From: Amycolatopsis sp. 195334CR
GTDB lineage: Bacteria; Actinomycetota; Actinomycetes; Mycobacteriales; Pseudonocardiaceae
DNA: 64,000 nt
Assembly: GCF_017309385.1 (NCBI RefSeq)
Contig: NZ_JAFJMJ010000003.1
Span: 1 to 64,000, forward strand
Direction of reading: 5' to 3'
This document shows positions 1 through 64,000 of this stretch, piece by piece. The position numbers were made by a program, and so were the translations under genes. Under the pieces are notes generated by a model that was not told the DNA's origin, did not search any database, and saw only the letters and a list, made by a program, of their open reading frames with translations. Numbering within the stretch: the stretch's first letter is position 1; each line of letters starts with the position of its first letter.

Positions 1-200
1 GCTGACCCGGCTGACCCGGCTGACCCGGCTGACCCGGCTGACCCGGCTGACCCGGCTGACCCGGGCTGAGCCGGACCGATGCCGGACTGAGCCGGACCGA
101 TGCCGGACTGAGCCGGGCTGATGCCGGACTGCCCCGGACTGACGCCGGACCGAGGCCGGACTGAGCCGGGCTGACTCGCCTGACGCGGGCTGACCCGGCT
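1..200. repeat. GC-rich tandem repeat (9-bp unit, then about 21-bp degenerate unit)
   Basis: Seven exact head-to-tail copies of CTGACCCGG occupy positions 2-64, and the array may continue left of the window. Three copies of a related 21-bp unit follow (66-86, 87-107, 108-128), then decayed versions to about 200. One frame reads (Ala-Asp-Pro)n ending at a stop at 67-69, and another reads (Leu-Thr-Arg)n. It may therefore be a minisatellite or the low-complexity tail of a gene lying to the left. Confidence 0.85.
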
Positions 201-247
201 CTGGTAGCGCACTGCCCCTTTTCCCGCGCGCCCGATCTGAGTACCGT

Positions 248-259
248 AGTGTATACCGT
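248..259 (+). promoter_or_regulatory. GntR operator site A, upstream of the formate dehydrogenase operon
   Basis: AGTGTATACCGT matches 10 of 12 positions of the palindrome ACTGYATRCAGT found at five other promoters of the oxalate island. It lies 29 bp upstream of the fdsG start. The core resembles the TGTATACA-type operators of FadR-subfamily GntR proteins. Assignment to the GntR encoded at 10414-11166 is inference. Confidence 0.7.
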
Positions 260-288
260 ATGCACCGGGACGGGATGGGAGCGGGAAG

Positions 289-759
289 ATGAGCGACATG
301 GCCGACCGCGCACGCGCCGTGGTCGACGCACACCGCGGTGACCGGGGCGCGTTGCTGCCGATACTGCACGGGCTGCAGGCCGAGTTCGGCTACGTCGACC
401 AGGCACTGCTGCCCCTCGTGGCCAAGGAGCTGAACCTCTCCCGCGCCGACGTGCACGGCGTGGTCAGCTTCTACACCGACTTCCGCACCGAACCGGCCGG
501 GCGCACCGTGGTGAAGCTGTGCCGCGCGGAGGCCTGCCAGTCGGTCGGCGCGGAACGCCTGGTCGCGCACGCCGAGCAGGTGCTCGGCAGCAAGGTCGGC
601 CAGACCACCGCCGACGGCTCGGTGACCCTGGAGCAGGTCTTCTGCCTGGGCAACTGCGCGCTCGGGCCAGCCGGCCAGGTCGACGGGCGGCTGCACGGCA
701 ACCTCGACGAGGCCGCGCTGGACAGCATCATCGCCGAAGCGGAGGCGGGCAAGGCATGA
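289..759 (+). CDS. fdsG: NAD-dependent formate dehydrogenase, gamma subunit (NuoE-like)
   Basis: This 156-aa protein has the thioredoxin-like [2Fe-2S] fold of NuoE and FdsG. It should pass electrons in the cytoplasmic formate:NAD+ oxidoreductase complex. The four cluster cysteines are visible in LCRAEACQSVG and VFCLGNCALGP, the usual C-x4-C and C-x3-C pairs. The ATG is preceded by a purine-rich GGGAGCGGGAAG. The stop overlaps the next start as ATGA, so the four fds genes form a translationally coupled operon. Operator site A just upstream suggests control together with the oxalate genes. A stray NuoE of respiratory complex I is unlikely, because NuoF- and FdhA-type subunits follow and no other nuo genes are present. 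Confidence 0.93.
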   Translation: MSDMADRARAVVDAHRGDRGALLPILHGLQAEFGYVDQALLPLVAKELNLSRADVHGVVSFYTDFRTEPAGRTVVKLCRAEACQSVGAERLVAHAEQVLGSKVGQTTADGSVTLEQVFCLGNCALGPAGQVDGRLHGNLDEAALDSIIAEAEAGKA

Positions 760-2303
760 CCATCACGATCTACGTCCCCAGGGATTCCGCGGCCGTTTCG
801 GTCGGCGCCGACGCGGTGGCCGAGGCCATCGCGCGCGACGCCGAGGCGCTCGGCGAGGACATCCGCGTGGTGCGCAACGGTTCCCGCGGCATGCTCTGGC
901 TGGAGCCGCTGGTCGAGGTGGCCACCGAAGCGGGCCGGATCGGCTACGGGCCGGTCACCCCCGGCCGCGCCGGCGAGGTGCTCGCCGCCGTGCTGGACGA
1001 CGGCGAGCACGAACTGAACCTCGGCCGCGTCGAGGACCTGCCGTGGATGACCGGCCAGACCCGGCTCTGCTTCGCGCGCGTCGGCCTCACCGATCCGCTT
1101 TCCGCCGACGACTACCTCGCGCACGGCGGCACCGCCGGACTCCGGAAGGCGCTCGAACAGGACCCGGCGGAGGTCGTCGCCGCGGTGACCGGATCCGGGC
1201 TGCGCGGCCGCGGTGGTGCCGGGTTCCCCGCCGGGATCAAGTGGAAGACCGTGCTCGACGCCCCGGCCGAGCAGAAGTTCATTTGCTGCAACGCCGACGA
1301 GGGCGACAGCGGCACCTTCGCCGACCGCATGCTGATCGAGGGCGACCCGTTCTGCCTGATCGAGGGCATGACCATCGCCGCGTACGCGACCGGGGCCACC
1401 GAGGGCTACGTCTACCTCCGCTCCGAGTACCCGGACGCGGTCGCCACCCTGCGCCAGGCCATCGAGATCGCCTACGCGCGCGGCTGGCTCGGCGAGAACG
1501 TCCTCGGCACCGGCACCCACTTCGACCTGTTCGTGCGCGTCGGCGCGGGTGCCTACATCTGCGGCGAGGAGACCTCCATGCTGGAAAGCCTGGAGGGCAA
1601 ACGCGGCATGGTGCGGGCGAAACCGCCGATCCCGGCGATCACCGGCCTGTTCGGCAAGCCGACCGTGGTGAACAACGTGCTCACGCTCGCGTCCGTGCCG
1701 GTGATCCTCGCCGACGGCGCCGAGGCCTACGCCGCGCTCGGCCGCGAACGCTCGCGCGGCACCCAGGTGTTCCAGCTGGCGGGCAACATCGCGCGCGGCG
1801 GGGTGTTCGAGACCGCGTTCGGCATGTCGCTGGCCGAGCTGATCAACGACTACGGCGGCGGCACCCGCTCGGGCAGGCCGGTGCGCGCGGTCCAGGTCGG
1901 TGGCCCGCTCGGCGCCTACCTCCCGGCCTCGCAGCTGGACGTGCCGCTCGACTACGAGGCGTTCACCGAGGTCAACGCGATGCTCGGGCACGGCGGCATC
2001 GTGGTCTTCGACGACACCGTCGACATGGCGTCGATGGCCCGGTTCGCGATGGAGTTCTGCGCGGAGGAGTCCTGCGGCAAGTGCACGCCCTGCCGGGTCG
2101 GCTCGGTGCGCGGGGTGGAGACCATCGACCGGATCAGAGCCGGTGAGGACCCCGACGCGAACCTGGCGCTGCTCGGCGACCTCTGTGACCTGATGACCGA
2201 CGGATCGCTGTGCGCGATGGGCGGGCTCACGCCGAACCCGGTGCTCAGCGCGCTCCGCCACTTCCCGGACGACTTCACCGCGCGGCAGGAGAGCCAGTCA
2301 TGA
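756..2303 (+). CDS. fdsB: NAD-dependent formate dehydrogenase, beta subunit (NuoF-like, FMN/NADH binding)
   Basis: This 515-aa diaphorase subunit takes electrons from the Fe-S chain to FMN and reduces NAD+. The FMN/NADH-binding glycine-rich motif GLRGRGGAGFPAGIKW is at residues 149-163. A second motif, GAYICGEETSMLESLEG, lies near residue 270. The [4Fe-4S] ligands C440, C443 and C446 (ESCGKCTPCR) and C486 are present. The N-terminal ~110 residues are an extension beyond the NuoF core, as in FdsB-type subunits. The start overlaps the fdsG stop and the stop overlaps the fdsA start (ATGA at both ends), which supports stoichiometric expression. Confidence 0.94.
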   Translation: MTITIYVPRDSAAVSVGADAVAEAIARDAEALGEDIRVVRNGSRGMLWLEPLVEVATEAGRIGYGPVTPGRAGEVLAAVLDDGEHELNLGRVEDLPWMTGQTRLCFARVGLTDPLSADDYLAHGGTAGLRKALEQDPAEVVAAVTGSGLRGRGGAGFPAGIKWKTVLDAPAEQKFICCNADEGDSGTFADRMLIEGDPFCLIEGMTIAAYATGATEGYVYLRSEYPDAVATLRQAIEIAYARGWLGENVLGTGTHFDLFVRVGAGAYICGEETSMLESLEGKRGMVRAKPPIPAITGLFGKPTVVNNVLTLASVPVILADGAEAYAALGRERSRGTQVFQLAGNIARGGVFETAFGMSLAELINDYGGGTRSGRPVRAVQVGGPLGAYLPASQLDVPLDYEAFTEVNAMLGHGGIVVFDDTVDMASMARFAMEFCAEESCGKCTPCRVGSVRGVETIDRIRAGEDPDANLALLGDLCDLMTDGSLCAMGGLTPNPVLSALRHFPDDFTARQESQS

Positions 2304-5080
2304 CGCTGTACAAGGAACACGACCTCGGCACCCCCGCGGTACCCGGCCCGGCCACGGTTTCGGTGGAGGTGGACGGCCACCCGGTGGTGGTGCCCGAGGG
2401 CACCTCGGTGATGCGCGCGGCGGCGATGACCGGGATCGACATCCCGAAGCTGTGCGCCACCGACAGCCTCGACGCGTTCGGCTCGTGCCGGCTGTGCCTG
2501 GTCGAGATCGACGGCCGCCGCGGCACGCCGGCCTCGTGCACCACGCCGGTCGCCGAGGGCATGAAGGTCCGCACGCAGACGCCGCGGGTGGAGAAGCTGC
2601 GCCAGGGCGTGATGGAGCTGTACATCTCCGACCACCCGCTCGACTGCCTGACCTGCTCGGCCAACGGCGACTGCGAACTGCAGGACATGTCCGGTGTGGT
2701 CGGCCTGCGCCAGGTCCGCTACGGCTACGAGGGCGAGAACCACCTCGACCTCCTGGCCGACACGAGCAACCCGTACTTCGACTTCACCCCGTCCAAGTGC
2801 ATCGCCTGCTCGCGGTGCGTGCGGGCGTGCGGCGAGGTCCAGGGCACCTTCGCGCTGACTATCGAGGGCCGCGGCTTCGAGTCGAAGGTGGCCGCGGGCG
2901 CCGGCGAGTTGTTCATGGACTCCGAGTGCGTCTCCTGCGGGGCGTGCGTGCAGGCCTGCCCGACCGCCACGCTGCAGGAGAAGTCGGTGGTCGAGCTGGG
3001 CATGCCGACCCGCAGCGTGATCACCACCTGCGCCTACTGCGGGGTGGGCTGCTCGTTCAAGGCCGAACTGCGCGGTGACGAACTGGTGCGCATGGTGCCG
3101 CACAAGGACGGCGGCGCTAACGAGGGCCACTCCTGCGTCAAGGGCCGGTTCGCCTTCGGTTACGCCACGCATCCCGACCGCAAGCTCAAGCCGATGGTCC
3201 GCGAGAGCATCACCGACGAGTGGCGCGAGGTCGAATGGGACACCGCGATCACCTACGTGGCCGACAAGATGCGCGAGGTGCAGGCGCGCCACGGCGTCGG
3301 CGCGATCGGCGGCATCACCTCCTCCCGCTGCACCAACGAAGAGGTGTACGTGGTGCAGAAGATGGTGCGCGCCGCGTTCGGCAACAACAACGTCGACACC
3401 TGCGCGCGGGTCTGCCACTCCCCCACCGGCTACGGGCTCAAGCAGACCTTCGGCACCTCGGCGGGCACGCAGGACTTCCGCTCGGTGGCGGCCTCCGACG
3501 TGATCGTGGTGATCGGCGCGAACCCGACCGACGGGCACCCGGTGTTCGCCTCGCGGATGAAGCGGCGGCTGCGCGAGGGCGCGAAGCTGGTGGTGATCGA
3601 CCCCCGCCGGATCGACCTGGTCCGCTCCCCGCACATCGAGGCGGCGCACCACCTGCAACTCGCGCCGGGCACGAACGTCGCGGTGGTCAACGCGATGGCG
3701 CACGTGGTGGTCACCGAGGGGCTGGTCGACCAGTCCTTTGTGGACGAGCGCTGCGAGGACTTCGAGGACTGGGCGGAGTTCATCGCCCGGCCGGAGAACA
3801 GCCCGGAGGCGATCGAAGAGCTCAGCGGGGTCCCGGCGGCCGACCTGCGGGCCGCCGCGCGGCTGTACGCCACCGGCGGCAACGCCGCGATCTACTACGG
3901 CCTCGGCGTCACCGAGCACAGCCAGGGCTCGACCATGGTGATGGGCATGGCGAACCTGGCCATGGCGACCGGCAACATCGGCCGCGAGGGCGTCGGGGTC
4001 AACCCGTTGCGCGGGCAGAACAACGTGCAGGGTTCGTGCGACATGGGTTCGTTCCCGCACGAGCTGTCCGGGTACCGGCACGTCTCCGACGACGCGGTCC
4101 GCGAGGTGTTCGAGACGCTCTGGGACCGGCCGCTGCTGGCCGAACCCGGCCTGCGCATCCCGAACATGTTCGACGCGGCGATCGACGGCACCTTCCGCGC
4201 GTTGTTCGTCCAGGGTGAGGACATCGCGCAGTCCGACCCGAACACCAAGCACGTCACCGCCGCGCTCGAAGCCCTCGACCTGCTCGTGGTGCAGGACCTG
4301 TTCCTCAACGAGACCGCCAAGTTCGCGCACGTGTTCCTGCCCGGCACCTCGTTCCTGGAGAAGGACGGCACCTTCACCAACGCCGAGCGCCGGATCAACC
4401 GGGTGCGCCCGGTGATGGCCCCGAAGACCGGCAAGCACGAGTGGGAGATCGTCTGCGAGATCGCCGAGGCGATGGACTACCCGATGTCCTACGCGGCGAC
4501 CAGCGAGATCATGGACGAGATCGCCGCGGTGACGCCGACCTTCGCCGGGGTGTCGTTCGAGAAGCTGGACAAGCTCGGCAGCGTGCAGTGGCCGTGCAAC
4601 GACGCCGCGCCCGAGGGCACGCCGATCATGCACGTGGACGGCTTCGTGCGCGGGAAGGGCCGGTTCGTGCCGACCACCTACGTGCCGACCGAGGAGCGCA
4701 GCACCCGCAAGTTCCCGCTGATCCTGACCACCGGGCGGATCCTGAGCCAGTACAACGTGGGCGCGCAGACCCGGCGCACCAAGAACGTGGCCTGGCACCC
4801 GGAGGACCTGCTGGAGATCCACCCGCACGACGCCGAGGTCCGCGGCATCGCCAACGGGGACGAGGTGGCGCTGTCGAGCCGGGTGGGCGAGACGAAGTTG
4901 CGGGCGATCCTGTCCGACCGGATGCCGGTCGGCGTGGTCTACACCACCTTCCACCACCCGGTGACCGGGGCGAACGTGGTGACCACGGAGAACTCCGACT
5001 GGGCGACGAACTGCCCGGAGTACAAGGTGACCGCGGTGCAGGTGGCCCTGCGCACCGCGGTCCCGGCGATGGCGGAGTAG
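2300..5080 (+). CDS. fdsA: NAD-dependent formate dehydrogenase, catalytic alpha subunit (Mo-bisMGD, cysteine type)
   Basis: This 926-aa molybdoenzyme oxidises formate to CO2. An N-terminal [2Fe-2S] ferredoxin domain (CGSCRLC-like cysteines near residues 51-83) is followed by an NADH-dehydrogenase-G-type segment (DCLTCSANGDCELQD). Two [4Fe-4S] ferredoxin motifs come next (CIACSRCVRAC and CVSCGACVQAC). The molybdopterin oxidoreductase domain then starts with CAYCGVGC and ends in a molydopterin-binding domain. The metal-ligand cysteine is C372 in the motif CARVCHSPTG, the position of selenocysteine in E. coli FdhF, so this enzyme needs no selenium. FdhD (21205) and a DUF6457 protein (19891) encoded in the same island are probably used for its maturation. 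Confidence 0.95.
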   Translation: MTLYKEHDLGTPAVPGPATVSVEVDGHPVVVPEGTSVMRAAAMTGIDIPKLCATDSLDAFGSCRLCLVEIDGRRGTPASCTTPVAEGMKVRTQTPRVEKLRQGVMELYISDHPLDCLTCSANGDCELQDMSGVVGLRQVRYGYEGENHLDLLADTSNPYFDFTPSKCIACSRCVRACGEVQGTFALTIEGRGFESKVAAGAGELFMDSECVSCGACVQACPTATLQEKSVVELGMPTRSVITTCAYCGVGCSFKAELRGDELVRMVPHKDGGANEGHSCVKGRFAFGYATHPDRKLKPMVRESITDEWREVEWDTAITYVADKMREVQARHGVGAIGGITSSRCTNEEVYVVQKMVRAAFGNNNVDTCARVCHSPTGYGLKQTFGTSAGTQDFRSVAASDVIVVIGANPTDGHPVFASRMKRRLREGAKLVVIDPRRIDLVRSPHIEAAHHLQLAPGTNVAVVNAMAHVVVTEGLVDQSFVDERCEDFEDWAEFIARPENSPEAIEELSGVPAADLRAAARLYATGGNAAIYYGLGVTEHSQGSTMVMGMANLAMATGNIGREGVGVNPLRGQNNVQGSCDMGSFPHELSGYRHVSDDAVREVFETLWDRPLLAEPGLRIPNMFDAAIDGTFRALFVQGEDIAQSDPNTKHVTAALEALDLLVVQDLFLNETAKFAHVFLPGTSFLEKDGTFTNAERRINRVRPVMAPKTGKHEWEIVCEIAEAMDYPMSYAATSEIMDEIAAVTPTFAGVSFEKLDKLGSVQWPCNDAAPEGTPIMHVDGFVRGKGRFVPTTYVPTEERSTRKFPLILTTGRILSQYNVGAQTRRTKNVAWHPEDLLEIHPHDAEVRGIANGDEVALSSRVGETKLRAILSDRMPVGVVYTTFHHPVTGANVVTTENSDWATNCPEYKVTAVQVALRTAVPAMAE

Positions 5081-5083
5081 GCG

Positions 5084-5290
5084 ATGAAGACGAACCCGCA
5101 GGTGCGCCTGGCCAACGAGATGGCGCTGCAGTTCCGCGGTCAGCCCGCCGAGCGGGCGGGCGCGGCGATCGCCCACCACATCCGGCAGTTCTGGGATCCG
5201 CGGATGCGCGCGGACCTGCTGCGCCGGGTGGCGGACAATCCGTCCGATGTGGACCCGCTGGTGCTGGCGGCGGTGCCGCACCTCTCCTGA
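5084..5290 (+). CDS. fdsD: Formate dehydrogenase delta subunit (FdsD family)
   Basis: This 68-aa protein starts 3 bp after the fdsA stop. Its sequence (VRLANEMALQF, then IRQFWDPRM and a C-terminal VLAAVPHL) is typical of FdsD, a small subunit found at the end of soluble NAD-dependent formate dehydrogenase operons. It is thought to help assembly or stability of the complex. It is the last gene of the operon, and a gene on the other strand follows. Confidence 0.88.
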   Translation: MKTNPQVRLANEMALQFRGQPAERAGAAIAHHIRQFWDPRMRADLLRRVADNPSDVDPLVLAAVPHLS

Positions 5291-5301
5291 AGACACGAAA
5301 A

Positions 5302-5322
5302 ACGCCGGGAGCCCCGGTGGGC
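5302..5322. terminator. Weak GC hairpin between convergent fdsD and the DUF4394 gene
   Basis: A short inverted repeat (CCGGG, loop AGC, CCCGG) follows fdsD by about 15 bp, after a run of A residues. It lacks a U tract. I rate it only as a possible terminator. Confidence 0.3.
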
Positions 5323-5360
5323 GCCGAGGGGGTCAGCACCGCACCGGGTCCCCCGGGGGA

Positions 5361-6257
5361 TCAGTGGGTGTTCGTGTCCAGTGCCACCGCGATGTCGGTG
5401 ATCAGCAGCGGGAACACGCCGACCGCGGTGGCCAGTCCGGTCAGCGGGTCGAAGGTGTAGAGGGTCGCGTCACCGTACGGCGGCACGAGCAGGGTGGCGA
5501 AGGCCGTGTTCGTCACGGTCTTGCCGCCGACCAGGTCGCTGTAGATGTCGGCGCCGGCGTTCGTCGCCGCGGTGGTGCCGAGCGCGCCGGTGTTGGCCAG
5601 GAACCCGTTGTTGGCCGGTGACTGCACGGCCACGTTCGCGCTGATCGTGTTGATGTCGAACAGCGTGGTGGCGGTGGTGGCGTTGAGGTCGTTGTTGGTG
5701 TAGGCGGCCGCGGTCACCCCGGCGACCGTGGCGGTGTTGGGTCCGGTGCTCAGCATGCCGTCGGCGACGGTGGTGCCGGTGTTCAGGTCGTGCCGCAGGT
5801 TCTGCCCGGTGTCGCTGACCACCCGCAGCCGGTCGGCGGCCGGGTTGAAGTCGACGCCGAAGGTGGTGCCGTGCAACTGGATGGTCAGCTGGGAAACCTT
5901 CGTCACCACCACGTCGGAGTTCCCGGTCGGCAGCGTGATGGTGTAGATGCCGCCCCAGTTGCCCACCGCGTAGAACTTGCCGTCCTGCGGGCGGAAGTCG
6001 ATGCCGATGGCGGAGGTGTCCCCGACCAGGCCGCTGATCCGGCGGACCCAGTTGAGTTCCTCGGGCTTGTCCGTGAGGAACGTGGCCATCGTCCTGCCGT
6101 CACTGGTGATGCCGAACGCACGCAGGGAAACCGCTTCCGTGCCGTCGGTGCTGCCCGCGGCCGAACCGCTCGCCAGCCCGGCGGTGAGCGCCGCCGCGGC
6201 CACCAGCGTGGTCACCGCGGCGATGCCGCGCTTCATCCGTGACTTCGGTGACTCCAT
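5361..6257 (-). CDS. Secreted DUF4394 domain protein
   Basis: This 298-aa protein has a signal peptide (MKRGIAAVTTLVAAAALTAGLASG) and a DUF4394 domain. That domain carries beta-propeller-like repeats with motifs such as GIDFRPQDGKFYAVG, GVDFNPAADRLRVVSDTGQN and TLYTFDPLTG. Function is unknown for the family and the protein is probably exported. The chosen ATG has AGGGAAGG about 8 nt upstream. An alternative ATG seven codons later (MKRG) would leave a shorter signal peptide. It stands alone, convergent with the fds operon and divergent from a VOC gene, and has no visible link to oxalate metabolism. Confidence 0.85.
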   Translation of the reverse strand: MESPKSRMKRGIAAVTTLVAAAALTAGLASGSAAGSTDGTEAVSLRAFGITSDGRTMATFLTDKPEELNWVRRISGLVGDTSAIGIDFRPQDGKFYAVGNWGGIYTITLPTGNSDVVVTKVSQLTIQLHGTTFGVDFNPAADRLRVVSDTGQNLRHDLNTGTTVADGMLSTGPNTATVAGVTAAAYTNNDLNATTATTLFDINTISANVAVQSPANNGFLANTGALGTTAATNAGADIYSDLVGGKTVTNTAFATLLVPPYGDATLYTFDPLTGLATAVGVFPLLITDIAVALDTNTH

Positions 6258-6419
6258 GGGTTTTTTCCTTCCCTCACCGCGGCATGCTGCCTGCCGCCAG
6301 GCGCCTCAGCCTTCCGGAGCCGGACGCGCGGTGTCATCGTGAGAGGCGGTGAAAACCGCGCCGGGCGTGGAAAGATCGAATTGTCACTTCGGGCAATCCG
6401 GGACCGGGGGTTCCACGCA

Positions 6420-7142
6420 ATGAGTTGTCACCTCGTCGCGCTCTGCGTCGACGCACACGAACCGCGTGCTCTCGCACGCTTCTGGGCCGGGCTACTGGAC
6501 TGGGAACCGGCCGGGGACGGCACCACGCTGCTGCCGCGCGACGACACCGGGTTCCGGCTGCGGTTCCTGCCGTCGCGGGAGCCGAAGACCACGCAGAACC
6601 AGATGCACTTCGACCTGACCAGCACCTCCCTCGACGACCAGCGGACGACCGTGGCCAGGGCCCTCGCACTGGGCGGCAGGCACATCGACATCGGCCAGCG
6701 CCCCGAAGAGGAACACGTGGTGCTCGCCGATCCCGAGGGCAACGAGTTCTGCGTCATCGAGCCGGGCAACGGGTTCCTCGCCGACTGCGGCTTCGTCGGC
6801 GCGCTGGCGGGTGACGGTTCGCCGGAAGCCGGGTACTTCTGGAGCGCGGCGCTGGGCTGGCCGCTGGTCTGGGACCAGGACCAGGAGACCGCGATCCGGT
6901 CGCCGCACGGCGGCCCGAAGCTCACCTGGGGCGGTCCGCCGCTGCCGCCGAAGACCGGGAAGTACCGGCTGCACTTCGACCTGATGCCCGACGGCGACCA
7001 GCGCGCCGAGGTCGACCGCCTCCGCTCGCTCGGCGCGACCCCCGCCGACATCGGGCAGGGCGAGGTCAGCTGGGTGGTGCTGGCCGATCCCGACGGCCAC
7101 GAGTTCTGCCTCCTCGACCCGCTGACCCCGCCCGGTGCCTAG
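6420..7142 (+). CDS. Two-domain VOC (glyoxalase/bleomycin-resistance-like) protein
   Basis: This 240-aa protein has two vicinal-oxygen-chelate modules, residues about 1-118 and 122-238. Each ends in the same kind of strand (VLADPEGNEFCVIEPG and VLADPDGHEFCLLDP). Such actinobacterial proteins are usually annotated Glyoxalase_6-like, and the substrate is unknown. The ATG at 6420 follows a G-rich stretch and begins the conserved domain directly (MSCHLVALCVDAHEP), so it is preferred to upstream in-frame starts. Its stop overlaps by 4 bp the convergent aldehyde dehydrogenase stop. Confidence 0.85.
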   Translation: MSCHLVALCVDAHEPRALARFWAGLLDWEPAGDGTTLLPRDDTGFRLRFLPSREPKTTQNQMHFDLTSTSLDDQRTTVARALALGGRHIDIGQRPEEEHVVLADPEGNEFCVIEPGNGFLADCGFVGALAGDGSPEAGYFWSAALGWPLVWDQDQETAIRSPHGGPKLTWGGPPLPPKTGKYRLHFDLMPDGDQRAEVDRLRSLGATPADIGQGEVSWVVLADPDGHEFCLLDPLTPPGA

Positions 7143-8677
7143 GAATGGAGCGTGTAGTGCGGGAAGTTGCCCGGGGGCCGCTCACCGGCCGGGCCCTGGG
7201 TGACCGAGCGCACCAGCAGTTCACCACCGACGAACGCACCCCGCCACGAGGCGCCGAGCCCGCCGAACAGCTCGTCCCGGTCCCCGCGCGAGCGCGGCCG
7301 GTTGACGCCCACCTTGAACGCGCGCACCTGCGCCGAAAGCCGTTGCGCGGTGGTCTCCTCGTCGCAGGACAGGGTGGCCACCAGCGCCCCGTTGCTGACG
7401 TTCATCGCGGCCAGCAGCTGCGCCTCGGTGTCCACCACCTCGATCGTGTCGACCGGGCCGAACGGCTCGGCGTGGAACAGCGGTGACGAGCGCGGCGGGT
7501 CCAATATGGACACCGGGGCCAGGTAGGCGGAGGTGTCCTGGCCGGGCAGGAAGCGCCCTTCGGCGACCTCACCGCGGTGCAGCGGCACCCCGCCGTTGCG
7601 CACCGCCTCCTCCACCTGGTCGGCCAGCTCCTTCGCCTTGCCCGCGTTGATCAGCGGGCCGAAATCCAGTTCCGGCAACGGGTCGTCCGGCGCCTCGACG
7701 GCGAGCGGGTGGCCGAAGCGCACCGAGCGCACGGCGGGCAGGTACACCGAGAGGAAGCGGTCGAACAGCTCGCGCTGGACCACGAACCGCGGATAGGCCG
7801 TGCACCGCTGCTTGGCGTAGTCGAAGGTCTTGCGGATCTGCCCGGCGAGGGTGTCCCAGTCCCCGTACTCCCACACGCCCCAGCAGTTCAGCCCCTCCTG
7901 TTCGAGCACGTGCCGCTTGCCGGGATCGGCCAGCGCGGCGGCGATCCGGCCGCCGGCGTCCCGTCCGCCCACAAAGGACACACAGCCCAGCGAGGGGCCG
8001 CCGACCAGCGGGCCGGACAGTTCCGCGCCGCTGCCGCTGAGCAGGGTCAGCGGCAGCCCCTCGCGCACCGCCAGCGCCACCGCCATGGTCAGGCAGCACA
8101 GCCCGCCGTCGGTCGGGGTCTTGGCGATCACCGCGTTGCCCGAGAGGGCCTGCACCAGCATCGCGTGCATCAGCACGCTCATCGGGTAGTTCCAGCTGGC
8201 GATGTTGCTGACCGGGCCGTCCAGCGGGACGCGGCCTTCCAGCATCGGCTCGATTTCCTCGACGTACCAGCGCACCCCGTCGATGCAGCGGTCCACGTCG
8301 GCCATCGCCAGCCGCCACGGTTTGCCGATCTCCCACACCAGCAGGAGGCCGAGCAGTTCGCGGTGCTCGGTCAGCGAGTCCAGCGCCGCGCCGACCCGCG
8401 CCTTGCGTTCGGCCAGCGGCACTTCGCGCCAGCGGAGGTGGGCGTCGAGCGCGGCGGCCACCGCGTCGGTGGCGGTGCCCGCGGTCAGCCGCGGGGGCCC
8501 GTGGATGGCGCTGCCGTCCACCGGCGAGGTGGCGTCACCGGGCCTGCCGTCCCACGTCCACCGCCCGCCCCAGTGGTTCGCCACGCGTTCGGGCGAGAAC
8601 GCCTCGGGGGCCAGAGCGCAGGAACGCCCGTAGGCCGAGGCCCAGTCAGTACCGGGTTTGAGCGAAAAACTACCCAT
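7139..8677 (-). CDS. Aldehyde dehydrogenase family protein of the oxalate island
   Basis: This 512-aa NAD(P)-dependent aldehyde dehydrogenase has oxyanion-site N163 (ASWNYP), K186 (IAKTPTD) and a catalytic-Glu region at HVLEQEGLN (E259/E261). Catalytic C292 lies in KQRCTAYPR. The substrate is not evident; glyoxylate, glycolaldehyde or another C2 aldehyde would suit the context. AAGGAG sits well placed before the ATG. The gene is divergent from the OFA transporter, and the shared 112-bp spacer holds operator site B, so it is predicted to be co-regulated with oxalate uptake and breakdown. The Glu motif is LEQEG where most family members have LELGG, a notable deviation. Confidence 0.88.
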   Translation of the reverse strand: MGSFSLKPGTDWASAYGRSCALAPEAFSPERVANHWGGRWTWDGRPGDATSPVDGSAIHGPPRLTAGTATDAVAAALDAHLRWREVPLAERKARVGAALDSLTEHRELLGLLLVWEIGKPWRLAMADVDRCIDGVRWYVEEIEPMLEGRVPLDGPVSNIASWNYPMSVLMHAMLVQALSGNAVIAKTPTDGGLCCLTMAVALAVREGLPLTLLSGSGAELSGPLVGGPSLGCVSFVGGRDAGGRIAAALADPGKRHVLEQEGLNCWGVWEYGDWDTLAGQIRKTFDYAKQRCTAYPRFVVQRELFDRFLSVYLPAVRSVRFGHPLAVEAPDDPLPELDFGPLINAGKAKELADQVEEAVRNGGVPLHRGEVAEGRFLPGQDTSAYLAPVSILDPPRSSPLFHAEPFGPVDTIEVVDTEAQLLAAMNVSNGALVATLSCDEETTAQRLSAQVRAFKVGVNRPRSRGDRDELFGGLGASWRGAFVGGELLVRSVTQGPAGERPPGNFPHYTLHS

Positions 8678-8736
8678 CTGTACTCCTTGCCGGAAGGTGC
8701 CGGGAAAGGGTGTGTTCTGCGTCTCAAGACCTGTAG

Positions 8737-8748
8737 ACTGTATGCAGT
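8737..8748. promoter_or_regulatory. GntR operator site B (aldehyde dehydrogenase / OFA transporter)
   Basis: ACTGTATGCAGT is a perfect match to ACTGYATRCAGT. It lies in the divergent spacer, 60 bp from the aldehyde dehydrogenase start and 41 bp from the transporter start. The 21 bases at 8731-8751 are identical to those at 25001-25021 in front of sucC (site F). Confidence 0.8.
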
Positions 8749-8789
8749 ATGGAACATGTTGGCAACGCCGTTCTCGGTCGGAGGCGAAG

Positions 8790-10178
8790 ATGAGCCCGTC
8801 TGGCGCACCGCAGCAGCAGGAGGAAGTCCGGGGGTTCTGGACCCGCTCCCCCGGCCCGTACCGCGTGTTCGGCTACCTGGGCCGCACCTACCGGGTCGGG
8901 CCCGCCGCCGAGCAGCTCACCGGCCGCTCGCGCGCCTGGGTGCTCGGCCCGGCGCTCGCCGCGATGGCCGCGATCGGCGTGCCGCAGTACGCCTTCGGCC
9001 TGCTGGTGCCCGGCCTGCTCGACCGCGGCTGGACCATGGGCCAGGCCTTCGGGCTCCTCGCGCTGTGGACGGTGTTCCAGGCCGGTGCCGGCTTCCCCGC
9101 CGCCTACCTCCGCGAACGCGGTCGCATCGGGCCGCGCGCGGCCATGCTGACCGGCGCGGTGCTGGTGCCGCTCGGCCCGCTCGCGCTCGCCTTCGACTCC
9201 GGCCTCGCCGGGGTGCTCGGCTATTCCGTGCTCTCCGGAACCGGCGCCGGATTGGTCTACGCCACCTGTTCCTCCACCGTGGCCAAGTGGTTCCCCGAAC
9301 GGTCCGCGGCCGCGACCAGCCTGGCCACCGGCGCGTTCGCCTGCGGCTGCGTGCCGTTCGTGGTGGCGTTCGCGCTCGGCAGCGGGACCGGCACCCTCTC
9401 CCCCGTGCTGATCGCCACCGCGGTGGTGCTCGCGGCGGTCATCACCACCTCCGCGCTGCTGTTCCGCGATCCGCCACCGAACTGGTGGCCGCCGCACCTC
9501 GACCCGCGCGAGTGGGCACTGGACCGCCGCCGCAACCCGCGCCGCGCCGCCCGCCAGTACTCCTCGCGGCAGGCGTTGCGCACCGGCGCGCTGCCGCTGA
9601 TGTACGTGATCGTTTTCCTTGCCAGCGCGGTATCCCTGCTCGACGTGGCCTTCCTCGCGGTGATGGCGGCCGATCGCGGCCTCGGCCTCACCGCGGCCGC
9701 GATCGGCACCTGCCTGCTGGTCGGCGTGAACGGGGTCGGGCGCTCGCTGGCCATCCGCGTCTCCGCCGAAGCCGGGCGGGTGCGCACGATCCGCGCGGTG
9801 GTCGCCATCCTGGGTGCCGGGCAGCTCGTGCTGGCCGGTGCGGTCGCCTCCGGTTCGGTGCCCCTGCTGCTGATCGCGGCGATCGTGGCCGGGGCCGGCG
9901 GCGGTGCCTTCTACCCGCTGTTCGCCAGCCTGGCGCGCGAGTACTTCGGCGAGCGCTCGCACCTGGAGACCAACGCGGTCATCTACAGCGCGAAGGCGCT
10001 CGGCGGCGTGGCCGGGGTGGGCGCGGTGGCACTGGTGGCCCCGAGTTGGGGCTACCCCACGATCTTCCTGCTCGCCGGCGCGCTCGCGCTCGGGGCCGCC
10101 GCGTTGTGCCGCAGGCTGCGGCAGCCGGGTTTGCTCAGCACGATTCCGGTTACCCGGTCTCCAGTGCCCGGAGTTTGA
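8790..10178 (+). CDS. OFA-family MFS transporter, probable oxalate (or oxalate/formate) carrier
   Basis: This 462-aa membrane protein has about 12 transmembrane segments. It carries the oxalate/formate antiporter family signature GTGAGLVYATCSSTVAKWFP (small-residue helix ending KWFP). The actinobacterial OFA insert DPPPNWWPP comes after helix 6. A soluble N-terminal stretch of about 50 residues precedes the first helix. It most likely brings oxalate in, possibly exchanging formate. GGAGG precedes the ATG by 6-7 nt, and operator site B is in its promoter region. The flanking GntR gene and divergent aldehyde dehydrogenase support a role in the oxalate pathway. Substrate assignment rests on family and context. 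Confidence 0.87.
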   Translation: MSPSGAPQQQEEVRGFWTRSPGPYRVFGYLGRTYRVGPAAEQLTGRSRAWVLGPALAAMAAIGVPQYAFGLLVPGLLDRGWTMGQAFGLLALWTVFQAGAGFPAAYLRERGRIGPRAAMLTGAVLVPLGPLALAFDSGLAGVLGYSVLSGTGAGLVYATCSSTVAKWFPERSAAATSLATGAFACGCVPFVVAFALGSGTGTLSPVLIATAVVLAAVITTSALLFRDPPPNWWPPHLDPREWALDRRRNPRRAARQYSSRQALRTGALPLMYVIVFLASAVSLLDVAFLAVMAADRGLGLTAAAIGTCLLVGVNGVGRSLAIRVSAEAGRVRTIRAVVAILGAGQLVLAGAVASGSVPLLLIAAIVAGAGGGAFYPLFASLAREYFGERSHLETNAVIYSAKALGGVAGVGAVALVAPSWGYPTIFLLAGALALGAAALCRRLRQPGLLSTIPVTRSPVPGV

Positions 10179-10186
10179 AAACCCAG

Positions 10187-10232
10187 GGGGATGACCACAC
10201 TTTCGGCGGTAATCCGCGCCGGTGGTCACCCC
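10187..10232. terminator. Imperfect inverted repeat after the OFA transporter
   Basis: GGGGATGACCAC (10187-10198) pairs with GTGGTCACCCC (10222-10232), leaving a 23-nt interior. It starts 9 bp after the transporter stop and could end that transcript before the GntR promoter. Confidence 0.4.
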
Positions 10233-10325
10233 GTGCGGTGGAGTCCGGCGCACCCAGGTGAAAGCCATGTCACACTGGAAACACCCGTTGTGTGACTGCG
10301 TTCACCAAACCGGACAAAGATTCGC

Positions 10326-10337
10326 ATTGTATGCTGT
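10326..10337 (+). promoter_or_regulatory. GntR operator site C, upstream of the gntR gene
   Basis: ATTGTATGCTGT matches 10 of 12 positions of the island palindrome. It lies 76 bp upstream of the regulator's start, as expected for autoregulation. It is weaker than sites B and F. Confidence 0.6.
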
Positions 10338-10413
10338 AGGCAGTCGACGAAAAACTACGGGGAGTCGCCGGAGCCACCGGTGCCACTCCATGGACCAAGC
10401 CCTGGGAGACATC

Positions 10414-11166
10414 ATGCAGCCGACGGAGTTGCCGACAAGCGTGGCGGCTCGCCGGATCGACCGGCCGGTGCCCCTGCGCGAGCGGGTGTACCAGTCGATG
10501 CAGGAGCTGATCATCTCCGGGCACCTCGCGGCGGGCCAGCACCTGGTCGAGAGCGAGCTGGCGGAGATGCTGGGCGTGTCCCGCCAGCCGGTCCGGGAAG
10601 CACTGCAGCTGCTCAACTCCGAGGGCTGGGTGGACCTCCGCCCCGGCTACGGCGCCTTCGTCCACGTGCCCACCGAGGCCGAGGCCGACGAACTGCTGGT
10701 GGTCCGCGCCCTGCTGGAGACCGAATCCGCCCGCCTGGCCGCGCTGCACGCCGACGCGGCCGGGGTGGCCAGGCTGCGCGAGCTGTGCCGCCAGGGCGAA
10801 GCCGCGGTCGCCGTCGACGACATCGAAGGCATGGTGGAGGCCAACGCCGCCCTGCACCGCTGCGTGACCGAGCTGTCCGGCAACCGGGTCCTGCTCGACT
10901 TCGCCACCCAGGTCGACCGCCGGGTGCGCTGGTACTACACGCCGATCGCCCGCCGTCGCGGGAAGCGGTCCTGGCAGGAGCACGCGAAGATGGTCGACGC
11001 CATCGAAAAGGGCGATGCCGAGGCCGCCGCGCGGATCATGCGCGAGCACACCGAGCGGACCCGCAAGTCCTATTTGGACCAGCGCAAGTCCGCCGCCGAG
11101 CCCGAAGCCCCGCCGGCCCTGGTCCGCACCCGCCGCCGGCCCGGCACCGCGTCCGCGCGGCGGTAA
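10414..11166 (+). CDS. FadR-subfamily GntR transcriptional regulator, predicted oxalate-island regulator
   Basis: This 250-aa protein has an N-terminal winged helix (residues about 21-90, LRERVYQSMQELIISGHL then LAEMLGVSRQPVREALQLL). A C-terminal all-helical FCD ligand domain (about 100-225) follows. FCD domains usually bind a carboxylate through metal-coordinating Asp/His residues; here DDIEGMVEANAALHRCV and HAKMVDAIEKGDAEAA hold candidates. The ATG with GGGAG 6-7 nt upstream was chosen over an ATG eight codons earlier. Sequences resembling FadR-type operators sit in front of this gene and five other transcription units. Oxalate, oxalyl-CoA or glyoxylate is a sensible effector, but this is inferred. 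Confidence 0.9.
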   Translation: MQPTELPTSVAARRIDRPVPLRERVYQSMQELIISGHLAAGQHLVESELAEMLGVSRQPVREALQLLNSEGWVDLRPGYGAFVHVPTEAEADELLVVRALLETESARLAALHADAAGVARLRELCRQGEAAVAVDDIEGMVEANAALHRCVTELSGNRVLLDFATQVDRRVRWYYTPIARRRGKRSWQEHAKMVDAIEKGDAEAAARIMREHTERTRKSYLDQRKSAAEPEAPPALVRTRRRPGTASARR

Positions 11167-11287
11167 CCCCGCCCTGGCGCACACACCACCCCGAAGAAAC
11201 ACCAAGAACCCCAGCACCGGGCGGGCCGACGACGACCCGCCCGGTGGGAGAAACCCTGGGTACCTCCGGAAAGAAGGTGAAACAGTT

Positions 11288-11485
11288 ATGCGCACGATGA
11301 AGGAACTGATCAAGGACGTGCTCGGCGCGCCCCGCGGCTTCAACGCCGACGGCCGCGCGATGGGCCTCGGCCTGGCGACCGCGATGGAGGCCGCCCGCCG
11401 CGACCCCAGCACCGAGGTCGAGGACTACCTGCGCCGCGAGGCGGCGACGGGCAGCAGCGGCGAGCGGAACGCTCCCGTCTCCTGA
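11288..11485 (+). CDS. Small conserved-looking hypothetical protein (65 aa)
   Basis: The protein is hydrophilic and begins MRTMKELIKDVLGAPRGFN. It has the helix-rich tail MEAARRDPSTEVEDYLRREA. AAGGTGA is about 7 nt upstream of the ATG, and codon use is GC-rich at third positions. No domain is recognised. It follows the gntR gene by 121 bp, convergent with terC. Confidence 0.6.
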   Translation: MRTMKELIKDVLGAPRGFNADGRAMGLGLATAMEAARRDPSTEVEDYLRREAATGSSGERNAPVS

Positions 11486-11491
11486 TCGGGT

Positions 11492-12472
11492 TCAGCCGGT
11501 GGCGACCGGCTCCTTGGCGCGGTCGGCCCGCGTCTTGAGCAGGCTCGCCACCGTGGTCACGGCCAGCGTGCCGATGATCACCGACAACGACACCACGATG
11601 GGGATGGCCGGGGCCCAGGCGACCCCGTCGTGGTGCAGCGCCTCGAGCACCAGCTTGATCCCGATGAAGCCGAGGATCACCGCGAGCCCGTAGGACAGGT
11701 AGACCAGCTTGTCCAGCAGCCCGCCGATCAGGAAGAACAGCTGGCGCAGGCCCATCAGCGCGAACGCGTTCGCGGTGAAGACCAGGTAGGGCTCCTTGGT
11801 CAGGCCGAAGATGGCCGGGATGGAGTCCAGTGCGAACAGCAGGTCGGTGGTGCCGATGGCGACCATCACGATCAGCATCGGCGTGACCAGCCGCCGTCCG
11901 TCCACTTTGGTCACCATGCGGGCGCCGTCGTAGTCGTCCGAGGTCGGCAGCACCCGCCGGGTCAGCCGCAGTACCGCGTTCTCCTTGAAGTCCTCCTCGT
12001 CGTTGTCGTGCCGCATCAGCTTCCAGGCGGTGAACACCAGGAACGCGCCGAAGACGTAGAACAGCCAGGCGAAGCTCTCCAGCGCCTGCGCGCCGACCGC
12101 GATGAAGACCGCGCGCATCAGCAGCGCCAGCACGATGCCGACCAGCAGCACCTTCTGGCGGTAGAGCTTCGGCACCGCGAAGGTGCCCATGATGATCACG
12201 AACACGAACAGGTTGTCCACCGAGAGGGAGTACTCGGTGAGCCAGCCGGCGAAGAACTCGCCGCCTGCCCTGGGCCCGGCGAAGGCCACCAGGCCCAGGC
12301 CGAACAAGCAGGCCAGGCCGACGTAGAGCGCGACCCACCCGGTGCACTCGCGCAGCGAGGGATCACGGGGATTGCGGGCCACCAGCCAGAAGTCGAGCAG
12401 GATGACGGCGGCCAGCACGGCCACGGTCACCATCCACACCCAGGCGGGAAACACGGGAACGTCCACGGGCAC
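11492..12472 (-). CDS. terC: TerC-family integral membrane protein
   Basis: This 326-aa protein has about 8-9 transmembrane helices and the TerC signatures EYSLSVDNLFVF and ALDSIPAIFG. Their acidic residues lie within the membrane. TerC/Alx proteins are linked to Mn2+ export and to tellurite resistance loci. The gene starts 9 bp after the preceding membrane-protein gene and appears to be the last member of the oxc-frc operon, which also has an Nramp-like transporter. The GTG at 12472 is very close to the GAGGAAAG box, so a second GTG two codons on (12466) is an equally good start. Confidence 0.88.
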   Translation of the reverse strand: MPVDVPVFPAWVWMVTVAVLAAVILLDFWLVARNPRDPSLRECTGWVALYVGLACLFGLGLVAFAGPRAGGEFFAGWLTEYSLSVDNLFVFVIIMGTFAVPKLYRQKVLLVGIVLALLMRAVFIAVGAQALESFAWLFYVFGAFLVFTAWKLMRHDNDEEDFKENAVLRLTRRVLPTSDDYDGARMVTKVDGRRLVTPMLIVMVAIGTTDLLFALDSIPAIFGLTKEPYLVFTANAFALMGLRQLFFLIGGLLDKLVYLSYGLAVILGFIGIKLVLEALHHDGVAWAPAIPIVVSLSVIIGTLAVTTVASLLKTRADRAKEPVATG

Positions 12473-12481
12473 CTTTCCTCG

Positions 12482-13039
12482 TCACCGGCGTTGGGCACGT
12501 GCTTTCGCTTTCGCCTCCCGCCTGGCCTGCTTCGCCGAATACAGCAACCGCGAATGCGCGGCGTACCGGTCGTAGGCCACCGCGGCCGCCGGGTTGCGGG
12601 TGGCGACCTTCGCCAGCCACTGCGGCGCGATGCGCTCGTGCATCCACAGGAACCCGATGGCGAACCCGGCGCTGACGATCGCCTGGAAGGCCAGGAAACC
12701 GAACACGTCGGCGGGCAGCCCCGGTTCCCCGAAGATGGCGTAGCGCGCGGCCACCTCCTGGATCAGCCTGGCCAGCGGGAACCCGACGAGCCAGAGCAGG
12801 GCGGCCGGGGCGAAGGTGCCCGGCCGGACCTTCCCGCGGACCATCAGCAGGCTGTACAGCCCGCCGACGAGCCCCAGCGGCAGCGCCAGCGCCGCCGCCG
12901 AGACCATCGCCCAGCCGGCGGGCTGACCGGCGATCGCGGTCAGTCCCCCGGCCAGCACCCCGGCCAGCGTGCCCACGGCGAACCCGGGAAAGGCCAGTTC
13001 ACCGGTGCGGCGTAGGCCTTCCGTCGTCGGCGCGCCCAT
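12482..13039 (-). CDS. Hypothetical membrane protein coupled to the Nramp-like gene
   Basis: This 185-aa protein has about four hydrophobic helices in residues 15-135. The basic tail (YSAKQARREAKAKARAQRR) would be cytoplasmic. The ATG overlaps the stop of the Nramp-like gene (TGATG), so the two are translationally coupled and may form one transporter unit. I recognise no family. Confidence 0.75.
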   Translation of the reverse strand: MGAPTTEGLRRTGELAFPGFAVGTLAGVLAGGLTAIAGQPAGWAMVSAAALALPLGLVGGLYSLLMVRGKVRPGTFAPAALLWLVGFPLARLIQEVAARYAIFGEPGLPADVFGFLAFQAIVSAGFAIGFLWMHERIAPQWLAKVATRNPAAAVAYDRYAAHSRLLYSAKQARREAKAKARAQRR

Positions 13040-14547
13040 CAGTCGAGCACCACGCCGAAGCGGATCAGGCTGTAGAACAGCATGCCGAGGTAGAACACCG
13101 CGCCGAAGCCGATCACCAGGTTCGTCCACAGCTTGGGGCGGATCGGTTTCGGCAGCAGTTTGTTGTTCACCAGCAGCAGCACCACGCAGTAGGCACCCAT
13201 CGCGAACGCGGACAGGAACGAGAGCACGTCCAGGATCTGGCTCGGTCCGTCGGCCGGGCCGAACAGCAGGATCAGGATGCCGAAGATGATCAGGCCCCAC
13301 AGGAACCCGGCGTAGAGGTGGGACATCTTCAGCTTCTTCGCGCCGGGCACGAAGAAGTAGGTCATGTCCGCCTGGCCGCGTGAGAACGAGTCGAACAGGC
13401 CCAGCGTGGCGTTCATCCCGATCAGCGCGATGAAGCCGAGGAACACCGAGCCGAGCACCGGCCCGCCGACCGTGGCGAAGGTGTCCGACATCGCGCTGAG
13501 CGCCGCCTCGCGCTCACCGGACTCGATCAGCGCCTTGACGTCGGGGCTGGTGCGGTCGGCCGCGCGGGCCAGCACCGTGAACGAGATCGTCACCAGCATC
13601 GTGACGCCCCAGAACAACAGCAGCGCGTCGAAGGTGACCCAGCGCCGCCAGCCCTTCCACTTGCGCATCTCCTCCGGGTCGGAGGTGTCGAACATGTAGC
13701 CGCGCGAGGGCATCTGCTCCTCGTTGCCGGCGTGGCGCAGGCCGCGGATCTTCGGGATGTGGCTGCCCATGCCCGCCCCGCTGTCCCGCAGGTGCAGCGT
13801 GTACCACATCTGCTGCATGCCGGACGGGCCGGCGAAGGCGATCGAGCCCACCACGATCGGGAACCAGGTGGCCGACATGGCCTCCTGCGGGAAGTACCCG
13901 AAGGCGAACATGCCCGAGAGCGTGCTGGTCACGTCGCTCCAGTTGCCCACCATCGAGGCCACCACCGCGGTGCCGACCACCAGCAGGCCGATCATGATCG
14001 AGAGCAGGTTCTCCAGCAGGTTGTAGACCACCTTGGCCAGGCTGAAGATGATCCCGACCAGGACCAGGCCGACGCAGGCGGCCACCACCCACGGTATGCC
14101 GGTGATCTCCTCCAGCGCCGCCGCCCCGGCCGATACGTGGCCGGGCCAGATGTAGACCAGGATCGCCACCGCGAAGAAGAACCACATGAGCGGTTTGAAG
14201 ATGCGCGCGGCGCCGGTGAAGATGCTCTCCCCGGTCGCCATCGCGTACCGCGCCATTTCCAGCATCACGATGGCCTGGAGCGTCACGCCGATCAGGAACA
14301 GCCATCGGATGTCCGGCCCGAACACCAGCACCAGCCTGGGCCACATGTAGGACTCGCCCATGCCGACGCCGAGCGCCACCAGGAAGACCGTCGGTCCGAG
14401 GATGTGGATCGACGGTGGTGCCTCGGGCAGCGGGCGGATCGGCATCGGCTCCAGGCCGCCTGCCTTCCATACCCGTTCCCCGGCCGGTGAGGCCGCGGCC
14501 TCACCACTCGCCGATCCCGAGATCGGCACTTTCGAAGAATCCACCAT
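13039..14547 (-). CDS. Nramp-related transporter lacking the canonical metal motifs
   Basis: This 502-aa protein has about 11 transmembrane helices and Nramp-like architecture. Its helix 1 reads VALGVGMGESYMWPR where classical Nramp has DPGN. In helix 6 the MPH methionine/histidine motif is replaced by a segment around GPSGMQQMWY. It is therefore a divergent member and may not carry Mn2+ or Fe2+; Mg2+ or a different solute is possible. A long loop with charged residues (about 250-290) separates the halves. GGAGAGG precedes the ATG. It lies in the oxc-frc-ligase operon, followed by a coupled small membrane protein and TerC. Confidence 0.75.
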   Translation of the reverse strand: MVDSSKVPISGSASGEAAASPAGERVWKAGGLEPMPIRPLPEAPPSIHILGPTVFLVALGVGMGESYMWPRLVLVFGPDIRWLFLIGVTLQAIVMLEMARYAMATGESIFTGAARIFKPLMWFFFAVAILVYIWPGHVSAGAAALEEITGIPWVVAACVGLVLVGIIFSLAKVVYNLLENLLSIMIGLLVVGTAVVASMVGNWSDVTSTLSGMFAFGYFPQEAMSATWFPIVVGSIAFAGPSGMQQMWYTLHLRDSGAGMGSHIPKIRGLRHAGNEEQMPSRGYMFDTSDPEEMRKWKGWRRWVTFDALLLFWGVTMLVTISFTVLARAADRTSPDVKALIESGEREAALSAMSDTFATVGGPVLGSVFLGFIALIGMNATLGLFDSFSRGQADMTYFFVPGAKKLKMSHLYAGFLWGLIIFGILILLFGPADGPSQILDVLSFLSAFAMGAYCVVLLLVNNKLLPKPIRPKLWTNLVIGFGAVFYLGMLFYSLIRFGVVLD

Positions 14548-14629
14548 TGGCCTCTCCGTTTCACCGCGTTGTAGTCAGCCGCACTCTCATTTCCCGCGTG
14601 GAGACCCCCTCCCGGACCGCTCGCGTGGA

Positions 14630-16777
14630 TCAGGCGGGCCGGAGCAGCCCGGCCGACCGCGCCCACCGGTACTTCGCGCCGAGAACCTGGACCGGGCGTT
14701 CGGTGGTGTACGGATAGGCCACGACACCGTGGTCGTAGAGGTACTCGCAGGCCTGCTCGACCTCGGTGTCCCCGGCCAGCGACGCGACCACGGGCTTGTC
14801 GATGCCCTGGTCCCTGGCCTCCTGCACGACCTTGGCGATCAGCTCGGCGAAGACCATCGGCGGGGTGACGATGGTGTGCCAGTAACCGAGGATGAGCGCG
14901 TGGATGCGGTCGTCGGTCAGGCCGAGCCGGACCGTGGCCTCGTAGGTCGACGGCGGTTCGCCGCCGGTGATGTCGATCGGGTTGCCCGCCGCGCCGAACG
15001 GCGGGATGAACTTGCGGAAGGACTCGTCCAGGTCCGGCGGGATGTCCATCAGGGACAGTCCGGCCTCGACGCAGGCGTCCGAGAGCAGCACGCCGGAACC
15101 GCCCGCGCCGGTGATGATCACGACGTTCTCGCCCTGGGGCGTGGGCAGCAGCGGCAGGCCGCGCGCGTACTCCAGCATCTCGTTCAGCCCCGGGGCGCGC
15201 ACCACCCCGGCCTGCCGGAGGATGTCGTCGTAGACCTTGTCGTCCCCGGCCAGCGCGCCGGTGTGCGAGCTGGCCGCCCGCGCGCCGAGCGCGGTCCGCC
15301 CCGCCTTGAGCACCACCACCGGCTTCTTCTTGGTGATGCGCCGCGCGGCGTCGACGAAGGCCCTGCCGTCCTTGAGGTCTTCGAGGTGCATCGCCACGCA
15401 GGTGGTGTTGTCGTCGTGCTCGAAGAAGGTGAGCAGGTCGTCTTCGTCCACATCGGACTTGTTGCCCAGGCCGACGATGGCCGACACACCCATCTTCGTG
15501 GTGCGGGAGAAGCCGAGGATGGCCATGCCGATGCCGCCGCTCTGCGAGGTCAGCGCCACGCCGCCGCGCACGTCGTACGGCGTGCAGAAGGTCGCGCAGA
15601 GATTGCTCGGCGTGTAGTAGTAGCCGTAGATGTTCGGCCCGAGCAGGCGGATGCCGTGCCGCCGGGCCACTTCGACCACCTGGTCCTGCAGTTCGACGTT
15701 GCCGGTCTCGGCGAACCCGGACGGGATCAGCACCGCGGCCGAGACGCCCTTGGCCCCGCACTCCTCCAGCGCGCCCGGCACGAACTTCGCCGGGATGGCG
15801 AACACCGCGACGTCGATGTCACCCGGTACGTCGCCGATCGCCTGGTACGCCTGGCGGCCTTCGACCTCGTCGGACTTCGGGTTGATCGGGTAGATCCGGC
15901 CCGCGTACCCGCCACCGATCAGGTTGCGCATCACCGAGTTGCCGATCTTGCCCTGCTCGTTGGACGCGCCGATCACCGCGACCGCGGCCGGGTTCATCAG
16001 CTTCGTCATCACCCGCAGGATCTCGTCCGGCTCCGGCCGCACCGGCTCGGCGACCTCCTCGGTCTCCACCAGGATCCGGACGTCGGCCGCGGTGGCCCCG
16101 TCCTTGGTGGCGAACACCGGGTTGAGGTCCACCTCGGCGATCTCCGGGAAGTCGGTGACCAGCGCGGAAACCCGCTGGATCACCCCGGCCAGCGCGTCGG
16201 CGTTCACCGGGTCCGCGCCACGGGCCCCGCGCAGCACCTCGGCCGCCTCGATGCCGTCCAGCATGGACCTGGCCTCGCCGTCGTCGATCGGCGCCAGCCG
16301 GAAGGTGATGTCCTTGAGCACCTCGACCAGCACCCCGCCGAGGCCGAACGCGACCACCTTGCCGAAGGTGGAGTCGGTGGTCGCGCCGATGATCACCTCC
16401 TGGCCGCCGGCCAGCATCTGCTGCACCTGGATGCCGGCGATCTCGGCGGAAGCGTGGTACGCCTTGGCGTTCGCCAGGATCTGGCGGTAGCCCTCGCGCA
16501 CCTCGTCGGCGCTGTTGACGCCGATCAGCACACCGCCCGCGTCGGTCTTGTGCAGGATGTCCGGCGAGACGATCTTCAGCGCCACCGGGAAACCGAGGTC
16601 CGCGGCCAGCTTCGCCGCCTCGTCCTCGGTGGTGGCCAGGCCCTCGCCCGGGGTCGGGATGCCGTAGGCCTCGCAGATCCGCCTGCCCTCGGGCGCGGTC
16701 AGCGCGGCCCGGCCTTCGGCTTTGACCTTGTCGAGGACTTCCCGTACCGCGGCGGTGTCCGCGTTGGTTTCCGACAC
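14630..16777 (-). CDS. ADP-forming acyl-CoA ligase (ATP-grasp plus CoA-ligase fusion), candidate oxalate:CoA ligase
   Basis: This 715-aa fusion has an ATP-grasp beta-like part first (residues about 10-235, with ALKIVSPDILHKTDAGGV). A CoA-binding/ligase alpha part follows (about 260-700, VAVIGASNEQGKIGN). The phosphohistidine is in SSHTGALAGDD. Enzymes of this class make acyl-CoA, ADP and phosphate from a carboxylate, or run in reverse. The position one base after frc in the oxalate operon suggests oxalate or formate as substrate (inference). GTG start; GGAGTGA lies about 8 nt upstream, within the end of frc. Confidence 0.85.
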   Translation of the reverse strand: MSETNADTAAVREVLDKVKAEGRAALTAPEGRRICEAYGIPTPGEGLATTEDEAAKLAADLGFPVALKIVSPDILHKTDAGGVLIGVNSADEVREGYRQILANAKAYHASAEIAGIQVQQMLAGGQEVIIGATTDSTFGKVVAFGLGGVLVEVLKDITFRLAPIDDGEARSMLDGIEAAEVLRGARGADPVNADALAGVIQRVSALVTDFPEIAEVDLNPVFATKDGATAADVRILVETEEVAEPVRPEPDEILRVMTKLMNPAAVAVIGASNEQGKIGNSVMRNLIGGGYAGRIYPINPKSDEVEGRQAYQAIGDVPGDIDVAVFAIPAKFVPGALEECGAKGVSAAVLIPSGFAETGNVELQDQVVEVARRHGIRLLGPNIYGYYYTPSNLCATFCTPYDVRGGVALTSQSGGIGMAILGFSRTTKMGVSAIVGLGNKSDVDEDDLLTFFEHDDNTTCVAMHLEDLKDGRAFVDAARRITKKKPVVVLKAGRTALGARAASSHTGALAGDDKVYDDILRQAGVVRAPGLNEMLEYARGLPLLPTPQGENVVIITGAGGSGVLLSDACVEAGLSLMDIPPDLDESFRKFIPPFGAAGNPIDITGGEPPSTYEATVRLGLTDDRIHALILGYWHTIVTPPMVFAELIAKVVQEARDQGIDKPVVASLAGDTEVEQACEYLYDHGVVAYPYTTERPVQVLGAKYRWARSAGLLRPA

Positions 16778-16778
16778 C

Positions 16779-18008
16779 TCAGATCACTCCGTTCGACTGG
16801 AGCTCGGCGAACTCGGCGGCGTCCACGCCCAGCTCGCTGCCGTAGATTTCCTGGTTGTGCTCACCCAGCAACGGGGAGCGCTCGACCTCGACCGGCGAGT
16901 CCGACAGCTTGATCGGGCAGCCGACGGTGGTGAACTCCCCGCGCTCCGGGTGCTCGACCCGGACCACCATGTCGTTGTCGGCCAGCGAGGTGTCCTCGAT
17001 CAGCTCCTTGGTGGACATGATCGGTCCACAGGGGACGTTGTGCGCGTTGAGCTTCGCGAGCACCTCCCACTTGCTGTGGTTGATCGTCCACTCCTCGATC
17101 AGCTGGAACATCTTGTCCAGCTTGGGCAGCCGCGCCTCCGGCGTGGCCCATTCGGGGTCGTCGGCCAGTTCCGGGCGGCCGATCAGCTTCGCGATCGGCT
17201 CCCAGCCGACCGGCTGCACGATCACGTACACGTAGTCGTTCGGCCCGCCGGGGGCGCAGCGCACCGCCCACCCCGGCTGCCCGCCGCCGGAGGCGTTGCC
17301 CGAGCGGGGAACCTCGTCACCGAAGTTCTCGTTCGGGTACTCCGCCAGCGGGCCGTGGGTCAGGCGCTGCTGGTCGCGCAGCTTGACCCGGCACAGGTTG
17401 AGCACCGCGTGCTGCATGGCCACGGTGACCCGCTGTCCGCGCCCGGTGTGCTCGCGCTGGTAGAGCGCGGCGAGAATGCCGGCCACGGTGTGGATGCCGG
17501 TGCCCGAGTCGCCGATCTGCGCGCCGGTCGCCATCGGCGCGCCGTCCTCGAAGCCGGTGGTGCTCATCGAGCCGCCCATCGCCTGCGCGACCACCTCGTA
17601 GGCCTTGAAGTGCTTGTACGGCCCGTCGCCGAAGCCCTTGATGGAGGCGTAGATCAGCCGCGGGTTGAGCTCCCGCAGCTTCTCCCAGCCGTAGCCCATC
17701 CGCTCGATGGTGCCCGGCCCGAAGTTCTCCACCAGGATGTCGAAGCGGGGCACCATCTCGGTGAACAGCTGTTTGCCCCGCTCGCTCTTCATGTTCAGCG
17801 TGATGCTGCGCTTGTTGCTGTTCAGCATGGTGAAGTAGAGACTGTCCACATCGGGCAGATCGCGCAGCTGCTTGCGGGTGATGTCGCCCGAGGGCGCTTC
17901 CAGCTTCACCACGTCCGCGCCCAGCCAGGCCAGCACCTGGGTGCACGACGGGCCGGACTGCACGTGGGTCATGTCGAGCACGCGGATGCCCGCCAACGCC
18001 TTGGTCAT
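16779..18008 (-). CDS. frc: Formyl-CoA:oxalate CoA-transferase
   Basis: This 409-aa class III CoA-transferase swaps CoA from formyl-CoA to oxalate. It follows the Oxalobacter enzyme closely from memory of that family: start MTKALAGIRVLDMTHVQSGP, then NKRSITLNMK and VENFGPGTIERMGYGW. The catalytic Asp is D167 in IGDSGTGIH (D169 in Oxalobacter). The substrate-gating glycine loop is GNASGGGQPGW, followed by the closing LLGEH motif. This gene is the firmest evidence that the island handles oxalate. GGGAGG precedes the ATG, 11 bp after the oxc stop. It should work in a cycle with the decarboxylase, which regenerates formyl-CoA. Confidence 0.94.
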   Translation of the reverse strand: MTKALAGIRVLDMTHVQSGPSCTQVLAWLGADVVKLEAPSGDITRKQLRDLPDVDSLYFTMLNSNKRSITLNMKSERGKQLFTEMVPRFDILVENFGPGTIERMGYGWEKLRELNPRLIYASIKGFGDGPYKHFKAYEVVAQAMGGSMSTTGFEDGAPMATGAQIGDSGTGIHTVAGILAALYQREHTGRGQRVTVAMQHAVLNLCRVKLRDQQRLTHGPLAEYPNENFGDEVPRSGNASGGGQPGWAVRCAPGGPNDYVYVIVQPVGWEPIAKLIGRPELADDPEWATPEARLPKLDKMFQLIEEWTINHSKWEVLAKLNAHNVPCGPIMSTKELIEDTSLADNDMVVRVEHPERGEFTTVGCPIKLSDSPVEVERSPLLGEHNQEIYGSELGVDAAEFAELQSNGVI

Positions 18009-18019
18009 CTCGGCCTCCC

Positions 18020-19756
18020 CTACTTGTACATGGTCTGGTTCATCGTTCCCGGCGCGTAGACGTCGGGGTCGACCCAGACGTTGATCAGCGACGGCTTGCC
18101 GGACTCGCGGGCGCGCTCCAGCGCGGGCCGGATGTCCGCCGGGTCGCGGACCTCCTCGCCGTAACCGCCGAGCATGCGGGCGAACTCGTCGTAGCGGACG
18201 TCGCCGAGGGTGTTGCCGATGCGGCCGCGTGGTTCGCCGTACTTCTGGATCTGGCCGTAGCGGATCTGGTTCATCGACGAGTTGTTCCCGACGATGCCGA
18301 CGAACGGCAGGTTGAACCGGACCATCGTCTCGAAGTCCCAGCCGGTCAGGGAGAAGGCGCCGTCACCGAAGAGGCAGACCACTTCGGACTCGGGCCGGGC
18401 GTACTTGGCCGCCATCGCGAACGGCACGCCGACGCCGAGCGTCCCGAGTGGACCGGGGTCCATCCAGTTGCCCGGTGCCTTGGGCTGCACCACCTGCCCG
18501 GAGAAGGTGACGATGTCGCCGCCGTCGCCGATGTAGATGGAGTCTTCGGTGAGGAACTCGTTGATCTCGTGCACCAGCCGGTACGGGTCGATCGGGTTCT
18601 GCTCGGAGAGCTGGCGCGGCAGGCGCTTCTGGTACGCCTCGTTCTCCACCGCGCGCAGTTCCTCCAGCCACGCCTTGCGCTTGACCGCGCCGTTGCTGAT
18701 CCGGCCGGTGGAGGCCGCGGTCACCGCGGTCAGCACCAGGCCGGCGTCGCCGACGATGCCGAGGTCGACGTCGCGGTTCTTGCCCACCGTGCGGTAGTCG
18801 AGGTCGACCTGGACCACGGTGGCCTCGTGCGAAAGCCTGCGCCCGTAACCCATCCGGAAGTCGAACGGGGTGCCGACGATGATGATCAGGTCGGCGTTGT
18901 TGAAGGCGTAGCGGCGTGAGAGCTGGAAGTGGTGCGGGTCCCCGGGCGGCAGCGTGCCGCGGCCGGAGCCGTTCATGTACGCGGGTACGTTGAGCCGCCG
19001 CGCGAACTCGGTGGCCGCCTCGGTGGCCCGGCAGGTCCACACCTGGCTGCCCAGCAGCACGCACGGCTTTTCCGCGTGCGCCAGCAGGTCCGCGAGCTTC
19101 TCGATGGCCACCGGGTCACCGGCCGAGCGGGTGGAGGCGCGGTAGTGCCCCGCCTCGGGCACGCGGGCCTTCTCCACCGGGACCTTCGCGTCGAGCACGT
19201 CGCGCGGGATCTCCAGGAACGACGGCCCCGGCGCGCCGTGGAAGCACTCGCGGAAGGCCATCGAGACGATGTCGGCCGCGCGTTCGGTGGCGGGCACGGT
19301 GGCCGCGAACTTGGTGATCGGGGTCATCATGTCCACGTGCGGGAGGTCCTGCAGGGAGCCCATCTTGTGCTGGGACAACGCGCCCTGGCCGCCGATCAGC
19401 AGCATCGGGCTCTCCGCGCGCAGCGCGTTCGCCACGCCGGTGACCGCGTCGGTGGTGCCGGGGCCGGCGGTGACCACCGCGCAGCCCGGCTTCCCGGTGA
19501 TCCGGGCGTAACCGTCGGCGGCGTGCGCCGCGACCTGTTCGTGCCGGACGTCGACCACGTCGATGCCCTCGTCCACGCACCCGTCGTAGATGTCGATGAT
19601 GTGCCCGCCGCAGAGGGTGAAGATCACGTCCACGCCCTCGGCCTTGAGTGCTTTCGCCACGAGGTGGCCGCCTGAGATCAGTTCGGGCGTTTCCGTACGC
19701 GCCGGCTCACTGACCCCCGCGGCGCTCTCCGGCACTGTCTGGACCGTCTGCGCCAT
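18020..19756 (-). CDS. oxc: ThDP-dependent oxalyl-CoA decarboxylase-type lyase (divergent clade)
   Basis: This 578-aa protein has the three-domain thiamine-diphosphate fold. The activating Glu is E75 in VRHEQVAAHAADG, and the ThDP/Mg motif is GDGAFSLTGWDFET ending at NN (residues 464-492). Next to frc it should convert oxalyl-CoA to formyl-CoA and CO2. However, it resembles actinobacterial IlvG and 2-hydroxyacyl-CoA lyases. Oxalobacter OXC has an active-site Tyr-Glu pair where this has L135-Q136 (GSLQDLP), and NNSSMNQIRYGQ replaces NNGGIY. Acyloin lyase activity releasing formyl-CoA is an alternative. The ATG at 19756 is chosen because the operator lies upstream, excluding longer in-frame starts. 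Confidence 0.82.
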   Translation of the reverse strand: MAQTVQTVPESAAGVSEPARTETPELISGGHLVAKALKAEGVDVIFTLCGGHIIDIYDGCVDEGIDVVDVRHEQVAAHAADGYARITGKPGCAVVTAGPGTTDAVTGVANALRAESPMLLIGGQGALSQHKMGSLQDLPHVDMMTPITKFAATVPATERAADIVSMAFRECFHGAPGPSFLEIPRDVLDAKVPVEKARVPEAGHYRASTRSAGDPVAIEKLADLLAHAEKPCVLLGSQVWTCRATEAATEFARRLNVPAYMNGSGRGTLPPGDPHHFQLSRRYAFNNADLIIIVGTPFDFRMGYGRRLSHEATVVQVDLDYRTVGKNRDVDLGIVGDAGLVLTAVTAASTGRISNGAVKRKAWLEELRAVENEAYQKRLPRQLSEQNPIDPYRLVHEINEFLTEDSIYIGDGGDIVTFSGQVVQPKAPGNWMDPGPLGTLGVGVPFAMAAKYARPESEVVCLFGDGAFSLTGWDFETMVRFNLPFVGIVGNNSSMNQIRYGQIQKYGEPRGRIGNTLGDVRYDEFARMLGGYGEEVRDPADIRPALERARESGKPSLINVWVDPDVYAPGTMNQTMYK

Positions 19757-19812
19757 TGCCTCGTCACTCCTCACTCGGTCGTACTGCCGTACCCGCTGAG
19801 CTGATTCCGCAT

Positions 19813-19824
19813 ACTGCATACCGT
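19813..19824 (-). promoter_or_regulatory. GntR operator site D, upstream of the oxc-frc operon
   Basis: ACTGCATACCGT on the plus strand matches 11 of 12 positions of ACTGYATRCAGT. It lies 56 bp upstream of the oxc start, between oxc and the DUF6457 gene. A neighbouring extra half (CGCATAC) extends the site. Confidence 0.75.
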
Positions 19825-19890
19825 ATGAATCCATATCGTGGACCTCGGCGCTGACCGTGTCCACCCCCAATCGTCGGATGACCGCGATCT

Positions 19891-20136
19891 TCAGTCGCGC
19901 CAGTCGATCCGCGGCCAGCCGTCGGCGAGGCGGTGCACCCGCGCCACCGCTTCGGCCGCCGGGACACCGCGCCCGACCGCCACGCCGAGCAGGAACGCGG
20001 TGATCGGCGCGGCCGGTCTGGCCACCGCCGAAGCGGATTCCCTGGCCACCTTCAGCACCACCGCCCGCTCGCAGTCCGCGGCGTCAAGGCCGAGTTCGGC
20101 ACAGACCGCCACGGTCCAGTCGTTGAGCATGTTCAT
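19891..20136 (-). CDS. DUF6457 protein (molybdenum-cofactor-associated family)
   Basis: This 81-aa helical protein begins MNMLNDWTVAVCAELGLD and contains the family core ARPAAPITAFLLGVAVGRG. In many actinomycetes DUF6457 is found beside or fused to MobA, the enzyme that makes molybdopterin guanine dinucleotide. A role in cofactor supply for the formate dehydrogenase of this island is therefore likely but unproven. GAGGTG precedes the ATG. The divergent spacer to the PanE-like gene holds operator site E; site D lies downstream, before oxc. Confidence 0.8.
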   Translation of the reverse strand: MNMLNDWTVAVCAELGLDAADCERAVVLKVARESASAVARPAAPITAFLLGVAVGRGVPAAEAVARVHRLADGWPRIDWRD

Positions 20137-20172
20137 GTCGCGCACACCTCGGTTTCGGGAGAGGCGAACACA

Positions 20173-20200
20173 TTGACGAGAGGTACCCATACCGTATACT
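20173..20200 (+). promoter_or_regulatory. Putative promoter of the PanE-like/fdhD operon
   Basis: TTGACG (20173-20178) and TATACT (20195-20200) are separated by 16 bp and resemble -35 and -10 boxes of a housekeeping sigma factor. The expected start point near 20207 is inside operator site E, so a bound repressor would block initiation. Confidence 0.55.
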
Positions 20201-20209
20201 GCATACAAT
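20198..20209 (+). promoter_or_regulatory. GntR operator site E (PanE-like/fdhD and DUF6457)
   Basis: ACTGCATACAAT matches 11 of 12 positions of the palindrome. It lies 21 bp upstream of the PanE-like start and 61 bp upstream of the divergent DUF6457 start. It overlaps the -10 box of the putative promoter. Confidence 0.75.
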
Positions 20210-20230
20210 TCCTACACAAGGAGTGACGCC

Positions 20231-21205
20231 GTGAAAGTCGCTGTTCTCGGCGCCGGCGCCATCGGCGCGTATGTCGGTGCCCATCTCAGCCGGGCCGGAG
20301 CCGAGGTCCACCTCGTCGCCCGCGGCCCCCACCTCAAGGCAATGGCGGAAGCAGGCGTCCGCGTGCTCAGCGCACGCGGAGACTTCGTGGTCCGGCCACG
20401 GGTCACCGACGACCCGGGTTCCATCGGCCCGGTCGACCACGTGTTCCTCGGCCTCAAGGCCAACGGGTACGCCGCGGCGGGCCCGATGGTCAAACCCCTG
20501 CTGCACGAGAAGACCACGCTGATCGCCGCGCAGAACGGCATCCCGTGGTGGTACTTCCACAAGCTCGCCGGGAAGTACGAGAACTACCGCATCCACAGCG
20601 TCGACCCGGACGGGGCGGTCACCGCCGCGCTGCCGGTCGAGCGCGCCATCGGCTGCGTGGTCTACGCGGCCACCGAGATCACCGCGCCCGGGGTGATCAC
20701 CCACCTGGAGGGCACCCGCTTCTCCATCGGCGAACCCGACGGCTCGATCTCGCCCCGGTGCTCCGAGTTCTCCGCGGCGATGATCGCCGGCGGGCTCAAG
20801 TGCCCGGTCGAAGCGGACCTGCGCCGCGACATCTGGCTCAAGCTGATGGGCAACATCGCCTTCAACCCGATCAGCGCGCTGGCCAGGGCCACCATGGCCG
20901 GGATCTGCCGTCACCTCGGCGCCCGCGAAGTGGTGGTGCAGATGATGCGGGAGACCCTCGCGGTGGCCACCGCGCTCGGCGCGAACCCCGAGATCTCCAT
21001 CGAACGCAGGCTCGCCGGTGCCGAACGCGCCGGGGAGCACAAGACCTCCACGCTCCAGGACCTGGAGAAGGGCAAACCGCTCGAACTGGACGTGCTGTTG
21101 CAGGCGGTGGTGGAACTGGCCGAGCTGACCGGGGTCGAGGTGCCGACGGTGCGCGCGGTCTGCGCGCTGGCGGACCTGCTCAACCACCAGCTGGTGTCGG
21201 CCTGA
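20231..21205 (+). CDS. Ketopantoate-reductase-like dehydrogenase, candidate oxalyl-CoA reductase
   Basis: This 324-aa protein has an N-terminal Rossmann fold (VAVLGAGAIGAYVGAHLSRAG) and a C-terminal ApbA helical domain. The catalytic Lys and Asn spacing is in DIWLKLMGNIAFNPISAL. Homologues include PanE (ketopantoate reductase). In Methylobacterium extorquens a PanE paralogue reduces oxalyl-CoA to glyoxylate, and the setting here (oxc, frc, glxR) favours that activity. Its GTG start has AAGGAG 7 nt upstream. The stop overlaps the fdhD start, and operator site E lies just ahead. A true pantothenate role is less likely given the neighbours. Confidence 0.8.
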   Translation: MKVAVLGAGAIGAYVGAHLSRAGAEVHLVARGPHLKAMAEAGVRVLSARGDFVVRPRVTDDPGSIGPVDHVFLGLKANGYAAAGPMVKPLLHEKTTLIAAQNGIPWWYFHKLAGKYENYRIHSVDPDGAVTAALPVERAIGCVVYAATEITAPGVITHLEGTRFSIGEPDGSISPRCSEFSAAMIAGGLKCPVEADLRRDIWLKLMGNIAFNPISALARATMAGICRHLGAREVVVQMMRETLAVATALGANPEISIERRLAGAERAGEHKTSTLQDLEKGKPLELDVLLQAVVELAELTGVEVPTVRAVCALADLLNHQLVSA

Positions 21206-22044
21206 TGGGCAGGGTGACCGCGCGGCGGCGGGTCCTCCGGGTTTCGCCGTCCGGGCGGACGTCCCGCGCGGACACCCTGGCCGCCGAAGAACCACTGGAG
21301 GTGCGCGTCGGCGGGCGCGCGCTGTCGGTGACCATGCGCACGCCGGGCCACGACTTCGACCTCGCCGCCGGGTTCCTGGTGAGCGAGGGCGTGGTCGGCG
21401 CGACCGAGGAGATCACCGGGATCGCCTACTGCGCGGGCGCCACGTCGGACGGGTCGAACACGTACAACGTGCTCGACGTCCGGCTGGCGCCCGGCGTGGC
21501 GCTGCCGGAGTTCTCGCTCGACCGCAACGTCTACATGTCCTCGTCGTGCGGGGTGTGCGGCAAGGCGAGCCTGGACGCGGTCCGCACGGAGGCGCGGTGG
21601 TCGGTGCGGGAGGATTCTCTCGTTTTGGACCCCGCTGTGCTGTCGGGCCTGCCGGACACATTGCGTGCGGCGCAGCGGGTCTTCGACCGCACGGGCGGGC
21701 TGCACGCGGCCGGTCTGTTCACTGTGGACGGTGAGCTGCTGTGCCTGCGCGAGGACGTGGGGCGGCACAACGCGGTGGACAAGGTGGTCGGGTGGGCGTT
21801 GCGGGCGGGTCACCTGCCGCTGCGCTCGACCATCCTCCTGGTCTCCGGGCGGGCCTCGTTCGAACTGGTGCAGAAGGCCGTCATGGCGGGCATCCCCGCG
21901 CTGGCCGCCGTTTCGGCCCCTTCGTCACTGGCCGCCGACCTCGCCGAAGACACCGGCCTCACCCTGATCGGCTTCCTGCGCGGCGACACGATGAACGTCT
22001 ACACCGCCACCCACCGCCTCACCTCGCTCACCCCGGTGCCGTGA
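21205..22044 (+). CDS. fdhD: Formate dehydrogenase accessory sulfurtransferase FdhD
   Basis: This 279-aa protein passes sulfur from a cysteine desulfurase to the Mo-bisMGD cofactor, which formate dehydrogenase requires for activity. The cysteine pair sits in SSSCGVCGKAS. The family motifs GHDFDLAAGFLVSEG and REDVGRHNAVDKVVG are intact. The start shares a base with the stop of the PanE-like gene, so a formate dehydrogenase maturation factor is translated with a carbon-branch enzyme. This couples fdsA function to the oxalate regulon. Confidence 0.95.
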   Translation: MGRVTARRRVLRVSPSGRTSRADTLAAEEPLEVRVGGRALSVTMRTPGHDFDLAAGFLVSEGVVGATEEITGIAYCAGATSDGSNTYNVLDVRLAPGVALPEFSLDRNVYMSSSCGVCGKASLDAVRTEARWSVREDSLVLDPAVLSGLPDTLRAAQRVFDRTGGLHAAGLFTVDGELLCLREDVGRHNAVDKVVGWALRAGHLPLRSTILLVSGRASFELVQKAVMAGIPALAAVSAPSSLAADLAEDTGLTLIGFLRGDTMNVYTATHRLTSLTPVP

Positions 22045-22086
22045 ATGTGGCTTTCACTGCGGATTTCGCGGTGAAAGCCACATTCA
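22042..22086. repeat. Long hairpin repeat, copy 1 (between fdhD and glxR)
   Basis: TGAATGTGGCTTTCAC (22042-22057) is exactly complementary to GTGAAAGCCACATTCA (22071-22086) with a 13-nt loop. It begins at the fdhD stop codon and lies between convergent genes. Copies 2 and 3 at 38655 and 44571 share stem and loop length. It probably acts as a two-way terminator or a REP-like element. Confidence 0.9.
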
Positions 22087-22105
22087 CAGCAGGTGGTGGG
22101 AGCGG

Positions 22106-22987
22106 TCAGGGCTGGCCGGAGAGGCGTTCGGTCACCTTCAGCAGGGCGGAGTGGTCCAGGTGGCCGTGGCCCTGGGCCCGGGCGGCGGCGATGAGCTGCG
22201 CGGTCAACGCGCCGACCGGCAGCGCCACCTCCGCCTCCCTGGCGGCGGCGAGCACGATGCCCATGTCCTTGTGGTGCAGGTCGATCCGGAAGCCCGGCTG
22301 GAACTCCCGTGCCACCATCGACTTCCGCTTCAGTTCGAGGATCCGGCTGCCCGCCAGCCCGCCGGCCAGCACCTCCAGCCCGGCCGCGGCGTCCACACCG
22401 GACGCTTCCAGCAGCACGATCGCCTCGGCCACCAGTGCGTAGGTGCCGCCGACCACCAGCTGGTTCGCCGCCTTCACCGTCTGCCCGGCACCGTGCGGGC
22501 CGACGTGCACCACGGTCTTGCCGAGCACGTCGAAGATCCCGGTGGCGGCGAGGAAGTCCTTCTCCTCCCCACCGGCCATGATGGACAGCACGCCGTCGAT
22601 CGCGCCCTGCTGGCCACCGCTGACCGGCGCGTCGAGCACCCGGACGCAGCGCGTGGCGGCGAGCGCGGCCACCCGGCGCGAGGTCTCCGGCCGGATGGTG
22701 CTCATGTCGATCAGCAGCGTGCCCGGTTTCGCGTAGTCGAGCACCCCCTCCTCGCCCAGCACCACCTCCTCCACCTGCGGCGAGTCGGGCAGCATGGTGA
22801 TCACCACGTCGGCGTCGACCACCGCCTCGGCGATCCGGTCGCACGGACGGCCACCCGCGGCGACGAGCCGTTCGAGCGCCGGGCGGTGCACGTCGTACCC
22901 GGCCACCGTGTAACCGGCGGCCGCCAGGTTCACCGACATCGGGCCGCCCATGATGCCGAGCCCGATGAAACCGATCGACTGGGTCAT
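22106..22987 (-). CDS. glxR: 2-hydroxy-3-oxopropionate (tartronate semialdehyde) reductase
   Basis: This 293-aa beta-hydroxyacid dehydrogenase has the NAD(P) motif [17 protein letters not shown] at the N-terminus. The substrate motif [14 protein letters not shown], the catalytic Lys in [14 protein letters not shown] and the C-terminal HHKDMGI are present. These fit GlxR, which reduces tartronate semialdehyde to glycerate in glyoxylate use. A glyoxylate carboligase (gcl) that would make its substrate is not in the window. The ATG overlaps the stop of sucD-like by 4 bp, and the gene is the last in the operon under operator site F. 3-hydroxyisobutyrate dehydrogenase is an alternative. Confidence 0.85.
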
Positions 22988-23871
22988 TCGCCCTCCAAGA
23001 GCCGCCGCACCAGGTTGGCCGTTTCGGTCGGCGTCCGGCCGACGAGCACGCCGACGGCCTCCAGCGCCGCCTTCTTCGCCGCGGCCGTACCGGACGAACC
23101 GGAGACGATCGCGCCCGCGTGCCCCATGGTTTTCCCTTCCGGGGCGGTGAATCCGGCGACGTAACCGACCACCGGCTTGGTCACCCGCTCGGCGATGTAC
23201 TCCGCCGCGCGTTCCTCGGCGTCACCGCCGATCTCGCCGATCAGCACGATCACCTCGGTGTCCGGATCGGCCTGGAACTCGGCCAGCGCGTCGATGTGCG
23301 TGGTGCCGATGACCGGGTCGCCGCCGATGCCGACCGCGGTGGTGAAGCCGATGTCCCGCAGTTCGTGCATCAACTGGTAGGTCAGCGTGCCCGACTTCGA
23401 CACCAGCCCGATCGGCCCGGCCCCGGTGATGTCGGCCGGGATGATGCCCGCGTTGGACTTGCCGGGGCTGATCACGCCGGGGCAGTTCGGCCCGATGATC
23501 CGGGTCCGGCCGCCCTTGGCCACCGCGTGCGCCCAGAACCAGGCCGCGTCGTGCACCGGGATGCCCTCGGTGATCACCACGGCCAGGCCGATCTCCGCGT
23601 CGATCGCCTCGACCACGGCGTCCTTGGCGAACTTCGGCGGGACGAAGATCACCGAGGTGTCGGCGCCGGTTTCCACCATCGCCTTGCCCACGTCGTCGTA
23701 GACCGGCAGGTCCACCCCGCCGATCTGGGCGGTCTGCCCGCCCCGGCCCGGGGTGACCCCGCCGACCACGGTGGCGCCGGCGGCGAGCATGCGGGCGGTG
23801 TGCTTGCGCCCTTCGGACCCGGTCATGCCCTGGACGATGATCCGGGACCGGTCGGTGAGGAAGATCGCCAT
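22984..23871 (-). CDS. Succinyl-CoA-ligase-type alpha subunit (island paralogue)
   Basis: This 295-aa protein has the CoA-binding domain ([15 protein letters not shown]) and the NCPGVI segment. The phosphohistidine is in [13 protein letters not shown]. It pairs with the beta subunit encoded 4 bp upstream. Such pairs make succinyl-CoA in the TCA cycle or malyl-CoA in serine-cycle bacteria. The location with glxR under an island operator points to a special substrate, perhaps oxalate, malate or glycerate, rather than the housekeeping enzyme (inference). Confidence 0.88.
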
Positions 23872-23875
23872 CGGC

Positions 23876-24997
23876 TCACGCTCCCGCTAGTTCGGCCGCG
23901 CGCCGCGCGGCGGAGTCCATGGTGTCGGCCCGGATCAGCCCGGGCAGGGCCGCGCGGTCGAGGATCTCCCTGCCCGCTTCGGCGTTGTTGCCGTCCAGGC
24001 GCACCACGATCGGCCGTTCCACGGTGCCGAGCAGGTCGAAGGCCTTGACGATGCCGTCGGCGACCGCGTCGCAGGCGGTGATCCCGCCGAACACGTTCAC
24101 CAGCACGCTGCGCACGTCCGGATCGGACAGGATGATCTCCAGCCCGGCCGCCATCACCTCGGCCGAGGCGCCGCCGCCGATGTCGAGGAAGTTCGCCGGT
24201 GCCGCACCGGCCCCGGCCACCACGTCCAAAGTGGACATCACCAGCCCGGCGCCGTTGCCGATCACGCCGACGTGGCCGTCGAGCTTGACGTAGTTGAGCC
24301 CCTTGGCCTTCGCCGCCGATTCCAGTGGTTCCTCGGCTTCGGTGTCCACCAGTTCGGCGTGCGCCGGGTGGCGGAAGCCGGCGTTGGTGTCGAGCGTGAC
24401 CTTGCCGTCCAGCGCGACGATCCGGTCGTCGCCGTCGCGGGCCAGCGGGTTCACTTCGACCAGCGTGGCGTCCTCGCCGACGAAGACCTCCCACAGCTTC
24501 ACCAGTACGTCGGCGGCGGTGTCCGGCAGCCCGGCGGCCGCCGCGATTTCCTTGGCCTTGGCCAGATCCACGCCGCCGATGGCGTCGATCGGGACCCTGG
24601 CCAGCGAATCGGGGTTCTCCTCGATGTCCACCCCGCCCTCGGCCGAGGCCAGCGCCAGGAAGGTGCGCCCGGCGCGGTCGAGCAGGTAGGACACGTAGAA
24701 CTCGGCGCGGATGTCCGAGGCCGGGGTGACCAGCAGGCGCCGGACCACGTGCCCCTTGATGTCCATGCCGAGAATGGCTTCGGCGTCCGACCACGCGGCT
24801 TCGGGGGTTCTGGCCAGCTTCACTCCCCCGGCCTTGCCGCGCCCGCCGGTTTTCACCTGGGCCTTGAGGACCACGGGAGTGCCGAATTCCGCGGCCGCGT
24901 CGACGGCGGCGCCGGGAGCGGTGACCACGCGCTGCGGGCCGACCGGAACTCCGTGCGCCGAGAACAGCTCCTTGGCTTGGTACTCGTACAGATCCAC
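23876..24997 (-). CDS. Succinyl-CoA-ligase-type beta subunit (island paralogue)
   Basis: This 373-aa ATP-grasp subunit starts, in family register, [19 protein letters not shown], which fixes the GTG at 24997 as the start. It has the nucleotide-binding stretch [17 protein letters not shown], the Mg-binding LVEVNPLA and the glycine-rich [10 protein letters not shown]. No Shine-Dalgarno sequence fits. Operator site F ends only 9 bp before the GTG, so the mRNA is probably leaderless or nearly so. First gene of sucC-sucD-glxR. Confidence 0.87.
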
Positions 24998-25006
24998 GAT
25001 CTGTAG

Positions 25007-25018
25007 ACTGTATGCAGT
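25007..25018 (-). promoter_or_regulatory. GntR operator site F, directly before the sucCD-glxR operon
   Basis: ACTGTATGCAGT is a perfect match to ACTGYATRCAGT. It is embedded in 21 bases (25001-25021) identical to site B. It is 9 bp from the sucC-like GTG and 96 bp from the divergent GH15 start. Confidence 0.8.
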
Positions 25019-25114
25019 ATGTAGCGCCGTGTCTAGGGTCGTTTTCGTGCCATACACGCTTGGTCGCCCAGGTCAAGGCTGTATCGCCGGGCCGCGCTGT
25101 GCTGGGATCTGCCC

Positions 25115-28100
25115 ATGAGACGGCTGGTTCGCGCGGGCGCGATCGCGGTTACTTCCTTGGTCCTCTCGGGGCTCGCGGCACCGGTCGCGCTGGCCGGACC
25201 GGCCGGTCCCGGCGCGCTGTCGCACTTCGGCCTGGCGCGCAAGGACTGCCTCGGCACCGCGCGGAACACCACCAGCAAGGTGTGGTTCACCGTGGCCGGC
25301 GGGGTGCTCTCCGACGTCTACGCCCCGGCGATCGACAACACCAACGTCGAATCGCTGCAGTTCGTGGTCACCGACGGCCGCACCTTCACCGATCTGCAGA
25401 GCCGCGACACCACCTACACCGTGCGCTCCGCCGGGGCGGGCGGCATGGCCTGCGAGGTCACCTCCACCGCGCGCAACGGCCGCTACCGCCTGATCACCGA
25501 GTACCACACCGATCCGGCCCGTGACAGCGTGCTGCTGCGCACGCGGCTCGAACCGCTCACGGGTTCCGGCGCGGACCTCAAGGTCTTCGTCCGCTTCGAC
25601 GCGAACATCAACGGCAACGGCGGGGGCGGCCCGGTCAACGGCGGTGCCGACGACGCCACCGTCGACGCGGCCACCACCGCACTGGTCAGCTCGGACCCGG
25701 AAACGCGCAGCAGCGCGCCCTCCCGCGACTACGGCACCCCGCTGGCCGCCGCGCTGCGCGCCGACCGGAAGTTCCTGGCCACGGTCAGCGGTTTCGCCGG
25801 CACCCCGACCGACGGGCTCACCCAGCTCGACAAGCACCGCAGGCTGACCTACCGCCACCCGTCGGCGGACGACGGGAACGTGGTGCAGACCGCGCAGCTC
25901 GACCTGAAGCCGAACCAGCCGGCCACGCTGTCACTCGGGTTCGGGCAGACCGCGCGGGCCGCGATCGACACCGCCGGGGCGAGCCTGGCAACGCCGTTCG
26001 ACGAGAGCAAGAAGGCCTACGCGCAGGGCTGGGACGACTACGACCGCAGGCTCAAACCGTTGCGCTCCGGCGATACCGCCGCGTACAAGTACTCCGCCAA
26101 CGTGCTGAAAGCCAGTGAGGACAAGACTTTCCCCGGCGCCATCGTGGCCTCGCTCGGCAGCCCGTGGGGCCAGGCGGTGAGCGCGGGTGACGCGCCCGGC
26201 GGACTGCCCGTCTACTTCGGTTCCTACCGCGAGATCTTCGCGCGCGACCTGTACGAGAGCTTCTCCGGCCTGATGGCCGCCGGTGATCTCGACACCGCGA
26301 AGGCGAGCGTGCGATGGCTGTTCGAGCGCCAGCAGCAGCCCGACGGCCGGTTCCCGCGCAACTCCCTGCTCAACGGGAAGAAAGCGCCGGACTCCGGCGG
26401 CGACCAGCTCGACGAGACCGCGTACCCGATCCTGATGGCGTTGCAGTCCGGTGCGGATTCCGGGCTGTACGACCACATCCGCCGGGCCGCGGACTTCCTG
26501 GTCGCGCGCGGCCCGTCGTTCGGCAGCGAACGCTGGGAGGAGCAGAGCGGCCACTCCCCCTCCACCATCGCCGCCCAGATCGCCGGGCTGGTCGCGGCGG
26601 GCACGATCGCCGGGCGCCACGGCGATCCGGCCCGCGCGCGGCTGTACCTGGCCACCGCCGACCACTTCCAGCGCAGCGTGAAGGCCTGGACGGTGACCAC
26701 CACCGGGCCGTACGGCGACGGCCGGTACTTCCTGCGGTTGAGCAAGAACGGCGATCCCGACTCCGGGGTGTCGTACAACCTCGGGAACGGGTCGATCACG
26801 GTGGACCAGCGCGAAGTGGTCGACGCCGGGTTCCTGGAGCTGCCCCGGCTCGGCATCCTCCCGGCGAGCGATCCCGACGTGGCGCGTTCGCTGGCCGTCG
26901 CCGACCCGATCCTCAAGCGCGACACCCCGCGCGGGCCCGGCTGGTACCGCTACGGCACCGCGGCCGAAGGCAGCGAGGACGGGTACGGCGACTGCTACGA
27001 ACCGGATCCGACGAACTGCGGTCCGACCGGCAGGCCGTGGCCAGGACCGAACACCGGCTCCGGGCACCTGTGGCCGGTGCTCGCCGGGGAGCGCGGTGAG
27101 CACCTCGTGCAGACCGGTGACCGTCAGGGCGCGACCGCGCTGCTGACCGCGATGCGGGGCCAGGCAACGGGTTCCGGGCTCATTCCCGAGCAGATCTGGG
27201 AGAACGCCCCGGTTCCGCCGTCCCCGTCCGGCACCGATCCGGCGATCGCGTCGATCGGCTTCGAGACCGGGGGCGCCGCCGGTTCGGCGTCCCCGTTGAG
27301 CTGGGCGCAGTCGGAGTCGATCCGGCTCGCCCGCAGCATCGACGTGGGCAGGCTGGTCGAGCAGCCCGCCGAGGTGCGCGGGCGTTATGTCGACCGGACA
27401 CCGCCCGCCGCGGTGCCGGTCACGCTGAGCGCGCCGGATTCGGTCTCGGCCCCGAACGCCACCGTCACCGGGACCGCTCCCCCGGGCACCACCGTCGACG
27501 TCGCCGCCTCGCCGACCGACACCGGCGGCGCGACCACCGTGTTCACCACGACCGCCGACGCCGGCGGCCGGTTCCAGGCCGAAGTGCCGACGCCGCTGGG
27601 CACCACCGTGGTGACCGCGGCCGCGTCCGGCGCCGGTACCGGCCACGCCCAGCGCGTGATCAGTTCGGACTTCGTGTCCGGCACGGTCCTGCTCGACGTC
27701 ACCGATCCCGAAGGCGACGACCACGGACCGGGCACCTTCACCTACCCGACCGCGGGCGACTTCCACGACGGCGCCTTCGACCTCCGGCGGTTCCAGGTGA
27801 TCGACACCGGGGACCAGCTGGTGCTGCGGGCCGGGTTGCGCGATCTGACGCCGACGTTCGGTTCACCGCTGGGCGCGCAACTGCTCACCTTGTACGCACA
27901 CGATCCGGCCACTCCGGGCGCGACCACCGCGCCGTTCCCGAGCCGCAACTACGCGATCGCCGCGGAAGACGCCTGGAGCAGGCGCATCGAGGTGCAGGGC
28001 TTCGCCGATCCGTCCTTCGTCGGCGCGGACGGGGTTTCCCTCGGTGCCGCGTCGGTCCAGGCGAGCCAGGCGTCGAGGACGATCACCGTCAGCGTGCCGA

Positions 28101-28378
28101 AGAGCGCGTTCGGCGCACCCGGTCCCGGCTGGAAGTTCGCCGTTGTCCTCAGTGGACAGGACGGCAACAGCCCGGACCAGGCGCGCCCGTTCACCACCAC
28201 CGCCGGGCCCTACACCTTCGGCCTGTGCGCGGCCGGTGGTGCGGGCCCGGTGTGCGCCGCGGACCCGGCCGCGGCGCCCAAGGTGCTGGACGCGCTCACC
28301 CCGGCGGGCGTCGAGCAAGGGGTGATGCTCGACTTCACGCGCGGGCCGGTGCTGCTCCGCGGCGTGCCGCTGGGGTGA
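25115..28378 (+). CDS. Secreted GH15 glucodextranase/glucoamylase-like enzyme
   Basis: This 1087-aa exported protein has a signal peptide (residues 1-27, cleavage near ALAGP), then an N-terminal beta-sandwich domain (to about 290). The GH15 (alpha/alpha)6 catalytic barrel spans about 320-750. An Ig-like domain (about 760-850) and a C-terminal glucodextranase-C/DOMON-like domain (about 855-1085) follow. The general acid is expected in GDQLDETAYP and the general base in GLIPEQIWE. Length and domain order match Arthrobacter glucodextranase, which releases glucose from alpha-1,6-glucans; an alpha-1,4 preference cannot be excluded. It stands alone; the divergent sucC-like promoter shares its upstream spacer. 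Confidence 0.88.
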   Translation: MRRLVRAGAIAVTSLVLSGLAAPVALAGPAGPGALSHFGLARKDCLGTARNTTSKVWFTVAGGVLSDVYAPAIDNTNVESLQFVVTDGRTFTDLQSRDTTYTVRSAGAGGMACEVTSTARNGRYRLITEYHTDPARDSVLLRTRLEPLTGSGADLKVFVRFDANINGNGGGGPVNGGADDATVDAATTALVSSDPETRSSAPSRDYGTPLAAALRADRKFLATVSGFAGTPTDGLTQLDKHRRLTYRHPSADDGNVVQTAQLDLKPNQPATLSLGFGQTARAAIDTAGASLATPFDESKKAYAQGWDDYDRRLKPLRSGDTAAYKYSANVLKASEDKTFPGAIVASLGSPWGQAVSAGDAPGGLPVYFGSYREIFARDLYESFSGLMAAGDLDTAKASVRWLFERQQQPDGRFPRNSLLNGKKAPDSGGDQLDETAYPILMALQSGADSGLYDHIRRAADFLVARGPSFGSERWEEQSGHSPSTIAAQIAGLVAAGTIAGRHGDPARARLYLATADHFQRSVKAWTVTTTGPYGDGRYFLRLSKNGDPDSGVSYNLGNGSITVDQREVVDAGFLELPRLGILPASDPDVARSLAVADPILKRDTPRGPGWYRYGTAAEGSEDGYGDCYEPDPTNCGPTGRPWPGPNTGSGHLWPVLAGERGEHLVQTGDRQGATALLTAMRGQATGSGLIPEQIWENAPVPPSPSGTDPAIASIGFETGGAAGSASPLSWAQSESIRLARSIDVGRLVEQPAEVRGRYVDRTPPAAVPVTLSAPDSVSAPNATVTGTAPPGTTVDVAASPTDTGGATTVFTTTADAGGRFQAEVPTPLGTTVVTAAASGAGTGHAQRVISSDFVSGTVLLDVTDPEGDDHGPGTFTYPTAGDFHDGAFDLRRFQVIDTGDQLVLRAGLRDLTPTFGSPLGAQLLTLYAHDPATPGATTAPFPSRNYAIAAEDAWSRRIEVQGFADPSFVGADGVSLGAASVQASQASRTITVSVPKSAFGAPGPGWKFAVVLSGQDGNSPDQARPFTTTAGPYTFGLCAAGGAGPVCAADPAAAPKVLDALTPAGVEQGVMLDFTRGPVLLRGVPLG

Positions 28379-28405
28379 GCGCGGGCTTCAGCGGGTTCGG
28401 CGGGC

Positions 28406-29149
28406 TCAGCAGGTCAGGTTGCCGCCCGGGTCGACGCCGAGCACCCCGGCGAAGTTCTGGTACGCGGTGACCCGGCTCTGCACCTGGCCCGGGTTCTTGC
28501 CGTCGCATTCGAGCGCGCCGTTGATGCTGCGGATGGTCTCGCCGAAGCCGCGGCTGTTGACCATGGCGTCGTGCGGGGTCATCGTGCCGGGGCCGGTCTG
28601 GGTGTTCCAGTACCAGAGCCCGGTCCGCCAGGCCACCGCCGCGTCGTTCTGCACCAGGTACGGGTCGTTCAGCAGGTCGATGCCCAGCGCGTCGCCGGCC
28701 GCCTTGTAGTTGAAGTTCCAGCTCAGCTGGACCGGACCGCGGCCGTAGTAGGCGGCCTGCCCGGCCGGGCAGCCGTAGGGCTGGGTGGCGTCGCAGTAGT
28801 GCGGGTAGTTGTCCTGGTTCTGCTCCACGATGTGGACCAGACCACCGGTTTCGTGGTTGACGTTGGCCAGGAACGCGGCGGCTTCCTGCTTCTTCACCGT
28901 GTCACTGCCCGTGTTGGCGAAGCCGGGGTAGGAGCTCATCGCCGCGGTCAATCCGCTGTAGGTGTAGAAGGGGTTCCGGTTCGGGAACATCTGGTTGAAC
29001 TGGGCCTCGCTGACCACGAACGCCGCCGCGTGCACGTCGTCTTCGGGGCCGGCCGAGGCGACCGACGGCAGCACGACCGCGAGCGCGCCCGCGGCCACCG
29101 AAGCCGCCAGCACGGCCAGCTTCCGGTGAATGGACTTGCGGATGGACAT
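28406..29149 (-). CDS. Secreted GH19 chitinase (catalytic domain only)
   Basis: This 247-aa exported enzyme hydrolyses chitin. The signal peptide covers residues 1-33 (cleaved near SVASA). The GH19 domain begins FVVSEAQFNQMFPNRNPFY. The catalytic Glu is in NVNHETGGL, and the family signature YYGRGPVQLSWNFNY is clear. There is no chitin-binding module, so it may act on soluble or fungal-wall chitin. GGAGG is 4 nt before the ATG at 29149, giving a clean signal peptide; a longer start at 29227 would not. A DasR-like element lies 85 bp upstream, suggesting N-acetylglucosamine-responsive control. Confidence 0.92.
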   Translation of the reverse strand: MSIRKSIHRKLAVLAASVAAGALAVVLPSVASAGPEDDVHAAAFVVSEAQFNQMFPNRNPFYTYSGLTAAMSSYPGFANTGSDTVKKQEAAAFLANVNHETGGLVHIVEQNQDNYPHYCDATQPYGCPAGQAAYYGRGPVQLSWNFNYKAAGDALGIDLLNDPYLVQNDAAVAWRTGLWYWNTQTGPGTMTPHDAMVNSRGFGETIRSINGALECDGKNPGQVQSRVTAYQNFAGVLGVDPGGNLTC

Positions 29150-29231
29150 AGTGCCTCCATGCCAGGTGGGGACCGGCTGTCGCGGTCGGTCCGCAGGCGG
29201 ACACGTTCCGCGACCTGGTATGCCCACCGAC

Positions 29232-29247
29232 AGTGGACTAGACCAAT
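29232..29247 (-). promoter_or_regulatory. DasR-like (dre) element of the chitinase gene
   Basis: The 16 bases hold TGGACTAGACCA at 29234-29245. This is one change from the symmetric TGGTCTAGACCA core of streptomycete dre sites (14 of 16 positions overall). Such sites bind the GntR protein DasR and control chitinase genes. Confidence 0.65.
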
Positions 29248-29436
29248 GTCCCCGTCAAGACGCGTGGCGCACCTTGTCCGGTTTTGTCAGAAGATTCCCA
29301 ACCGTGTTCACACCATTCACCAACATGTCCACAGTGGACCTTCCGAGGGCGGCCGATCACGGCTCCCACCTGGGAGGGAGGCGGTTCGTCCCGTGGCGGG
29401 AACCGGCGGGCGCGGCCACGGGGCGAGGCTGAAGCC

Positions 29437-29937
29437 ATGACCGTTCGCACCGCCGTCCCCCGCTGGGCGAGGATCGCCGCCCACGCCGTCCCGCTCGTCA
29501 TCCTGCCGTCCGGGCTGTGGCGGATCGGCGCGATGCTGGGGATCCCCGCCTTCACCACGCTGCCCGCCACCACCGCCGACCACGCGTACATGCTGCTGCT
29601 CACCGTGGTGGCCGAAGGCCTGGGCCTGCTCACCCTCGGCCTGGTCCGGCCGTGGGGCGAGGTGGTGCCGCGCTGGGTGCCGGTGCTGGGCGGCCGGGCC
29701 GTGCCGCCGCTCGCCGCGGTGGTGCCCGCCGCGCTCGGCGCGCTCGGGGTCACCGTGCTGGTGCTCTTCGCCGGTTACAACGCGTTCGCGCGCGGCATGC
29801 TGGCTAACCTGGGTGGACCACTCCAGCAGGCCGTGGTGACCCTCTGTTATGCCCCGCTGCTCGCCTGGGGGCCGTTACTGGCGGTAGTCACCATCGACTA
29901 CCACCGCCGCCGGGCCACCACCCGGTGGAACACCTGA
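29437..29937 (+). CDS. Hypothetical four-helix membrane protein
   Basis: This 166-aa protein has four hydrophobic helices (about 14-34, 47-68, 85-113 and 130-155) and short basic ends. The ATG at 29437 follows GGGGCGAGG. No family is recognised; the layout resembles small actinobacterial membrane proteins of unknown role. It stands alone. Confidence 0.65.
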   Translation: MTVRTAVPRWARIAAHAVPLVILPSGLWRIGAMLGIPAFTTLPATTADHAYMLLLTVVAEGLGLLTLGLVRPWGEVVPRWVPVLGGRAVPPLAAVVPAALGALGVTVLVLFAGYNAFARGMLANLGGPLQQAVVTLCYAPLLAWGPLLAVVTIDYHRRRATTRWNT

Positions 29938-30053
29938 ACGGTTGGGTGGAAACCGACTGGCGAAGCTCCCGGTTCCTGGTGTTCAACGGTTTCGAAAGCC
30001 GCGTTTCCGGCTATTCCCGCCGGCAGCGCCGCCCGGGAGAAGTGGAGCGAGGG

Positions 30054-30338
30054 ATGAACGCCGACGAACGAAGAACCACCACCGCGCTGAAGGTGATCTA
30101 CCTCGGCGATTCCGCGCCGATGCGTGAGCTGGCCGCCTGGGCGCGGCGGCACGGCGTGGTCGCGGCGGACGAGGTGGAGGAGGGGGTCATCTGTGGTGTG
30201 GTCGACCAGAAACTCCTGCACGGCGACGAGCCCCTGCTGAAGCGGTTGCGGGAACGGCACCTGCCCTGCCTGACCGTCTCCCGGGGCTGGTGCTTCCTCG
30301 CCTCCGCGATCGGGCAGGGCGTGCGCCCCGTGGCCTAG
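30054..30338 (+). CDS. Hypothetical protein, possibly BRCT-like
   Basis: This 94-aa protein alternates short strands and helices: LKVIYLGDS, RELAAWARRHGV, GVICGVVDQKLL, LKRLRERHLPCLTVSRGW. The pattern is reminiscent of BRCT folds, but I cannot support a family. GGAGCGAGGG precedes the ATG. Confidence 0.55.
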   Translation: MNADERRTTTALKVIYLGDSAPMRELAAWARRHGVVAADEVEEGVICGVVDQKLLHGDEPLLKRLRERHLPCLTVSRGWCFLASAIGQGVRPVA

Positions 30339-30427
30339 GCCGCCCGGCCGCTCACCCAGCTTCGCGAGCGGGTCCGCGCCCGCCGCCGTGCACGCGATGG
30401 TCGTCTAGGGCGGTTACGATCACCCGC

Positions 30428-31315
30428 ATGCGTGACGACGAGCAGCCGTTCGTCGAGATCGCCTGCGACGAATCCGGGTCCGAGGGCGAGAAGCTCATCG
30501 GCGGGGAAACCGACGTGTTCGCCCACGCCGGGGTCCGGTTGAGCTCGGCCGCCGCCGAGGAGTGCCTCCGGGAGATCCGCGAGCGCATCCGCTCCCCCGC
30601 GCTGGAGTACAAGGCCAACCACCTGCTGCGGTCGAAGCACCGCCCGGTGCTGGTCTGGCTGCTGAGCCCCGGCGGCCCGATCCACGGCCTGGCCGAGGTG
30701 CACCTGACCGACAAGGCGTACTTCACCGCCGGCCTGCTGGCCGATCTGCTCGGGGACGACCGGGCCCGGCTGCACGCCGACGGTCTGCGCACGTTCGGCG
30801 CCCGTGGGTGGACGCGTGTGCTAGGCGCTTTCAACGACCTGATCCGCACCACGAATCGCGCGCATCCGGTCGATTCACTGGCCGAGCTGGTTTCCGGCAC
30901 GGAATTGGCCGACCGCCTCCGCCGGGCCGACGTGGCGGAATGGCGGGCGGGCGCGATCGTGAATCCGCTGCTGCCCGCGTTCGCCGAAATAGTGCGGCGG
31001 GCCGGGGCGGGGGGCCGCGGCGTTTCCGTGGTGCACGACGAACAGCCGTCGCTGACCGGGCCACGGATCGCCCAGGTTCGCGCGCTGCTCGGGAATGTCC
31101 CACTGCGCCTGCGATTCGTCGATTCCCGGGACGACGCCAGGGTGCAGGTCGCCGATTTCCTCGCCGGGGTGGCCAGGAAGATCGCCTCCGACGAGCTCAA
31201 CAGGCGCGGGGACGCGGAACTGACCGCGGTGCTGCGGCCGTTCATCGCGCCTTCCTCCGCTTGGTGGAACGGAGTGCGCCGGGCATCGTGCCGTGACCTC
31301 GCCGTGGGAGGATGA
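30428..31315 (+). CDS. DUF3800 domain protein (RNase H-like fold)
   Basis: This 295-aa protein has the DUF3800 acidic motifs IACDESGSEG at residues about 10-20, VVHDEQPSLTG near 203 and the closing VQVADFLAGVARK. The spacing fits an RNase H-like nuclease fold. DUF3800 proteins often appear in mobile or defence settings, but here I see no partner gene. The downstream STAS start lies 5 bp after its stop. Confidence 0.8.
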   Translation: MRDDEQPFVEIACDESGSEGEKLIGGETDVFAHAGVRLSSAAAEECLREIRERIRSPALEYKANHLLRSKHRPVLVWLLSPGGPIHGLAEVHLTDKAYFTAGLLADLLGDDRARLHADGLRTFGARGWTRVLGAFNDLIRTTNRAHPVDSLAELVSGTELADRLRRADVAEWRAGAIVNPLLPAFAEIVRRAGAGGRGVSVVHDEQPSLTGPRIAQVRALLGNVPLRLRFVDSRDDARVQVADFLAGVARKIASDELNRRGDAELTAVLRPFIAPSSAWWNGVRRASCRDLAVGG

Positions 31316-31320
31316 CCGGC

Positions 31321-31689
31321 GTGACTTCCGACCTGATGGCGTCCAGCGAGGGCCCCCCGCTGACCGTGCGGACGGAGCGGCACGGCGCCACCGTGCTCGT
31401 GGTGGTGGGCGGCGAGATCGACCTGCTCACCGCGCCCCGCGTCCGGGAGGCGGGCACCGAGGCGCTGGCCGAGCACCCCGCGCGGCTGGTGCTGGACCTG
31501 ACCGAGGTGGTCTTCCTGGCGTCGGCCGGGCTGGAAGCCATGGTGTCGCTGCGCGAAGCCGCCGGGGACGCCGCCGAACTGCGCGTGGTGGCCGGTGGCA
31601 CCGCCACCCTCCGCCCGCTGGAGATCACCGGCCTGACCGAGGTGCTCGACGTCTACCAGACCCGCGAGGAAGCGCTCCGCGAGGATTAA
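31321..31689 (+). CDS. STAS-domain anti-sigma-factor antagonist
   Basis: This 122-aa protein is a complete SpoIIAA-like STAS domain: [19 protein letters not shown], then [19 protein letters not shown]. The phosphorylatable Ser is in LASAGLE. Partner kinase and phosphatase control such switches, and a SpoIIE-type phosphatase is encoded at 36317. GTG at 31321 is preferred because GGAGG sits 9 nt ahead; an ATG at 31312 overlaps the preceding stop but is too close to that box. Confidence 0.87.
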
Positions 31690-31791
31690 GCTTTCTGAAC
31701 GATTTCGGCTATCCCGATCAGGAGCCCGCGGCGGTAAGTTGAAGCGCGGTGCCGCCGGTCGTGGCAGGCCGAAGCGAAGCGGGGTTGTGGC

Positions 31792-36312
<4,521 letters not shown>

Positions 36313-36316
36313 GGAC

Positions 36317-38638
36317 GTGCCGGTGCGGACCGAGGAGGACGAAGCCGAGAACCTGACCAGGCTCGCGGCCACCGTCGAGCGGCTGCGGGCCGAGGTCCGC
36401 GAGGCGCACGCCGGGACCGAGGGCCGCGCGCTGGTCGAGCTGGCCAAGGGCATCCTGGTCGAAAGACTCCACTGTGGACCGTCGCAGGCCGCGCGGCAGC
36501 TGGCCGAACTGGCCGAGCAGGCCGGGGTGCCGCAGCTGGAACTGGCCGCGGACATCATCAACCAGGCCGCGCGGGACAAGCTCGGCGAGGCCGCGGACGA
36601 ACTGCTGGACGCGGCGGTGGACCCCGGGCCGTCCGCCGCGGTTCGCTTGCGCAGCGCGGAAAGCGGGGTGTCCGCGGCGTCCGACGCGCAGGCCGTCGCG
36701 GAGTCGCTGCTGGCGCACGCGCTCGCCCCGCTGGGCGCGACCGCGGTCGCCATCTGGGCGGCCGGCGCGGACGCTTCCCTTTCACTGGCGGGTTTCGCCG
36801 GGCTCACCGCGGAGGAGGGCGGGCGCTGGCGCTACGTCCCGCCGGGCATCACCACGCCCGCGCGCCGCGCGCTCACCGAGCGCCGCCTGGTGTGGGTGGA
36901 GCACCTCGACCGGACCCCGTCGATCGGCCACCGGGAGGTCTCGGGCGCGCGGGTGACCGTGCCCGCCGACGCGGGCGGCCGCATCCTCGGCGTGCTGGAG
37001 ATCTGCTGGCCGGGTCCGCTGGAACGGCTGTCGCGGCAGATCGAGCGGCAGATCGAGGCGCTGGCCACCCTGTGCGCCCGCACGCTGGACGCGCCGGTGA
37101 CGGAAGCCGTTCCGGCGGACGAACCCGGCGCCATCCGGCTGGTGGCCGTCGCGGACGCGGTGCTCGACCCGGCTTTGGTGCTGCTGCCCGAACTCGGCCC
37201 CGACGGCGGGCTGATCGACTTCCGCATCCACCACGCCAACGCCGCGTTCGCCGATCCGGCCGGGCGCCCGCGCAGCACCGTGGCCGGGGCGCGGCTGCTC
37301 GAGGTCTACCCGATGGTGGCCGGGAAGAGCGGGTTGTTCGACAAGGTCGAGCACGTGCACGCCACCGGGGAACCGTTCCACGCCAAGCAGACCACGCTCA
37401 CCACGCTGGTCGAGCAGGTGCCGGTGACGCTGACCGCGGGCATCAGCGTCAGCCGCCACGGCGGCGCGGTGCTGCTGATCTGGCGGGTGCAGGACGAGAC
37501 CGCGCGGCTGGCGAGCCTGTTGCAGCACGCGCAGCGGCTCGGCCGGATCGGCGGGTTCGAGGAGAACGCGGTCACCGGGGAAATCGCTTGGAACACCGAG
37601 GTTTTCACGCTGTACGGGCTGCCGGTGACGGCCGAGCCCATCGCGCTGCAGCGGTTGTCCGCGCACGCCGATCCGGACGACGCGATCGCCATCGGCCGGT
37701 TCCTGCGCACCCTGCTGCACCACCGCCGTCCCGCCTCCACCGCGTTCCGGTTGCAGCGGCCGGACGGGATCGCGCGGCACATCCGGGTGATCGCCGATCC
37801 GGTGCTCGACGCGGACGGGCGGCTGCTCACCGTGCGCGGGGCGTACCAGGACATCTCCGCGCAGCACTGGACGGAGGTGGCGCTGGCGGCCACGCGGGAC
37901 CAGCTCGCGCACAGCGAGCAGCAGTCGGCCGAGCGCAACCGGCTGGCCCTGCACCTGCAGCGCGCCATCATGCCGACCGCGCCGGACCCGGTCGCCACCG
38001 CCGGGCTGCGCGTGGCGGTGCACTACCGGCCCGCGGAGAACGACCAGCTCGTCGGCGGTGACTGGTACGACGCGGTGATGTTGCCGTCCAAGCAGATCCT
38101 GCTCTCCGTCGGCGACATCGCCGGCCACGGCATCGAGGCGGCGACCGGGATGGTGGTGCTGCGCAACGCGCTGCGCGGGCTGGCGGCCACCGGTGCCGGT
38201 CCGGCGCAGCTGCTGACGTGGCTGAACCTGGTGGCGCACCACCTGGCCAAGCGCGTGATCGCGACGGCGGTCTGCGGCATCTACGACCCGGCGACGCGGG
38301 TGCTGCGCTGGGCGCGGGCCGGGCACCTGCCCCCGGTGCTCATCCGGCGGCAGCGGGCGAGCTGCCAGCCGATGATCGGCGGCATCCTCCTGGGGGCGAC
38401 TTCGGTGGCCGAGTACGAGGAGCAGAGCGTGCAGCTGGCCCCGTCGGACATCCTGCTGCTGTACACCGACGGGCTGATCGAGCGGAAGGGCCGCTCCATC
38501 GACGAGGCGATCGCGCAGCTGCTGACCCTGGCGGAGGTCCCCGCGGATTCCCTGCAGGGCAAGCTGGACAACCTGCTCACCCACAGCAACGCCGACACCG
38601 ACGACGACACCTGCATCGTCGGTATCCAGCTCGACTGA
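36317..38638 (+). CDS. ANTAR-GAF-PAS-PP2C (SpoIIE) signalling phosphatase
   Basis: This 773-aa protein has an N-terminal ANTAR domain (residues about 38-88, LVELAKGILVERLHCGPSQA). A GAF domain (about 120-260), two PAS modules (about 275-400 and 415-525) and a SpoIIE-type PP2C domain (about 560-770) follow. The metal motif GGDWYDAV, then GDIAGHG and YTDGLIE are present. SpoIIE phosphatases dephosphorylate STAS antagonists, such as the one at 31321. ANTAR domains normally bind nascent RNA. The GTG lies 4 bp after the kinase stop, so the two genes are one transcript. Confidence 0.9.
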   Translation: MPVRTEEDEAENLTRLAATVERLRAEVREAHAGTEGRALVELAKGILVERLHCGPSQAARQLAELAEQAGVPQLELAADIINQAARDKLGEAADELLDAAVDPGPSAAVRLRSAESGVSAASDAQAVAESLLAHALAPLGATAVAIWAAGADASLSLAGFAGLTAEEGGRWRYVPPGITTPARRALTERRLVWVEHLDRTPSIGHREVSGARVTVPADAGGRILGVLEICWPGPLERLSRQIERQIEALATLCARTLDAPVTEAVPADEPGAIRLVAVADAVLDPALVLLPELGPDGGLIDFRIHHANAAFADPAGRPRSTVAGARLLEVYPMVAGKSGLFDKVEHVHATGEPFHAKQTTLTTLVEQVPVTLTAGISVSRHGGAVLLIWRVQDETARLASLLQHAQRLGRIGGFEENAVTGEIAWNTEVFTLYGLPVTAEPIALQRLSAHADPDDAIAIGRFLRTLLHHRRPASTAFRLQRPDGIARHIRVIADPVLDADGRLLTVRGAYQDISAQHWTEVALAATRDQLAHSEQQSAERNRLALHLQRAIMPTAPDPVATAGLRVAVHYRPAENDQLVGGDWYDAVMLPSKQILLSVGDIAGHGIEAATGMVVLRNALRGLAATGAGPAQLLTWLNLVAHHLAKRVIATAVCGIYDPATRVLRWARAGHLPPVLIRRQRASCQPMIGGILLGATSVAEYEEQSVQLAPSDILLLYTDGLIERKGRSIDEAIAQLLTLAEVPADSLQGKLDNLLTHSNADTDDDTCIVGIQLD

Positions 38639-38654
38639 ACACCGCTTCCGTGCA

Positions 38655-38701
38655 GTGAAGGTGGCTTTCACGCCGTATTCGGCTGTGAAAGCCACCTTCA
38701 C
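38655..38701. repeat. Long hairpin repeat, copy 2
   Basis: GTGAAGGTGGCTTTCAC (38655-38671) pairs with GTGAAAGCCACCTTCAC (38685-38701), loop 13 nt. Compared with copies 1 and 3, an A-T/T-A pair has become G-C on both arms together, a compensatory change. It lies between convergent genes. Confidence 0.9.
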
Positions 38702-38709
38702 GGCATCGG

Positions 38710-39900
38710 TTACGAGTGCAGCTTCTTCAGCGTGATGGTCAGCGTGTCCGGGTCACCGGCGCGCACCGCGCCGCTGAAGTCCGGGCCGCCGGTGGAGGTG
38801 ACGTCGTCGTACGGGAAGGCGTAACCCCGGTTGTCCGGCAGGCGCTCGTGCACGATGCGCGCGTAGTGGTTCGTCTTCTCCGTCTTATAGAAGTTCTCCG
38901 GCTTCTCCCCGTTCGGCTGGTCGGCGTTGTCCCGCAGCGTGGTGCGGTTCAGCGCCGCCGCCAGCCTGGGGATGATGGCCTTCCGGACATCACTGGCACC
39001 GTCCAGGGCGAACGGGCCCGAGTCGCAGCTGAGGATGTCCGCGGTGCTCGGCTTCGCGAACGTCTCCCCGTTGTCGAACTTCAGCACGCCGTCGGCGACC
39101 TGCGCGGTCACCTTGCCCCACGACGCCTGCGTGTCCACGGTCAGCGGGCTCCCGCCGTACTTGGCCCACACCTCGTCCACGTACCCGTTGAAGTAGTCCG
39201 AGAACTCCGCGGCCTGGTAGTGCGCGCTCATCGCCCGCAGGTTGCGGCCGTCGACCTTCTGGATCAGCTTGCCCCACGGCGCGCCGTCCTTCGCCGCCTG
39301 CGCCTCCAGCGCCGAGCAGATGTCGTCGAGCGCGCCCGCGGGCAGGCCCGGCACCTCGTCGGACGCCCCGGACAGCGTGGTCAGCCCGAGCGAGAGCGGC
39401 GCCGCCACGAAGTCCACGTAGCTGACGTTCACGAACAGTTCGGCCTCGTTGAAGGTGAACTCGGCGAACGACCAGTCCAGCGCGTAGTTCGGGTCGTCCG
39501 GGTTGAGGAAGCTCGGGTGCACCACGTTCGGCCCGGGGTTGACGAAGAAGGTCATCTTCTTCTCGGTGACCACGTAGATCCGCGCGCCGTACATGCGCGG
39601 CACGCGGACCGACGTGGTGCTGCCCGGCCCGCCGAGCGGGATGGCGCAGTCCTCGGCCAGCGGCGTGGTCGGCTCACCCGGCGACGGCGGGAAGTAGGTC
39701 GCCCCGCCCTCCTTGACGAAGATCGGCTTCCCGTCGGAAAGCCCGGTGACGTAGGCATACGCGGTCCCGGAGCCGGACTCGTTGCGGATGCTCAGGTTGA
39801 ACGTTTCCGGCGTGGCGGCCGAAGCCGGCGCGAACCGGCTCAGCGCGACACCGGCCAGCGCCGCGGCGGAACCGCCGATGAAGGCGCGGCGAGAGATCAT
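38710..39900 (-). CDS. Exported GH64 beta-1,3-glucanase
   Basis: This 396-aa protein carries a Tat-type signal (SRRAFIGGSAAALAGVAL), so it is exported folded. The mature GH64 domain (laminaripentaose-producing, thaumatin-like fold) shows FNLSIRNESGSGTAYAYVTG. Acidic residues of the active cleft lie in FAEFTFNEAELFVNVSYVDF. It attacks beta-1,3-glucan of fungal walls. GAGGAG precedes the ATG at 39900. A DasR-like element just upstream links it to the chitinase. Confidence 0.92.
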   Translation of the reverse strand: MISRRAFIGGSAAALAGVALSRFAPASAATPETFNLSIRNESGSGTAYAYVTGLSDGKPIFVKEGGATYFPPSPGEPTTPLAEDCAIPLGGPGSTTSVRVPRMYGARIYVVTEKKMTFFVNPGPNVVHPSFLNPDDPNYALDWSFAEFTFNEAELFVNVSYVDFVAAPLSLGLTTLSGASDEVPGLPAGALDDICSALEAQAAKDGAPWGKLIQKVDGRNLRAMSAHYQAAEFSDYFNGYVDEVWAKYGGSPLTVDTQASWGKVTAQVADGVLKFDNGETFAKPSTADILSCDSGPFALDGASDVRKAIIPRLAAALNRTTLRDNADQPNGEKPENFYKTEKTNHYARIVHERLPDNRGYAFPYDDVTSTGGPDFSGAVRAGDPDTLTITLKKLHS

Positions 39901-39950
39901 GATCGGACTCCTCGACGATGGGGGGACCGGACAGAAACTAACCAACAACT

Positions 39951-39962
39951 TGGTCCAGACCA
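39951..39962 (-). promoter_or_regulatory. DasR-like (dre) element of the GH64 gene
   Basis: TGGTCCAGACCA is one change from the symmetric TGGTCTAGACCA core and lies about 50 bp upstream of the glucanase ATG. Confidence 0.6.
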
Positions 39963-40004
39963 CCGAGCGAAGTCAAACCCACGATCGGAAATGATCGGGA
40001 TCGG

Positions 40005-40808
40005 TCAAGAAGTGATCTTGAACCGCCGCAGCCGCAGGGCCGGGTTCTTCGCCCGCACCTCGTCCAGCCGCTCCCTGGTCAGCTCGGCCCCCGCGGTGGC
40101 GGTCCGCTCCCCCAGTGCCGCGACCACCACGCCCATCGGGTCGGCGATCAGGCTGTTGCCCGAGCCGGTCGGCGCGCACTGGCCCGCCGCGGCCAGGTAA
40201 AGGGTGTTCTCGATGGCCCGCGCGCGGATGAGCGTGGTCCAGTGGTCCTCCTTCAACGGCCCGGGCACCCACTCCGCGGGCAGCAGCACCACGTCCGCCC
40301 CCGCGTCCACCAGCCGCCGCGTCACCTCGGGGAACCGCAGGTCGTAGCAGGTCTGCAGACCGAAGGTGAGGTCGTCGACCTGGAACGTCTCGGGCAGTTC
40401 GATGTCGCCCGACCGGACGAAGTCCGACTCGCGGAAGCCGAACGCGTCGTAGAGGTGCAGTTTGCGGTAGAGCGCGGCGATCGAGCCGTCCTCCCCCGCC
40501 GCGACCAGCGTGTTCGAGATGCGGCCGGTACCGGGCAGCGCCTCGTTGACGCCCGCGACCAGGGTGACCCGGCGCTCGGCGGCCAGCGCGCGCAGCCCGG
40601 AGACCCACTCCCCGTCCAGCGGCTCGGCCGACTCGACGAACCGCTCGTCCATCGCGGGCACGGTGAACATGGCGTACTCGGGCAGCACCACCACCCGGGC
40701 GCCGCGGGCGACCGCCTCGTCCACCAGCCGGGTGACCTCCGCCAGGTTCGCCCGCTTGTCCTCGCCGGGGGCGAACTGCGCGACGGCGACGTGCACCATG
40801 ATCCTCAT
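40005..40808 (-). CDS. Carbon-nitrogen hydrolase (nitrilase superfamily)
   Basis: This protein of about 267 aa has the Glu-Lys-Cys triad: Glu in VVVLPEYAMF, Lys in LYRKLHLYDAF and Cys in LQTCYDLRFPE. It probably removes amide nitrogen from a small carboxamide (omega-amidase-like); the substrate is unknown. The ATG at 40808 overlaps the MFS stop as ATGA. A second ATG at 40799 (MVHVAVAQF) has a better-spaced GAGG, so either may be used. It is the third gene of the aldolase-MFS-nitrilase operon. Confidence 0.85.
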   Translation of the reverse strand: MRIMVHVAVAQFAPGEDKRANLAEVTRLVDEAVARGARVVVLPEYAMFTVPAMDERFVESAEPLDGEWVSGLRALAAERRVTLVAGVNEALPGTGRISNTLVAAGEDGSIAALYRKLHLYDAFGFRESDFVRSGDIELPETFQVDDLTFGLQTCYDLRFPEVTRRLVDAGADVVLLPAEWVPGPLKEDHWTTLIRARAIENTLYLAAAGQCAPTGSGNSLIADPMGVVVAALGERTATAGAELTRERLDEVRAKNPALRLRRFKITS

Positions 40809-42121
40809 CCTCGTTCCGCGTCGGGGGCGCGCATCGGTTCGATCCGGCCCAGTACCAGGGTGTAACACAGGATTCCGGCCACCAGCACCACGCCGGTGAC
40901 CAGGAAGGCACCGGCGAACGAGCCGGTCACGTCGACCACCGCGCCGGTGACGATCGGCGCGGCGATGCCCAGCAGGTTCGCCACGAAGTTCACGATGCCG
41001 CCGAGCGTGCCGGTGAACCCCTCGGGCGCGATCAGCGCGACGATGCTGGCCCCCGCGGGCACCGACACCGCGAGCCCGGCCGCGCCGATCGAGAGGAACA
41101 CCAGCGCCACGGCCACCGAATCGGCGTAGGCCGCGCCCGCCACCGAGAGCGAGACGAGCATGCTCACCACGAGCACGATCCGCCGCACCTTCGTCTCGTC
41201 ACCGCTGAGCGCGATCAGCCGGTCCATCACCACGCCGGCGATCAGGAACTGCGCGGCGACCGCCACCAGCCAGGGGATCATCGTGTAGACGCCACCGGCG
41301 AGCAGCTTCACGCCGAACTGCTTTTCCAGGTACCCGGGCAGCCAGGTGAGCAGCACGTAGTAGGCGTAGGTGTAGGAGGCATAACCGAGCGCGAGCCCCC
41401 AGGTCTTGCGGCGGCGCAGCAGGTGCCCGAGCCCGCGCAGGGAGGAACCGCTGTTGGTCGCGTCCTCGTCCTCGGCACCGTTCTGCCGGATGTAGGCGTA
41501 CTCGGCCTCGGTGAGCCTGCCGCGCGCCAGCGCCTGCTTCGGCGTGAGGTAGAGAAACCACCACACGAGCAGGTACACCACGCTGAGCGCGCCGGTGAAC
41601 AGGAACGCCGCGTGCCAGCTGAAGGTGGTGACCAGGAACGCCATCACCGGGATGCCGAGCACGTTCGAGGCCTTGGCGCAGCCGTCGAAGATCGCCGTGG
41701 CGGTACCGCGTTCCTGGCGCGGGAACCACTGTCCGATGGCTTTCCAGCCCGCCGGGATCGTCGGCGCCTCACCGACGCCGAGCACCAGCCGCGACGCCAG
41801 CAGCAGCCCGAGCCCGCCCGCCGCGGCGGAGGCGAACGACGCCACCGCCCACAGCGCCGCCGCGACCCGGTTCACCCAGCGCACGCCGATCCGGTCGACG
41901 ATCGAGCCGATCGGCAGCTGCAGCATGGCGTAGGTCCACAGGAACGCCGAGGACAGCAACCCCATCTGCGACGCGCTGATCTCGAAGTCCCGCATGATCT
42001 CGGGCGCGGCGATGGACAGGTTCACGCGGTCGATGTAGTTGACGAACATGCCCACGCCGAGCACGCCCGCGATGCCCCAGCGCGCCCGGCCGGTCCTGAC
42101 CGCCTCGCGGGCGGTGGTCAT
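40805..42121 (-). CDS. MFS transporter, ACS (anion:cation symporter) type
   Basis: This 438-aa protein has 12 transmembrane helices and the ACS-family motif YIDRVNLSIAAPEI in helix 1. Further motifs are VDRIGVRWV between helices 2 and 3 and RLVLGVGEAPTIPAGWK. ACS carriers move sugar acids and other organic anions. Overlapping ATGA junctions on both sides place it in one operon with an HpcH-type aldolase and a nitrilase-like enzyme, so it probably imports their substrate. Confidence 0.88.
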   Translation of the reverse strand: MTTAREAVRTGRARWGIAGVLGVGMFVNYIDRVNLSIAAPEIMRDFEISASQMGLLSSAFLWTYAMLQLPIGSIVDRIGVRWVNRVAAALWAVASFASAAAGGLGLLLASRLVLGVGEAPTIPAGWKAIGQWFPRQERGTATAIFDGCAKASNVLGIPVMAFLVTTFSWHAAFLFTGALSVVYLLVWWFLYLTPKQALARGRLTEAEYAYIRQNGAEDEDATNSGSSLRGLGHLLRRRKTWGLALGYASYTYAYYVLLTWLPGYLEKQFGVKLLAGGVYTMIPWLVAVAAQFLIAGVVMDRLIALSGDETKVRRIVLVVSMLVSLSVAGAAYADSVAVALVFLSIGAAGLAVSVPAGASIVALIAPEGFTGTLGGIVNFVANLLGIAAPIVTGAVVDVTGSFAGAFLVTGVVLVAGILCYTLVLGRIEPMRAPDAERG

Positions 42122-42876
42122 CGGCCCGCGGCCGCGTCGATCGCGGTCATCTGCTCGAAGGGCGCGCTGAACCCGGCTGCGAGCGCGCCGTGCTGCATGA
42201 TCAGCGCCAGCTGGTCGGCGCCGTTGCGCGCGGCGAACTCCTTCTCGGCCTCGCTCCACGCGGGCAGCACCCACGGTTTCCCGGCGGCGGCCGCGGCTTC
42301 GGCGACGCGCCGGAGGTCGGCGAAGTCGCCGTCGGTGCGCGCGTAGGCACCGCGTTCCCGCCGCAGCGAGAGATCCGACGGACCGACGAACACACCGTCC
42401 ACAGTGTCCAGTGCGAGGATCGCGTCGATCTCTTTGATGGCACCGGCGTCCTCGATCATCGGCAGGCAGCGGGTGCGGCTGTCCTGTTCGGACACCCACG
42501 CGTCGGTGAACCCGCCGTAGCCGGTGGTCCGCCCGCCGGCGAAGCTGCGGTCGCCCAGCGGCGGGAACTTCGCGAACGCGGTGACCTCCTTGGCGTGCGC
42601 GGCGTTCTCCACGTGCGGGATGACCACCGCGTCCGCGCCGAAGTCCAGCGCCTGCTGGATCGGGCCGCGTTCCGGACCCAGCACCTTGGCCAGCACCTCC
42701 AGGCCGAGCGCGCGGGCGAACGGGATGAACCGCTCCAGGTCGGCCAGGTCGAACGCGCCGTGCTCGATGTCCAGCACCACCGCCCCGTAGCCGATGCCGC
42801 GGGCGATCTCCGCGGCGGCGAAACCGGGGTCGGAGAGCCAGACCGCATAGCGCCGATCAGGGGTTTTCGCGTTCAT
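42118..42876 (-). CDS. HpcH/HpaI-family aldolase
   Basis: This 252-aa class II (metal-dependent) aldolase has LDIEHGAFDL, MIEDAGAIKEID and GVFVGPSDLSL, typical of 2-keto-3-deoxy-acid and 4-hydroxy-2-oxoacid aldolases. It should cleave a 2-oxo-hydroxyacid to pyruvate and an aldehyde. GGAGG is 6 nt before the ATG. It is the first gene of the operon, divergent from a GntR regulator with an operator between. Confidence 0.88.
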   Translation of the reverse strand: MNAKTPDRRYAVWLSDPGFAAAEIARGIGYGAVVLDIEHGAFDLADLERFIPFARALGLEVLAKVLGPERGPIQQALDFGADAVVIPHVENAAHAKEVTAFAKFPPLGDRSFAGGRTTGYGGFTDAWVSEQDSRTRCLPMIEDAGAIKEIDAILALDTVDGVFVGPSDLSLRRERGAYARTDGDFADLRRVAEAAAAAGKPWVLPAWSEAEKEFAARNGADQLALIMQHGALAAGFSAPFEQMTAIDAAAGR

Positions 42877-42904
42877 GCAGACCTCCACCACGTCGAGTGG
42901 GATC

Positions 42905-42916
42905 TGTGTATACATG
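42905..42916. promoter_or_regulatory. GntR-type operator between aldolase operon and gntR2
   Basis: The core TGTATACA (42907-42914) is a perfect palindrome. A flanking pair GTGTAT (42906-42911) and ATACAC (42921-42926) forms a wider inverted repeat. It lies about 60 bp upstream of the gntR2 start and about 30 bp upstream of the aldolase start. Confidence 0.7.
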
Positions 42917-42977
42917 ACGGATACACGAGATGTCCAGGGGTGTAGGATCCTCTCGGCACGCCGGCGAGAGGAGCTCC

Positions 42978-43625
42978 ATGACCGGGACCGCGGAAGGCCC
43001 CGCGCGCGATCGGGTCTACACCTGGCTGCGCGACGGGATCATCTCCGGCGAGATCGAGGCCGGGCGGTTCCTCGACGAGCACTGGGTGTCCGGGGTGGTC
43101 GGGGTGTCGCGCACGCCGGTGCGGGAGGCCTTCCACCGGCTGGCCGCCGAGCGGTTCATCAGCCTGCTGCCGCGCAAGGGCGCGCAGGTCAGGACGGTCA
43201 CCGCGCGGGAACTGGAGGAGGTCTACCAGACCCGGCGGCTGATCGAGGGCCACGCGATCGCCACGCTGTGCGCGAACCGCGCCGGGGTGCCGGAGCAGAT
43301 GCCCGAGCTGCTGGAGGCGATGGAACGCGCCGGCGAGGCGGGCGACTGGTTCGAGGTGTCCGGCCTGGACCGCACCTTCCACCGCGCGATGGTCAACGCC
43401 GCCGGGAACTCCGTGCTCACCGAGCTGTACGACACGCTGCGCTCGCGGCAGCAGCGGGTCGCCGTGCGCGCGCTGCAGGCCAGGCCGGACCGGCTGGCGG
43501 TGATCAACGCCGAGCACCGCGCCCTGGTCGACGCACTGGCACGGCACGACGAGACCGAGGCCGCGCGCATCCTGAACCAGCACCTGCGCCCGGTTTCGGA
43601 GGTCATGTCGCTGCTGCCGGAATGA
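42978..43625 (+). CDS. FadR-subfamily GntR regulator of the aldolase operon
   Basis: This 215-aa protein has a winged helix (residues about 9-75, VYTWLRDGIISGEI and VGVSRTPVREAFHRL) and an FCD domain. The latter has metal-ligand candidates in DRTFHRAMVNAAG and NAEHRALVDAL. It is divergent from the aldolase operon and probably represses it, responding to a hydroxy- or oxo-acid. GAGGAG is just upstream of the ATG at 42978. Confidence 0.9.
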   Translation: MTGTAEGPARDRVYTWLRDGIISGEIEAGRFLDEHWVSGVVGVSRTPVREAFHRLAAERFISLLPRKGAQVRTVTARELEEVYQTRRLIEGHAIATLCANRAGVPEQMPELLEAMERAGEAGDWFEVSGLDRTFHRAMVNAAGNSVLTELYDTLRSRQQRVAVRALQARPDRLAVINAEHRALVDALARHDETEAARILNQHLRPVSEVMSLLPE

Positions 43626-43681
43626 CCGGCATTACCTCCGGCGTAATCGACCCGGCGCGCGGGCTCGGACAACATGGGTTC

Positions 43682-44020
43682 ATGACCGCTTACGCACTCG
43701 CTCACCTGCGACGTTCCGAATCCGTCCACCCCGCCGTGCTCGAGTACATGGCCCGCGTGCAGGACACGCTCGACCCGTTCGGCGGCCGGTTCCTGGTGCA
43801 CGGCGGCGTGCTGGACGTGAAGGAAGGCGACTGGCCGGGGGACGTGGTGCTGGTCGAGTTCCCGGATATGGAACGGGCGAGGGCCTGGTACGCCTCGCCC
43901 GCCTACCAGGAGATCCTGCCGCTGCGCGCGGACCACCTCGCCGGGGAGCTGGTGCTGGTGGACGGGGTCGCGCCGGGGCACAGCGCCGCGGCGAAGGCGG
44001 CGCGCCTGGCCGGTTCCTGA
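43682..44020 (+). CDS. DUF1330 protein
   Basis: This 112-aa protein has the ferredoxin-like alpha/beta fold of DUF1330: MTAYALAHLRR, GGRFLVHGG, VVLVEFPDMERARAWYASPAYQE. Its function is unknown. It starts 56 bp after gntR2 and may be in the same transcript. Confidence 0.85.
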   Translation: MTAYALAHLRRSESVHPAVLEYMARVQDTLDPFGGRFLVHGGVLDVKEGDWPGDVVLVEFPDMERARAWYASPAYQEILPLRADHLAGELVLVDGVAPGHSAAAKAARLAGS

Positions 44021-44101
44021 GCGCTCGGCGCGCCCTGTGGGGGTCCGGCGGGGGTGCGGTGGCACCATCGGGAGCAGCACCCGAGAAGAGGGGAAGTGTT
44101 C

Positions 44102-44563
44102 ATGACCCCGCTCGACAGCCGGCTCGGCCAAGCCGCCGCGACCATCACGAACTGGTGCGCCACCGAGGCCGCGGTGCGCGGCCAGGACCACGCCGCCGCC
44201 ACCTACGCGGACACGATCCCGGCCGCCGCCACCTACACCGCGGGCGGGCTCGGCGCCCCGCCCGGTGTCCTCGAACTGGACGAGGAGGACCTCGCCCTGC
44301 TCGCCGAACTGGCCGCCCAGGCACGCGAGCGGCTGGACACCTGGCAGCGCACGGGCTGGCTCTCCCCCGCCGACCGCGACCGCATCCTGTTCACCGCGCG
44401 CGCCGCGCTGGCGGGCGCCCCGCACGAGGACCCGGCGGCCAGGGAATCGGCCGCCGCGTCGCTCGAGGAGCTGGAACAGTGGTGCGCGCAAGCGCCCGCC
44501 GAACCACCCGCCACCGCTCCGGAGGAACCGGTGCAAGGAGAACTCTTCGCCCTACCGGGCTGA
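44102..44563 (+). CDS. Hypothetical acidic protein
   Basis: This 153-aa protein is Ala- and Glu-rich, with amphipathic helices (LDEEDLALLAELAAQARERL) and a Pro-rich tail. No family is recognised. GAGGGGAAG precedes the ATG. The third hairpin repeat follows it. Confidence 0.6.
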   Translation: MTPLDSRLGQAAATITNWCATEAAVRGQDHAAATYADTIPAAATYTAGGLGAPPGVLELDEEDLALLAELAAQARERLDTWQRTGWLSPADRDRILFTARAALAGAPHEDPAARESAAASLEELEQWCAQAPAEPPATAPEEPVQGELFALPG

Positions 44564-44570
44564 CCCCGTG

Positions 44571-44621
44571 CTGTGAATGTGGCTTTCACAGCGGATTCTG
44601 CAGTGAAAGCCACATTCACAG
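44571..44621. repeat. Long hairpin repeat, copy 3
   Basis: CTGTGAATGTGGCTTTCAC (44571-44589) pairs exactly with GTGAAAGCCACATTCACAG (44603-44621), loop 13 nt. It is the longest of the three (19-bp stem) and again sits between convergent genes. Confidence 0.92.
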
Positions 44622-44632
44622 CACTCGGCGGG

Positions 44633-45763
44633 CTACTGCGCCGGGAGGAACGCCGGGCGCACGGTGGTGTCCGGCGGGTCGTAGTACCGGTGGAACACCG
44701 GGGTCTGGCTGCCCGACAGCGGCGGCACGATCCAGCTCCAGTCCGCCCGGCACACCCGGCCCGCCTCCTCCTCGCGGCCCAGGTGGGTGAGGAACCGGCG
44801 TGCCTCGGTGTGGTGGTCGGTGATGGTCACCCCCGCCGCCTCGAAGGAGTGGTGCACGGCCACGGTGAGCTCCACCATCGCCCGGTCGCGCCACAGCGCG
44901 CCGTCACGCAGGCCCATCCGCCGCGCGATCTGCGGCAGCAGGTCGTACCGGGCGGTGTCGGCGAGGTTGCGCGCGCCCACCTCGGTGCCCATGTACCACC
45001 CGTTGAACGGCGCCGCCGGGTAACGCACCCCGCCGATCTCCAGCGGCATGCAGCTGATCGCGGGCACCGCGTGCCACCGCAGCCCCAGCTCGGCGAACCA
45101 CGGCAGGTCCGGGTGGCTCAACGGCACCTCCAGCACCGCGTCGGCGGGCAGGGTGAACCAGTGCAGTTCGCCCTCGGCCGCCTCGATGATCAGCGGCAGC
45201 AGGTCGAACGGGCCGCGCTCCGCGGGCGGGCACCAGCCGAGCCGGCGCGCGAGATCGGTGAAGGCGAGGTTCCTCGGATCACCCAGCACCGAACCGCCGG
45301 GACCGCGATAAGCCGCATAACGGATCAATTGTTCATTCCAGATCCGCGGCCCGTTCCCCGCCCCGGAATCGGGCGCGAAGATCGTCACCGCCGATCTTAT
45401 CCGGCCGCCTCTTGTCACTTCGCGGAGGTGATCGAAACATTGTCCGGCAATACCGGCGGCGTCGGTGACCTGGCGCCGGTCGCGAATTTTCAGGCTCCGC
45501 CAGTACAACCGGCCGATGCACCGGTCGGCGTTGCGCCAGGCGACCCTGGCCCCGAATTCCAGTTCCGCTTCGGTGTGCCGGTAGGTGCCCGTGGCCTCGA
45601 TCTCGGCGCGGACCTCGGCCAGCCGCACGGACAACTCGCCGACGGAAGGTTGCTCGTGGTAAAGCAAACGGAGGAACTCCTCGGCCGCGACCATGCTGAC
45701 GCTGTGTTCACCACCCACCCGCTGCATCGGCAGCGAAACCACTCGTACGGCGGTTCCGGTCAC
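44633..45763 (-). CDS. nos: Bacterial nitric oxide synthase, oxygenase domain
   Basis: This 376-aa haem enzyme oxidises arginine to citrulline and NO. The proximal haem Cys is C82 in WRNADRCIGRLYW. The arginine-binding Glu is in FNGWYMGTEVGARNLADTAR, and the pterin-side WSWIVPPLSG is conserved. The length equals other bacterial NOS, with no fused reductase and none nearby, so a general flavodoxin or reductase must supply electrons. GTG start with GAGG about 7 nt upstream. It stands alone. Confidence 0.94.
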   Translation of the reverse strand: MTGTAVRVVSLPMQRVGGEHSVSMVAAEEFLRLLYHEQPSVGELSVRLAEVRAEIEATGTYRHTEAELEFGARVAWRNADRCIGRLYWRSLKIRDRRQVTDAAGIAGQCFDHLREVTRGGRIRSAVTIFAPDSGAGNGPRIWNEQLIRYAAYRGPGGSVLGDPRNLAFTDLARRLGWCPPAERGPFDLLPLIIEAAEGELHWFTLPADAVLEVPLSHPDLPWFAELGLRWHAVPAISCMPLEIGGVRYPAAPFNGWYMGTEVGARNLADTARYDLLPQIARRMGLRDGALWRDRAMVELTVAVHHSFEAAGVTITDHHTEARRFLTHLGREEEAGRVCRADWSWIVPPLSGSQTPVFHRYYDPPDTTVRPAFLPAQ

Positions 45764-46082
45764 CTTTTTACCTCACTTTCCGAATCGGGTGATCCGTAAA
45801 AATGACAAAGGGGGAGCCTACCTCAAAGAATCGGAATTCGCGCATTTTTACGCTTGTTCAACGCGGTGAACAATTAACCAGGCCCGGCTCCCCGCCCGGG
45901 CAGACCGCACGAAAAGCCGTGTACCCAGCCCGCGTGGCACTGCTACCGTCGGGGAACCGCGAACATGGAGGCAGCCATGGCTGCCCGGACTCTCGCCCCG
46001 GGCCATCACCGCGAGGCCGCCTGAGCCTCCGGCCGCCCGGTGCCATCGACCGTCAAACCGATGCACCGCAAGGAGCTTCCTC
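45764..46082. other. 319-bp divergent spacer between nos and a methyltransferase gene
   Basis: It should hold both promoters. The only unusual item is a 15-codon reading frame at 45977-46024 (MAARTLAPGHHREAA) with GGAGG directly upstream, ending 58 bp before the methyltransferase. It could be a leader peptide; nothing else stands out. Confidence 0.5.
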
Positions 46083-46835
46083 ATGTCCGGAATACCTTCA
46101 TCCACCTGGTACGTGGATTTCTTCACCGAACTGCCCAACGAGTTCTGGCGCCGGGCCGTGCCGCCGGAGACCACCGTCCAGGAGATCGATTTCCTCGAGC
46201 AGAACCTCGGTCTCACCCCGCGTTCGCGGATACTGGACGTGCCGTGCGGCAGCGGGCGGCACAGCCTCGAACTCGCCCGTCGCGGGCACCGGGTGACCGG
46301 TGTCGACTTGTCCGCCGAAGCGATCGGCCACGCCCGGCGCGCCGCCGCCGGTCTCGACGTCGAATTCGTCCAGGCCGACATGCGGGAGATCCCGCGGGAC
46401 GCCGGGTTCGACGCCGTGCTGTGCCTCGGCAACAGTTTCGGCTACCTCGAACTCGACGGCCTGCGGGAGTTCGCCGCCGCGCTGGGCGCCGCCGTCCGGC
46501 CCGGCGGCGGGCTGGTCGTCGACTTCGGCTCGGCGGCGGAGTCGATCCTGCCCGGTTACCGGGCCGAGCCGCGGACCCTGCGCACCGGCGACATCACCGT
46601 GCTCGCGACCAGCGAGTACGACGTCGCCGGGAGCCGGGTGTTCAGCCGCTACCGGTTCTCCCGTGGCGGAGAGGAGGTCGACGTGACCGCGATCCACCAC
46701 GTGTACACCGTGGCGCAACTGGTCGATCTGTTGTCCGGCAACGGGTTCATCGGCATCGAGCTGTTCGGCGGCCCGGCCGGGGAAGCCTACGAGCTCGGCA
46801 GCGGACGGCTCCTGCTCACCGCACGACGGGGTTAG
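46083..46835 (+). CDS. Class I SAM-dependent methyltransferase
   Basis: This 250-aa protein has motif I (ILDVPCGSGRHSLEL), an acidic motif II (VTGVDLSAEAI) and FDAVLCLGNSFGYL. It is probably a small-molecule methyltransferase of the Methyltransf_25 type; the acceptor is unknown. It overlaps by 4 bp the convergent SRPBCC gene. A possible short leader reading frame precedes it. Confidence 0.87.
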   Translation: MSGIPSSTWYVDFFTELPNEFWRRAVPPETTVQEIDFLEQNLGLTPRSRILDVPCGSGRHSLELARRGHRVTGVDLSAEAIGHARRAAAGLDVEFVQADMREIPRDAGFDAVLCLGNSFGYLELDGLREFAAALGAAVRPGGGLVVDFGSAAESILPGYRAEPRTLRTGDITVLATSEYDVAGSRVFSRYRFSRGGEEVDVTAIHHVYTVAQLVDLLSGNGFIGIELFGGPAGEAYELGSGRLLLTARRG

Positions 46836-47224
46836 ACACCGTCGAGGTGGGCCGCGAGCAGGTCGAGCCCGGCCTCCCAGCCGGGTGCGACCGCGGAGCC
46901 GGTCTCGGGCCCGTCCACGACGTTGGTGAACACCAGCGTGCAGGCGTGGTCGCCGTCGGCGGTCAGCTCGAAGCGCAGCAGCTCACCGTCCCAGGTGTAC
47001 TCCAGCAGGCTCGGCCGGTCGGCCCGGAGGACCGTGCCCGCGCCGATCGGGCCGGACGCCGCCACGAAGGCGAGTCCGGCCCCTTCGGTGAACTCCAGGC
47101 GCGAGCGGTCGTAGTCGAGGATCTGGACGAACCAGGCCCGCAGTTCGTCCCGCTCGGTCAGCGCGCGCCACACCTTCTCCCGCGAATGCGCCAGCCGCCG
47201 TTCGAACCGCAGCGCGAACCCCAC
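46832..47224 (-). CDS. SRPBCC (AHSA1/START-like) protein
   Basis: This 130-aa protein has the Bet-v1-like fold start FALRFERRLAHSREKVWRALT and a central YTWDGELLRFEL. Such proteins bind hydrophobic ligands in a pocket. GTG at 47224 has AGGAGG just ahead. It is convergent with the methyltransferase. Confidence 0.83.
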   Translation of the reverse strand: MGFALRFERRLAHSREKVWRALTERDELRAWFVQILDYDRSRLEFTEGAGLAFVAASGPIGAGTVLRADRPSLLEYTWDGELLRFELTADGDHACTLVFTNVVDGPETGSAVAPGWEAGLDLLAAHLDGV

Positions 47225-47308
47225 GACGCCTCCTATATTCCGTCCCAGCAATATTGCCCACGCAGAATACTGACGGCCCGCCGGGCGCGCAACTGACAGG
47301 ATGCGGGC

Positions 47309-48487
47309 ATGCGGTACCTACTGACCGGCGGCTCGGTGTTCGACGCCGCTTCCGGGGAAGTGAGCCGGGCCGACGTGGTGCTCGACGGCGACCGCATCGC
47401 CGCGGTGGGCACCGACCTCGACGGCGACGAGGCGGTCGACTGCACCGGCGGCCTGCTGGTGCCCGGCTTCATCGACTGCCACACCCACGTCGGCATGGCG
47501 CAGACCCTCGGCGGTGACCCGTACGGCCTGCCGCGCTCGGCCCGCGTGCTGTCCGCCGTCCCCGTGCTGCGCACGCTGCTCGGCCTCGGCATCACCACCG
47601 TGCGCGACGCCTGGGGCGCCGACGCCGGCCTGCGGCTGGCGGTGGAGCGCGGCTGGATCGACGGGCCGCGGGTGCTGATCAGCCTGCGCCAGACCGGCAC
47701 CACCGGCAGCATCGGCGACCACTGGGGCGCGGGCACCGGGCCGGTCGACTTCTTCGGCGACCCGTCCATGCCCGACCCGATCTTCGACGGACCGGACCAG
47801 GCCAGGGCGGTGGTCCGCCGGATGGTGCGCGCGGGCGCGGACTGGATCAAGCTCGCCGCCACCGGCTCGGTCGCCGCCGGGACCGGGGTGCACGACGTGC
47901 AGCTCACCGCCGAGGAACTGACCGCCGTCGTCGACGAGGCCGCGCGGCAGGGCGGCCGCCGGGTGATGGTGCACGCGCACGGCGCCCGGGCGGCGGAACT
48001 GGCCGCGCGGGCGGGTGCGGCCAGCGTCGAGCACGGCGTCTACCTGGACGAAGCCGCCGTGGCCGCGATGGCCGAGGCGGGCACGTGGTTCGTGCCGACG
48101 CTGTCCTGCACGCAGGAAGCCGAGGCGCCGGCCGAACGGGCCGAGGCGCACCGGGAGTCGGTGCGCCTCGCGCTGGCGGCCGGGGTGCCGATCGCGATGG
48201 GCACCGACAACCCGGTCAGCCCGCACACCCGTGCACTGCGGGAGATCCACCACCTCGCCGAGGCCGGGCTCGGCGCGGCCGGCGCGCTCCGCGCGTCCAC
48301 TTTGGACGCCGCCAAGCTGCTCGGGCTGGCCGCCGACCGGGGTGAGATCACCGAGCGCAAGCGCGCGGATCTGGTGCTGCTGGACGGAACCGGGCTGGAC
48401 ACCGAGGACCTGGCGAGCCGGGTCAGGGCGGTCTGGCACGACGGGAAGCCGGTCAGCGCCGTTTCCGGATCCGCCCGCCGGGCTTGA
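47309..48487 (+). CDS. Metal-dependent amidohydrolase (imidazolonepropionase/prolidase-like)
   Basis: This 392-aa TIM-barrel hydrolase has the metal ligands of subtype I: HxH in DCHTHVG, the carboxylated Lys candidate in WIKLAATG, then MVHAHG, VEHGVYL and the Asp in MGTDNP. It hydrolyses an amide or cyclic amide, not identified. Its 3' end overlaps by 35 bp the convergent membrane-protein gene. Confidence 0.88.
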   Translation: MRYLLTGGSVFDAASGEVSRADVVLDGDRIAAVGTDLDGDEAVDCTGGLLVPGFIDCHTHVGMAQTLGGDPYGLPRSARVLSAVPVLRTLLGLGITTVRDAWGADAGLRLAVERGWIDGPRVLISLRQTGTTGSIGDHWGAGTGPVDFFGDPSMPDPIFDGPDQARAVVRRMVRAGADWIKLAATGSVAAGTGVHDVQLTAEELTAVVDEAARQGGRRVMVHAHGARAAELAARAGAASVEHGVYLDEAAVAAMAEAGTWFVPTLSCTQEAEAPAERAEAHRESVRLALAAGVPIAMGTDNPVSPHTRALREIHHLAEAGLGAAGALRASTLDAAKLLGLAADRGEITERKRADLVLLDGTGLDTEDLASRVRAVWHDGKPVSAVSGSARRA

Positions 48488-48983
48488 ACGCGGTCATCAG
48501 CACGCAGGTCAGGTACATGCCCGACGAGACGAACCCGGCCGAAAGCAGCCCACCGGCGTACGCGCTGGTGTCGATCAGCTGACCGGACGGAGCGGCGGAG
48601 ACGGCCGCCGCCAGTTCGCCCAGCCCCGGCACCGAGGACAGCGGCGTGAGCACCACCGCGATCAGCGTGAGCACGAACTTGATCGCCACCCACCAGTGCC
48701 GGAACAGGCCCCACTTGGTGGCCAGCGACAACACCAGCCCGCTGGCGAAGGTGAGCAGGCTGACCGGGATGAGCAGGGTCTCGCCGACCATCGCCATGGC
48801 GGTGAAGGCGGCGTGCTGGCGGGTCGGGTCGGCGGTGGACAGGCCGCTGAGCAGGAGCACCAGGTTGGCCGCGGTGATGCCGAGCCAGCCGACCGAGGTG
48901 ACGATGTGGAGCGCCACCACGGACTTGCGCGCCCGTGGGCTGAGCCGGAACCGCGGGGCCCGGCTGGAAGTGGTGGTGTGCAT
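48453..48983 (-). CDS. Hypothetical membrane protein (DUF2269-like)
   Basis: This 176-aa protein has four helices: ALHIVTSVGWLGITAANLV, TLLIPVSLLTFASGLVL, a third at about 100-120 and the fourth at about 140-165. The first histidine-containing helix resembles DUF2269 proteins. Its function is unknown. Confidence 0.7.
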   Translation of the reverse strand: MHTTTSSRAPRFRLSPRARKSVVALHIVTSVGWLGITAANLVLLLSGLSTADPTRQHAAFTAMAMVGETLLIPVSLLTFASGLVLSLATKWGLFRHWWVAIKFVLTLIAVVLTPLSSVPGLGELAAAVSAAPSGQLIDTSAYAGGLLSAGFVSSGMYLTCVLMTAFKPGGRIRKRR

Positions 48984-49051
48984 GGGAAAAGTCTGCGGAG
49001 CGCGGGCCGTCGTGTCGTCGGCCCACGTCGGGCTTGTCCGCCTGCGCCCGG

Positions 49052-49094
49052 CCCGGTACGCACGCCGCCGGGGTACGGCGGAGGGCGTACCGGG
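49052..49094 (-). terminator. Hairpin after the whiB gene
   Basis: CCCGGTACGC (49052-49061) pairs with GCGTACCGGG (49085-49094). An inner pair CGCCG/CGGCG gives a long GC stem, downstream of whiB in its direction of transcription. Confidence 0.6.
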
Positions 49095-49106
49095 TCCGTG
49101 GCGGGC

Positions 49107-49373
49107 TCAGGCGGCCTGCGGTGACGAGGCGCGCTTGAGCGCCCGCCGTTCGCGTTCCGTGGCGCCGCCGAAGATGCCGTGGTCCAGGCCGTTGTCCATG
49201 GCGTAGTCCAGGCACCGCGCCCGCACCGGGCAGCCGGCGCAGACGGCCTTGGCCCGCTCCGCCTGCCGGGCACCGGGGCCCACGTCGGAGAGCGGGAAGA
49301 ACAGTTCGGGGTCGTGGTCGCCGCAGGCGGCCAGTTCGGTCCAGTTGTCGTAGTACACGCTGTCGAAGTCCAT
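49107..49373 (-). CDS. WhiB-family iron-sulfur transcriptional regulator
   Basis: This 88-aa protein has four Cys ligands for a [4Fe-4S] cluster: ELAACGDHDPE, then CAGCPVRARCLDYA. The GIFGGATERERR turn is followed by a basic tail. WhiB proteins bind sigma-factor region 4 and respond to redox or NO; the nos gene is 3.4 kb away. The ATG at 49373 is chosen since the domain starts at once and GGGGGCGG precedes it. Confidence 0.92.
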   Translation of the reverse strand: MDFDSVYYDNWTELAACGDHDPELFFPLSDVGPGARQAERAKAVCAGCPVRARCLDYAMDNGLDHGIFGGATERERRALKRASSPQAA

Positions 49374-49508
49374 GGTGAAGCCGCCCCCTTCCAGGCGGTG
49401 GAGTACAACTCGGTGGGTCATGATTCTGCGGGACGAGGGCAGCACGGCGCGCGCCATTTTCGGCGGCCGTGCTGGGGAACACCGCGTCCAACAGCAGCGG
49501 GCCGGGAG

Positions 49509-52028
49509 TTATTCCCCGGCCAGCAGGCGGCGGTCGCGGACCCGGCGTTTGCGCATCGCGCTGGCCACGTGCGCCTCGACCGTGCGGATCGACAGGAACA
49601 GCGATTCGGCGATCTGGCGATTGGTCAGCCCGCGCCCGGCCAGTTCGGCGACCGATTTCTCCCGCGGCGACAACGCCTGCCCGTAACCGCGTCTCCCCCG
49701 CCGGTGCGGAATGCGGTATCCGTTGCGGCGCAAGGTTTCCGCGCAGCGCGCGGCGTCCCAGGAAGCACCGAGCGCGGTGTATCCGGCGGCCGTGCGCGCG
49801 AGCGGTTTTTCGTCACCGGAACGCAGCCGCAGTTCCGCGAACGCCTCGGCCGCGCGCAGGGCGGAATACGGCCGCCCCAGTGCGCGGTAACCGTCGATCG
49901 CCGCGGTGAATTCGGTTTCACTCCGGTGGAGCATTCCGGCGGTCAAGTGCGCGGCAGCCGTCACCAGCGGGGCGTCCAGGTCCGCGAAACCCGCGCGGAA
50001 TTCGCTGAGTAATCGGTCGGCTTCATCGAGTTCACGCACGGCCAGTGGCACCAGGTCGGCGGCCCACACCCAGAGGTCCTGCTTGCGGATCGCGGCCAGC
50101 AGATCGGTCAGCGGTTCCGGTTCGATCCTGGCCAGGGCGGTCCGCGCGGCCAGCAGCATCGGCATGGACAGGTCCGCCGCGGCGACCTCCGCCACCGCGC
50201 GCAGTTCGTGGCGCGCGGTCACCAGGTCGCCCTTCGCCAGCGCCAGTTCCCCCAGCACCAGCCGCGCTTCGGCGTCCAGCTCGGGCAGGCGCCAGGCGTC
50301 GGCGCGGACCACCTCGGCGCGGTCGGCCAGGCCCGCCCAGTCCCCCGCGGCGAAGTCGGCACGCAGCCGGGTGCCCGCCATCACCACGTCGAGGTACTCG
50401 TCCTCGTCCGACAGCGCCCGCGCGCGGGTGAGCATGCGGCGCGCGTCCTCCGGATGGCCCAGCCAGGCCGCCGCGTCGGCGAAGTTGACCGCTCCCCTGG
50501 ACAGTTGCGCGGGCACGCCCGGCTCGGCGAGCACCTTCTCCGCCGCCGCGCGGCCACCGGGATCGCCCGCGAACAGCAGGACGGTCGCGTGGTTGACGCG
50601 GACCGCCGTGCGCACCTCCAGGTCGTCCACGTGGTCGAGCAGGGCGAGCGCCCGGCCGGCCCATTTCCGCCGGTCCGCGACGGCTTCGGTGCCATCCCCG
50701 GCCACCGCCAGCGCGGCCATCGCCCGTGCGGCGAGGTCCGGGCGGGGCGCCAGTTCCCCGGCCGCCAGGGTGAGCTGGTGGCGGCCCGCGGTCCGGTCGC
50801 AGCCCTGCTGGCACAACAGCATCGCCAGGGCGAGCCGGATCTCCCCGCGCTGCACCGGGGTGAAGTCCTCGGTGAGCAACGCCTGCAACGCCTTGATCGC
50901 GACGTCGTGCCTGCTGCCGTGCGCGGCGACCCGCCCGAGCAGCGTGGCCAGGCGCAGCCGGTCAGCCTGGGCCAGTCCCGGCGCGGCGAGCGCGCCGGCG
51001 AGCAGGTCGACCACCGCGTCGCCCTCGCCGGTGCGGTGGGCCTGCTCCCCCGCCGCGAGCGCGTACCGCACCCAGTCGCGCACGCGCCCGGCCTCACGGC
51101 TGTGGTGCGCCAGGCGCAACGCGGGCGCCGGATCGGCCGAAGCGAGCGCGTCGGCGGCGGCGCGGTGCACGGCACGGCGTTCGGCGGGGCCGAGCAGTTC
51201 CTCGATGGCGCGGGACGCGAGGGCGTGCCGGGTGGAGAACCGGCCGGGGCCGGTCGTCACCAGCAGCCCGGCGTCGAGCGCTTCGTCGACCGCTTCCGGT
51301 GCGCCGAGCAGCGATTCCTCCACCGGTACCGCGAAAACCGCCGCCGCGACCACCGCCGCGCGGGCCGGCGCGGAAACCTGGCCCAGCCGCTGGGCGAACG
51401 ACCCGCGCAACGCCACCGAGGGCTGGAGGTCGCCGAACAACGCGGTGGAATCGGGCAGTGCGCGCACCACTTCCTCGATGACGAAGGGAACTCCGCCGGT
51501 CAGCGCGTGGAGCCGGTCGGCGAAGGCCGCCGAAACCGCGCGGACACCCAGGTGCGCGGCGGCCAGTTCCGCCGCTTCGGCGCGGTTCAGCGGCCGCAGT
51601 TCGATCTCCACCGCCGTCGGCGCACCGGCGGCGAGATCGATCGGCCGCGTTTCCTGGGGCCGGTAGGTGAGCACCACCCGCAGCCCCGGCGGGAGGCGCG
51701 GGCAGAGGTAGCGCAGGAACTCCCAGGTGGCGTTGTCCGCCCAGTGCAGGTCTTCGATGACCAGCGTCGCCGGTCCGGCGTCGTCGAGTAGTTTGCGCAA
51801 CGCCGGGAATCCCCCGGCCAGGCCCAGTGCCTCGACCACCGGGCCGAGCGGGAGCGGTTCGCGCAGCGGCGAGCAACGACCGACGAACTTCTGCCCCGGC
51901 AGGCCGCCGACCAGCCGGGTCTTGCCGATGCCCGCCTCCCCGCCGACGAGGATCAGCGCGGGTGCGGAAACGGCGGCGAGCGCGGCCAGTTCGTCGGCGC
52001 GCCCCACCGTGGCGATCTGCTCGGTCAC
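49509..52028 (-). CDS. LAL-type regulator: AAA ATPase with C-terminal LuxR helix-turn-helix
   Basis: This 839-aa protein has Walker A GGEAGIGKTRLV (residues about 29-40), Walker B LVIEDLHWAD, a long helical-repeat region and a LuxR HTH at about 780-830 (LSPREKSVAELAGRGLTNRQI). LAL regulators activate secondary metabolism or sugar genes. GTG with AAGGAG 7 nt ahead. It is divergent from an exported intradiol dioxygenase and is likely to control it. Confidence 0.9.
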   Translation of the reverse strand: MTEQIATVGRADELAALAAVSAPALILVGGEAGIGKTRLVGGLPGQKFVGRCSPLREPLPLGPVVEALGLAGGFPALRKLLDDAGPATLVIEDLHWADNATWEFLRYLCPRLPPGLRVVLTYRPQETRPIDLAAGAPTAVEIELRPLNRAEAAELAAAHLGVRAVSAAFADRLHALTGGVPFVIEEVVRALPDSTALFGDLQPSVALRGSFAQRLGQVSAPARAAVVAAAVFAVPVEESLLGAPEAVDEALDAGLLVTTGPGRFSTRHALASRAIEELLGPAERRAVHRAAADALASADPAPALRLAHHSREAGRVRDWVRYALAAGEQAHRTGEGDAVVDLLAGALAAPGLAQADRLRLATLLGRVAAHGSRHDVAIKALQALLTEDFTPVQRGEIRLALAMLLCQQGCDRTAGRHQLTLAAGELAPRPDLAARAMAALAVAGDGTEAVADRRKWAGRALALLDHVDDLEVRTAVRVNHATVLLFAGDPGGRAAAEKVLAEPGVPAQLSRGAVNFADAAAWLGHPEDARRMLTRARALSDEDEYLDVVMAGTRLRADFAAGDWAGLADRAEVVRADAWRLPELDAEARLVLGELALAKGDLVTARHELRAVAEVAAADLSMPMLLAARTALARIEPEPLTDLLAAIRKQDLWVWAADLVPLAVRELDEADRLLSEFRAGFADLDAPLVTAAAHLTAGMLHRSETEFTAAIDGYRALGRPYSALRAAEAFAELRLRSGDEKPLARTAAGYTALGASWDAARCAETLRRNGYRIPHRRGRRGYGQALSPREKSVAELAGRGLTNRQIAESLFLSIRTVEAHVASAMRKRRVRDRRLLAGE

Positions 52029-52063
52029 CTTCGGCTCCTTCGCGGAAGACGGACATTTAAGTC

Positions 52064-52075
52064 CGTAGCGCTACG
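52064..52075. promoter_or_regulatory. Perfect 12-bp palindrome between the LAL gene and dioxygenase gene
   Basis: CGTAGCGCTACG lies in the divergent spacer, partly overlapped by a second inverted repeat (GGACATTTAAGTCC, 52051-52064). It is a candidate operator for the LuxR domain. Confidence 0.5.
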
Positions 52076-52142
52076 CATTGCAACGGTTCCGTTCCGTCCT
52101 GCATGGTCTAAACCACTCGCGAACCCACAAGGAGACCCCGCG

Positions 52143-52790
52143 ATGACCGACGACTCGAACACTGACGAAACCCCGGAGAACGGGATTTCGCGCAAGCGCG
52201 CCCTGCAGCTCGGCCTGCTCGCCGTCCCGGCGGCCGCCGCGCTGGGGGCCGCGATGCCCACCGCGCAGTCCGAAGCCGTACCGCAGAACCTGGAACCGAC
52301 CCCGGAGTGCGACGACGGCGACGCCCCCACCATCCCGCAGATGGAGGGGCCCTACTTCAAGCCGAACTCGCCCCAGCGCACCACGCTGGTGACCCCGCAG
52401 ACGCCGGGCATCCGGCTGCTGGTCACCGGGTACGTGTTCACCCGGTCCTGCGCGCCGGTGGCGCAGGCGCTGCTGGACTTCTGGCAGGCCAACAGCCAGG
52501 GCGGCTACGACAACGTCGGCTACAACTTCCGCGGGCACCAGTTCACCGGGCCCGACGGCAAGTTCACCCTGTCCACCATCGTGCCGGGGCTCTACCCGGG
52601 CCGCACCCGCCACCTGCACGTGAAGGTGCAGGCCCCGAACCGGCCGATCCTGACCACGCAGTTGTACTTCCCGAACGAACCCCGCAACAACACCGACCCG
52701 ATCTTCGACCCGCGGTTGCTGATGACCGTGCGGAACACCCCCACGGGCGGCCGGGAGGCGACCTTCGACTTCGTGCTGAACTTCGGCTGA
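52143..52790 (+). CDS. Exported intradiol ring-cleavage dioxygenase-like protein
   Basis: This 215-aa protein has an export signal (SRKRALQLGLLAVPAAAALG; lysine replaces the first Tat arginine, so the route is uncertain). A dioxygenase_C domain follows. Iron ligands are Tyr in NVGYNFRGHQF, Tyr in LYPGRTRHLHVKV and the two His of RHLHV. It may cleave catechols outside the cell. It is divergent from the LAL regulator. Confidence 0.85.
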   Translation: MTDDSNTDETPENGISRKRALQLGLLAVPAAAALGAAMPTAQSEAVPQNLEPTPECDDGDAPTIPQMEGPYFKPNSPQRTTLVTPQTPGIRLLVTGYVFTRSCAPVAQALLDFWQANSQGGYDNVGYNFRGHQFTGPDGKFTLSTIVPGLYPGRTRHLHVKVQAPNRPILTTQLYFPNEPRNNTDPIFDPRLLMTVRNTPTGGREATFDFVLNFG

Positions 52791-52909
52791 AGCTCGAGGT
52801 CCCCGCCGGTCAGGTGCGGCGGAACTCCCGATCGGCGGTGGCCCCGGAGCGGTCGTGGCAGAGGACGGCCCCTTCGTGCCGAACCGGAGTCTGCCCCGCA
52901 CCGCGGGGG

Positions 52910-52939
52910 AAGGCCGGGACCAATGACGGTCCCGGCCTT
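52910..52939 (+). terminator. Rho-independent terminator
   Basis: AAGGCCGGGACC (52910-52921) is exactly complementary to GGTCCCGGCCTT (52928-52939), with a 6-nt loop and CTTTCT after it. It lies 120 bp after the dioxygenase stop and before the ABC genes. Confidence 0.85.
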
Positions 52940-53029
52940 CTTTCTGCCGTTCTACGTCGGGGTGCGTAGTCTCCGGTGCCGCCTCGCGCGGGACGCGGTG
53001 ACCACGGCGCGGCGCGCACGCTCTGGGGC

Positions 53030-53926
53030 ATGAACCTCCCGGTGGAAATCCGCGAACTCTCCAAGCGCTACGGCGACGTGCTAGCCGTGGACGGGCTGAG
53101 CCTGACCGTGCGGCCAGGCGAGGTCTACGGTTTCCTCGGCCCGAACGGGGCCGGGAAGACCACGACGTTGCGCATGCTGCTCGGCCTGCTGCGCCCGACT
53201 TCGGGGCAGGTCCGCCTGTTCGGCTCGCCGCCGGGCGACCTGTCGGCGGTGGGCGCGCTGATCGAGTCGCCCGCGTTCTACCCGTACCTGTCCGGCCGCG
53301 AGAACCTCCGGGTGCTGGCGCGCTACACCGGTGCCGGGGTGGAGCGCGTCGACGCGGTGCTGGACACCGTCGATCTGCTGGCGCGGGGTGGTGACCGGTA
53401 CTCGTCGTACTCGCTGGGCATGAAGCAGCGGCTCGGTGTGGCGGCGGCGCTGCTCAAGGATCCGCGCCTGCTGGTGCTGGACGAGCCCACGAACGGCCTC
53501 GATCCGGCGGGCATGGCCGGCATGCGGACGCTGATCCGCGAGCTGGGCGCCAGCGGGCGGACGGTGTTGCTGTCGAGTCACCTGCTCGGTGAGGTGCAGC
53601 AGATCTGCGACCGCGTCGGCGTGGTTTCGCACGGGCGGCTGGTCGCGGAGAACACCGTGGCCGAACTGCGCGGGGCTTCGGTGCTGCGCGTGGTGGCGGA
53701 TCCCTTGCCGCGGGCCGCTTCGGTCGCGGCCGGGTTGATCGGCGAGGCGCAGGTCGTGGTGCGGGACGGCGCTCTGGAACTGGCGCTGGCCCCGGAAAAA
53801 GCGGCGTGGCTCAACAGCGAACTGGTCGCCGCGGGCGTCGGCGTCAGCGAATTGCGGGTCGCGGAACGCGATCTGGAACAGGTCTTCTTCGAACTCACCC
53901 AAGGCGGCGACGATGTTGTGGCGTAG
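53030..53926 (+). CDS. ABC transporter ATPase
   Basis: This 298-aa protein has Walker A GPNGAGKTTTLRML, signature YSLGMKQRLGVAAALL, Walker B LLVLDEPTNGLDP and the H-loop LLSSHLL. The C-terminal ~90 residues form a DUF4162-like extension found in drug or bacitracin exporters. It overlaps the permease gene by 14 bp. Confidence 0.92.
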   Translation: MNLPVEIRELSKRYGDVLAVDGLSLTVRPGEVYGFLGPNGAGKTTTLRMLLGLLRPTSGQVRLFGSPPGDLSAVGALIESPAFYPYLSGRENLRVLARYTGAGVERVDAVLDTVDLLARGGDRYSSYSLGMKQRLGVAAALLKDPRLLVLDEPTNGLDPAGMAGMRTLIRELGASGRTVLLSSHLLGEVQQICDRVGVVSHGRLVAENTVAELRGASVLRVVADPLPRAASVAAGLIGEAQVVVRDGALELALAPEKAAWLNSELVAAGVGVSELRVAERDLEQVFFELTQGGDDVVA

Positions 53927-54740
53927 CACGAGCGCGGAACTGACCAAGTTGACGCGGCGACCGGCGAACTGGCTGATGCTGGCGGTCGGAACCGCGTTGG
54001 GCCTGACGTTCACGTACCTGCTGCCCCTGGCGGGCGCGGCGGGCGCGTCGAGTGGCGCCCCGAACAGCGACCGGGGCCTCGCCTCGACGTTCCCGGACCA
54101 GCTGGTGGGCAACTCGATCGGCGGCCTGCCGGTGTTCCTGGGTGCCATAGCTTTGGTGATCGGCGTGCTGGCGGTGGGTGGCGAATACGGTTGGGGCACT
54201 TGGAAGACGGTCCTCACCCAGGGCCCTTCACGGCTCACGGTGTACGGCGGGAAGCTCTTCGCACTGGCGTTCGCGATGCTGGCGCTGGTCGTGGCGATCT
54301 TTGCGTGCGGGGCGTTGGTGAGCGCTGTCATCGCTCTTTCGGAAGGCGTGCCGCTGTCGTGGCCCTCGGTGGGTTCCGTGGTTGTCGGTGTTGGCGCGGG
54401 CTGGCTGATCGCCTGCACCTGGGCGGCTTTCGGCGTGTTGCTGGCGATCGCCATGCGGGGCGTGGCTCTGCCGATGGGCCTCGGTTTGGTGTGGCTGCTG
54501 GTGGTGCAGAACTTATTGATCGGCGTGGCGGCGCCCCTGGTGAGCTGGGTGGAGGACCTCCAACTGGGCCTGCCGGGGTCGAATGCCGGGTCGCTGGTGG
54601 CTTCCCTGGGCGCCTCGACGCAGTCCCCGGGGGTGGCGGAACTTACCGGCCCGGTGCAGGCGGCTTTGGTGGTTTTCGCATACCTGATCGCCTTCACCGG
54701 CCTGGGCGGCTGGCTCCTCCACCGCCGAGACGTCATCTGA
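53913..54740 (+). CDS. ABC transporter permease
   Basis: This 275-aa protein has six predicted helices (first at about 20-40, last at about 245-265). A large loop between helices 1 and 2 holds VGNSIGGLP. It belongs to the ABC-2 type, partner of the ATPase at 53030. It probably exports a peptide or lipid-like toxic compound. Confidence 0.88.
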   Translation: MLWRSTSAELTKLTRRPANWLMLAVGTALGLTFTYLLPLAGAAGASSGAPNSDRGLASTFPDQLVGNSIGGLPVFLGAIALVIGVLAVGGEYGWGTWKTVLTQGPSRLTVYGGKLFALAFAMLALVVAIFACGALVSAVIALSEGVPLSWPSVGSVVVGVGAGWLIACTWAAFGVLLAIAMRGVALPMGLGLVWLLVVQNLLIGVAAPLVSWVEDLQLGLPGSNAGSLVASLGASTQSPGVAELTGPVQAALVVFAYLIAFTGLGGWLLHRRDVI

Positions 54741-54768
54741 AACGGCGCCGATGCCGCATACTCGGCAC

Positions 54769-55008
54769 ATGGACGAGCGTCGTCACGCGGATGTGGTCAC
54801 TGTCCCGGACGTCGTGGGCATGACCGTGCGGGATGGCCGCAGGGTGGCGACCGAGGCCGGGGTCGCGCTGGCGCAGCCGGATCCGGACGGGCCGCCGCTC
54901 GGCGCGCTGACCTGGCCCGGTGTCTGGGTGATCACCGCACAGGACCCGCCACCGGGCAGCCAGTTGTACCGCTGGGACAGCGTGCGGGTCTGGTTCCGCC
55001 GCGGTTGA
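54769..55008 (+). CDS. Single-PASTA-domain small protein
   Basis: This 79-aa protein holds one PASTA domain (VTVPDVVGMTVRDGRRVATEA, ending SVRVWF). PASTA domains bind peptidoglycan stems in kinases and penicillin-binding proteins, but here there is no membrane helix or signal. An ATG at 54751 would add six residues. Confidence 0.75.
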   Translation: MDERRHADVVTVPDVVGMTVRDGRRVATEAGVALAQPDPDGPPLGALTWPGVWVITAQDPPPGSQLYRWDSVRVWFRRG

Positions 55009-55026
55009 TCCGCCACCGGTGCGGGC

Positions 55027-55389
55027 TCAGGAGAGACAGCGCAGCCACACCACCCGCGGCCCGCCGGGGCCTTCGTGCGGCTCGGCGTCCACGATGCCGA
55101 GCCGCACCCGGGTTTTCTTGGTGGTGTCGGTGCCCACGCACGTCGGGCCGCCGGTCCCGTCGTGCCAGAGGTTGGTGTGGTCGGCCCAGTAGGCACCCAC
55201 CACGATGTAGGAGTTGCCCTCGCGTGAGTCATCGCTGTCGTGCAGGGAAATCGTGGTGCCCGCCGCGTCCGGCATCGCCCAGCCTTCGATGACCTCGGGT
55301 GTGGCGGTGTGCCGGTTCACGCCCCACCAGACCCCGAACGCGACCACCGCGACCAGCCCCACCAACACCGGCGCCATGAATCGCCTCAT
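55027..55389 (-). CDS. Membrane-anchored hypothetical protein
   Basis: This 120-aa protein has one N-terminal helix (VLVGLVAVVAFGVWWGV) and an extracytoplasmic part with two Cys (GPTCVG, LRCLS) that could pair. Its function is unknown. Confidence 0.65.
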   Translation of the reverse strand: MRRFMAPVLVGLVAVVAFGVWWGVNRHTATPEVIEGWAMPDAAGTTISLHDSDDSREGNSYIVVGAYWADHTNLWHDGTGGPTCVGTDTTKKTRVRLGIVDAEPHEGPGGPRVVWLRCLS

Positions 55390-55420
55390 GACCCACCCCC
55401 TCGCATCACGAGAGATCAGA

Positions 55421-56575
55421 TCAGAGACCCAGCGCTCCGACAAGCAGGGCGGCCACCGCATCCCGGTGTTCCCGTGTGTCCTCCCATCGCAGGCGCCGGC
55501 CCGCTTCGACGACCACGCCGAAACCCGCGTGCACCAGTACCCGCGCTTGCCGCGAATCCAGGTCCGGGCGGGCCGAGCGCAGGTGCTGTTCCCAGATCGC
55601 GATGTGCTCGCGCTGCGCGGTGACCAACGGGCGCCGCAGGTTCGCCGGGAGACCCACCAACTCGGCATTCGCGACGCTGGTCAGGGCCGTGTGCTCGAAG
55701 CTGTAGGCGACGTACGTCGCGCTCAGGGTGGCGACTGCTTCGTGGGGATCGCTTACGTCACCCAGGTTTTGCTCCACCGCTTGCGCGAGCAGCGCCGCCG
55801 CCTGGAGGCACGCGGCGGCCAGGATGTCCGCCTTGCCAGGGAAGTACCGGTACAACGCAGACGGGACCAGCCCCACCGCTTCGGCGATCTTCGCGTTGGT
55901 GACGTTCGTGAAGCCGTCCTGTTCGAACAAAGTTATCGCGGCTTCGAGGATTTCCGAACGCCGGGTGCGGGCGGTGGGCCTGGCGGGCAGGTCGACAAAG
56001 CGGCCGCCGACAAGCGGGTTGGTGGCGAGCACCCGGGTCGCGGACGCGACCAGCAACTCCTCCAGGCGCCGCTGGGCGATGGACACGCGGTGCATCGTGA
56101 TCGAGCCGATCGCGCCGAGGGCGGCCGCCGCACGGAGGTCCTCCTCCGGCAAGGGGTGCTCGGCCCGCGCCGCCTCCCTGACGCGCTCGACGATGTGCCT
56201 GAACTTCGCCGCCAGCACGTGCCGGTCGTCCCGGTCCAGGAAGCGCGACTCCCACCGGTACAGCCCGCTCGAAGCGCGGTGGGTCAGGGTGAGCCGGGTC
56301 GCCGCGGTGAGCACCTCGGCCAGCGCCCCCTCCGGCGGCACCTCGTCGATCGCGGCCGCCAGCCGGTCCACCATCAGGTTCGCGCACTCGGCGAACAACG
56401 CGTACTTGTTCGGGAAGTGCCGGTACAGCGCCGCCGCGGTGATGCCCACGCCGGCGGCGATCTCCTCCATGGACGCCGCGTGGTACCCGCGCTCGCTGAA
56501 CACCCGGCCCGCCGCCTCGACGATCAGCTGCCTGCGGTTGCGCGGCCGGACGGCCGCCGCCGACTCCGCGGTCAC
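55421..56575 (-). CDS. Regulator with two fused TetR halves
   Basis: This 384-aa protein has two TetR_N helix-turn-helix domains. The first is at residues about 15-65 (MEEIAAGVGITAAALYRHFP) and the second at about 207-257 (NAKIAEAVGLVPSALYRYFP). Each is followed by a helical ligand domain, giving a pseudo-dimer in a single chain. It is divergent from an acyl-CoA synthetase gene, which it may repress. Acyl-CoA is a plausible effector. Confidence 0.9.
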   Translation of the reverse strand: MTAESAAAVRPRNRRQLIVEAAGRVFSERGYHAASMEEIAAGVGITAAALYRHFPNKYALFAECANLMVDRLAAAIDEVPPEGALAEVLTAATRLTLTHRASSGLYRWESRFLDRDDRHVLAAKFRHIVERVREAARAEHPLPEEDLRAAAALGAIGSITMHRVSIAQRRLEELLVASATRVLATNPLVGGRFVDLPARPTARTRRSEILEAAITLFEQDGFTNVTNAKIAEAVGLVPSALYRYFPGKADILAAACLQAAALLAQAVEQNLGDVSDPHEAVATLSATYVAYSFEHTALTSVANAELVGLPANLRRPLVTAQREHIAIWEQHLRSARPDLDSRQARVLVHAGFGVVVEAGRRLRWEDTREHRDAVAALLVGALGL

Positions 56576-56747
56576 TGCGGCACCCGGGCGGACGGACGCG
56601 GGAACGAAGCCATAAGCCAGTCAACCACGACCGGCGCGGTGGCGGGCGAGCGGCGGGCGCCGTGTGATTCTCGATTAACTTAGTGCTTCTCAACCGGGGA
56701 TCCACCAGGCATAATGGCGCCACTCGAACCAACCCAAGGAGTGGCCG

Positions 56748-58310
56748 ATGTCGAATGCCGAGGTCCCCGCCTGGTCCTTCCGCCACCACTGGATGGCGCA
56801 CACGGCGACGCACGCGCTGATGCGACCGGACAAGCCCGCGCTGCGCTACCTCGGGGAGACCACCACCTGGGCGCAGCTGTCGCGGCGGTCCCGGCAGCTC
56901 GCCGCCGCGCTCGCCGGCCGGGGCGTCGCCGACGGCGACCGCGTGGCGCTGCTGACCCTGAACCACCCGTGGTTCGTCGAGAGCGTGCTCGCGGCGAACA
57001 GCCTGGGCGCCATGGCCGTCCCGCTCAGCTTCCGGCTCGCACCGCTGGAACTCGACTACATCCTGGCCGACTGCACGCCGAGCGTGGCCATCGTCGACGC
57101 CCGGCTCCTCCCGCTGCTCCAGGCCGCCCCCGCCGCCGCGTCGATCGGCACGGTGGTGGTCATCGGCGGGGAAACCGAGGAAGAACCCTACGAGGAGTTC
57201 CTCGCCGCCCACGAGCCGATCGAGCTGCCCGACGTCAGCGAGGAGACGACCGCGCTGATCATGTACACCTCGGGCACCACCGGCCGCCCCAAGGGCGTGC
57301 TGCTCTCCCACCGCAACATGCAGTTGCAGGCGATGACCTGCATCCGCGCGATGAAGATGTTCGACGACTCCGACGTCGGCTTCCTGACCGCGCCCTTCTT
57401 CCACATCGCCGGCCTCGGCTCGATCGTGGCGAACCTCCTGGTCGGCGGCACGGTGGTGATCCACCCGCTGGGCGCCTTCGACCCGAAGGCGGTGCTCGAC
57501 GCCTACGAGCGCGAGGGCGCCACCGTGGTGTTCAACGTGCCGCAGCAGTGGGACCTGATCTGCGCGCAACCGGACATCGAGCAGCGCGACCTGAAACTGC
57601 GGATCATCAGCTGGGGCGCCGCGCCCGCCAGCGACTCGACGCTGCGCGCGATGGCCGAGAAGTTCCCCGGCGCGCTGAACGTGGCCGTGTTCGGGCAGAC
57701 CGAGACCTCGCCGATCACCTGCGTGCTCAGCGGCGAGGACTCGCTGCGCAAGCTCGGCTCGGTCGGCAGGCCGATCCCGACCATCCAGTACCGCATCGTC
57801 GACGAGGCGATGAACGACGTGGCCGTCGGCGACGTCGGCGAGATCGTCTACCGCGGCCCCACCGTGACGCAGGGGTACTGGAAGAAGCCGCGGGAGACCG
57901 AGGAGGCCTTCGCCGGTGGCTGGTTCCACTCCGGCGACCTGGTCAAGCAGGACGAGGAGGGCTTCGTCTGGGTGGTCGACCGCAAGAAGGACATGATCAT
58001 CAGCGGCGGCGAGAACATCTACTGCGCCGAGGTCGAGAACGCGATCGCCGCGCACCCGGCGGTGCGGGAGGTCGCCGTGGTCGGCCGCGCCGACGAGCGC
58101 TGGGGCCAGGTGCCGGTCGCCTACGTCGCCCTCGCTCCCGACACCACCCTGTCGATGCCGGAGCTGACCGAGTTCCTCGACGGGCGCCTCGCGTCCTTCA
58201 AGCGCCCCAAGGATCTCGTGGTCGTCGCCGAACTCCCCCGCAACGCGGGCGGCAAGGTGGTCAAGGGCGCGTTGCGCACCCTGGACGAGAAGGCACCAGC
58301 ACCGGCTTGA
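56748..58310 (+). CDS. AMP-forming acyl-CoA synthetase
   Basis: This 520-aa ANL-family ligase activates a carboxylic acid to acyl-CoA. The phosphate loop is YTSGTTGRPKGV, with FGQTETSP and the hinge RKKDMIISGGENIY, and the catalytic Lys is in NAGGKVVKG. The chain length of the substrate is unclear. It is divergent from the double-TetR regulator, and its 3' end overlaps the convergent alcohol dehydrogenase by 50 bp. Confidence 0.92.
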   Translation: MSNAEVPAWSFRHHWMAHTATHALMRPDKPALRYLGETTTWAQLSRRSRQLAAALAGRGVADGDRVALLTLNHPWFVESVLAANSLGAMAVPLSFRLAPLELDYILADCTPSVAIVDARLLPLLQAAPAAASIGTVVVIGGETEEEPYEEFLAAHEPIELPDVSEETTALIMYTSGTTGRPKGVLLSHRNMQLQAMTCIRAMKMFDDSDVGFLTAPFFHIAGLGSIVANLLVGGTVVIHPLGAFDPKAVLDAYEREGATVVFNVPQQWDLICAQPDIEQRDLKLRIISWGAAPASDSTLRAMAEKFPGALNVAVFGQTETSPITCVLSGEDSLRKLGSVGRPIPTIQYRIVDEAMNDVAVGDVGEIVYRGPTVTQGYWKKPRETEEAFAGGWFHSGDLVKQDEEGFVWVVDRKKDMIISGGENIYCAEVENAIAAHPAVREVAVVGRADERWGQVPVAYVALAPDTTLSMPELTEFLDGRLASFKRPKDLVVVAELPRNAGGKVVKGALRTLDEKAPAPA

Positions 58311-59334
58311 GCACCCGGCCCGCCCGCTGGTCGGCGACCGCCCGGTCGTACTCGGCCAGCGGGTAGGCCGTCACCAGCCGGTCGAGGGGCAGGCGCCCGT
58401 CCCGGTACCGCCGGGCCAGTTCGGGCACGAGCACCGCGGGCTCGGCGTCGCCCTCGACGCACCCGCGCAGCTGGAGTCCGCGCAGCATCAGCGATCGCAC
58501 GTCCAGCGTCGCTTCCCGGGGGCCGAGCCCGACCAGCGCCAGCACCCCGCGCGGGGCGAGCAGGTCGAGCACGCGGGCGATCAGCTCGGGCCGTCCCGTG
58601 GTGTCGAGCGTGTGGGTCACCGGCGGGATCGGCTCGTCCAGCGACGCGACGGCCTTGGCCCCCAAGGAACCGGCGAGCTCCCGTCGCGCGGCGACGGGTT
58701 CCGCCACCACGACTTCGACGCCTTCGGACAGGGCGGTCAGCATCGCCGCGGCGCCCACGCCACCGCCGCCGACCACCAGCAGCCGGTCACCCGGCACGGG
58801 CCGCAGCGCGTTGAGGACCGCGCCCGCGCCGGTCAGGAACCCGCAACCCAGTGGCGCGGCGATTTCCGGGGCCAGGTCGCCGACCCGGACGCAGGAGCGG
58901 GCGGCCACCACCGCGGCCTCAGCGAAGGACGACTGCCCGAAGAAGGCCCCGAACACCGGCTCACCGTCGACGCGGATCGTCGGTGAGCCGTCCGGCCGCG
59001 CCCCCGAGTTGTTCAGCGCGTTCGCCGAGCCGCAGTAAGCCGGTTGGCCCGCACGGCATTGCGCGCAAGCACCGCAGGACGCGAACGAGAGGACCACCCG
59101 GTCCCCCACCGCCAGCGTGCCGACCCCCGCGCCCAGCCGCTCGACGACGCCGCAGCCCTCGTGCCCGAGCACGGCGGGCCGGTCCCCGAGCGCCCGCCGG
59201 GTGACCAGATCGGTGTGGCACACGCCGACCGCCTCGATCCGGACGATCACCTCGTCCGGGCGCGGATCGTCCAGTTCGGCCTCGACCACCTCGCTCGGCC
59301 CCGTGCCGCGCGAGAGCAGGACCGAGGTCCTCAA
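58261..59334 (-). CDS. Zinc-dependent alcohol dehydrogenase (MDR family)
   Basis: This 357-aa protein has catalytic-zinc ligands in GVCHTDLVT and GHEGCGVV, structural-zinc cysteines CGACAQCRAGQPAYC and the NAD motif VVGGGGVGAAA. The start is probably TTG, overlapping the stop of the DUF4334 gene as TTGA; no ATG or GTG sits there. It oxidises an alcohol or reduces an aldehyde, perhaps from isoprenoid cleavage. Confidence 0.85.
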   Translation of the reverse strand: MRTSVLLSRGTGPSEVVEAELDDPRPDEVIVRIEAVGVCHTDLVTRRALGDRPAVLGHEGCGVVERLGAGVGTLAVGDRVVLSFASCGACAQCRAGQPAYCGSANALNNSGARPDGSPTIRVDGEPVFGAFFGQSSFAEAAVVAARSCVRVGDLAPEIAAPLGCGFLTGAGAVLNALRPVPGDRLLVVGGGGVGAAAMLTALSEGVEVVVAEPVAARRELAGSLGAKAVASLDEPIPPVTHTLDTTGRPELIARVLDLLAPRGVLALVGLGPREATLDVRSLMLRGLQLRGCVEGDAEPAVLVPELARRYRDGRLPLDRLVTAYPLAEYDRAVADQRAGRVLKPVLVPSRPGCATRP

Positions 59335-59816
59335 TCGCGTTCCAGGCCGAAGTAGAAGTGGCGGCCGTCCGCGAGCGCGACGCCCGGCTTGCCGTTCATC
59401 ACGCCCATCAGCGTGGTGTCGTCGACGCGTTTGAAGTGGTCGAAGACCGGCATGCCGTCGTACACCATGGTGGCGGTGACCTCGCCGCGGAACTCGACGT
59501 TCCACAGGCTCGCCTCGCCCTTGCCCGCCAGGGTGTCGGAGTAGAGGCTGCCGTCCTCGGCGCGGCAGATCAGCGGCTTGGCGTCGTCCAGCGCGACGAA
59601 CCGCTTGCCGTGCCACCGGCTGCTCGCCAGCACCTTCTCGATCGGGTGACCGGTGGAGAAGGCGAACCCCCGCCACGAGCCCAGGATCGACGCGGCGTCG
59701 ACGACTTCGAGCGCCGCCCAGACCGCGTCGAGCCGGTCCGGATCCACCCTTCCCGGTGCCGCGCGCAGTTCCCGCCAGTCCTCCAGCACGGACGTCCGGC
59801 TCTGCTCGGTGGTCAT
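59331..59816 (-). CDS. DUF4334 protein (GXWXG domain)
   Basis: This 161-aa protein has the GXWXG motif at LGSWRGFAFSTGH and the C-terminal DUF4334 part VMNGKPGVALADGRHFYFGLERD. Its function is unknown. It is the first gene of a two-gene operon with the alcohol dehydrogenase and divergent from the rubber oxygenase gene. Confidence 0.85.
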   Translation of the reverse strand: MTTEQSRTSVLEDWRELRAAPGRVDPDRLDAVWAALEVVDAASILGSWRGFAFSTGHPIEKVLASSRWHGKRFVALDDAKPLICRAEDGSLYSDTLAGKGEASLWNVEFRGEVTATMVYDGMPVFDHFKRVDDTTLMGVMNGKPGVALADGRHFYFGLERD

Positions 59817-59957
59817 CCTGGCTCCTCCGGGGTAGCGGATCCGATTCAGCCGCGAGAGCCCTTGCCGACCGGCTACCCGCGTCGCTATGTTAACGAAGAG
59901 TCTCGCGCTTGATCAAGCGGCAGCGCTCCATACCTACCGAGGAAGCTAGGTAAGTAA

Positions 59958-61154
59958 ATGAGCAATCTCAGCAGAAGGAACGTACTGTCCCTCGGCGTCG
60001 CGCTGGGCCTGGTGGGTGCGGCCGGCGCGGTACCCGGCCTGGCCTCGGCGGCGTCGGCCCAGGCGGCCGCGGGCGACCCGTGGTGGGTCTGGGACGACGA
60101 GATCGACGGCATCATGGCCCGGATCCTCGACGCCGGCGGCGTTCCGGCGGTCAACACCGCGATCAAGCCGTGGGTGAACAACAACCACGCGCTGCCGAGC
60201 GGGCTGCCCGCCGACCTCTCCGGTTACCTCGGGAAGGTCAACAAGCTGCCGTCCTGGGCGAACCAGTCGAAGCTGCGCCTGGCCGCCGACTTCAACCGGC
60301 GCAAGGACACCTACCTGTTCATGCTCTACGGCCTCGGCAGCGGCATCATGAGCACGGTCATCCCGCGCGAGGCCAAGTCGGTGTACTGGTCCGCGGGTGG
60401 CGCCGACATGCAGGACCGCGCGGCGAAGACCTTCACCTTCGGCTACGACCTGGCCGACCTCAACGCCTTCGAGCCCAGCGGCCAGTTCGTCGTCACCGCC
60501 AACAAGACGCGCCTGGTGCACGCCGCGGTCCGGCACCTGCTGCCGCAGTCGCCGCACTGGTCGGCGGTGGCGGACGAGCCGGACCGCATCCCGATCAGCA
60601 ACGGCGACATCCTGGTCACCTTCCACAGCCTCGGCACCTTCGTGCACAAGAAGCTCAAGGACTGGAAGGTGCCGATGACCGCGGCGGAGGAGGACGCCTT
60701 CCTGCACTCGTGGCAGGTCGCCATCCACCTGCTCGGCGTGCGGCCGGAGTTCATCCCGAAGACCTGGGCCGAGGCCTACGCGCAGTCGGGGCAGGCGCTC
60801 ACGCCCATCCTCGCGCCGTCGTTCGAAGGCAAGGAACTCGCCGAGGACCTGCTCGGCCTGACCGCGCAGATCGATCTCGGGGTGACCAGGGGTTTCCTCA
60901 ACGAGTTCGTGCGGTACCTGCTCAGCGACGAGATCGGCGACTGGCTGAACCTGCGCCGGGACTACGCCGCGAAGGCCGTGATCCAGACCGGGTGGCCCGC
61001 CTACATCGCCTTCCGCGAGGGCCTGATCCCGATCATGCCGGTCGGCTTCTACATGTTCGACCAGCTGATCCGCGCGATCGCGATGCTGTTCCTCAACAAG
61101 GTCACCTCGCCGACCACCACGCCGATCACCATCCCGACCGGGAACCGCCCCTGA
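59958..61154 (+). CDS. lcp: Latex-clearing protein (Lcp, rubber oxygenase)
   Basis: This 398-aa protein has a Tat signal (NLSRRNVLSLGVALGLVGAA). The DUF2236 domain is that of Lcp, a b-type haem dioxygenase that cleaves poly(cis-1,4-isoprene) into aldehyde/ketone oligomers outside the cell. The haem-ligand His region NKTRLVHAAVRHLLP is conserved. Length matches the ~400-aa family. GAGGAAGCTAGG precedes the ATG. The nearby dehydrogenase and CoA ligase could process the products. Confidence 0.88.
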   Translation: MSNLSRRNVLSLGVALGLVGAAGAVPGLASAASAQAAAGDPWWVWDDEIDGIMARILDAGGVPAVNTAIKPWVNNNHALPSGLPADLSGYLGKVNKLPSWANQSKLRLAADFNRRKDTYLFMLYGLGSGIMSTVIPREAKSVYWSAGGADMQDRAAKTFTFGYDLADLNAFEPSGQFVVTANKTRLVHAAVRHLLPQSPHWSAVADEPDRIPISNGDILVTFHSLGTFVHKKLKDWKVPMTAAEEDAFLHSWQVAIHLLGVRPEFIPKTWAEAYAQSGQALTPILAPSFEGKELAEDLLGLTAQIDLGVTRGFLNEFVRYLLSDEIGDWLNLRRDYAAKAVIQTGWPAYIAFREGLIPIMPVGFYMFDQLIRAIAMLFLNKVTSPTTTPITIPTGNRP

Positions 61155-62493
61155 CCGCGGTGGCGTAGGCACGCAGGAACAACGCCTCGGCCAGGGCCAC
61201 GGCCGCGATCTCGCCGGGGTCCACGCTCTCGTTCGGCGCGTGGATCAGCGAGCGGGGGTCCTCCACGCCCATCAGGATGATCTCCGCTTCGGGATAGGTC
61301 TCGGCGAGCACCGTGCAGAGCGGGATCGAGCCGCCCTGGCCGAGGGTGGTCGGCGCGACGCCGTACGCCTCCGCCATCGCCCCGGCCATCGCCCGGTGGG
61401 CGGGGCCGTCGACGGTGGTGGCGAACGGCGCGCCCGAAGCCTCGGTCCGCACGGTGACCTTCGTGCCCCAGGGCGCGGCCGTGTGGAGGTGGTCGATGAG
61501 CGCGACCTCGGCGGCCCGGAGGGCGGTGCCCGGCGGGACGCGGAGGTTCAGCCGCGCCGCGGCCCTGGGGGTGATGGCCGCCGCCGAACCCCGTACCGGC
61601 GGGCAGTCGATGCCGAGAACGGTCACCGCCGGGCGCGCCCACAGCTGGTCGGCGACGGTGCCGTCGCCCAGCAGCGACACGTCCGGCAGCACCCCGGCGT
61701 CGGTGCGGAACTCCTCGGCCGGGTACGGCTCCCCGTGCCAGGTCTGCCCGGCGGGCAGCCCGGCGATCGTGGTGTTGCCCGCGGCGTCGCGCAGGGTCGC
61801 CAGCACCGCGACGAGCGCGGCGAGCGCGTCCGGCGCCGGGCCGCCGTACATTCCCGAGTGGACGGCCGAGTCCAGCGCCTCCACGGTCAGCACCACGTTC
61901 ACCATGCCGCGCAGGCTGACCGTCACCGCCGGCTTGCCCACCGCGGCGTTCCCGGTGTCGCACACCAGGATCGCGTCGGCGCGGAGCAGGTCCGGATAGT
62001 CGGTGACGAAGTCCTCCAGCCCGCCGGTCCCCTGCTCCTCGCTGCCTTCGACGACCACCTTCAGGTGGACGGGCAGGTCGTCGCCGAGTGCGCGCAACGC
62101 GGTCAGGGTGGCGATGATGTTGCCCTTGCAGTCCGCCGCGCCGCGGCCGTGCCAGCGACCGTCCACTTCGGTCAGCACGAACGGCGGGGTGTGCCAGGCG
62201 GACTCGTCCACCGGCGGCTGCACGTCGTAGTGGGTGTAGAGCAGCACGGTGGGCGCGGCGGGATCACCGCACAGCCGGGAGCCGAGCACGGCCTGGCTGC
62301 CGTCCGCGGTTTCCACCAGCCGGGCGTCGTCGAAGCCGGCCCCGGCGAACGCGTCGCGGACCCACTGGGCCGCGCGCAGGCACTCCCGCGGCGGGTACCG
62401 CACGGGATCGGCGACCGACTGGATCGCGACCAGGTCGGCGAGATCGAGGCGGGCCAGCGACATCAGCCCGGTCACGTGCGCGCGCAAGTCCAT
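61126..62493 (-). CDS. M20-family metallopeptidase (dipeptidase)
   Basis: This 455-aa di-zinc peptidase has TVLLYTHYDVQP, GRGAADCKGNI, GSEEQGTGG, ILVCDTG and SLIHAPNESV, all ligands present. It hydrolyses di- or oligopeptides. It follows a small gene and an APC permease on the same strand, suggesting peptide/amino-acid uptake and use. It overlaps the lcp 3' end by 29 bp on the opposite strand. Confidence 0.92.
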   Translation of the reverse strand: MDLRAHVTGLMSLARLDLADLVAIQSVADPVRYPPRECLRAAQWVRDAFAGAGFDDARLVETADGSQAVLGSRLCGDPAAPTVLLYTHYDVQPPVDESAWHTPPFVLTEVDGRWHGRGAADCKGNIIATLTALRALGDDLPVHLKVVVEGSEEQGTGGLEDFVTDYPDLLRADAILVCDTGNAAVGKPAVTVSLRGMVNVVLTVEALDSAVHSGMYGGPAPDALAALVAVLATLRDAAGNTTIAGLPAGQTWHGEPYPAEEFRTDAGVLPDVSLLGDGTVADQLWARPAVTVLGIDCPPVRGSAAAITPRAAARLNLRVPPGTALRAAEVALIDHLHTAAPWGTKVTVRTEASGAPFATTVDGPAHRAMAGAMAEAYGVAPTTLGQGGSIPLCTVLAETYPEAEIILMGVEDPRSLIHAPNESVDPGEIAAVALAEALFLRAYATAVRGGSRSGW

Positions 62494-62496
62494 GGC

Positions 62497-62916
62497 TCAC
62501 TCCGAATTCTGTGCGGTGCGAAGGCCGTCGACGTAGTCTTCGAACTCCGACAACCGGTCCGGGCAGTAGATGGCGATCACCGCGAGCTGGCCCGCGGCGA
62601 GCTTGTCCCCGGCCAGGACCGGCCGGGAACCGGGGCCGCCCGCGCCGTTCGACAACATGCCGAGCGACGCGGCCCGCTGTGCCGCGCCGACGGGGTCCGC
62701 GCAGACCGGGCCGCCGTCGTCGCCGAGCAGGCGCACCACCTGGTCCCGTTCCGGTACCGCGGTGCCCAGCTCCGTCAGCGCGGCGATCAGCCGGTCCGCC
62801 TTGTCCTCGGCCGCGCGGTTCGCCTTCCCGGCCCGCCACGCCGCCACCGCCAGCGCCATCAGCGCCACGGTCAGCGCGGCGACCACGGTGTAGAGCACGA
62901 TGCGACCGGTGGTCAT
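62497..62916 (-). CDS. Membrane-anchored hypothetical protein
   Basis: This 139-aa protein has one N-terminal helix (IVLYTVVAALTVALMALAVAAW) and a soluble domain with two Cys (PVCADP, IYCPD). The ATG overlaps the permease stop, and GGAGGAGG precedes it. No family is recognised. Confidence 0.7.
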   Translation of the reverse strand: MTTGRIVLYTVVAALTVALMALAVAAWRAGKANRAAEDKADRLIAALTELGTAVPERDQVVRLLGDDGGPVCADPVGAAQRAASLGMLSNGAGGPGSRPVLAGDKLAAGQLAVIAIYCPDRLSEFEDYVDGLRTAQNSE

Positions 62917-64000
62917 GACTCCTCCTCCGGCTGCCGCCACGACGGTTTGCGGAAGCGGTAGAACAGGAACGGCACCACGAGCCCGAGCCCGATCGCCCCG
63001 CCGGCGACGATCAGCACGTACACGGCGGTGTTGCCGGAACCGAACTGCGACGGCGGGACGAAGCCGACCAGCAGCGCCGCCAGCGAGGCGGTGAAACCGA
63101 CCCCGCACAACCCGGTGAGCACGGGTGCGCGATAGCCCCGGGGATGGCCGGGTTCCTTGCGGCGCAACCGGACCGCGGCGACGAACAGCAGCAGGTAGGT
63201 GATCAGGTACACCTGCGTGGTGATCACCGAGAAGATCCAGTACGTGCTGGAGACGTCCGGGATGAACGCGTACAGCAGCGCGATCACCGTGGTGACCAAA
63301 CCCTGTGCCACCAGGATGTTCTGCTGCACGCCGTGCTTGTTCCGCTTCTGCAGCACCGGCGGGAGGTAGCCCTCGTTCCGCGAGATGAGCAGCAGCCCCT
63401 TCGACGGCCCGGCGAGCCACGTCAGCATCCCGCCGAGCGAAGCGGCGACCAGCATCACGCCCACCACCGGTGTCAGCAGCTGCCAGCCGAACTGGGCGAA
63501 CACCGCGTCGAACGCCTGCATCACGCCCGCGGTGAGCGAGAGTTCCCCGGCGGGCACCACCCAGCTGATCGCCAGCGCGGGCAGCACGAAGATCAGCAGT
63601 ACCAGTCCCATCGCCAGGAACATCGACTTCGGGAACTGCTTCGCCGGATCGCGCAGCGAGGAGACGTGCACCGCGTTCATCTCCATCCCGGAGTAGGACA
63701 GGAAGTTGTTCACGATCAGCACCAGGCTGGCCAGCCCGGCCCACTCCGGCAGCAGTTCGCCCGCGGTCATCGGGGCCGCCGGGGCGTTTCCCTGGCCCAG
63801 GAACACAAAACCGAGGGCGACCAGGACGACGCCGGGCACGAGGGTGCCGATGACCAGGCCACCGCTCGCCAGCCCGGCGACGCCCTTGGTGCCGCGCGAG
63901 GAGATCCAGACCCCCGACCAGTAGGCGACCACGATCACCGTCGCGGTCCAGAGCCCGTTGCTCGCCAGCGCGGGGTCGAAGACGTAGGCGAGGGTGCTCG
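62913..64000 (-). CDS. APC-family amino-acid permease, 5' part beyond the window
   Basis: About 362 residues are visible, and the frame is open to position 64000, so the start and early helices lie to the right. There are about nine transmembrane helices. Motifs include SYSGMEMNAVHVSSLRDP (the APC signature with Glu) and WLAGPSKGLL, as in glutamate/GABA-type antiporters. It heads an operon with a small membrane protein and an M20 peptidase. Confidence 0.88.
   Translation of the reverse strand, partial: STLAYVFDPALASNGLWTATVIVVAYWSGVWISSRGTKGVAGLASGGLVIGTLVPGVVLVALGFVFLGQGNAPAAPMTAGELLPEWAGLASLVLIVNNFLSYSGMEMNAVHVSSLRDPAKQFPKSMFLAMGLVLLIFVLPALAISWVVPAGELSLTAGVMQAFDAVFAQFGWQLLTPVVGVMLVAASLGGMLTWLAGPSKGLLLISRNEGYLPPVLQKRNKHGVQQNILVAQGLVTTVIALLYAFIPDVSSTYWIFSVITTQVYLITYLLLFVAAVRLRRKEPGHPRGYRAPVLTGLCGVGFTASLAALLVGFVPPSQFGSGNTAVYVLIVAGGAIGLGLVVPFLFYRFRKPSWRQPEEES

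Follow-up and report, generated by a model that had tools for sequence, protein, structure and literature searches.

Oxalate is a large carbon pool of plants and fungi. The stretch of DNA analyzed here, hereafter the window, comprises positions 1 to 64,000 of contig NZ_JAFJMJ010000003.1 of Amycolatopsis sp. 195334CR. A block of about 25 kb at its start holds the formyl-CoA transferase expected of an oxalate catabolic island (Frc, above the TIGR03253 cut-off), together with the following genes:

289..5080, + strand: fdsG-fdsB-fdsA-like formate dehydrogenase genes (289-759, 756-2303 and about 2300-5080)
7139..8677, - strand: aldehyde dehydrogenase, ALDH (PF00171)
8790..10178, + strand: OFA-like MFS carrier (TIGR00890, 1.5e-35, 122.8 bits, below the 374.85-bit cut-off)
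10414..11166, + strand: gntR, FadR/FCD-type regulator (250 aa from the ATG at 10414; the ATG at 10390 is also possible)
11288..11485, + strand: conserved small gene of 65 aa after gntR, without a Pfam match
13039..14547, - strand: Nramp-type metal transporter (NF037982, above cut-off), downstream of the oxc-frc operon
14630..16777, - strand: NDP-forming acyl-CoA ligase of 715 aa, part of the oxc-frc operon
16779..18008, - strand: frc, formyl-CoA transferase (TIGR03253, 671.8 bits, cut-off 504.2)
18020..19756, - strand: oxc-like TPP enzyme (NF006721, 251 bits, cut-off 557)
19891..20136, - strand: DUF6457 gene, 81 aa (PF20058, 9.1e-21), between sites E and D
20231..21205, + strand: panE-like ketoacid reductase (NF005089, 430.9 bits, cut-off 223)
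21199..22044, + strand: fdhD (PF02634, 7.5e-70)
22106..24997, - strand: sucC-sucD-glxR (23876-24997, 22984-23871 and 22106-22987)

Several further assignments pass curated cut-offs, namely fdsG (NF004638), fdsA (TIGR01591), glxR (TIGR01505), sucD (NF004230) and sucC (NF001913); fdsB is NuoF-like and falls below the cut-offs shown. The panE-like gene is a candidate oxalyl-CoA reductase. The best solved relatives of the oxc-like TPP enzyme are 2-hydroxyacyl-CoA lyases and oxalyl-CoA decarboxylases, the other match to NF006721 in the genome at E 1e-60 reached 227 bits, and no canonical oxc was found above cut-off elsewhere in the genome; the putative role of the enzyme as an oxalyl-CoA decarboxylase is weaker than assumed. 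That the island would function as an "oxalate switch" is therefore something we only infer, because Frc passes its curated cut-off and the oxc-like enzyme does not. The Nramp gene may be co-transcribed with the oxc-frc operon, and no operator of its own was found in 28 promoters (0/28). No Rfam match at gathering score pointed to a riboswitch before TerC or Nramp in positions 1-30000 of the window.

The original prediction placed six copies of a 12-bp palindrome, ACTGYATRCAGT, in this block, each within 100 bp of the start of a transcription unit. A scan of the window recovered all six, at 248 (2 mismatches), 8737 (0), 10326 (2), 19813 (1), 20198 (1) and 25007 (0), that is, with 10, 12, 10, 11, 11 and 12 of 12 matches for sites A to F, and all lie less than 100 bp from a plausible gene start. 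The 21 bases said to be common to sites B and F (CTGTAGACTGTATGCAGTATG) are likewise present. The sites and the promoter-like element associated with one of them, the sites having no strand assigned, are as follows:

245..263: site A, before fdsGBA, the nearest gene start being that of fdsG at 289 (units GTATAC 251-256 and GTATGC 258-263; weak unit 245-250)
8733..8752: site B, between the divergent ALDH (8677, - strand) and OFA-like carrier (8790, + strand) genes
10329..10348: site C, before gntR (10390 or 10414; units GTATGC, GTAGGC and GTCGAC)
19802..19828: site D, before the operon of the oxc-like gene (19756, - strand), frc and acyl-CoA ligase (units GCATAC 19809, GCATAC 19816 and GTATGA 19823; weak unit 19802)
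20173..20200, + strand: panE promoter-like TTGACG-16-TATACT, its -10 lying inside site E
20187..20206: site E, between the divergent panE-fdhD (20231, + strand) and DUF6457 (20136, - strand) genes (units CCATAC 20187, GTATAC 20194 and GCATAC 20201)
25003..25022: site F, before sucC (24997, - strand)

The DUF6457 gene beside site E did not figure in the earlier account of the block.

In the window scan, partial matches recur shifted by 7 bases (248/255, 8730/8737, 10326/10333, 20191/20198 and 25000/25007), showing that the array is longer than the 12-mer, which captures a single frame of it. The proposal of a lone 12-bp palindrome as operator is not supported: the 12-mer is only the core of a 7-bp-phased array, and the operator, as read from the sequence, is a tandem array of self-complementary GYATRC hexamers 7 bp apart, usually of three to five units, three units spanning 21 bp or about two helical turns. 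Across 116 promoters from the window and its relatives, hexamers were spaced by 7 bp 195 times and by 14 bp 82 times, with only 0-7 occurrences of each other spacing up to 17; two or more short repeats at fixed spacing are thus present, as in a NanR-type repeat operator.

The specificity of these sites within the genome depends on the pattern used. With up to 3 mismatches, the 12-mer had 40 matches in the window vs. 25.8 expected, and in the 9.9-Mb genome it occurred at 18 places with ≤1 mismatch vs. 20 for a reversed control; the enrichment that a whole-genome scan had been expected to reveal was not found, and the 12-mer was rejected as a genome-wide matrix, its matches being no commoner than those of the control. 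A two-unit pattern, KYAKRCNGTAKRC, was too loose (37 matches vs. 35 in the control). With the three-unit pattern GTAKRCNGTATRCNGTATR, all genome matches at ≤2 mismatches were sites B, D, E and F; sites A and C appeared at 3 mismatches alongside 10 matches beyond the island, the reversed control giving 17 genome matches in total at ≤3 mismatches. Sites A and C score weakly and stand among chance-level genome matches at 3 mismatches, site C being the lowest-scoring of the six. Against the 18-bp form CATACNGYATRCNGTATG, site A has 2 mismatches and site D none. This form had two extra matches in the own genome vs. one in the control; these, at C2:2864047 and C3:1237319 (2 mismatches), are located within or next to HTH/TetR genes and were rejected as further sites, being at background level (control 1). 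Since GTAKRCNGTATRCNGTATR was written from the six sites themselves, its weight rests on tests in relatives.

Unsupervised expectation-maximization (EM), with no motif supplied, recovered the same element from the oxc, panE, gntR and sucC promoters (4/9 gene sets) and converged on something else in the remaining 5/9, OFA among them; for OFA the array was recovered when 40 bp of coding sequence were included and not from the upstream part alone (6 sequences). With ≤3 mismatches, the 18-bp form was present in 28/32 oxc, 20/22 panE, 22/22 sucC, 25/40 gntR, 3/6 OFA and 1/7 ALDH promoters, some arrays being counted for two genes because divergent neighbors share DNA; at the same threshold it was found in 0/3 FdhD and 0/6 GlxR promoters and in 0/138 regions upstream of Frc, ACDlig, Nramp, TerC and SucD. 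With ≤2 mismatches and each overlapping register counted as a match of its own, the fetched relatives gave 89 matches vs. 1 control match in 740 kb, class-level loci gave 20 vs. 0 in 378 kb, with matches in 10 of the 20 loci, and 22 named loci, whose genomes overlap in part with the other fetched relatives, gave 58 vs. 0 in 377 kb. Arrays accompany oxc-frc, panE, sucCD, the carrier gene and gntR across rearranged loci. Even the weak site C has a conserved counterpart, its 20-base string GTATGCTGTAGGCAGTCGAC being found upstream of gntR with 0-1 mismatch in 17 of 22 named relatives, and the carrier gene of A. suaedae is preceded by the same site as site B.

The arrays also follow the regulator gene. 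Among 150 genomes, the mean number of sites was 3.28 with the GntR gene and 0.37 without it (control 0.35), and at least two sites were found in 50/61 genomes with a GntR orthologue, the own genome included, vs. 7/89 without (Fisher p 2.4e-21; control, 12/61 and 5/89), counts that are not independent because the genomes are related. Fewer than two sites were found in 11 of the 61 GntR-bearing genomes, gntR occurred without a site in the fetched stretch at loci L065, L066, L081, L110, L119, L120 and L124, and the single named Streptomyces locus had only one 3-mismatch match, behind gntR.

GntR itself combines an N-terminal winged-helix domain (Pfam GntR, PF00392, 2.1e-20) with a C-terminal FCD domain (PF07729, 6.7e-29), and no other DNA-binding protein was found among the scanned proteins of the island. 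The FCD metal site consists of Asp/Asn plus three His. In GntR, N144, H148, H190 and H212 are invariant in 61/61 sequences and align with the D and three H of 3fms/3sxy, so that the residues of such a site appear to be present, a reading that concerns residues only and is based on this alignment. The residues preceding the conserved RP.PLR are poorly conserved and number about 10-33 in most sequences, start codons having been picked mechanically. Identity to GntR is 58-61% in the three of six fellow GTDB-genus members that possess it and 70-84% in several other genera and five named Amycolatopsis, which may reflect horizontal transfer. GntR is strongly supported as the likely binder of the arrays, because gntR itself has an array and the two co-occur across the 150 genomes; a shared-operator regulon over the six promoters is strongly supported as well.

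Eleven sites outside the island were fetched from GntR-bearing genomes, and in six cases the site is followed, after 5-62 bp, by the homologous start of a member of a single orthologous ALDH family (75-86% identity; the 5-bp gap at L129 was derived by hand). The regulon had been described as self-contained, which holds for the own genome as far as scanned and fails for these six relatives, where the operator precedes an ALDH gene outside the island. The ALDH of the window was rejected as an orthologue of this family (24-26% identity), and the own genome gave no match to it at E 1e-100, an empty result that proves little.

Some arrays overlap promoter elements. Besides the -10 inside site E, site B contains a -10-like TACAGT for ALDH (8742-8737, - strand) and site F another (25012-25007, - strand). 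A -10-like box lies within the operator in 10/22 panE, 5/22 sucC and 3/36 gntR promoters and in 0/28 oxc and 0/3 OFA promoters. Inside operators there are 18 such boxes per 1,887 bp vs. 1 per 30,858 bp outside, a comparison in which AT-rich operators favor -10-like matches.

We propose, with a probability of about 0.72, that GntR represses an oxalate/glyoxylate/formate regulon through the 7-bp-phased array and is released by an oxalate-type acid; its binding, multi-dimer assembly, repression and effector are what we infer. All six sites would belong to one type of operator, recognized by the GntR encoded at 10414-11166, each GYATRC hexamer representing a complete FadR-subfamily core. Without inducer, several GntR dimers would line up on the array in the manner of NanR at (GGTATA)3, and would cover the promoter cores of the formate dehydrogenase, ALDH/carrier, oxc-frc-CoA ligase, panE-fdhD/DUF6457, sucCD-glxR and gntR units. 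The effector would be one of the pathway's small metal-chelating acids, with oxalate the most likely candidate and glyoxylate or oxalyl-CoA less likely; its binding to the FCD-domain metal site (Asn-His-His-His) would release GntR, so that uptake, activation with CoA, decarboxylation or reduction, and disposal of formate and glyoxylate would be induced together.

Multi-dimer assembly would not take place if one GntR dimer sat on the central palindrome (the 12-mer or the 18-bp CATACTGYATRCAGTATG) and the flanks provided extended half-site contacts, a reading to which we give rather less than even odds. The 18-bp form is palindromic, one palindrome is the usual mode of the FadR subfamily in the excerpts available of PMC4494728, and panE arrays mostly have exactly three units (14/22); however, the arrays of four to five units at oxc (19/32) and sucC (11/22), counted with ≤2 mismatches per unit allowed, exceed the need of one dimer, and the whole hexamer recurs in register in the flanking units. 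It is unlikely that GntR binds the arrays but activates, or acts as a dual regulator. The window arrays at panE, sucC and ALDH overlap a -10-like box, as is also seen in relatives, and for several arrays the distance to the start codon is 4-40 bp, a position at which activators rarely bind; activation would nevertheless fit the lack of a strict sigma-70-like -10 inside the oxc operators (0/28), the position of some oxc and gntR arrays 100-264 bp upstream of the start codon, some of the far gntR ones being those of the divergent neighbor, and the reduced activity of one promoter, SCO6295, upon deletion of the FCD-type GntR HypR in Streptomyces, as given in the excerpts of PMC6608401.

That a different regulator co-occurring with the island binds the arrays is highly improbable: although co-occurrence differs from binding and gntR lacks arrays at some loci, GntR is alone among the scanned island proteins in binding DNA, its gene has its own array, and genomes lacking it do not rise above background. 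The notion that the six sites are chance palindromes from a 25-kb block, which the control-like frequency of the 12-mer in the genome might suggest, is contradicted by the cross-genome tests, and its likelihood after this refutation by conservation is close to nil.

Repression through the phased array could take a further form, which we consider tentatively and rather doubt: a helical assembly track, in which GntR dimers wrap the DNA as a cooperative oxalate switch common to Pseudonocardiaceae and Nonomuraea and present, in a changed form, in a further actinomycete family, maybe tuned by the conserved 65-aa protein. Three units make two turns and arrays often have four or five; complete palindromic cores recur every 7 bp, and successive dimers would therefore be turned by about 240 degrees. 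If true, this would be a new operator architecture for FadR-type regulators, giving a steep, cooperative oxalate switch. The 7-bp rule itself offers a precise and cheap binding test and a means to search for regulon members in other genomes, and already implicates the extra-island ALDH, the DUF6457 gene and the small protein.

Methylobacterium and Oxalobacter catabolize oxalate by means of frc, oxc and panE2, the last encoding oxalyl-CoA reductase. The island likewise groups Frc with a TPP enzyme, a PanE-like reductase, formate dehydrogenase and GlxR within a single block, but its TPP enzyme is under the curated oxalyl-CoA decarboxylase cut-off, and it has, in addition, a pair of NDP-forming CoA ligases, Nramp, DUF6457 and the 65-aa gene. 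No regulator of actinomycete oxalate catabolism was among the matches listed in open-licence PMC. HypR of Streptomyces coelicolor, in the excerpts of PMC6608401, is an FCD GntR autorepressor with the motif CTNTGC(A/C)ATGTCAC and hydroxyproline as substrate; it resembles GntR as an actinomycete FCD regulator with a small catabolic regulon, autoregulation and metal binding, whereas motif and substrate differ. In the available text of PMC4494728, from which the word oxalate is absent, operators of FadR-subfamily GntR regulators have the core GTM-N0-1-KAC, usually as one palindrome, NanR, NagQ and FarR being named as direct-repeat cases. GTATAC is this core with N0, and the predicted FadR-like character of the sites thus stands, but several cores lie here in register. 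NanR of Escherichia coli, a FadR/FCD-subfamily GntR with the operator (GGTATA)3, requires at least two repeats in fixed arrangement, and its cooperativity depends on a 32-residue N-terminal extension (excerpts of PMC8012715) that has no clear match in GntR. GntR was rejected as a NanR orthologue (NF003011, 5.4e-26, 91.7 bits vs. a cut-off of 260). Both belong to the same subfamily and have short-repeat operators with GTAT cores, whereas the hexamer here is self-complementary, repeated at 7 bp usually in three to five units, and serves oxalate/formate genes in actinomycetes. The arrays may provide, beside NanR, a second case of possible GntR dimer packing on repeat operators.

The original prediction that a 12-bp palindrome recurs six times in the oxalate/formate island was borne out by a scan of the window, which returned every copy at the position and with the match quality claimed; each lies less than 100 bp from a gene start, and the 21 bases said to be common to sites B and F were confirmed by sequence comparison. 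These predicted operators precede fdsGBA (site A), an aldehyde dehydrogenase (ALDH) and OFA-like carrier (B), gntR (C), an oxc-like gene and frc (D), panE-fdhD and a DUF6457 gene (E), and sucC (F). Most of the gene labels stood, as profile searches exceeded the cut-offs for Frc (TIGR03253), fdsG (NF004638), glxR (TIGR01505), sucD (NF004230), sucC (NF001913) and the formate dehydrogenase alpha subunit (TIGR01591), FdhD matched PF02634, and the regulator carries a GntR domain and an FCD domain. Two labels proved weaker: the carrier scored 122.8 bits with the OFA-family profile (cut-off 374.85) and the TPP enzyme scored 251 bits with the oxalyl-CoA decarboxylase profile (cut-off 557), to which the sole further genome match at E 1e-60 scored 227 bits. 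The best relatives of solved structure of this TPP enzyme are 2-hydroxyacyl-CoA lyases and oxalyl-CoA decarboxylases. The window starts at contig base 1, the region left of fds being outside the sequence covered, and tandem GCTGACCCGG repeats occupy positions 1-200 at the contig end, ahead of site A. Two different NDP-forming CoA ligases (14630-16777 and 22984-24997 (-)) both lie behind arrays of the one regulon. Two small genes were also annotated:

19891-20136, (-), DUF6457 gene (PF20058), flanked by sites D and E
11288-11485, (+), 65-aa gene after gntR, without Pfam match, with a motif like ADGRxxGLGL

With the DUF6457 gene on one side and panE on the other, site E is a divergent operator; in 12 fetched loci a relative occupies the same position.

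Contrary to the original prediction, for which frequent occurrence across the genome had been named as a refutation, the palindrome itself is not specific to these promoters: the genome has 18 places at ≤1 mismatch vs. 20 for the reversed control. Partial matches offset by 7 bp around the sites suggested instead an array of GYATRC hexamers. In the 9.9-Mb genome, the only matches to a three-unit pattern at ≤2 mismatches are sites B, E and F (0 mismatches) and D (2 mismatches). At 3 mismatches, sites A and C appear along with 10 matches outside the island and two overlapping sites B and E, the reversed control giving 17 matches in all at ≤3 mismatches; A and C therefore rest on conservation and position, not on score. 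Across 116 promoters of the window and relatives, an exact hexamer was accompanied by a second at ≤1 mismatch 195 times at 7 bp and 82 times at 14 bp (a pair of two exact hexamers being entered twice), vs. 0-7 times at each other spacing from 1 to 17 and 3-17 times at spacings 18-25. The 138 operon-internal sequences gave one pair at each of the two preferred distances.

Relatives of GntR (E 1e-30) occur in 72 of 150 family genomes, 61 of which encode what we treat as an orthologue, i.e., a protein of about 54% identity or more. Forty stretches were fetched around such relatives, one being the surroundings of a truncated second copy in the present genome (G000:C3:1169311-1169802, locus L085; 53% identity over residues 80-243), where no island genes were found. 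In these stretches the three-unit pattern at ≤2 mismatches matched 89 times and its reversed control once, each overlapping register and each strand being counted separately. When upstream regions of up to 300 bp were searched by unsupervised EM, the same element emerged for oxc, panE, gntR and sucC, and other, coding-like sequence for the remaining five gene sets. An 18-bp form, best site at ≤3 mismatches, was found in promoters of oxc (28/32), panE (20/22), sucC (22/22), gntR (25/40), OFA (3/6) and ALDH (1/7), in none for FdhD (0/3) or GlxR (0/6), and before none of 138 operon-internal genes; the reversed pattern at 3 mismatches scored 1/40 gntR and 1/22 sucC promoters. Divergent genes sharing one gap, above all sucC and gntR, may score for the same array. 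With 2 mismatches allowed per unit, the best array has exactly three units in 14/22 panE and 21/40 gntR promoters, three to five in 22/22 sucC and 28/32 oxc promoters, and fewer than three in 3 panE, 13 gntR and 4 oxc promoters; internal sequences never exceed two. At least two sites of the 18-bp form occur in 50 of the 61 genomes with an orthologue (the present genome included) vs. 7 of the 89 without, at least two control sites being found in 12/61 and 5/89, respectively. The regulator and the predicted array operator are likely paired, and we regard the conserved local regulon with its unusual operator as real.

Among class-level loci, 10 of 20 hold a site at ≤2 mismatches (20 matches, control 0) and 4 of 20 have none even at ≤3. 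The array form is kept in a second family (f18), and another (f20) shows 3-mismatch matches only, e.g., CATACTGTAGACAATATT. Named relatives with arrays include Amycolatopsis, Prauserella, Haloechinothrix, Actinophytocola and Nonomuraea; a convincing array was absent from the one named Streptomyces locus examined. Arrays stay with their own genes through rearranged loci, and some relatives also have arrays close to formate dehydrogenase genes that share only 31-50% identity with those of the window. Fourteen stretches were fetched around genome matches: one is the island, two come from genomes that lack an orthologue and were set aside, and the other 11 hold extra-island sites of orthologue-bearing genomes. 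One orthologous ALDH lies 5-62 bp downstream of the array in six of the 11 (L125, L129, L131, L132, L133, L136); the two copies scanned are SSADH-like and below all cut-offs shown. One further site lies before TerC and another before a nucleotidyl transferase gene, its MobA-like match being weaker. The remaining three, two of them in the present genome, look like background (237 bp from VanZ, at TetR and inside an HTH gene).

The 65-aa gene has relatives in 38 of 81 loci, some from the same genomes, and its substitutions number 1108, 891 and 1762 at the first, second and third codon position, respectively. A protein search returned 23 entries including its own, hypothetical wherever named. It lies beside gntR in many relatives, is duplicated in L055 and L056, and in two genomes (L084, L071) directly follows the site-C operator, with a gntR about 2 kb off.

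Scanning 8600-25200 gave four promoter-like pairs vs. 0.7 expected; in three of these the second hexamer falls within a site (B, E and F), and none lies at C or D. In operator-bearing promoters, 18 such -10 boxes were located within the 1,887 bp of operator sequence vs. 1 in the 30,858 bp outside, at panE (10/22), sucC (5/22) and gntR (3/36), and none at oxc (0/28) or OFA (0/3). This placement favours repression at panE and sucC and is neutral for oxc. Residues N144, H148, H190 and H212 of GntR are invariant in 61/61 sequences, and their counterparts in 3fms/3sxy are the Asp and the three His taken to hold a metal in FCD proteins. Such a site would suit a metal-chelating acid, e.g., oxalate, as putative effector, a step that we infer. 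TerC/Alx-type (11492-12472, (-)) and Nramp-type (13039-14547, (-)) metal transporters keep their position between gntR and frc in many fetched loci, and oxalate use is possibly linked with metal handling.

The FadR-subfamily operator core is described as GTM-N0-1-KAC (PMC4494728). As GTATAC is such a core by itself (GTM-N0-KAC), one GntR dimer could sit on every unit of the array. In what PMC8012715 describes, three dimers of E. coli NanR occupy three GGTATA repeats, binding requires at least two repeats, and it is poorer with spacers lengthened by six bases. NanR on these repeats is the closest precedent, and by our analogy with it several GntR dimers might bind the present arrays.
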